Assembly: GCA_026770585.1 (NCBI GenBank)
Contig: MU646710.1
Coordinates: 175,559-198,827, forward strand
DNA from: Baffinella frigidus
Taxonomy: Eukaryota > Cryptophyceae > Cryptomonadales > Baffinellaceae
DNA: 23,269 nt
Direction: 5' to 3'
In this document: positions 1 to 23,269 of the stretch, in pieces
Position numbering within the stretch: position 1 is the stretch's first letter
Layout: each line of letters starts with the position of its first letter
The notes under the pieces: model-generated
Seen by the model: the letters and a program-made list of their open reading frames with translations, nothing else
What the model was told of the DNA's origin: nothing
Database searches by the model: none
Made by a program: the position numbers and the translations under genes

Positions 1-60
1 GTTTGGGGTTTGGGGTTTGGGGTTTGGGGTTTGGGGTTTGGGGTTTGGGGTTTAGAGTGT
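1..60. repeat. telomere-like (GGGGTTT)n array
   Basis: The window opens with seven or more perfect GGGGTTT units followed by degenerate ones. It lies inside or downstream of gene A (minus strand), so the G-rich strand is the antisense strand of that gene. It is an interstitial array of telomere-related sequence; nothing shows that this is a real chromosome end. Confidence 0.85.
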
Positions 61-191
61 TTGGGGGGTGGGGTAACGTCAGAAGGACCCTCAATTTCCC
101 CCACAGGGTTCACACCCTCAGGGTTCAGGGGTTACTGCTGAGGGTTCAAGGTTGAGAGTTTCGGGTTTCGGGTCCAGGGTGCAGGGTTTAC

Positions 192-251
192 CTTGGCTGC
201 GCGGTTCGCGTCGTCGAACTCTTTCCGCTGCGCCGCAGAGGCTTTCTCCGC
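192..251 (-). CDS. gene A exon 5 (20 codons)
   Basis: Acceptor CTCAG at 256-252 and donor GTAAAC at 191. Encodes AEKASAAQRKEFDDANRAAK. Partial 5' copies at 463-482 and 541-573. The gene must continue further left, outside the window. Confidence 0.6.
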
Positions 252-3200
252 CTGAGGGGAGGCGAAGGTGCAGGGTTCAAGGTTTAGGGTTTAGGGTTGA
301 GGGTTTGGGGTTTGGGGTTCGGGGTTTGGGGTGTGGGGTTTGGGGTTTGGGGTTTGGGGTTTGGGGTTTGGGGTTTTGGGTTTTGGGTTTTGGGTTTGGG
401 GTTTGGGGTTTAGAGTTTGGGGTTTGGGGTTTAGGGTTTAGAGTTTTGGGTTTGGGGTTTGGGCCGCAGAGGCTTGCTCCGCCTGAACACCCCGCACAGA
501 TATTGGGTAGAAACCCGTCCGATTGGCAGAGTAAAGATGACTCTTTCCGCTGCGCCGCCGAACCTTTCTCCGCCTCAACACCCCATGCGCAGGTTTTAGG
601 TACTCGCCCGTCCGATCAGTACCGGGGAAGCCTCTGGTCCCATCGAATCACGACCAGACCACACTATGGGCCCGTCCTCGTACGCAGCCACCCGCGTGGC
701 CAAGATTCCGGGTTTCGGGCTTCGGGTTCGGTTTCGGGTTTCGGGTGGCGACCTGCTTAGCGTTGTACACAGCCAGGCGCTTGGCGTCGGCAACCGCCTC
801 CTGCTTGCGCTCCGTGTCCCGCTGGTCCTGGTCAGCGCGCGCCTCCTCGATAGCCTGCGAAGGACGGGACGAGGACGTGTCAGTACTGACGTGAGGACGG
901 GATGAAGACGTGTTGGTACTGACGGCAGGACGTGATGAGGATGGGATGAGGTCGTGTTAGTACTGGCGTCAGGAAACGCAGCCTCCTGCTTGCGCTCCAC
1001 TTCCTGCCGATCCTGGTCAGCGCGCGTCTCTTCGATAGCCTGCGAGGAAACCTTGCATGTTAAAAACGGTTCTGGTTAAGGGCCTATTCCTTTGGATGCA
1101 TCAGCGTGTGGCTCCGGAATCGAGCATGGTCAGTGCGCGCCTCCTCGATAGCCTGTCAAGGACGGGATGAGGACGTGTCAGTACTGACGTTAGGACGGGA
1201 TGGGGACGTGTCAGTACTGACGTCAGGACGGGACGAGGTCGTGTCAGTACTTCTCAATAGCCTGCAACGGAAACGCTGCAGGTTAGAAAACGCTTACGAT
1301 TGTAGACCAGCCGGACAGTTTTCGAACCTGCGGAGAGAGAGACCACCGACCGGGGGTCTGTCTCCACTATTTTCACCAACCGACAACACCGCCCCGGCCC
1401 CGCCTAAAATAAACAGGCCTTTACACCAGAAACTTTGCGTACTACTCAAAAGTCGTACTAGTCAAAACTCACCGTACTAGTCAAAACTCGTGACACTGGT
1501 CAAAAGTCACCCGTGGCACTCTTACTGGTCAAAAATCGTTCTTGGGGCGAGGGGCTCGCAACCTGGGCGTGGACCGCATCCTCCTGATGGCGCTTGACCG
1601 TGTACTGGCGCTCTATCCGCGCCAGCTTCTCCTGCGTGGTTAAGGTGCCTCTTCGTTAGGATAGGGTCTCGTCCGTATGAGGGTCTCGTCCGTACGTTAG
1701 GATAGGGTCTCGTCCGTACGTGAGGATAGGGTCTCGTCCCTACAGTGCGCTGCATATCCAGAGATTTTGTAAAAGTCGATTCACCAACAAAATCTGTCAA
1801 CTTAGAGACGAGGTACCCGTAATGGGTACTTCGAAAATTGATTTTAGCCTTGAGTTGACTCATACAAAAACTCCGCCCTGGCAGTGCTGGGGGTCTTCAC
1901 CAGGACATGGTCTGGTCCGGAAAATGAACTTATTAAACAAATTAAGAGGAAAACTCGACTATAACATTTGAGAAGATGAGGAATATTTCTTATTTTCTTA
2001 AATACGGATTGGATATAAATCCCTTTGTAGCTGTGTGGGTCAGCGTGACCGTGTACCGGCGCTCTATCCGCGCCAGCTTTGCCTGCCGCGCGCCCCAGGA
2101 CTATCAGAATCGCAACGGTTGTTCGTATGCGAATCGGAGCAGGTTTTCGTGTGAGAACCAGCACGGGTTTCGTATGAAAATCGGAAAGGTTTTCGTAGGG
2201 AGCATCGGAGCAGTTCTCCCACGAGAGCCCTGAAGATCGTGGTGACGAAGGAAAGGAGCAGCTCCTTGCCTCCGCGTCGCAGGAAAACCCCAAACCCCAA
2301 CCTCAACCTCCAACCTCCAACCCCCAACCCTCAACCCCAAAACCCTGAACCGGAAACACAAGCCCTCACCTGCGACGCGCAATCTCGGCCATCGCAGTGA
2401 GGGTGTAGGGTTTGGGGTTTAGGGGTTCGGGTTTGGGGTTCTGAGTTCAGAATGCAGGGTGCAGAGTTCAGGGTTTACCTGCGAGGCACGAATTTCGGCC
2501 ATCGGATTGAGGGTGCAGGGGTTGGGGTTTAGGGGTTCGGGTTTGGGGTTCAGGGTTCAGAGTTCAGGGTTCAGAGTTCAGGGTTCAGGGTTCGGGGTTC
2601 AGAGTTCAGGGTTCAGAGTTCAGATTTCAGGGTTGAGGGTACAGGGTTTAGGGTTTACCTGCGAAGCACGGATTTCGGCCATCGCCTTGCGCATCACCGC
2701 CTTCTTGTACCCATGGTGTCTGAGAGCGTTTTGGGTTCAGGGTTGGGGTTTCGGGTTTCGGGTTGGGGTTTAGGGTTTAGGGTTTAGGGTTTAGGGTTTA
2801 GGGTTTTAGGTTTAGGGTTTAGGTGCCTGATCGCGACTTACCCTCGGTTAGGTCCCTCAAACCTTAACCATACACCCTAAACCCGACGTCTGCTGTAGCT
2901 CGTTTAGGGTCCAGGGTTCAGGGTTTAGGGTTTAAGTTACAGGGTTTAGACCCTCGTCACAGACAGAATAAGGAGTATCAAGCTTCTTCCTCCACGCGGG
3001 AGGGGCGGAATATTCTCAAGTTGACATGCCTTTTTATTTTTTGAAGAAACGTCAACTTCGGAGCGGGAAAGAGACTAGAGCTGCGCGGCAAGGCAGGAGC
3101 GAGGCGCTCCCCTGTCTAGCGCTGTCTCAGTCTATTCGGGCTCAACAATTTCGTGAGACCGGGCGCGTTTTTGCCCCAAAGTTTACAAATTTGTACCCAA

Positions 3201-4275
3201 AAACTCAGGATGCCAACTTGAAAATAGTGTGACAGCCAACCCGAGTCAGGCAGAGCTAGACTGTGCACGCGTCCCGGGAGCGGGTCAGTGAGACTGCTCG
3301 TGCAGATTTCAGGGTTCAGGGTTCAGGGTGCAGGGTGCAGGGTTTAGGAGTTTGGATAGGGTCTCACTGCTCAAGCCCTTGAGTACAAGCAGGCGGTGAA
3401 GCGCAATGCGACGGCCGAAACCCGCGCGCGGCAGACAACACCCTAAAAATAATGTCATTTGTCCCGGACGGCGAGCGGGTCTCGCTGCACAGTTAACAGT
3501 CATGGGGCGCGCACGACCCTAGGAAACTCCGAAGCGCCACCCTACACCCTCAACCCTACACCCCTGAAACAGACTGCACTCACTGCTCAAGCCCGTCGAA
3601 GAACAAGGAGGCGTCCTGCTTCTCCTGCGCCACGCCGTAATGCCGCGCGCCCGCCCACGGCGTGCGGTGCACCTCCGCGTGGTACTGCTTCCTGTACTTG
3701 TGCATCTCCAGCTGCTCGATCTTCCGCATCCAGGCCTTCGCCTTCGCCTCCACCTTCCTCCCCCCGCTGAGCGCGGGCCCCGGGAGGTGGCCCAGGGAAC
3801 CTGGGGAGGTACGTGGGCGCCGGGCTGGGAGCCGCACAGGGTGCGCTGTTCGCTGCTGCTGGCGCGGCGCGAAGTGCGTGGCGTGATGCTGCACCGCGCG
3901 GGGCAGCTGGCGGAGCACAGCCTGGCGGGCTGCGACCAACGCCGGCGGGTGGCTGGGTGCGGCGGCGCTGGCGGAGGAGACCACCGGGACCTTGGCCGAC
4001 TGCTGGAACGGCTTCGCGGGGCTCTTCTTGGGCGCGGTGGCGATGAGAGAGGAGACCCACGCATGGAGCTCAACACCATCCCTGCCGATTTCCTTGGCTG
4101 TCGGGAAGAGTGATTTGGCAGCCGCCGTCTCCTCCCAGTCCAGCGAGCGCTCCCACTTGTCCGGGTGCACCTGACGCACCAGCTCAACCCGTCCGGCTCC
4201 TTGCCGCACCACCACGACACATAGCACAGCCAGTGTTAGGAGCGCGAAGGGGAGCACCCCTCTCATCCCCACCAT
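192..4275 (-). CDS. gene A: membrane-anchored coiled-coil-like protein of unknown function, 3' incomplete
   Basis: I do not recognise this protein. Five exons can be joined in frame: 3584-4275, 2659-2719, 1563-1631, 753-854 and 192-251, about 328 residues, continuing beyond the left edge. Near the N-terminus is one hydrophobic stretch (VLPFALLTLAVLCVVVV), a signal peptide or signal anchor. Then comes an Ala/Pro/Arg-rich low-complexity stretch, and after it charged heptad-friendly sequence (AWMRKIEQLEMHKYRKQY; EKLARIERQYTVKRHQ; AIEEARADQDQRDTERKQ), typical of coiled coils. All joins use GT-AG and compatible phases (A1 leaves CA, A2 supplies the A; all later joins are phase 0). The start is uncertain: ATG at 4275 puts the hydrophobic stretch four residues in, while an in-frame ATG at 4377 would add 34 residues. 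Further exons may hide in the introns. It is divergent from gene B. Confidence 0.6.
463..573 (-). pseudogene. two partial copies of gene A exon 5
   Basis: 463-482 keeps a CAG acceptor and GCGGAGCAAGCCTCTGCGGC; 541-573 keeps GCGGAGAAAGG..GCGGCGCAGCGGAAAGAG but its acceptor has become GAG. Both break off before the donor. Flanks also repeat (AACACCCC..GCGCAG or GCACAG; CCCGTCCGAT), so the duplicated unit reached into the intron. Confidence 0.7.
753..854 (-). CDS. gene A exon 4 (34 codons)
   Basis: Acceptor CGCAG at 859-855, donor GTCGCC at 752. Begins AIEEARADQDQRDTERKQEA and ends AVYNAKQ. Three partial 5' copies with acceptors lie upstream in the same gene (973-1039, 1128-1152, 1250-1261). 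Confidence 0.6.
861..1261 (-). repeat. minisatellite mixed with three partial copies of gene A exon 4
   Basis: Exon copies at 973-1039 (22 open codons, AIEETRADQDRQEVERKQEA), 1128-1152 and 1250-1261, each preceded on the minus strand by CAG. Between them, at 861-965 and 1153-1247, is a roughly 30-bp repeat built on GACGTGTCAGTACTGACGT. The exon starts and the repeat alternate, so acceptor plus upstream intron multiplied together. Confidence 0.75.
1435..1540. repeat. short tandem repeat, unit GTACTAGTCAAAACTC-like
   Basis: Four or five degenerate copies of ACTRGTCAAAA(C/G)TC at spacings of about 19-33 bp, just 3' (minus strand) of gene A exon 3. It resembles the GTACTAAAC/GTCAAC block described in the mutase gene. 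Confidence 0.55.
1563..1631 (-). CDS. gene A exon 3 (23 codons)
   Basis: Acceptor CAG at 1634-1632, donor GTTGCG at 1562. Encodes charged helical sequence beginning EKLARIERQYTVKRHQ. The 5' half with its CAG acceptor is duplicated at 2044-2082, where it reads AKLARIERRYTV. Whether another exon lies between this one and exon 2 is not clear. Confidence 0.55.
1657..1742. repeat. minisatellite, unit about 25 bp
   Basis: Three to four copies of AGGATAGGGTCTCGTCCGTA with small variations, immediately upstream (minus strand) of the gene A exon 3 acceptor. Confidence 0.75.
1743..2043. other. intron of gene A without a recognised element
   Basis: About 300 bp of more A+T-rich sequence. No convincing exon, repeat array or RNA gene seen. 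Confidence 0.5.
2044..2082 (-). pseudogene. partial copy of gene A exon 3
   Basis: On the minus strand a CAG acceptor is followed by GCAAAGCTGGCGCGGATAGA and a reading AKLARIERRYTV before similarity stops. It matches the first half of exon 3 with few changes and has no donor. Confidence 0.7.
2370..2504 (-). pseudogene. two partial copies of gene A exon 2 3' end
   Basis: 2479-2504 reads MAEIRASQ before GTAAAC; 2370-2396 reads MAEIARRQ before GTGAGG. Both keep a usable donor but lack the acceptor half. With true exon 2 there are three donor-bearing copies in about 300 bp, spaced by GGGTTTAGGG/GGGTTCAGGG repeat. Confidence 0.75.
2402..2960. repeat. telomere-like repeat (GGGTTTAGGG/GGGTTCAGGG) in gene A introns
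   Basis: Long runs of GGGTTCA, GGGTTTA and GGGTTTC units on the plus strand, broken by the exon 2 copies and exon 2 itself. The minus (sense) strand of gene A therefore carries the C-rich form. Confidence 0.85.
2659..2719 (-). CDS. gene A exon 2
   Basis: Acceptor CTCTCAG at 2726-2720 and donor GTAAAC at 2658. Reads HHGYKKAVMRKAMAEIRASQ after completing the split Gln codon of exon 1. Its 3' end with donor is repeated at 2479-2504 and 2370-2396, and an inverted copy lies at 3381-3434. Confidence 0.6.
3008..3262. mobile_element. dispersed element with inverted ends (AAGTTGACAT family)
   Basis: Inverted ends ATTCTCAAGTTGACATGCC (about 3012-3030) and GGATGCCAACTTGAAAATAG (3208-3227). The right-hand part, 3168-3262, aligns with 21218-21312 inside the mutase gene, including the tail CCCGAGT.AGGCAGAGCTAGA, and with the minus strand of about 20846-20905. 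No transposase reading frame. It is nonautonomous. Confidence 0.6.
3364..3434. pseudogene. exon 1-end copy fused head-to-head with an inverted exon 2 copy (gene A)
   Basis: 3364-3379 on the minus strand repeats the end of exon 1 (GGGCTTGAGCAGTGAG). Directly beside it, 3381-3434 on the plus strand reads EYKQAVKRNATAETRARQ, clearly homologous to exon 2 (YKKAVMRKAMAEIRASQ) but in opposite orientation. Confidence 0.65.
3584..4275 (-). CDS. gene A exon 1
   Basis: Open frame of 230 codons plus two bases, ending ...FFDGLE and CA before a good donor (GTGAGT at 3583-3578). It holds the hydrophobic anchor, the low-complexity middle and the start of the charged helical region. The unspliced frame would stop immediately at a TGA in the intron, which supports the donor. 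Confidence 0.65.
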
Positions 4276-4533
4276 CGCGCTTTTAAAAAGGATTTTAAAA
4301 GTCGTTTGCCTCCTCGCCAAATCTAGCAAATGTGAACTTGGCCACTTAGCTAGGCTCATAACCTGAAGTGAGACCATTCTTCCCAGAAATAGCCGGGGGG
4401 AGGGTGGGCGTTCTATGGCCGCCGCTCCGATTAGGAGGTGTCCGTTCGTTCGATTAGCGGCGGGGATTGTGCGGCCGGATTAAAGCCTCCTGTGGGCGCG
4501 CTGGGGCGCGTGCAAGTGGGAACGGTGGAGCCG
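4276..4533. promoter_or_regulatory. divergent intergenic region between genes A and B
   Basis: The spacer separates the likely start codons of the divergent genes and should hold both promoters. A+T-rich blocks (TTTTAAAAAGGATTTTAAAA at 4282-4301) sit close to the gene A start. If gene A begins at the ATG at 4377 instead, the shared region shrinks to about 155 bp. Confidence 0.45.
4415..4483 (+). other. possible upstream ORF in the gene B leader
   Basis: ATG at 4415 opens a 22-codon frame ending in TAA at 4481-4483, 50 bp before the chosen gene B start at 4534 and out of frame with it. If the transcript starts upstream of 4415 this would be a small uORF; the transcription start is unknown. 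Confidence 0.35.
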
Positions 4534-4941
4534 ATGATGGACTACGCGGGATCCATGGCGCGCGTTGGCCCGCCTGCGCCTCCGCCGCAGCCACCGGTGC
4601 CGATCTGGCTTGTGTCCACTCTTTTTTCGCTGGTGCTTATTGCGTCACAGGTGCTACCTGTGCTGGACGTGCAGCGGTCGGTCGGCGGCGCCGTGAGCTC
4701 CGACTACGCCATCGGGTCGTTCTGGGGCTGGGTGTGGTGGCTGCTCACCAACGGCGAAGTGCTGCTCGGCGTGCTCATCGGCCTCGTCCTCGGGCTGTGG
4801 GGCTACCTCCGCGTCCTCCTCGTGGTCGCAACCGCCTCCCCGCGCGCGGTGCTCCTCACCCCGGAGCAGCGCAAGTCGCGCCTCTCGCTGCTCCGCGACC
4901 TCGGCTCCGTAACGTTCTTCTTCCCCGCCGCCCTGTTCACG
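4534..4941 (+). CDS. gene B exon 1
   Basis: 136 codons, phase 0 end (TTC ACG before GTACTC at 4942). Proline-rich N-terminus (PPAPPPQPPVP), then helices IWLVSTLFSLVLIASQVLP, GEVLLGVLIGLVLGLWGYL and LGSVTFFFPAALF. G+C-rich with strong third-position GC bias, unlike the following intron. Confidence 0.75.
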
Positions 4942-7854
4942 GTACTCCCCTGAACCCTCAACCCGAAACCCGAAACCCGAAACCCTGAACTCTGAACCCT
5001 GAACCCTGAACCCTGAACCCGAAGCCCGAAGCCCGAAACGTGCCGTCAAACGTGTTCAAGTTTGCCCATGTCCACGTCAATAATCAAATAATGGGGTCGC
5101 TCCCACGCCAGATTCTTGGAAGGAGTTACCAAAAGTCAATTTCCCCTCAAGGCAGTGGTTTTCAAAAGTTAACACACACCACAGGTGGTGTTTAAAAAAA
5201 TCCAACTCCCGCATCCAATCTGGCGTGGTCCAGGTGGTCGCAACGGTGCGAATGGCCGAGCCGGAACCGACGGGGGGATCCGAGTGGTTGCATGTCTCGC
5301 TCCTCACGGTCGCCCCCCACACCCCAAACCCTGAACCCTGAACCCTAAACCCTAAACCCTAAACCCTGAACCCTGAAACCTAAACCCTAAACCCTGAACG
5401 ACGGGGGGGTCCGAGTGGGTGCATGTCCCGCTCCTCACGGTCGCCCACCACACCCTAAACCCTAAACCCTAAACCCTGAACCCTGAACCCTAAACCCTAA
5501 ACCCGACCCTGAACCCTGAACCCTGAACCCTAAAACCTAAACCCTAAACCCTGAACCCTGAACCCTAAACCCGACCCTGAACCCTGAACCCTGAACCCTA
5601 AAACCCAAACCCTGAACCCTGAACCCTAAACCCTGAACCCCAAACCCTTTCAACTACGCAAAGTAAACCCGAAACATTTGAGCAGGGCGGTACGCTGGCG
5701 TTCATCGCGGCGGTGCTGGGGCAGTGGGTGGGCACGCTGCTCACCATCTTCGTCACTAACAACTTCAAGGTCCAACAACCCCTAGACCACGCAGGCCTGT
5801 TGTAGGGGGGGATTCAATTTGTACCGCGAACCTTGGAATTGGAGCGTGTTTGCATAATCGTACGAAGATTTAGACCAAACGGCTCCAAGAAACACGTGTT
5901 TCCGTGAGTGGGGACGCTGTTCACCATCTTCGTCGCCAGTAACTTCAAGGTGCATCTACACCCTGTGTTGACTCCGAGGAAAACTCAACCCCTAAACCCT
6001 GAAACCCACACCCCAAACAATAAAACCCCAAACCCCGAACCCCAAACCCAAAACCCCCAAACCAGGTCGGGATATCGGCGCTGTCCCGGGAGGCGTGCTA
6101 CGACGCCGGGAAGGACTCGGACGATGCTCAGGTTGCTTCAGGCTTTAGGCGTTAGGGTTGATGGTCAAATTCCGCCCGAAACCGACCAACCCTAGACCCT
6201 TAACCTTGTCTCTCTGGATCGTGGTACCCCCCCCTCAGCCCTTGGATCCCGTTAATTGCGTGTCGCGGGAGGCGTGCTGCGACACCGGGAAGGACTCCGA
6301 CGACGCTGAGGTTGCTTCAAGCCTTTTGAACCCTAACCCCTCGACGTTAAACGCTAAACCCTAAACCCCAAACCCCAAACCCCAAACCCCAAACCCCAAA
6401 CCCCAAACCCCAAACTCCAAACCCCACACCCCAAACCCCCAACTCTGAAGCCTGAAGCCGAAAGCCTAACGCAGGAGCACCGCGAGCGGGTGAAACGCAA
6501 CGTGCTCTTCTCTCTCTGGATCGTGGGGACCAACACAGCGCTGTTTGCAGCGATGTTTCTGCCGGCGGCCTACGTCTCCTTCTACCAACCAGGTTTGCAC
6601 CTCTACCGTTCTCCCTAGTAACACAGGTTTCCTTTTGCTTTGAGACGTCCCACTGCCGACTTTTGTCTCGGGGGTGGAAACCATAAAACCCAATCCCGCA
6701 ACCCTCACCCTCAACCAGACGACAGCACGGCGGCGGCGGCCGGGGGTTTCCCGCTCTCTATCCCTAAACCTTCAACCCTGAACCCTAAGCCCTAAACCCT
6801 GAACCCTAAACCCTAAACCCTAAACCCTAAATCCCAAACCTCAAACCAGACGACAGCACGGCAGCGGCCGGAGGATTCCCGCTCTCGATCCCTAAACCTT
6901 CAACCCTAAACCCTAAACCCTAAACCCTAAACCCTATACTCTAAACCCTAAACACTAAACCCTAAACCCTAAACCCTAACCCTGACACCAGGCGACAGCA
7001 CGGCGGCGGCCGGGGGGTTCCCGCTCTCGATCGCGGACGCTGTGGGATACGCGTGGCGCACGGGCCACCTCCGCGGGTGCACCCCCAAGCCCCACCCATC
7101 AGTCGACTACGGATCTCATCCCCACAGGCATTTAAATTAAATGCTCGAAATGCATAATTTGGCCACTTCAGGCAGAATCTGACGCCAAAAGTATGCATTT
7201 CGAGCATTTAATTTAAATGCCTGTGGGGATGAGATCGTGCAAGACCCCCGCATCTGGGGGGCAAGTGCAAGTGTGTACCGGGAAAGTGCGAAAATAAGTA
7301 GAATTGAACGAGACTACGAAAGCCGGAGGGTCCCCGCTTTCTATCGCGGACGCTATAGGATATAGGATGGTTTCCTGGCGTACATGACACCTCCGCGGGT
7401 ATCACCCCTAAACCCTAAACCCTGGATTTTGAACCCTACACCGCAATCCCTCAAATGCTGTGGGTACGCCTGGCGCACGGGCCCCCTCCGCGGTAGGTAT
7501 CAACTCTACCTCGGGTTTGGTGTTTCGGGTCCAGGGTCCAGGGTTTGGGGTTTGGTCAACCCTGAACCCTGAACCCCAAACTCTAAACCCTCAACTCTCA
7601 ACCCTCAACCCTGAAAGCTGAACCCTAAACCCCACATCCCAAACCCTAAACTCCCAACTCCCAACTCCTAACTCCTAACCCCAACTCCAACTCCTAATCC
7701 CAAACCTTAAACCCCAGGATCGGCGAGGGGATCAGCCCGGACGGGTGGGGGAACAAACCGCTCGCGGTCCTGGGGGCTGTCTGCATCGAGGCAATTCCCG
7801 CTCCCTTCCTCCCTCCCTCTCTCCCTCCCTCCCTCCCTCCCTCCTCGTCTCTCG

Positions 7855-7903
<49 letters not shown>

Positions 7904-8839
7904 GGGGGCTGTCTGCATCGAGGCAACCCCCCCTAAACCCTAAACCCTGAACCCTAAACCCTCAACCCCGAACCCGAACCCCGAACCCCGAAACCCTCAA
8001 CTTCAAACCCCGAACCCTAGGCAATCCCCGTGCTGACTGTGTCCTGAATCGTAAACCCTAAACCCTACACACCAAACCCGAAAGCCTAAAGCCTAAACAC
8101 CAAACCCCAAACCCCCAATCCCAGACCCCTAACCCCTAACCCCTAACCCCTAACTCCTAACCCCTAACCCCTAACTCCTACCCCCTACCCCCTACCCCCT
8201 ACCCCCTAACCCGAAACCCTGATCCCAGGCGATCCCCGTGCTGACGGCGGCGGGCGAGACGGGCGTCTGGCTTCATCCGCGAAAACGATGAACAACAATC
8301 GTTCTCTGGCAACGAAAATTACTACACAAATACTCAATTACTACACAAATACCAACGAAAATTACTACACAAAGACTTACCATTTCTAGCATGATGCAAC
8401 TGTGTAGTAATTTTCGTTGTGCCCGAAAGCGATTAAATTTATCCGTTTCCCCGGGCGATCCCCGTGTTGTCTGCGTCCTAACCCCTAACCCCTAACTCCT
8501 AACTCCTGCCCCCTAGCCCCTAACCCCTAACCCCTAACTCCTAACCCCTAACTCCTGCCCCCTACCCCCCAACCCCTAACCCCCTACCCAAAACCCCAAA
8601 CCACAGGCAATCCCCGTGCTGACTGCGTCGTAACCCCCAACCCCTAACCCATCACATCAAACACCAAACCCTAAACCCTACACCTTAAACACCAAACCCC
8701 AAACCCCAAACCCCAAACCCGAAACCCCAAAGCGCAGGCGATCCCCGTGTTGACGGCGGCGGGGGTGACGGGCGTCTGGCTGTTTGGGGAGGCGATGGGG
8801 GATGAGCGCCGCTGGCGATGGTACCGTCTCTCTCTCTCT

Positions 8840-8883
<44 letters not shown>

Positions 8884-11800
8884 CTCTCTCGCTCTCTCGC
8901 TCTCTCGCTCTCACTTTCGCTCTCTCTCTCTCTTTGTCTCTCTCCCTCTCTATCTCCCTCCCTCCCTCCCTCCCTCCCTCCCTCCCTCCCTTTTCCCCTC
9001 TCTCTCCCCCCCTCTCTCTCTCCCTCCCTCCCCCTCTCTCTCTCACACACACACATTCTCTCCCTCTCTCTCCCGCCCTCTCTCGTTTGGCTGTTTTGGT
9101 AGTCGATCGGGGATGAGCGCCGCTGGAGCAAGTACGTGTCTGTGCAACCAGTTGCCCTGGTTAAGGGTCCAGCGTCTTGGGTATATGGTAAAGGGCATAG
9201 GGTATAGAGTATAGGGTATAGGGTCTTCAGGGTCTAGGGTTCAAGGTCAAACACAGCCGGGTTTAGGCACTGGTTTTGTTGGTACTTTGATTGTTGATGG
9301 CTGGCGGGGGTGCACCAGGGTTTTGTACAAAATGGGGAGGGGGGGGGGGTTACTGTACGTTGGAGTAGCGAGGCTTGGTACCGGTTGTTACGGAGATGGT
9401 GGGGGGAGGTTGGCACCGGTTGTTTGTTGAGGTGTGGGCGTAGGGGCACCGGAAGAGGTTAAAATTAAAGATTCGGAGATTAAAATTACTTTTCGCGGGT
9501 TAGGTCGTGTCACATCATGGAGCTGTCCGGGTTTTGCAGCTCCTCTCCTTCGTAAATTACTTCACATTTGCTTTACTTTTCCTACTGCGGTCCTGTTGTG
9601 TAGTAATTTTCATCCGGCTGTGTAGTAATTTTCCAACTGTGCAGTAATTTTCACTGCCCGAAAAGATGAATATCAAACGTTTTTTGCGGTGTAGGTCGTG
9701 CTACATCATGGAGCTGTCCGGGTGTTCGTGCTTCGGGATGTGGCAACTTGCGCTCCTCTCAGCATGCTTCCTCTCGGAAAGCGCGCCGCCGGGGGTACAT
9801 ATGCCCGAAACCCGAGACCCAAAACACCCCCGAAACCATATATCAAGGAAATAATACTGACAAAAATAATAATGATAATAATAAACCCGACACCCGAAAC
9901 CCGAAACCCGAAACCTTGGAGCCTGACACCATGAAGACTCGAAATCTGAGACCTGAAACACTCGAAACCGTAGAGCCTGAAATCCTCAAGACCCGAAACC
10001 TGACACCCGAAAACCGAAACCCTCTCAGCCTGCTTTCTCTCGGAAAGCGCGCCCTCTGGGGTATGTACCCGAAACCCGAACCCCGAAACCTTAGAGCTTC
10101 AAACCCCGAAACCTTAGAGCCGCAAACCCTGAAGACCCGAGACCCGAAACCCGAAACCCGAAACACCCGAACCCCTGGAGCCTGAAATCCTGCAGACCCG
10201 AAACCCGAAACCCGAAACCCGAAACCTGAAATCCGAAACCCGAAACCCCCTCAGCCTGTTTTCTCTCAGAGAGCGCGCCTACTGGGGTATGCACCCGATC
10301 CCCGAATCACGAAACCCGAAACCCTGGAGACCATGGACCGGAAACCCGAAACCACAAACCACAAACCACAAACCCCAAAAACACGAAACCAGGTCGGGGG
10401 GGGGGGCGACATGGACTTTCGAATGCCGCACGTGGAGCCGCTCCCAGGACTGTTTCTGGGCATCGCGGCGGGGTTTTCGCTGTGGGTGCTGAGTCACCGG
10501 GTGCTCGGGGAAGACAAGCGCCTGGCTGGACAGGTACCCTAACGGGGTCCGCCTCATAAAACCGTTCTCACCGTAAAAGCGTTTTAGCCGCCTTTTTGTA
10601 CGGGAGTTTCTGCGGTAAATGTGTTTTATGGCCACTCCGGTTTTAGAATGCCGCACGTGGAGCCGCTCCCAGGACTGTTTCTGAGGATTGCGGCGGGGGT
10701 GTCGCTGTGGGTGCTGAGTCACCGGGTGCTCGGGGAAGACAAGCGCCTGGCTGGACAGGTACCCTAACAGGGTCCGCCTGATAAAACTGTTCTCGCTGTA
10801 AAAGATTTTCAGCCGCCATGTTGTACGGGAGTTTCTGCGTTAAATGTGTTTTATGGCGAGCGCAGTTTTATGAAGGCAGAGAGCTAGGGGGCTCTCCCGG
10901 GGCTGTTTATGGGAATATCAGAAGGAGTGTCGCTGTGGTTGCTGAGTCACCGGGTGCTCGGGGAGGACAAGCGCCTAGCCGGGCAGGTACTAGCCATCCC
11001 CCGCATCCCGAATCCTAAACCCTAAACCATAATAAATCATAAATCATAAATCGTGAATAAATAAATAAAACCGCAAACCCCGACTGCAGCGGTGGGACGC
11101 AGACCTATCGGGGTGCTACATCGCAACCCTGCACCCTCAGGCCTAACCCCGAACGCAGCCGTGGGTTGCAGACTTGTCCGAACAAGTACTCGCGACCCCG
11201 CGCCCGGCGCTGGAGGCGTCACGTGACCAGATGTGCGCTCAACACCGCTCTCTAATAAATAATGAATTCCCTAATAAATCATAAAAAACGAATAACGAAT
11301 GATAAATGATAAATAAGTATGAAACCCTGAACCCCACACCCAAAAATGAGCGGTGGGACGCGGACTTGTCCAGGTACTACATCGCAACGCCACGCCCGGC
11401 GCTCGAGGCGTCGCGTGACCAGATGTGGGTCAAGCAGCCCTGCACCATAATACATCATACATCATACATAATACATAGTGCATATTACATAATACATAAT
11501 ACATAATACATAATACATAATACATAATACATAATACATAATGGATAATACACAATACATAATAGATGACACATAATAAATAATAAATAAGAAGTAATAC
11601 GTAAATAAACCCCTAATCACACACCCGAAACGCAGCGGTGGGACGCGGACTTGTCGGGGTACTACATCGCGACCCCGCGCCCGGCGCTGGAGGCGTCACG
11701 TGACCAGCTGTGGGCGGAACAGCGCCCTCTCATGGTCTCCAGCACCGGGCGAGGTGCGATCTACACCCTATGCCCTATCCTAAGCCCTGCGCAGACCCTG

Positions 11801-12440
11801 AACCCTAGTCCCTAAACTCTGAACCCCAAACCCTAGAACCTAAGCCCTGAACCCTAGTCCCTAAACCCTAGACCACAAACGTCCTCGCATCGTCTCGAAC
11901 ACCGCCCCAGGTGTACAGGGGTACCTCGCTCACACGAAAGCGCCCCCCCCCCCCCAGGACCACCTTAGGGCCCTAGGCCTACTCTATGGTCCTAGGAGGA
12001 GGTGCTTGCTTACGAGCGAGGTACCCCTGTACACCCTGTACCCTAAACCCTGAGCACCGGGCCAGGTCTCAATCCTCAACTATAAGTGCTTGGCGAGTGT
12101 GCGTGTCCTCAATTCGCGAGAACCCCCAGCGTTTTCTCTGAGCCCTGAACCCTCCCGAGCAGCGGCGGAGACTCATCAGGGCGCACCGGGGTTTAGGCTT
12201 TAAGGTTCATCGGTTGGGGTGCGGATTTAGGGTTGAGTTCCTAACGGGCTATTCAAACCCTGCCGATCAGGCGCGGAGACCCCAGTGATGTCCGTCTCGG
12301 CGGTTCGTTACGTCCTAACGGATTATTCGTTACGCCCCAACACGGGTTATTCGTTACGTCTTGACGGGTTATCCAAACCGTCCAAACGGGTTACTCAAAC
12401 CTTCCCGAGCAGGCGCAGAGACCCCCGCGATGTCCGTCTC
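4534..12440 (+). CDS. gene B: multi-pass membrane protein, PqiA-like
   Basis: Spliced from exons 4534-4941, 5234-5308, 5686-5769, 6066-6131, 6475-6592, 6992-7076, 7718-7790, 8738-8820, 9695-9794, 10393-10533 and 11636-11753, with a possible further exon near 12271; phases agree throughout. The 3' end is probably in or beyond the N gap. The protein has several hydrophobic helices arranged as two similar halves. Half one: ASQVLPVLDV, SFWGWVWWLLTNG, a long helix, a basic RKSRLSLLRDLG stretch, then ATVRMAEPEP and GGTLAFIAAVLGQWVG. Half two: AAMFLPAAYVSF, SIADAVGYAWRTG, PLAVLGAVCIEAIPVLTA. The LP motif, the SI..W...G helix and the ATV.EP.....LAF motif resemble PqiA proteins, membrane partners of MCE-type lipid transport in bacteria. 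The assignment is by motif memory, not a search. Start: first in-frame ATG at 4534; the frame is open upstream but has no ATG. Confidence 0.5.
5102..5230. mobile_element. 129-bp inverted-repeat element ending at the exon 2 acceptor
   Basis: Ends are inverted (CCACGCCAGATT..GGA..GGAGTT at the left and its complement, with a few mismatches, at the right). The right end finishes one to three bases before the CAG acceptor of gene B exon 2. The interior has CACCACAGGTGGTG. No coding capacity. Confidence 0.6.
5234..5308 (+). CDS. gene B exon 2 (25 codons)
   Basis: Acceptor GTCCAG, donor GTCGCC; phase 0 on both sides. Reads VVATVRMAEPEPTGGSEW and ends HVSLLT. It places the ATV.EP motif directly before the next hydrophobic exon, as in PqiA-type domains. 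Its 3' half is duplicated at 5400-5439. Confidence 0.55.
5309..5660. repeat. CCCTAAA/CCCTGAA intron array with a partial exon 2 copy
   Basis: Degenerate CCCTAAA and CCCTGAA heptamers on the sense strand. At 5400-5439 a copy of the exon 2 end (ACGGGGGGGTCCGAGTGG..) keeps the ACG/GTCGCCC junction. Confidence 0.85.
5686..5769 (+). CDS. gene B exon 3 (28 codons)
   Basis: Acceptor GAGCAG, donor GTCCAA; phase 0. Encodes a transmembrane helix, GGTLAFIAAVLGQWVGTLLT then IFVTNNFK. A partial copy with its own donor (GTGCAT) lies at 5909-5949 and reads GTLFTIFVASNFK. Confidence 0.65.
5909..5949 (+). pseudogene. partial copy of gene B exon 3
   Basis: Matches the last 13-14 codons of exon 3 and keeps the AAG/GT donor, but the 5' half and a clear acceptor are missing. 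Confidence 0.7.
6066..6131 (+). CDS. gene B exon 4 (22 codons)
   Basis: Acceptor ACCAG, donor GTTGCT; phase 0. Reads VGISALSREACYDAGKDSDD then AQ, a hydrophilic loop. A diverged copy ending at 6310 keeps the donor and the first intron bases (GTTGCTTCA). Confidence 0.6.
6206..6310 (+). pseudogene. partial copies of gene B exons 5 and 4
   Basis: 6206-6226 repeats an internal piece of exon 5 (TCTCTCTGGATCGTGG). 6258-6310 repeats exon 4 (CVSREACCDTGKDSDDAE) with donor GTTGCT. Their order is reversed relative to the functional exons, which simple tandem duplication does not explain. Confidence 0.6.
6475..6592 (+). CDS. gene B exon 5 (39 codons + 1 base)
   Basis: Acceptor ACGCAG, donor GTTTGC; phase 0 in, phase 1 out. 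Starts EHRERVKRNVLFSLWIVG, continues as a hydrophobic helix with the LP motif (AAMFLPAAYVSF). This starts the second half of the protein. Confidence 0.65.
6719..6890 (+). pseudogene. two partial copies of gene B exon 6 5' half
   Basis: 6719-6762 and 6850-6890 each follow a CAG acceptor and repeat the start of exon 6 (CGACAGCACGGC..CCGCTCTCGATC). Both stop at the same place, CTCTCKATC, where CCCTAAACC begins. Confidence 0.75.
6992..7076 (+). CDS. gene B exon 6
   Basis: Acceptor ACCAG, donor GTGCAC; phase 1 in, phase 2 out. Reads DSTAAAGGFPLSIADAVGYA and ends WRTGHLRG. The SI..AV..AW..G stretch resembles the amphipathic helix of PqiA domains. Two 5' copies precede it and two 3' copies follow it. 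Confidence 0.6.
7112..7236. mobile_element. 125-bp foldback element with perfect 45-bp arms
   Basis: Arms 7112-7156 and 7192-7236 are exact reverse complements; the loop is 35 bp. It begins 35 bp after the exon 6 donor. No open reading frame. The absence of any mismatch suggests recent insertion or active gene conversion. Confidence 0.85.
7330..7491 (+). pseudogene. two partial copies of gene B exon 6 3' half
   Basis: About 7330-7377 (CCCCGCTTTCTATCGCGGACGC..CCTCCGCGG/GTATC) has a frame-breaking insertion (TATAGGATATAGG). 7455-7491 (TGTGGGTACGCCTGGCGCACGG..CCGCGGTAG/GTATC) is cleaner and its donor GTATC would also join exon 7 in phase, adding one residue. Confidence 0.65.
7540..7715. repeat. 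CCCTAAA-related intron array
   Basis: CCCTGAA, CCCTCAA and CTCCTAA variants on the sense strand up to the exon 7 acceptor. Confidence 0.8.
7718..7790 (+). CDS. gene B exon 7
   Basis: Acceptor CCCAG; phase 2 in, phase 0 out. Reads IGEGISPDGWGNKPLAVLGA then VCIE. The boundary is GAG/GCAATT, so a GC donor would be needed; a second copy of this end (7897-7919) has GAG/GCAACC. The bases after the boundary, GCAATTCCCG, repeat the start of exon 8 (GCGATCCCCG), so the two were probably once contiguous. Confidence 0.55.
7800..7900 (+). repeat. (CT)n/(CCCT)n pyrimidine tract
   Basis: About 100 bp of almost pure CT on the sense strand, directly followed by a second copy of the end of exon 7. Confidence 0.95.
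7897..7919 (+). pseudogene. copy of the gene B exon 7 end
   Basis: CCTGGGGGCTGTCTGCATCG repeats 7769-7789 almost exactly and flanks the CT tract, so the tract is bounded by a direct repeat. Confidence 0.8.
7928..8737. repeat. CCCTAAA-type intron with four partial exon 8 copies and a foldback element
   Basis: Copies of the exon 8 start at 8021-8040, 8229-8272, 8455-8479 and 8607-8630, each beginning GCRATCCCCGTG after AG or GG. They are separated by CCCTAAA, CCCCTAA and CCCCTAC arrays. The longest copy (8229) reads AIPVLTAAGETGVWL before it stops. Confidence 0.8.
8280..8450. mobile_element. foldback element, GGAAACGG..TGTAGTAATTTTC family
   Basis: Inverted inner blocks (CAACGAAAATTACTACACA at 8310-8328 and 8353-8371; TGTGTAGTAATTTTCGTTG at 8401-8419) and weaker outer ends related to GGAAACGG. 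It separates two copies of gene B exon 8. Relatives lie at 9596-9670, 18722-18859 and 18909-19038. Confidence 0.65.
8738..8820 (+). CDS. gene B exon 8
   Basis: Acceptor GCGCAG, donor GTACCG; phase 0 in, phase 2 out. Reads AIPVLTAAGVTGVWLFGEAM and ends GDERRWR. A degenerate copy of its end at about 9088-9131 ends TGGAGCAA before a better donor (GTACGT), also phase 2. Confidence 0.6.
8826..9080 (+). repeat. (CT)n-rich microsatellite, about 255 bp
   Basis: CTCTCT and CCCT runs with short CACACA and CGCTCT interruptions, C/T on the sense strand. It separates exon 8 from a copy of its own 3' end. Confidence 0.95.
9088..9131 (+). pseudogene. second copy of the gene B exon 8 end, possibly used
   Basis: GGCTGTTTTGGTAGTCGATC then GGGGATGAGCGCCGCTGG repeats the exon 8 end. 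A TAG acceptor and GTACGT donor would allow a short alternative exon. Confidence 0.55.
9132..9694 (+). other. gene B intron with few structured repeats
   Basis: Contains a short GGGTATA array (9178-9230), GCACCGGTTGTT-like echoes (9380-9425), a copy of the next exon start (9503-9532) and TGTAGTAATTTTC blocks (9598-9653). No separate gene seen. Confidence 0.5.
9695..9794 (+). CDS. gene B exon 9 (tentative)
   Basis: Acceptor TGTAG, donor GTACAT; phase 2 in, phase 0 out, fitting both neighbours. Encodes a hydrophobic segment (GMWQLALLSACFLSESAPPG). Its 5' part is echoed at 9503-9532 and its 3' part with donor at 10024-10060 and 10250-10286 (both before GTATG). The conserved donor in three copies is the main support. 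Confidence 0.4.
9795..10392. repeat. CCCGAAA-type array with two copies of the exon 9 end
   Basis: Sense-strand CCCGAAA, ACCTGAAA and CCAAACC units. Embedded at 10024-10060 and 10250-10286 are CTCAGCCTGYTTTCTCTC..GCGCGCC..TGGG/GTATG. Confidence 0.8.
10393..10533 (+). CDS. gene B exon 10, copy 1
   Basis: Acceptor ACCAG, donor GTACCC, phase 0 both sides. After a Gly run it reads MPHVEPLPGLFLGIAAGFSL and ends VLGEDKRLAGQ; one transmembrane helix. The eleven-G run is in frame but prone to sequencing error. Confidence 0.55.
10422..10986 (+). repeat. triplicated exon-plus-intron unit of about 225 bp
   Basis: Exon 10 copies end at 10533, 10758 and 10986, all with CAG/GTAC donors; the intron between (ACCCTAACRGGGTCCGCCT..) is duplicated too. 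Copy 2 (10647-10758) has its own acceptor TTTTAG and enters in phase 2; copy 3 diverges at its 5' end but stays open (LPGLFMGISEGVSLWLLSHR). Confidence 0.85.
11090..11449 (+). pseudogene. three partial copies of gene B exon 11
   Basis: 11090-11129 (CAG acceptor, RWDADLSGCYIAT), 11159-11252 (CAG acceptor, PWVADLSEQVLATPRPALEA) and 11351-11446 (GAG in place of CAG, RWDADLSRYYIATPRPALEA). None keeps the final donor. Confidence 0.75.
11447..11610. repeat. A+T-rich (ATAATACAT)n minisatellite
   Basis: About fifteen 9-bp units, ending just before the complete exon 11. Similar ATAAATCATAAA runs lie at 11028-11072 and 11252-11320. Confidence 0.9.
11636..11753 (+). CDS. gene B exon 11 (complete copy)
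   Basis: Acceptor CGCAG, donor GTGCGA; phase 0 in, phase 1 out. Reads RWDADLSGYYIATPRPALEA, then SRDQLWAEQRPLMVSSTGR. It is the only one of four copies with both splice sites; echoes of its 3' end lie at 11891-11912 and 12052-12068. Confidence 0.6.
11914..12031. mobile_element. MITE copy 1, TA-flanked, CAGGGGTACCTCGCT family
   Basis: 118 bp from TA to TA. Terminal repeats CAGGGGTACCTCGCT and AGCGAGGTACCCCTG; the inside is a longer imperfect foldback around CCTAGGACC..GGTCCTAGG. TA at both ends fits a Tc1/mariner-like target duplication. No coding capacity. Confidence 0.8.
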
Positions 12441-12499
12441 GGCGATCCGTTAGGTCCTAACGGGTTATTCGTCACGTCCTAACAAGTTATTCAAACCGT
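12236..12499. repeat. minisatellite GTTACGTCCTAACGGGTTAT, with possible gene B exon copies
   Basis: Units of about 20-26 bp run up to the N gap. Inside, 12271-12311 and 12413-12451 share GCGCRGAGACCCC..GATGTCCGTCTCGGCG after CAG. They could be a gene B exon entering in phase 1 and reading AETPVMSVSA; evidence is thin. Confidence 0.5.
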
Positions 12500-12934
12500 N
12501 NNNNNNNNNNNNNNNNNNNNNNNNNNNNNNNNNNNNNNNNNNNNNNNNNNNNNNNNNNNNNNNNNNNNNNNNNNNNNNNNNNNNNNNNNNNNNNNNNNNN
12601 NNNNNNNNNNNNNNNNNNNNNNNNNNNNNNNNNNNNNNNNNNNNNNNNNNNNNNNNNNNNNNNNNNNNNNNNNNNNNNNNNNNNNNNNNNNNNNNNNNNN
12701 NNNNNNNNNNNNNNNNNNNNNNNNNNNNNNNNNNNNNNNNNNNNNNNNNNNNNNNNNNNNNNNNNNNNNNNNNNNNNNNNNNNNNNNNNNNNNNNNNNNN
12801 NNNNNNNNNNNNNNNNNNNNNNNNNNNNNNNNNNNNNNNNNNNNNNNNNNNNNNNNNNNNNNNNNNNNNNNNNNNNNNNNNNNNNNNNNNNNNNNNNNNN
12901 NNNNNNNNNNNNNNNNNNNNNNNNNNNNNNNNNN
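12500..12934. other. assembly gap (435 N)
   Basis: Unsequenced run. It probably interrupts the 3' part of gene B; the sequence after it starts with a GA microsatellite (12935-12950). Confidence 1.
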
Positions 12935-13115
12935 GAGAGAGAGGAGAGATGATGCGTGCGGACGGGACTGGAGGGTCCGGAGAGGAGCGGTGGGGAGTGT
13001 TCTTGGGTGTAATAAAAGGTCCCCATTCCCGGCGGTCCGTCTGAAAAAAGGTCGACACCGCGAAGACCCGGAGCGACGCCAAGATACATGCGTTTGGTTT
13101 GACATCTGAGGTATC

Positions 13116-13275
13116 CGTGGTTGGAGCTCCTATGAGCCTAACGATGGGATGCCATATGGGCCTTCAGCCGACTTGCCTTATCCTGAGTGTGTGTGCGTGG
13201 TTGGAGCTCCTATGAGCCTAACGATGGGATGCCATATGGGCCTTCAGCCGACTTGCCTTATCCTGAGTGTGTGTG
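13116..13275. repeat. 80-bp direct repeat, two identical copies
   Basis: The unit from CGTGGTTGGAGCTCCTATGA to TGTGTGTGC occurs twice in a row. A diverged third copy lies at about 15957-16021, and the similarity continues downstream there, ending in CCTAAAGGACCTAAA (13439-13453 and 16209-16225). Confidence 0.85.
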
Positions 13276-13476
13276 CGAGGCCTGTGCCTCTTTGGCCTAA
13301 CTCAAACGCCCGATGAGGATACCCTTTAGCCGGTTCTGCCGCGATCCTCTGTACAGGGGGGCTTGATGTGGTCCGAAAGGAAGCATGGCCTTTCTACAGA
13401 ACAATTTCCGGTGTCCGCCTATGCTGGGAGCTCGAAGAACCTAAAGGACCTAAACCCTGAACCCTGGGGCAACGTG

Positions 13477-13597
13477 TACAGGGGTACCTCGCTCACAAGA
13501 AACCGCCCCCCCCTAGGACCCTACAGTAGGGCTATGTCTTGGGCCCTATGGTGGTCCCTAGGGGGCTGCGGTTTTACATGAGCGAGGTACCCCTGTA
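13477..13597. mobile_element. MITE copy 2
   Basis: 121 bp, TA-flanked, same terminal repeats as copy 1. The interior includes CCTAGGACCCTACAGTAGGG and its inverted partner. Confidence 0.8.
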
Positions 13598-13821
13598 GTG
13601 TGTGTGGGAGAACTCCAGATCCTAGCTGCCCCCCAAAAAACCGCAGGGGGTCTTAGTACGTGGTCTTGAAATCAATAGAGTCTCTGCTGGGGGGGTGCGG
13701 GGAGGGAGAGGCGGGGGGGAGGCGGTGCGTAGATGGCGTCCGTGTTGGCAGTCATAAAGGAATCTCTCTCAAAGACGACAGGGCGCGCTGTGAATTCAGA
13801 TGTTTACTCCGAAGACACGTG

Positions 13822-13892
13822 CCGCACACAGATAGGCCCACTTTAGGGTCCTACGGGGGGGGCGCCTCCTTGTGAGCGAGGTGCATCCCCAC
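13822..13892. mobile_element. MITE fragment (one end)
   Basis: Right-end sequence (TAGGGTCCTACGGGGGG..GTGAGCGAGGTGCATCCCC) related to copies 1 and 2; the left terminal repeat is missing. Confidence 0.6.
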
Positions 13893-13987
13893 GGAAGATG
13901 TGGTTGCGCAGGACCTGGAGAGACTTCATGCGCACTCTTGCGGGTGACTTTTGGTTGCCGACAAAGGAAACCAAAGATCGCCAGCAC

Positions 13988-14160
13988 TACAGGGTTGCCT
14001 CGCTCGTAAGGAGGTGTATTTATTTCACGAAGATGGCCACTAGCGTACCTCACTCATAAGAAACCGCCTCCTCCTACGACCCTACAGTAGGACTCTGCAT
14101 AGGGCTCTATGGTGGTCCTAGAGGGTGGGTGCGCTTTGTTATGAGCGAGGTACCCCTGTA
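13988..14160. mobile_element. MITE copy with a duplicated left end
   Basis: One left terminus at 13988-14010 (TACAGGGTTGCCTCGCTCGT) and a second, truncated one at 14045-14060 (GTACCTCACTCATAAG) share the right terminus at 14141-14160. It ends beside the zinc-finger cassette. Confidence 0.7.
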
Positions 14161-14238
14161 ACCTCGGTGGGAGAGAGCTGGCCCCAGGGTTCCGTGAGGG
14201 AACTCCAAGGCTCGAGGCAGTCCACGACACGGGGTCGT

Positions 14239-14527
14239 TCACCAGCCGATGGCATCACTCCTGACCGAGAGCTTGGCGCAGTGCCTCGTCAGGGTGCCGG
14301 ACTGCGAGAAGGCCTTGCTGAAGGTGGTGCAGGCGTAGGGGCGATCCCCGGAATGGGTGCGCATGTGTTCCGTCAGGCTGCTGGACGTCGAGAAGGCCTT
14401 ACCGCAGGTGGTGCATGGGTAGGGCCGGTCGCCGGAGTGGGTGCGCGTGTGTCTTGTTAAGCTGCCGGAGCTGGAGAATGCTATGTCACAGGTTGTGCAG
14501 AGGTAGGGGCGCCGGAATGCGTGCGCA
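14239..14527 (-). pseudogene. broken C2H2 zinc-finger gene fragment
   Basis: Two intact C2H2 fingers (YLCTTCDIAFSSSGSLTRHT; YPCTTCGKAFSTSSSLTEHM) joined by the SGDRPY linker, then a third with the second Cys replaced by Phe and the last His lost. C2H2 fingers bind DNA or RNA in the nucleus. The 5' end is cut by a MITE at 14528-14690. Just inside it the linker region (TGCGCACGCATTCCGGC) lacks 4 bases compared with the other linkers, so MRTHSG and RPYLC are in different frames. The open frame to 14559 starts inside the MITE. The 3' end and following 60 bp match 16490-16585 in inverted orientation, with a 7-base deletion here shifting the frame at the last His. Not a working gene as it stands. 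Confidence 0.75.
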
Positions 14528-14690
14528 TACAGGGTACCTCGTTCATAGGAAAACGCCACCGCCCTAGGACCACCGTAGGGCCCTAGGGGTGGGCCTACTG
14601 TAGGGTTCTAGGGGGCGTATACGAAACCGCCTGCAACTCCCGCCAGCTCATAACTAGGGCGATGTTTTCCTATGAGCGAGGTACCCTGTA
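14528..14690. mobile_element. MITE copy inserted in the zinc-finger sequence
   Basis: 163 bp, TA-flanked, terminal repeats CAGGGTACCTCGTTCAT and ATGAGCGAGGTACCCTG. Its left end abuts the interrupted finger linker. The insertion also has an internal duplication of the CCTAGG core. Confidence 0.8.
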
Positions 14691-15059
14691 CGTAAGCTAC
14701 TCGCCACTTAAGGGATACGCGCCCCCAGGGGGTGGACAGGGGGTGCAGTGGGCACGCGTGCCCTTGCAACTCCCCCCAGTTTGGCGTGCCCAGAAACACG
14801 GGGATTGCCCCAGCCGTCAGAACCTACTGATGCCACGGTAGGAGGTGGAGTTAGAATCCATCCAGAAAATGCTCGTATGAGCGGCCAACACGGGGTACAG
14901 CAGTGGCACAATGCGTAGCATGTGGGGTGATGACGCTGTTTCTTTGGCAATAAATGATCAATCTCTCTCTGCCACCGCGCGCCTACTGCACCCCCTCCTG
15001 CATCGTCTTGTAGAAGCGAAAAGACAATGGCCGATCTACCCCGAAGCGGGCCTATCCCA
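14691..15059. other. intergenic region, nothing recognised
   Basis: No exon, repeat family or RNA gene that I can support. A 129-codon minus-strand frame crosses it, but without similarity or helical pattern. Confidence 0.5.
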
Positions 15060-15395
15060 CTACACCTCTGCGCCATCCTGCGCGCCACCAGCCGCAAGCA
15101 TCCCGACCTTCAGAGCCTCTGAGGCTCCTGAAACCTGCGCGCCTCCTGCTCTTCGAGAGCGTGCACCCCTCTGCCCGACAAGAGCCTGGCAGGGTCTGCT
15201 GATCCCACAGCACTCATCATCCCCCTCATCGTCCGCAGAGCAGAGGCAGAGCGCGCAGCAGACGATGGCAATCGCGATGATCACGACCAGTGCCCAGGGC
15301 GAGTCCGCTGGCGTTGCTGGGCTTGGAGTCGTGGTGACCTCGGAAGCAGTCACAACTCTCGCGAGAATCAGCGCGAGAAGCGCCGTGCGAGTCAT
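15060..15395 (-). CDS. possible small single-pass membrane protein
   Basis: Not recognised. From ATG at 15395 the 111-residue frame begins with a signal-peptide-like MTRTALLALILARVVTAS, then a short Thr/Pro-rich stretch, a transmembrane helix (WALVVIIAIAIVCCALCLC), an acidic ADDEGDDE and a basic/Ala-rich tail. The order signal peptide, short ectodomain, helix, charged tail argues for a type I membrane protein. An in-frame ATG at 15485 would put 30 unlikely residues before the signal peptide. No intron is needed, unlike the other genes here, so chance cannot be excluded. Confidence 0.4.
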   Translation of the reverse strand: MTRTALLALILARVVTASEVTTTPSPATPADSPWALVVIIAIAIVCCALCLCSADDEGDDECCGISRPCQALVGQRGARSRRAGGAQVSGASEALKVGMLAAGGAQDGAEV

Positions 15396-15732
15396 CACAC
15401 AGTCAGCTTTCCGTGACGCGCAACGAGTTGAGCTTCCTGGTAGGAGCTGCGAGTCAGGAGGTGACCTTAATGGGCGGCAGGGCATCGTTGCGCAAGGGGG
15501 TTTGCCTGCCTGGTTTTTGTACCCCTGTCCTGGAACCCTGGTCTAGTCAGGGTACGCGATCTCACAGCGCACTGCTGGCAAGGACACGGGCGGGCACCGT
15601 CAGCAGTTGCAGACAGGATGCTCCGACGTGGAACGCGGCTGGCGCTGCTGCGCACTGCACCCCGATGCAAGACACAATTCAGGCTGAAGTGGTCAAACGT
15701 GGATTTTAGAATTTGACCATTTTCATCAGGCT
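15396..15732. other. intergenic region, nothing recognised
   Basis: About 340 bp; likely holds the promoter of the minus-strand gene ending at 15060. No specific motif is supported. Confidence 0.4.
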
Positions 15733-15911
15733 CGCAACCTATTTATTTATTTATTTATATAATTAGTTTTGTAAAGTAACTCGTTCTGGTACAAATTATA
15801 AAACAAGGTCCATTTAAAACTAAAAAGGGCTCCAATTCATTTTTAAACGAGGTCTTGTTTTATAATTTGTACCAGGAACGAGTTACTTTACAGAACTAAT
15901 TATAGGTTGCG
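15733..15911. mobile_element. 179-bp foldback element with arms of about 60 bp
   Basis: Outer ends CGCAACCTAT and ATAGGTTGCG, then ATAATTAGTTTTGTAAAGTA and its near-perfect complement. The left arm alone carries a (TTTA)n expansion at 15740-15758. No reading frame. Confidence 0.8.
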
Positions 15912-15956
15912 CCGATATTAATTTTGGCATGGTCGTTATCCCTCTCACTTTGTTGG

Positions 15957-16230
15957 TTATCCGTGATTGAAGCTCTTAAACTTCAACCATGGGATACCAT
16001 GAGCCTCATTAAGGCTGACTTGGGTTCGGTGCGTGGGCGGGCGCAATCCTACTTGGAAGCAATCAAACACCCCAAGAGAACCACCCAGTATCCCCTCTTC
16101 ACGAGCCTCTGCACTGGAGAGCTAAACGCGATCCGAAAGCAAAAATGCCTTTTCTGCAGGTCTTTTCTACGGAAAGGCGTGTCGTTGGGCCATGTTGGGA
16201 GCATTTAAAACCTAAAGGACCTAAAGGTTT
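15957..16230 (+). repeat. diverged copy of the 13116-13460 region
   Basis: Similar to 13116-13460 over patches (CCGTGATTGAAGCTC, GGGATACCATGAGCC, CCTAAAGGACCTAAA). Between them is a 69-codon frame 15999-16208 (MSLIKADLGSVRGRAQ..). Its counterpart at 13300-13450 has similar residues (LCTGGLDVVRK against LCTGELNAIRK) but stops elsewhere. It could be a relic of a coding repeat. Confidence 0.5.
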
Positions 16231-16236
16231 CAAGAG

Positions 16237-16536
16237 ATGCAGGCGGATCTGGCGATGGTGGGGCGTAAACGGGGGCGGGAAGATCCGCCTAGCAAAGGAG
16301 CGAGTGAAGGCTCTAGTGGGCCGATCAGGAGGGGGCGGGACGTGGCGGGCAGCAAGGTTCTTTTTGAGTGCACCATCTACGGCAAGGGCTGTTCGCGATC
16401 CGACAGCCTGACGGTACACATGCGCTCGCGTTCCGGCGACCACACCTACCCCTGCACCACCTGCGGCAAGGCCTTCTCGACGTCCCGCAACCCGACGAGG
16501 CACTGCAGACAAGTGCATGCTCTCGGTCAGGAGTGA
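16237..16536 (+). CDS. short C2H2 zinc-finger protein
   Basis: ATG at 16237 opens 99 residues: a basic N-terminus (VGRKRGREDPPSK), a degenerate first finger (CTIYGKGCSRSDSLTVHM, second Cys displaced), an SGDHTY linker and one canonical finger (C-TT-C, 12 residues, H, 4 residues, H). Probably a nucleic-acid-binding protein if expressed. From about 16340 on, and past the stop codon to 16590, it matches the inverted fragment at 14190-14527. Such a short unit with one good finger may itself be a remnant of a longer array. Confidence 0.5.
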   Translation: MQADLAMVGRKRGREDPPSKGASEGSSGPIRRGRDVAGSKVLFECTIYGKGCSRSDSLTVHMRSRSGDHTYPCTTCGKAFSTSRNPTRHCRQVHALGQE

Positions 16537-16599
16537 TGACATGCGCTGGTGAACGGCTTCGTGTCGTGGACTGCCTCGAGGCTTGGGTTCCGTATCAAT

Positions 16600-17060
16600 C
16601 ACGGTCGCTCTCTCAGTCGTGTGTACACATGTATTTCCACCCCTGCGAGGAGTCCCCGCCGGAACACGCCCGCTGTGGCGACCCCTTCTGGTGAAGTCAA
16701 TCCGGTCATCCTACACGGGACTGTATCTCCAGCTCCGGTCATCCTACACGGGACTATATCCCCAGATCCCTGCTGTCCCTGCTCGCCCTAACGGACCTGG
16801 CCCGCCACAATCCGTGGCGAACCATCCTCTCCCCGGCCCGCCACAATCTGTGGCGAAGGCCTCCCGCCAAAAAGTATCTACACCCCCCCCCGCGCGCCGC
16901 TCTCTGACCCAGGGGCGCTGGTCGGTGCCCTCCTGCCGGCTGCTCTCTCGAGAGCTGCGGCCCTCCACCGGCCCATCCGCGCGAATGGGCCGCTAGCGAT
17001 AGCGATCGCTCGGCAGGCGTGTGACCCGTCCTGCACCCCCCCCCCCCACCCTACGAGCGA
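16600..17060. repeat. intergenic region with two short tandem duplications
   Basis: CCGGTCATCCTACACGGGAC occurs at 16702 and 16735 (period 33). The hairpin CGCCACAATCCGTGGCG at 16803-16819 recurs at 16839-16855 (period 36). Otherwise no feature seen. Confidence 0.7.
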
Positions 17061-17115
17061 CACGATGTGCTCAGACGGCAGGCGTCATGCGCTGAATGCT
17101 CAGAAGCGAGACGCT

Positions 17116-17219
17116 CTGACGCGCTGGAGCTTCGAGACGACTCCCTTGCTGACGCCTGCCTCGTGTGTCAGACACTCGGTCTGAGAGCAAGATGCTTAGA
17201 CGCGCTCGAGCTTGCTGAC
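17116..17219 (-). pseudogene. two copies of the mutase gene stop-codon region
   Basis: 17116-17141 and 17195-17219 repeat the end of the last exon (CTTAGACGCGCTCGAGCTTG at 17253-17272). The second keeps the TAA. They lie downstream of the functional stop. Confidence 0.7.
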
Positions 17220-17253
17220 ACCTTCCGCGTGCCCTCGTCCGACTCGGTCGACC

Positions 17254-17337
17254 TTAGACGCGCTCGAGCTTGGCGACGACCTCCCGGACCGCGAGCGGGA
17301 TCCGCGTCCCCGGCCCGAAGATCGCGATCGCCCCGTC
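17254..17337 (-). CDS. methylmalonyl-CoA mutase exon 11 (last)
   Basis: 27 codons and TAA; acceptor TTTTGCAG preceded by GTACTAAACTGTGGAC. Reads DGAIAIFGPGTRIPLAVREV then VAKLERV, the normal C-terminal end of the family. Reading through upstream is also open for a while but runs through relic copies. Confidence 0.93.
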   Translation of the reverse strand, partial: DGAIAIFGPGTRIPLAVREVVAKLERV

Positions 17338-20300
17338 CTGCAAAAGTCCACAGTTTAGTACTAGCAGCGCCCCGTCCTTCAAAAAAAATTGACAGTTTAG
17401 TACCAGCGTCAACTTTGTGGATCGCCCCGTCCTGGACCGCACAGGTTCATCTCTGAGAAACGAAACAATACCCAAAGTTGACGCTACTGGTACTAAACTG
17501 TCAACTTTTGGCACAGGACGGCGCGTCCCCGGCCCGAAAATCGCGATCGCCCCGTCCCGCAAAAGTCGACTGTTTAGTACCAGTAGCGCCCCGTCCTGCC
17601 CCAAAAGTTGACAGTTTAGTACCAGATCGCCTGAGATAGAATGTGAGGTGGGATCTGTTAGAGGGTAGCGGGATGCGCGTCTCCGGCCCATCGTTTACAA
17701 GGGTTATAGACATATATACACCCTCAACAATACATACACCATTTTTCAGAACTTTCACGATACATAACACCGTCACACATACACCAGATATCCTGAACAC
17801 GCACACCACATGTTCTCATCATCTTGGCCACGGGCCCACCTCAGGGTTGATCAAACTTCAAAGTCGCTTCATCAACCTGGTTCATCAAAATTCAAAATCC
17901 AAAATCATGCGGAGGGGCAGACCTTGTAGAGCTGGTCGTAGTCCTGCTCCGGGATCACTCCTCCGACGACCACCTGTTTTCGTGTTTGGAGTTTAGGGTT
18001 TAGGGTTTAGGGTTTAGGGTTTAGGGTTTAGGGTCTAGGGTTCAGGGTTCAGGGTTGAAGGTTTAGGGTTTAGGGTTTAGGGTTTAGGGTTTAGGGTTTA
18101 AGGTTCAGGGTCTAGGGGTTAGGGTTTAGGGTCTAGGGTTTAGGGTCTAGGGTTTAGGGTCTAGGGTCTAGGGTCAAGGGTCTAAGGATTAGGGTTTAAG
18201 GTCAGGTTATGGACCTTGGGGGCGGAGGAGAGGCCGTTCTTCTTGGCGAGGTCGTTGAGCTCCTTGACTAGCGCCGGGATCAAGGTCCTGTCAGGAGTTC
18301 CCCGCATCCCGATGAGTAAGTAGTTGAAATAATGATCAGGGCGGGGATCAACGTTCTGCGGAGTACAGAAGAAGAAGAGTTCATAAGTGTACTCTACATG
18401 TTGTGTCCGTGTCCAGTGTTTCCCCCTGGTGTGAGTTTGTGGTTTCCACAGTCGAGAGAGGTCGTTGCGCTCCTTGATAGGATCAACGTCCTGTCAGAAG
18501 TTCCCCGCACAAATCGGCAGCAAACTCCCCAGGATAGATAGTCCACACGGTGTGCTTCGCAGATCTGTCCATTTATGTTCGTGGTACTAATTAATAATTG
18601 CTCGGTACAAAGACATTTAATTAAGCGACATTTCACCCGAATGTTCGTTGCGCTCCTGGATCAGCGCGGGGATCAACGTCCTGTCAGGAGTTGCCCACAC
18701 CACCGTCAACACATCTAACACGGAAACGGATTTATTTAACAACACCATTGTTTGTTATCTTAAGGGTGGAATTCGCTATTTTAGTCTCGGCATAGCATTA
18801 CCACAGAAAAAACTTACCTCTAAGATAGCGAAACGTTATTACAAAATTTCTCTGTTTCCAATGAGTTGAGCGTCCTGCGGAGTACCCAGTCAACAGACCA
18901 ATCTCATAGGAAAACGGTTTTGATTCAAAACTTTCTGGCAATGAAATTTACTACACACAATGTGTTTTACTAGTAATATTAAAGCATTCGTGTAGTCACT
19001 TTCATTGAATCCAACGGTCTTAGATTAAGCCCGTTTCCGCATGAAATCGCGGAGAGTGCAGAAAGGGGCGGGACCTGTGCCCCGGGGCGAGGGTGGACAC
19101 GCCGGATTGAGGCATTACGGTTTAGAGTTTAAAAATGGTGACCTGTGCCCGGCGGCGAGGGTGGACACGCCGACGCAGTGCACGTCCGCCTGTTTGGGGT
19201 TTAGGGTTTAGGGTTTAGGGTTTAGGGTTTGAGATTTGGGGTTAAGGGTTTAGGGTGTAGTGTGTAGGTTTTAGGTTCCAGGGTTTAGGGTGCAGGGTGT
19301 GAGGTGTAGAATGTAGGGTTTAGGGTTGAGAGTTTGGGGTTTAGGGTTGACCTCGAGAGCCTGGACCGCCACCTCCGCGGGGGTCTGGAAGAGCGGGCCT
19401 GCGCGCAGGGGTGCACTGTGTGTCAGACTCTAATCACTGTTAGGGGTTATGATTGGGGAGGGTTCGGGGCCCCGCACAGGGCCGCAGCACGGTAGGGTGT
19501 TTGGGGGTTTCGGGTGTAGCGAGTAGGGTGTAGGGTGTAGTGTGTAGTGTGTAGGGTATAGGGTGCAGTTTGTAGTGAGTAGGGTGCAGGGTGTAGGGCG
19601 TAGGGAGTAGGGAGTAGGGTGTAGGGTGTAGGGTGTAGGGTGTAGTGTGTAGTGTGTAGGGTGTAGTGTGTAGGGTGTTGGGTGTAGTGTGTAGTGTGTA
19701 GTGTGTAGTGTGTAGTGTGTAGTGTGTAGTGTGTAGTGTGTAGGGTGTAGTGTGAAGGGTGTAGTGTGAAGGGTGTAGGGTGTAGGGTAGGGTTGAGAGT
19801 CTAGGGTGCAGGGGTTGGAGGGGCGCGCACCGATGTCGACGTCGAAGCCGAGGTCTGCGAAGCCCGATGCGATCACCTGTTGTTGAGGGTTTCGAGTTTG
19901 GCTTTTGGGGTTTAGGCTGTGGGGTTTGGGGCTTTGGTCTTTGGGTTTTGGGTTTTGGGTTTTGGGGTTTGGGGTTTGGGGTTTGGGGTGTGGGGTGTGG
20001 GGTTTGGAGGTAGGGGTTCAGGGTTAAGGGCACTGTGAAGATTGACAGTGGGGATAGTATAGGGGACAGTACCGGAGTCGAAGATACAGAGCCGACTGGA
20101 CGTTGGGACTGTCAGTGGCAACAGTTCAGGACACTTGCAAGTACAGTCATGACGTGACGGTATGTACAATACAACTGTACAATACACTGTACAACTGTAC
20201 AACTAACTGTACAACCGTAAAATTAACGGTACAACTGTAAAATTGTACAACGAACCGGACGCGCCAGTACAAATAAGGACGTGACGCGCCTGTTCGACAG

Positions 20301-22793
20301 TACATCGAGGACGTGACGGCGTGTACAGTACTGGACGCGGCAGTACAAACCAGGACGTGCCACGGTACTAAACACACTATCTTGTCCTTCATGGGCACAC
20401 CTTCTGGCCGCGGTCGTGGCCGTCCTGCCCCATCTTCGCCACCAGGATCCGCGGGCGCCGCCCCGCCTATTTAGGGTGTAGGGGTTGGGGTTTGGGGTTG
20501 GTTTGGGTAGGGTAGAGATTTGGGTTTGGGGTTTGGGGGTTGGGAGGAGAAGCAGCGGCCGGGGGCCCGGCTACCGTTACGCCAGCCGTTACACCAACCG
20601 TTACACCAACCGTTACACCAACTGTTACACGTTGCATCAGCCGTTACACCACTTCCACGACGCAAGATTTTTTCGCGAAGCGAGCGAAACACCGCTCGCG
20701 GCGTCAATCAGCCGGGGGCGGGCGTCCATTCAGGGTCCAAGGTTTCGAGTTTGAAGTTTGGGGTTTTGAGGTTTGGGGTTTGGGGTTTCGTGTTTTGGGT
20801 TTCGGATTTCGGGTTTCGGGTTTCGGGGTTAGGGTCGCCAAACTTGGACTATTCCAAAGTCAACATCCTGGGTCTTTGGTACACATGCGTCAACTTTTGG
20901 GGTGAAAAAGACCTCGGTGGCAAACTTGTCGACGGCCTCGCGGGTCTTGAGGATCTCGTCCGTCTCGCCGAACTCTGACGCGTACGCCCCGCCCACCACG
21001 CTCGTCCCACCCTGAATCAAAGTTGATGGTGAGCGTGTGCGCAGCTCAGAGTGCGAGTGCTTAGCGTGCGCGCGTTCGAGCTTGTGCGCAGCGTAGGGTT
21101 CAGGGTGCAGGGTTCCACGCTCGTCCCGCGCTGCGCGGTTGGTGTAGGGTTTAGGAATTCACCTTGATCGCTCTCTTAAAGACTGATTCGGTCCTGTCAA
21201 TTCGGTGCGCGCCCGCTCATTTCCCCTCCAAAGTTGACAGATTTGTACCACGGACCCAGAAAGTCAACTCGAGAATAGTCTGCCAGTCAGCCCGAGTGAG
21301 GCAGAGCTAGAAACCCTGAAGGAGACCTGGTGGCGGCGGAAGACGTTTCCGAGATCTCGCCGAGAGTGGAAACAGTAGACGAATCTTCGGGTTTCCAGGT
21401 ACAAAGCCTGTCATCGTCCCGGTACAAAATGGTGCGGTTTAGTCAAGTGCACCTGGTGGCGACCGAAGACGTCGGCGAGAGTCTCGGAGATCTCCCCGAG
21501 GGTCGCGCGCGCCTTGCCGGCCACAACCGCCAGTTCCAGCAGGTTGCGGGGGGGGGGCTCGTGCGCGCCGATCTGCAAGAGGGGAGGGAGGTGAGGGGCG
21601 AGGCGCATTTATCGGGTTTCGGGTTTTGGTTTCGGGGTTTCGGGTTTTCGGTTTTCGGGTTTCGGGCTTCGGGTGTAGGACCGCAGCCTCCTTGAAGGCG
21701 GCGAGGCAACGCTGGACCGCTGCATCTTAGCGGTCTTTGGAAAAGTCAATGTGTGTCGACTTTGCATACCCAGGGGGACTGATTTCGGGGGGGCGGTGGG
21801 GGCGGACCGGGGAGCGAGACGAATGGCTGTTTTTGAGGTGTAGGGTGTACGGTTCAGGGATTGTGGTTTGTGGTTTCGGGTTTGTGGTTTGTGGTTTGTG
21901 GTTTCGGGTTTAGGACCGCAGCCTCCTTGAAGGCGGCGAGGCAACGCTGGACTGCTGCATCTTAGCGGTCTTTGGAAAAGTCAATATATGTCAACTTTGC
22001 ATACCCAGGGAGACTGATTTCGGGGTGGTGGTGGGGGCGGACCGCAGCCTCCTTGAGGGCCGCGAGACAGCGCTGGACCTCCGCCTCGTTGCGGGACGCC
22101 TTCACGGCAGTCAACTTCTTCACCTGATGGGGAAAAGATCGAGGGTTGTTTATTCAGGTATTGCAGCTGAGCGGGACTACAGAAAACCACCAAACCTGTA
22201 GCCCGACCGAAAGGTTTAGGGATGAGAGAGACGCGCCTGTTATGGACGGGGGGGGGGGAGCGTTTCTGGAAGACAGCAATGCACCTCCGGGAGAGGCGTG
22301 TACGGATGCACTCGGAGACACCCCTCAACCCTCCCCTCAACCCTAAGCCATGACCCCTAAACTGTAAGATCTAATCTCTAAACGCTAAACACTAAACCCC
22401 CGAGCCCTAAGCCTCAAATCACAAAACCCCTAGACCCTAAGCCTTGAACCCTGATTCTCTAAGCCCTAAACCCCAGAAGCCCTAATCTCTTAAACCCTTA
22501 GTCCTAAACTCTGAACCCCTCAGCCACAAGCCCTCAACTCCTACGCCCCTAAGCCCTAAATCCCTCAGCCCTAACCCCTCAACCTCCAAACCATAACACC
22601 TCAACCCCTGAACCCCTGTACCCCTGTACCCTGAGACCCTCAACTGCTGAGAACCCCTGACCCCTAACCCCGAAACCTGGAGGGCATGCACGGAGGCGTT
22701 ATCGATGATGCGCGCCTTGACGCGGTTGTCGTCCTTCTCGAGGATGAACTTGTTCATCCCGACCACCACGTCCGTCCCCGCGTCCAGCCGCGC
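17254..22793 (-). CDS. methylmalonyl-CoA mutase, C-terminal 276 residues (5' part outside window)
   Basis: Adenosylcobalamin-dependent isomerase converting (R)-methylmalonyl-CoA to succinyl-CoA in propionate and branched amino-acid breakdown; mitochondrial in eukaryotes. Eleven exons join in frame: 22677-22793, 22043-22123, 21453-21572, 20913-21011, 20401-20466, 19831-19876, 19352-19398, 19143-19189, 18215-18287, 17923-17973, 17254-17337. Diagnostic pieces: VVVGMNKF, QRCLAALKEAA, NLLELA.., ARATLGEISETL, GAYASEFGETDEI, RRPRILVAKMGQDGHDRG, FADLGFDVDIG, PLFQTPAEV, GVSTLAAGH, VVVGGVIPEQDYD, AIFGPGTRIP. The B12 signature DxHxxG is DGHDRG (exon 5); 41 residues later comes STL; 32 residues further GG, about five more than usual (insert near KKNGLSSAPK). 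Alternative relatives (isobutyryl- or ethylmalonyl-CoA mutase) are less likely given the FGPGTRIP tail and eukaryotic context. Confidence 0.93.
17341..17690 (-). pseudogene. intron 3'-end/exon 11 start copies with shared branch-point block
   Basis: Copies of the exon 11 start (GACGGGGCG) at about 17369-17378, 17416-17432, 17521-17557 and 17586-17598, and of its middle at 17663-17690 (GPETRIPL). Most are preceded by GTACTAAACTGTCAAC and a T-run. At 17521-17557 the acceptor has mutated to CGG. Confidence 0.8.
17923..17973 (-). CDS. methylmalonyl-CoA mutase exon 10
   Basis: 17 codons, acceptor AACAG, donor GTCTGC, phase 0. Reads VVVGGVIPEQDYDQLYK with the GG motif of the B12 fold. Confidence 0.93.
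17990..18210. repeat. (GGGTTTA)n telomere-like array in mutase intron
   Basis: About 30 heptamers, many perfect, on the plus strand; the sense strand of the gene has CCCTAAA. Confidence 0.95.
18215..18287 (-). CDS. methylmalonyl-CoA mutase exon 9
   Basis: Phase 2 in, phase 0 out; acceptor GACAG, donor GTCCAT. Reads TLIPALVKELNDLAKKNGLS then SAPK; the last residues form a short insertion relative to usual family spacing. Confidence 0.92.
18334..18874 (-). pseudogene. four partial copies of mutase exon 9 5' end
   Basis: 18334-18355, 18461-18490, 18644-18680 and 18868-18874, each after CAG, begin RACGTTGATCC and read TLIPAL-type sequence before breaking off. With exon 9 itself there are five acceptor-bearing copies in about 660 bp. 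Confidence 0.85.
18722..18859. mobile_element. foldback element, GGAAACGG family, diverged
   Basis: Begins GGAAACGGATTTATTTAAC and ends CTGTTTCC; an inner inverted pair TCGCTATTTTA/TAAGATAGCGA. It lies between two partial copies of mutase exon 9. Confidence 0.55.
18909..19038. mobile_element. foldback element, GGAAACGG family
   Basis: Ends GGAAAACGGTTTTGATTC and its complement; inner CAATGAAATTTACTACAC against GTGTAGTCACTTTCATTG. Same layout as the element at 8280-8450. Confidence 0.7.
19075..19105 (-). pseudogene. partial copy of mutase exon 8 end
   Basis: GGCGTGTCCACCCTCGCC then CCGGGGCACAG/GTCCCG: GVSTLAPGH with an intact donor but no acceptor half. Confidence 0.8.
19143..19189 (-). CDS. 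methylmalonyl-CoA mutase exon 8
   Basis: Phase 0 in, phase 2 out; acceptor AACAG, donor GTCACC. Reads ADVHCVGVSTLAAGH and carries the SxL motif of the B12 fold. Confidence 0.92.
19352..19398 (-). CDS. methylmalonyl-CoA mutase exon 7
   Basis: Phase 1 in, phase 0 out; acceptor GCGCAG, donor GTCAAC. Reads PLFQTPAEVAVQALE after completing a Gly. Confidence 0.92.
19500..19830. repeat. (GTGTAGGGTGTAGT)n subtelomere-like minisatellite
   Basis: About 300 bp of GTGTAGG/GTGTAGT heptamers on the plus strand, starting at the exon 6 donor. A variant of the telomere-like repeat. Confidence 0.9.
19831..19876 (-). CDS. methylmalonyl-CoA mutase exon 6
   Basis: 15 codons plus one base, acceptor CAACAG, donor GTGCGC. 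Reads VIASGFADLGFDVDI. Confidence 0.92.
20040..20400. repeat. intron rich in TGTACA palindromes
   Basis: AACTGTACAA and CAGTACA motifs recur about fifteen times at 20155-20375, with GGACGTGACG interspersed. No exon seen. Confidence 0.65.
20401..20466 (-). CDS. methylmalonyl-CoA mutase exon 5 (cobalamin ligand)
   Basis: 22 codons, acceptor AATAG, donor GTGTGC. Reads GRRPRILVAKMGQDGHDRG; the His of DGHDRG is the lower axial cobalt ligand in this family. Confidence 0.95.
20566..20655. repeat. 12-bp tandem repeat CCGTTACACCAA
   Basis: Five to six units in the intron between mutase exons 4 and 5. Confidence 0.85.
20913..21011 (-). CDS. methylmalonyl-CoA mutase exon 4
   Basis: 33 codons, acceptor GATTCAG, donor GTCTTT. 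Contains VVGGAYASEFGETDEIL, the linker just before the B12 domain. Intron sequence on both sides carries the GTCAAC/GTTGAC block. Confidence 0.92.
21218..21312. mobile_element. second copy of the AAGTTGACA dispersed element end
   Basis: Aligns with 3168-3262 (CAAAGTTGACAGATTTGTAC, CTCGAGAATAGTCTG, CCCGAGTGAGGCAGAGCTAG). It lies in the intron between mutase exons 3 and 4. Confidence 0.65.
21327..21367 (-). pseudogene. partial copy of mutase exon 3 end
   Basis: CTCGGCGAGATCTCGGAAAC..CGCCACCAG/GTCTCC matches the exon 3 end with an internal deletion of about 12-13 bases. The donor is intact. Confidence 0.75.
21453..21572 (-). CDS. methylmalonyl-CoA mutase exon 3
   Basis: 40 codons, acceptor TTGCAG, donor GTGCAC. 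Encodes NLLELAVVAGKARATLGEIS and ends LADVFGRHQ. The first eight codons include a run of ten C, so the exact start may be misread, but the frame is open. Confidence 0.9.
21682..21957 (-). pseudogene. two copies of mutase exon 2 3' half (period about 235 bp)
   Basis: 21682-21725 and 21917-21957 read VQRCLAAFKEAA and keep the GCG/GTCCT donor. About 90 bp of upstream intron (CTTAGCGGTCTTTGGAAAAG.., GACTGATTTCGGGG) is repeated with them. Confidence 0.85.
22043..22123 (-). CDS. methylmalonyl-CoA mutase exon 2
   Basis: 27 codons, acceptor CATCAG, donor GTCCGC, phase 0. Helical segment VKKLTAVKASRNEAEV then QRCLAALKEAA. Confidence 0.9.
22320..22676. repeat. degenerate CCCTAA array, reversed polarity
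   Basis: CCCTAAG, CCCCTAA and CCTCAAC variants on the plus strand, up to the donor of mutase exon 1. Unlike the other arrays of this minus-strand gene, the C-rich strand here is antisense. Confidence 0.8.
22677..22793 (-). CDS. methylmalonyl-CoA mutase exon 1 of 11 in window
   Basis: 39 codons, phase 0 both sides, acceptor GAGCAG, donor GTTTCG. Starts ARLDAGTDVVVGMNKFILEK and ends IIDNASVHALQ: the VG.NK region before the linker to the B12 domain. A start-only copy lies at 22882-22908. Confidence 0.9.
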
Positions 22794-22881
22794 CTGCTCG
22801 AAAGTTGACGGATGAGTACCATGAATCCATCATGTCAACTCAACAACAGTCCTCGAAGGTAAACATCCTCGAGACCACTTC

Positions 22882-22908
22882 TGCGTCCGTCCCCGCGTCC
22901 AGTCGCGC
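22882..22908 (-). pseudogene. partial copy of mutase window-exon 1 start
   Basis: GCGCGACTGGACGCGGGGAC then GGACGCAG repeats the first nine codons; the acceptor has become AAG. Confidence 0.75.
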
Positions 22909-23154
22909 CTTTCCTCGGGTCCAGACGTCAGCATCCTCCAATTTCAGGGCGCGAACAGTCTATAAAACTCTAATTGTAGATTTAGATGTACATATCATAC
23001 AATTAGTCATAGAGATATCGGGTTTCAGGTTTCGGTTTTCGGGTTTCCTGGTTAGGTGTTAGGGGTTGGATGTAGATGTTACAGTTGGTGGCCAGATTTC
23101 CGGAGACCTCTGGTACAAATCGGACTTCGACCTGCTTACAAAATTTTGGGGTTA

Positions 23155-23269
23155 GGGGTGAGTAGGGTAGGGTAGGGTAGGGCAGGGTAGGGTAGGGTAG
23201 GGTAGGGTAGGGTAGGGTGGGGTAGGGTAGGGCAGGGCAGGGTAGGGCAGGGTAGGGCAGGGCAGGGTA
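23155..23269. repeat. (GGGTA)n/(GGGCA)n array at the right edge
   Basis: About 22 five-base units, running off the window, presumably in an intron of the mutase gene. Confidence 0.95.

Follow-up and report, generated by a model that had tools for sequence, protein, structure and literature searches.

Serial partial copies of exon edges in introns of the cryptophyte Baffinella frigidus and their possible origin in local duplication

Intron lengthening is usually attributed to transposons. The locus described here raises the question of how introns come to hold repeated, partial copies of the exons that adjoin them. The window, which is the whole stretch of DNA analyzed, has a length of 23,269 nucleotides and is nuclear DNA of the cryptophyte Baffinella frigidus, an Arctic single-celled alga. 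A first-pass annotation had reported that introns of three unrelated genes in this window contain extra copies of the adjoining exon end with its splice site. The extent that it gave for the phenomenon, positions 192 to 22908, is correct.

Exons were placed by splice sites and homologues, namely protein P0121 for gene B, P0125 for gene A, and human methylmalonyl-CoA mutase for the third gene. The gene B model is 99% identical to the annotated B. frigidus protein P0121 (T484DRAFT_1961621) over 100% of the model, and spliced alignment of P0121 by a protein-to-genome aligner returned the identical 12 exons. Gene A, on the minus strand (4275-192), has environmental homologues, and P0125 matches it with 55% identity over 98%. 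The third gene encodes the C-terminal part of methylmalonyl-CoA mutase on the minus strand (22793-17254; match to the human enzyme, E 4e-90), and the DNA neighboring the upstream part of this gene reads N. The window models comprise 28 exons and 25 introns, and the coding sequences of the three genes are each in frame. The status of exon B12 is uncertain because a GT donor is absent and an N gap (12500-12934) lies nearby in gene B; the last residues of P0121 match a reading near 13047, past the gap.

The exons and their copies are as follows, with the strand given as plus or minus.

192-251, minus, gene A exon A5; start copies at 460-486 and 540-575
753-854, minus, gene A exon A4; start copies at 964-1045 and 1127-1155, with a further 57 nt of matching intron flank at the second
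1563-1631, minus, gene A exon A3; start copy at 2043-2086, flank homology not significant
2659-2719, minus, gene A exon A2; copies of end and donor at 2425-2504 and 2368-2395
3377-3447, plus, inverted copy of exon A2 (parent 2647-2716), adjoining the A1 end copy at 3363-3395
3584-4275, minus, gene A exon A1; weak end copy at 3363-3395
4534-4941, plus, gene B exon B1; no copy found of its end
5234-5308, plus, exon B2; copy of end and donor at 5393-5445
5686-5769, plus, exon B3; copy of end and donor at 5904-5964
6066-6131, plus, exon B4; copy of end and donor at 6261-6325
6205-6224, plus, mid-exon fragment of B5 (parent 6475-6592), within the intron preceding B5
6992-7076, plus, exon B6; start copies at 6716-6762 and 6848-6890, end copies at 7322-7400 and 7457-7495
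7718-7790, plus, exon B7 (GC donor); end copy at 7900-7934, GC retained
8738-8820, plus, exon B8; start copies near 8020-8043, 8228-8272, 8450-8474 and 8606-8635, end copy at 9084-9132
9695-9794, plus, exon B9; start copy at 9490-9535, end copies at 10021-10063 and 10247-10290
10393-10533, plus, exon B10; 225-bp tandem unit (exon end and hairpin), 2.5 repeats, to 10990
11636-11753, plus, exon B11; start copies at 11088-11140, 11157-11260 and 11347-11435
12413-12444, plus, exon B12 (uncertain); copy at 12270-12302, weak copy at 12148-12172
17254-17337, minus, mutase exon M11; start copies at 17522-17616 and 17420-17434, piece at 17667-17689
18215-18287, minus, mutase exon M9; start copies at 18458-18509 and 18645-18699, short ones at 18340-18365 and 18850-18885
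19143-19189, minus, mutase exon M8; end copy at 19068-19104
20913-21011, minus, mutase exon M4; weak start copy at 21115-21133
21453-21572, minus, mutase exon M3; copy of end and donor at 21325-21359
22043-22123, minus, mutase exon M2; copies of end and donor at 21678-21733 and 21913-21968, with a 133-bp unit common to both (95%)
22677-22793, minus, mutase exon M1; start copy at 22884-22910, in the intron preceding M1

Fifty exon edges of 40 nt (32 nt for B12) were compared with their own intron and with 24 other introns. At a score of at least 40, the own adjacent intron holds a sense copy for 21 of the 50 edges, compared with 0 of 1200 pairs with other introns. This result upholds the reported exon-edge copies in all three genes. 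Lowering the threshold to 30 gives 22 of 50 edges versus 2 of 1200 pairs, and the two cross-intron matches, at the starts of B4 and M8, appear to be far edges of short exons reached by copies of the opposite edge. Copies at a score of at least 40 belong to 18 of 28 exons and affect 16 of 25 introns (B12 is among the 21 edges), in agreement with the earlier figure of at least 14 exons. Own-intron matches at this score are in sense orientation in 21 cases and antisense in one, which is the inverted copy of exon A2. A single antisense match was also found among the 1200 pairs with other introns, and it is presumably the same A2 copy seen via the other A2 edge.

The copies were collected in three ways. 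A looser alignment list holds 44 alignments, a few of them short of the edge, and misses M8, where the near flank was masked. A list delimited by hand covers 25 edges in 22 exons with 43 copies, some as short as 11-15 nt. A set of 29 copies, which leaves out 8 alignments that stop short of the edge, served for the splice-site, flank, and divergence-by-distance tests. In this set, 15 copies duplicate an exon start with its acceptor and 14 an exon end with its donor, and the first-pass annotation had described both types. Exon content per copy ranges from 11 to 117 nt. Aligned to their parent exons, the copies are about 90% identical (10.6% divergence observed) and thus diverged, and one of them is inverted. 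The 43 hand-delimited copies amount to 1,656 aligned exon-derived bases, or about 11% of 14,337 intron bases, the M1 copy falling outside these intron bases. Some copies are nested or tandem, the tandem units in the window measuring 225 bp (2.5 times), 131 bp, 128 bp, and 110 bp, and each exon is present once in the coding models. A tree-ring order, in which divergence rises with distance from the exon, was not borne out. Among the seven edges with two measured copies, the nearer copy is more similar to the exon at three (B9, B10, and B11) and less similar at four, clearly so at A4 and slightly at A5, B6, and M2.

Genome searches were made in an assembly of 382 Mb and 1364 contigs, which is smaller than the published 534.5 Mb and in which the window spans C402:175559-198827. 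Fourteen matches, not all of them above the cut-off, came from a Pfam search for chaperonins, and the locus with the most exon matches (L051, on contig C94) was chosen before any look for copies. The gene at this locus, CCT-alpha, was modelled in 17 exons with the human TCP1 sequence. Own-intron copies were found for 5 of its 32 edges and in 0 of 480 comparisons with other introns (score of at least 28). A more sensitive search, which had no null of its own, gave nine copies at eight edges. Edge copying therefore extends beyond the window, to an unrelated gene on a second contig. The earlier suggestion of a genome-wide mode of intron growth is extrapolated from four genes, although the heptamer described below is itself very common in the assembly. 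Both the window and the chaperonin gene contain a GC-AG intron, with the donor at 7791 in gene B and at L051:7741 in CCT-alpha. Among 20 further stretches of DNA, 15 were more than 90% N, including 12 that were wholly N. Scans of viral contigs for relatives yielded none that was usable; one scan gave nine pattern matches, none of them confirmed.

The sequence between the copies had been described as telomere-like repeat. This description does not hold throughout, as other spacers consist of hairpins, minisatellites, CT tracts, or unique DNA. In 41 introns of the four genes, CCCNNAA heptamers number 503 on the sense strand versus 52 on the opposite one, and CCCTAAA is the commonest unit (135 of the 503). 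By intron, 36 are C-rich on the sense strand and 5 are G-rich (binomial P 8e-7 if introns are independent); the window alone gives 324 versus 43 units and 21 versus 4 introns. Heptamers cover 20-25% of the first 60 nt of introns and 21-33% of the last 100 nt, compared with 9-15% at a depth of 150-250 nt, and no heptamer of opposite sense occurs in the last 100 nt of the 41 introns. Sense-strand C-rich heptamers packed against splice sites are a new observation here. In the window introns, 23% of the sequence was masked as telomere-like or simple repeat, compared with 0.8% of the intergenic DNA at 12961-17200. Across the genome, a 28-mer heptamer series gave 48,915 + 46,627 = 95,542 matches with at most two mismatches, and its reversed control gave 20 + 16. 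Long CT tracts lie on the sense strand of gene B introns at 7809-7901 and 8827-9084.

On these data, we hold it probable, at roughly 0.57, that exon/intron borders were locally duplicated again and again, through template switching or repair, and that the copies are the decaying and mostly non-coding fossils of these events. Direct orientation and locality, the marks of local tandem or templated duplication, were both found (21 sense versus 1 antisense). Replication or break repair would stall at C/G-rich heptamer arrays or hairpins by the splice site. The polymerase might then switch back and re-copy about 20-120 nt of the exon edge with its splice site, often with filler DNA. The edge-filler-edge product would survive only where the complete exon retains a working splice site, and later rounds could re-duplicate the unit, so that the intron would grow and its splice sites would be pushed apart. 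Duplications would also arise elsewhere in non-coding DNA, and within exons selection would remove them. Copies may be visible at edges because a duplication within an exon breaks the protein, whereas one that spans the splice site need not.

Exon B10 offers the clearest layout of such events. Its end is present three times; the hairpin follows each of the first two, and other intron DNA follows the third. Over its whole length the B10 spacer folds as a single hairpin of -30.7 kcal/mol, a value that has no shuffled control. The nearer end copy is 95% similar to the exon and the farther one 82%. We infer that a first event made an edge-hairpin-edge product and that a later 225-bp tandem duplication added the third copy. 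In a genome search with exon B10 and its donor, three matches were found among the best-scored candidates, and all were local (one probe, one region scored). In helq-1 mutants of C. elegans, G4 motifs cause breaks, and tandem duplications that measure about 100 bp-10 kb and show microhomology and templated insertions bear the hallmarks of polymerase theta (PMC8654963). Template switching or polymerase-theta repair would fit B10, since local direct copies with filler are its expected product.

A related idea, to which we give only a tentative place well below the fossil reading, is a ratchet centred on the junction. Each round would place either a hairpin or C-rich heptamers in sense orientation at the splice site and would copy the exon edge anew; the new site would take over, and the old edge would become an intron fossil. 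The strand bias of the heptamers could come from transcription or from telomerase-like activity. If the ratchet is true, each intron is a record of its own growth, blurred by later rounds.

The strongest rival, though rather improbable, is that any short segment may undergo plain tandem duplication through slippage or unequal exchange, in which the repeats are irrelevant and the edges are what selection has let survive. Local duplicates at a score of at least 36 do occur in 42 of 282 non-exonic intron windows and in 20 of 186 intergenic windows, and copies were found in 0 of 40 overlapping exon-interior windows (at least 60 nt from an edge, and only from A1 and B1); these three rates are only descriptive since the windows overlap. 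Local duplication is thus common in this DNA, and exon edges are struck most (21 of 50 at this threshold), more than the non-exonic intron windows, which speaks against this explanation. The flanks divide in a similar manner. In 13 of 29 copies, the match to the parent continues into the intron flank (P<=0.05), as plain duplication predicts. In contrast, 16 of 29 copies have no significant homology past the splice site despite exon parts that are 79-100% identical, and plain tandem duplication of edge and intron does not obviously explain every copy for this reason. The same 16 copies also weigh against the fossil reading by template switching, as they are sharper than random breakpoints predict unless stalling occurs at the border or flanks are replaced. 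The lack of an age order with distance counts somewhat against the fossil reading and the ratchet as well, and shifts the odds slightly toward plain duplication. The earlier proposal of slippage or break repair that copies the exon edge plus repeat stands in part: direct orientation, locality, and nested or tandem units agree with it without proving it.

An assembly artefact, in which alleles, paralogues, or repeat-collapsed reads were joined by a short-read assembler, is improbable. The genome paper describes an Illumina draft assembled with AllPaths-LG, with a size of 534.5 Mb and 41.1% repeats (PMC9756366). These properties, the repeat-rich windows, and the one N gap at 12500-12934 leave room for such errors. 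Against them, the copies lie about 10% from the exon, differ mutually, and end at differing points; they are seen in two contigs and four genes, and the B10 genome search returned no second full-length exon. Misassembly is unlikely given this divergence of the copies.

Equally improbable is the view that the copies are working elements, such as alternative exons, recursive splice sites, or decoys under selection. In strict register, the GT/AG dinucleotide is retained in 25 of 29 copies, and with short indels allowed, by our own reading, in 28 of 29 (P 0.018). Divergence alone predicts 23.7 in strict register (P 0.35), and among the CCT-alpha copies that reach the edge, the site is kept in 6 of 8 and lost in 2 of 8 by our reading of the alignments. 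Splice-site conservation was accordingly rejected as proof of function. The annotated protein P0121 also uses a single copy of each exon.

The second argument for function is a synonymous excess. With one copy per edge, mismatches between copy and exon amount to 7.5, 4.9, and 14.6% at codon positions 1, 2, and 3. In all 43 copies, 95 of 176 differences are synonymous (0.54), compared with 0.40 for a simulated neutral copy (reached in 0 of 60 runs) and 0.78 expected if copy and exon both coded; this simulation ran at 12.7% divergence versus the 10.6% observed, and a count of all copies repeats shared history. With one copy per edge, the share is 46/94 = 0.49. The simulation gives 0.40+-0.05 for a neutral copy whose parent exon is constrained (P 0.05), and 0.48 when the mutation rate of the exon lineage is doubled (P 0.40). 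Since the 0 of 60 weakened to P 0.05 in this reduced set, codon-position bias was rejected as proof of function. In the main, the copies resemble non-coding fossils, and the excess of synonymous differences suggests that some of them may have coded for a time. After these corrections, no strong positive evidence for a function of the copies seems to be left in the sequence.

Very improbable is the idea that the introns were born when an exonic AG|GT segment was duplicated in tandem, that they were later enlarged, and that the copies are scars of this birth. Junctions often have an AG|G context, and this route is well supported elsewhere (PMC3443670). The splice site of each copy is of the same kind as the parent edge, which counts against intron birth, and the birth signature (intron start equal to next exon start, or intron end equal to previous exon end) was rejected, with 0 of 41 introns at 11/16 or more. 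Identity in the two registers is 4.20 and 4.46 of 16 versus a null of 4.04 and 4.44. Gene B intron 7, in which a GC donor is followed by bases like those of the next exon, first hinted at intron birth.

Insertion of a mobile element or introner with target duplication can be given as little weight, as the duplicated tracts are long and locus-specific with cross-intron edge matches in 0 of 1200 pairs, even though hairpins occur in introns and spacers and an abundant terminal-inverted-repeat element lies in intron B11. This MITE-like element is present at 11910-12035 (intron B11), 13477-13597, 14045-14160, and 14528-14690. Its end, GAGCGAGGTACCCCTGTA, has 9,977 + 9,874 matches in the assembly with at most one mismatch, and the control has 0.

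Several known systems resemble the Baffinella copies in part. Tandem-duplication intron gain under the AGGT model shares short direct exonic duplications with splice signals; there, the duplication creates an intron with copies of crossed type, whereas the Baffinella copies are of the same type and lie inside existing introns (PMC3443670). Gap-filling insertions likewise place inserted DNA between direct repeats; those repeats are described as short, whereas the Baffinella ones run from tens of nt to 117, usually include the splice site, and are serial. Direct repeats near intron borders also sit at exon/intron borders, but they measure 4-30 bp (mean 11.4) and join the two borders of one intron, while those of Baffinella repeat one border, often several times, within the intron (PMC11782384).

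Amoebophrya introners are repeat-bearing protist introns, some with inverted repeats, and in this respect are similar; they form element families across many introns with 3-5 nt direct repeats, in contrast to the locus-specific edge copies (PMC7789003). Introner membership was rejected, as the copies are not one family (0 of 1200 in other introns; the B10 probe matched only locally), and the heptamers common to many introns are simple repeats. Polymerase-theta duplications of C. elegans helq-1 are also local, direct, and sometimes carry templated filler; they are observed events with junction microhomology, whereas the Baffinella copies are fossils with junctions mostly eroded or in simple repeats (PMC8654963). 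Interstitial telomeric repeats resemble the heptamers as telomere-type units within chromosomes, but those of Baffinella are degenerate, lie mainly in introns with the C-rich strand in sense orientation, and crowd the splice sites (PMC6410037). In a mainly open-access literature, queried partly by organism and mechanism, no account was found of introns that carry exon-edge copies in series, or of cryptophyte introns with heptamers in sense orientation, and this silence is a weak sign of novelty. The main text of the Baffinella genome paper does not contain the word "intron" (PMC9756366).

Steps of intron growth by a route other than transposons may persist here as fossils beside a functional reference, the exon. 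Intron growth may also be tied to repeat-induced repair. Edge copying could bear on the large Baffinella genome, of which the draft (534.5 Mb) is 6.1 times the size of that of Guillardia theta (PMC9756366). Splicing amid several near-perfect decoy splice sites per intron constitutes a natural test. Gene finders should beware of partial exon copies with splice sites, which are frequent here.

Other repeats were observed in the window. An 85-bp element is common to a gene A intron (3176-3260) and a mutase intron (21228-21311) with 80% identity. Long palindromes of 125 bp (7112-7236) and 147 bp (15758-15904) are about 84% self-complementary, and the intergenic DNA at 13116-13277 is a perfect 80-bp tandem duplication. 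Two frames in inverted orientation, 14239-14607 on the minus strand and 16225-16536 on the plus strand, look C2H2 zinc-finger-like by eye, and the stretches 14199-14415 and 16369-16591 are 73% alike.
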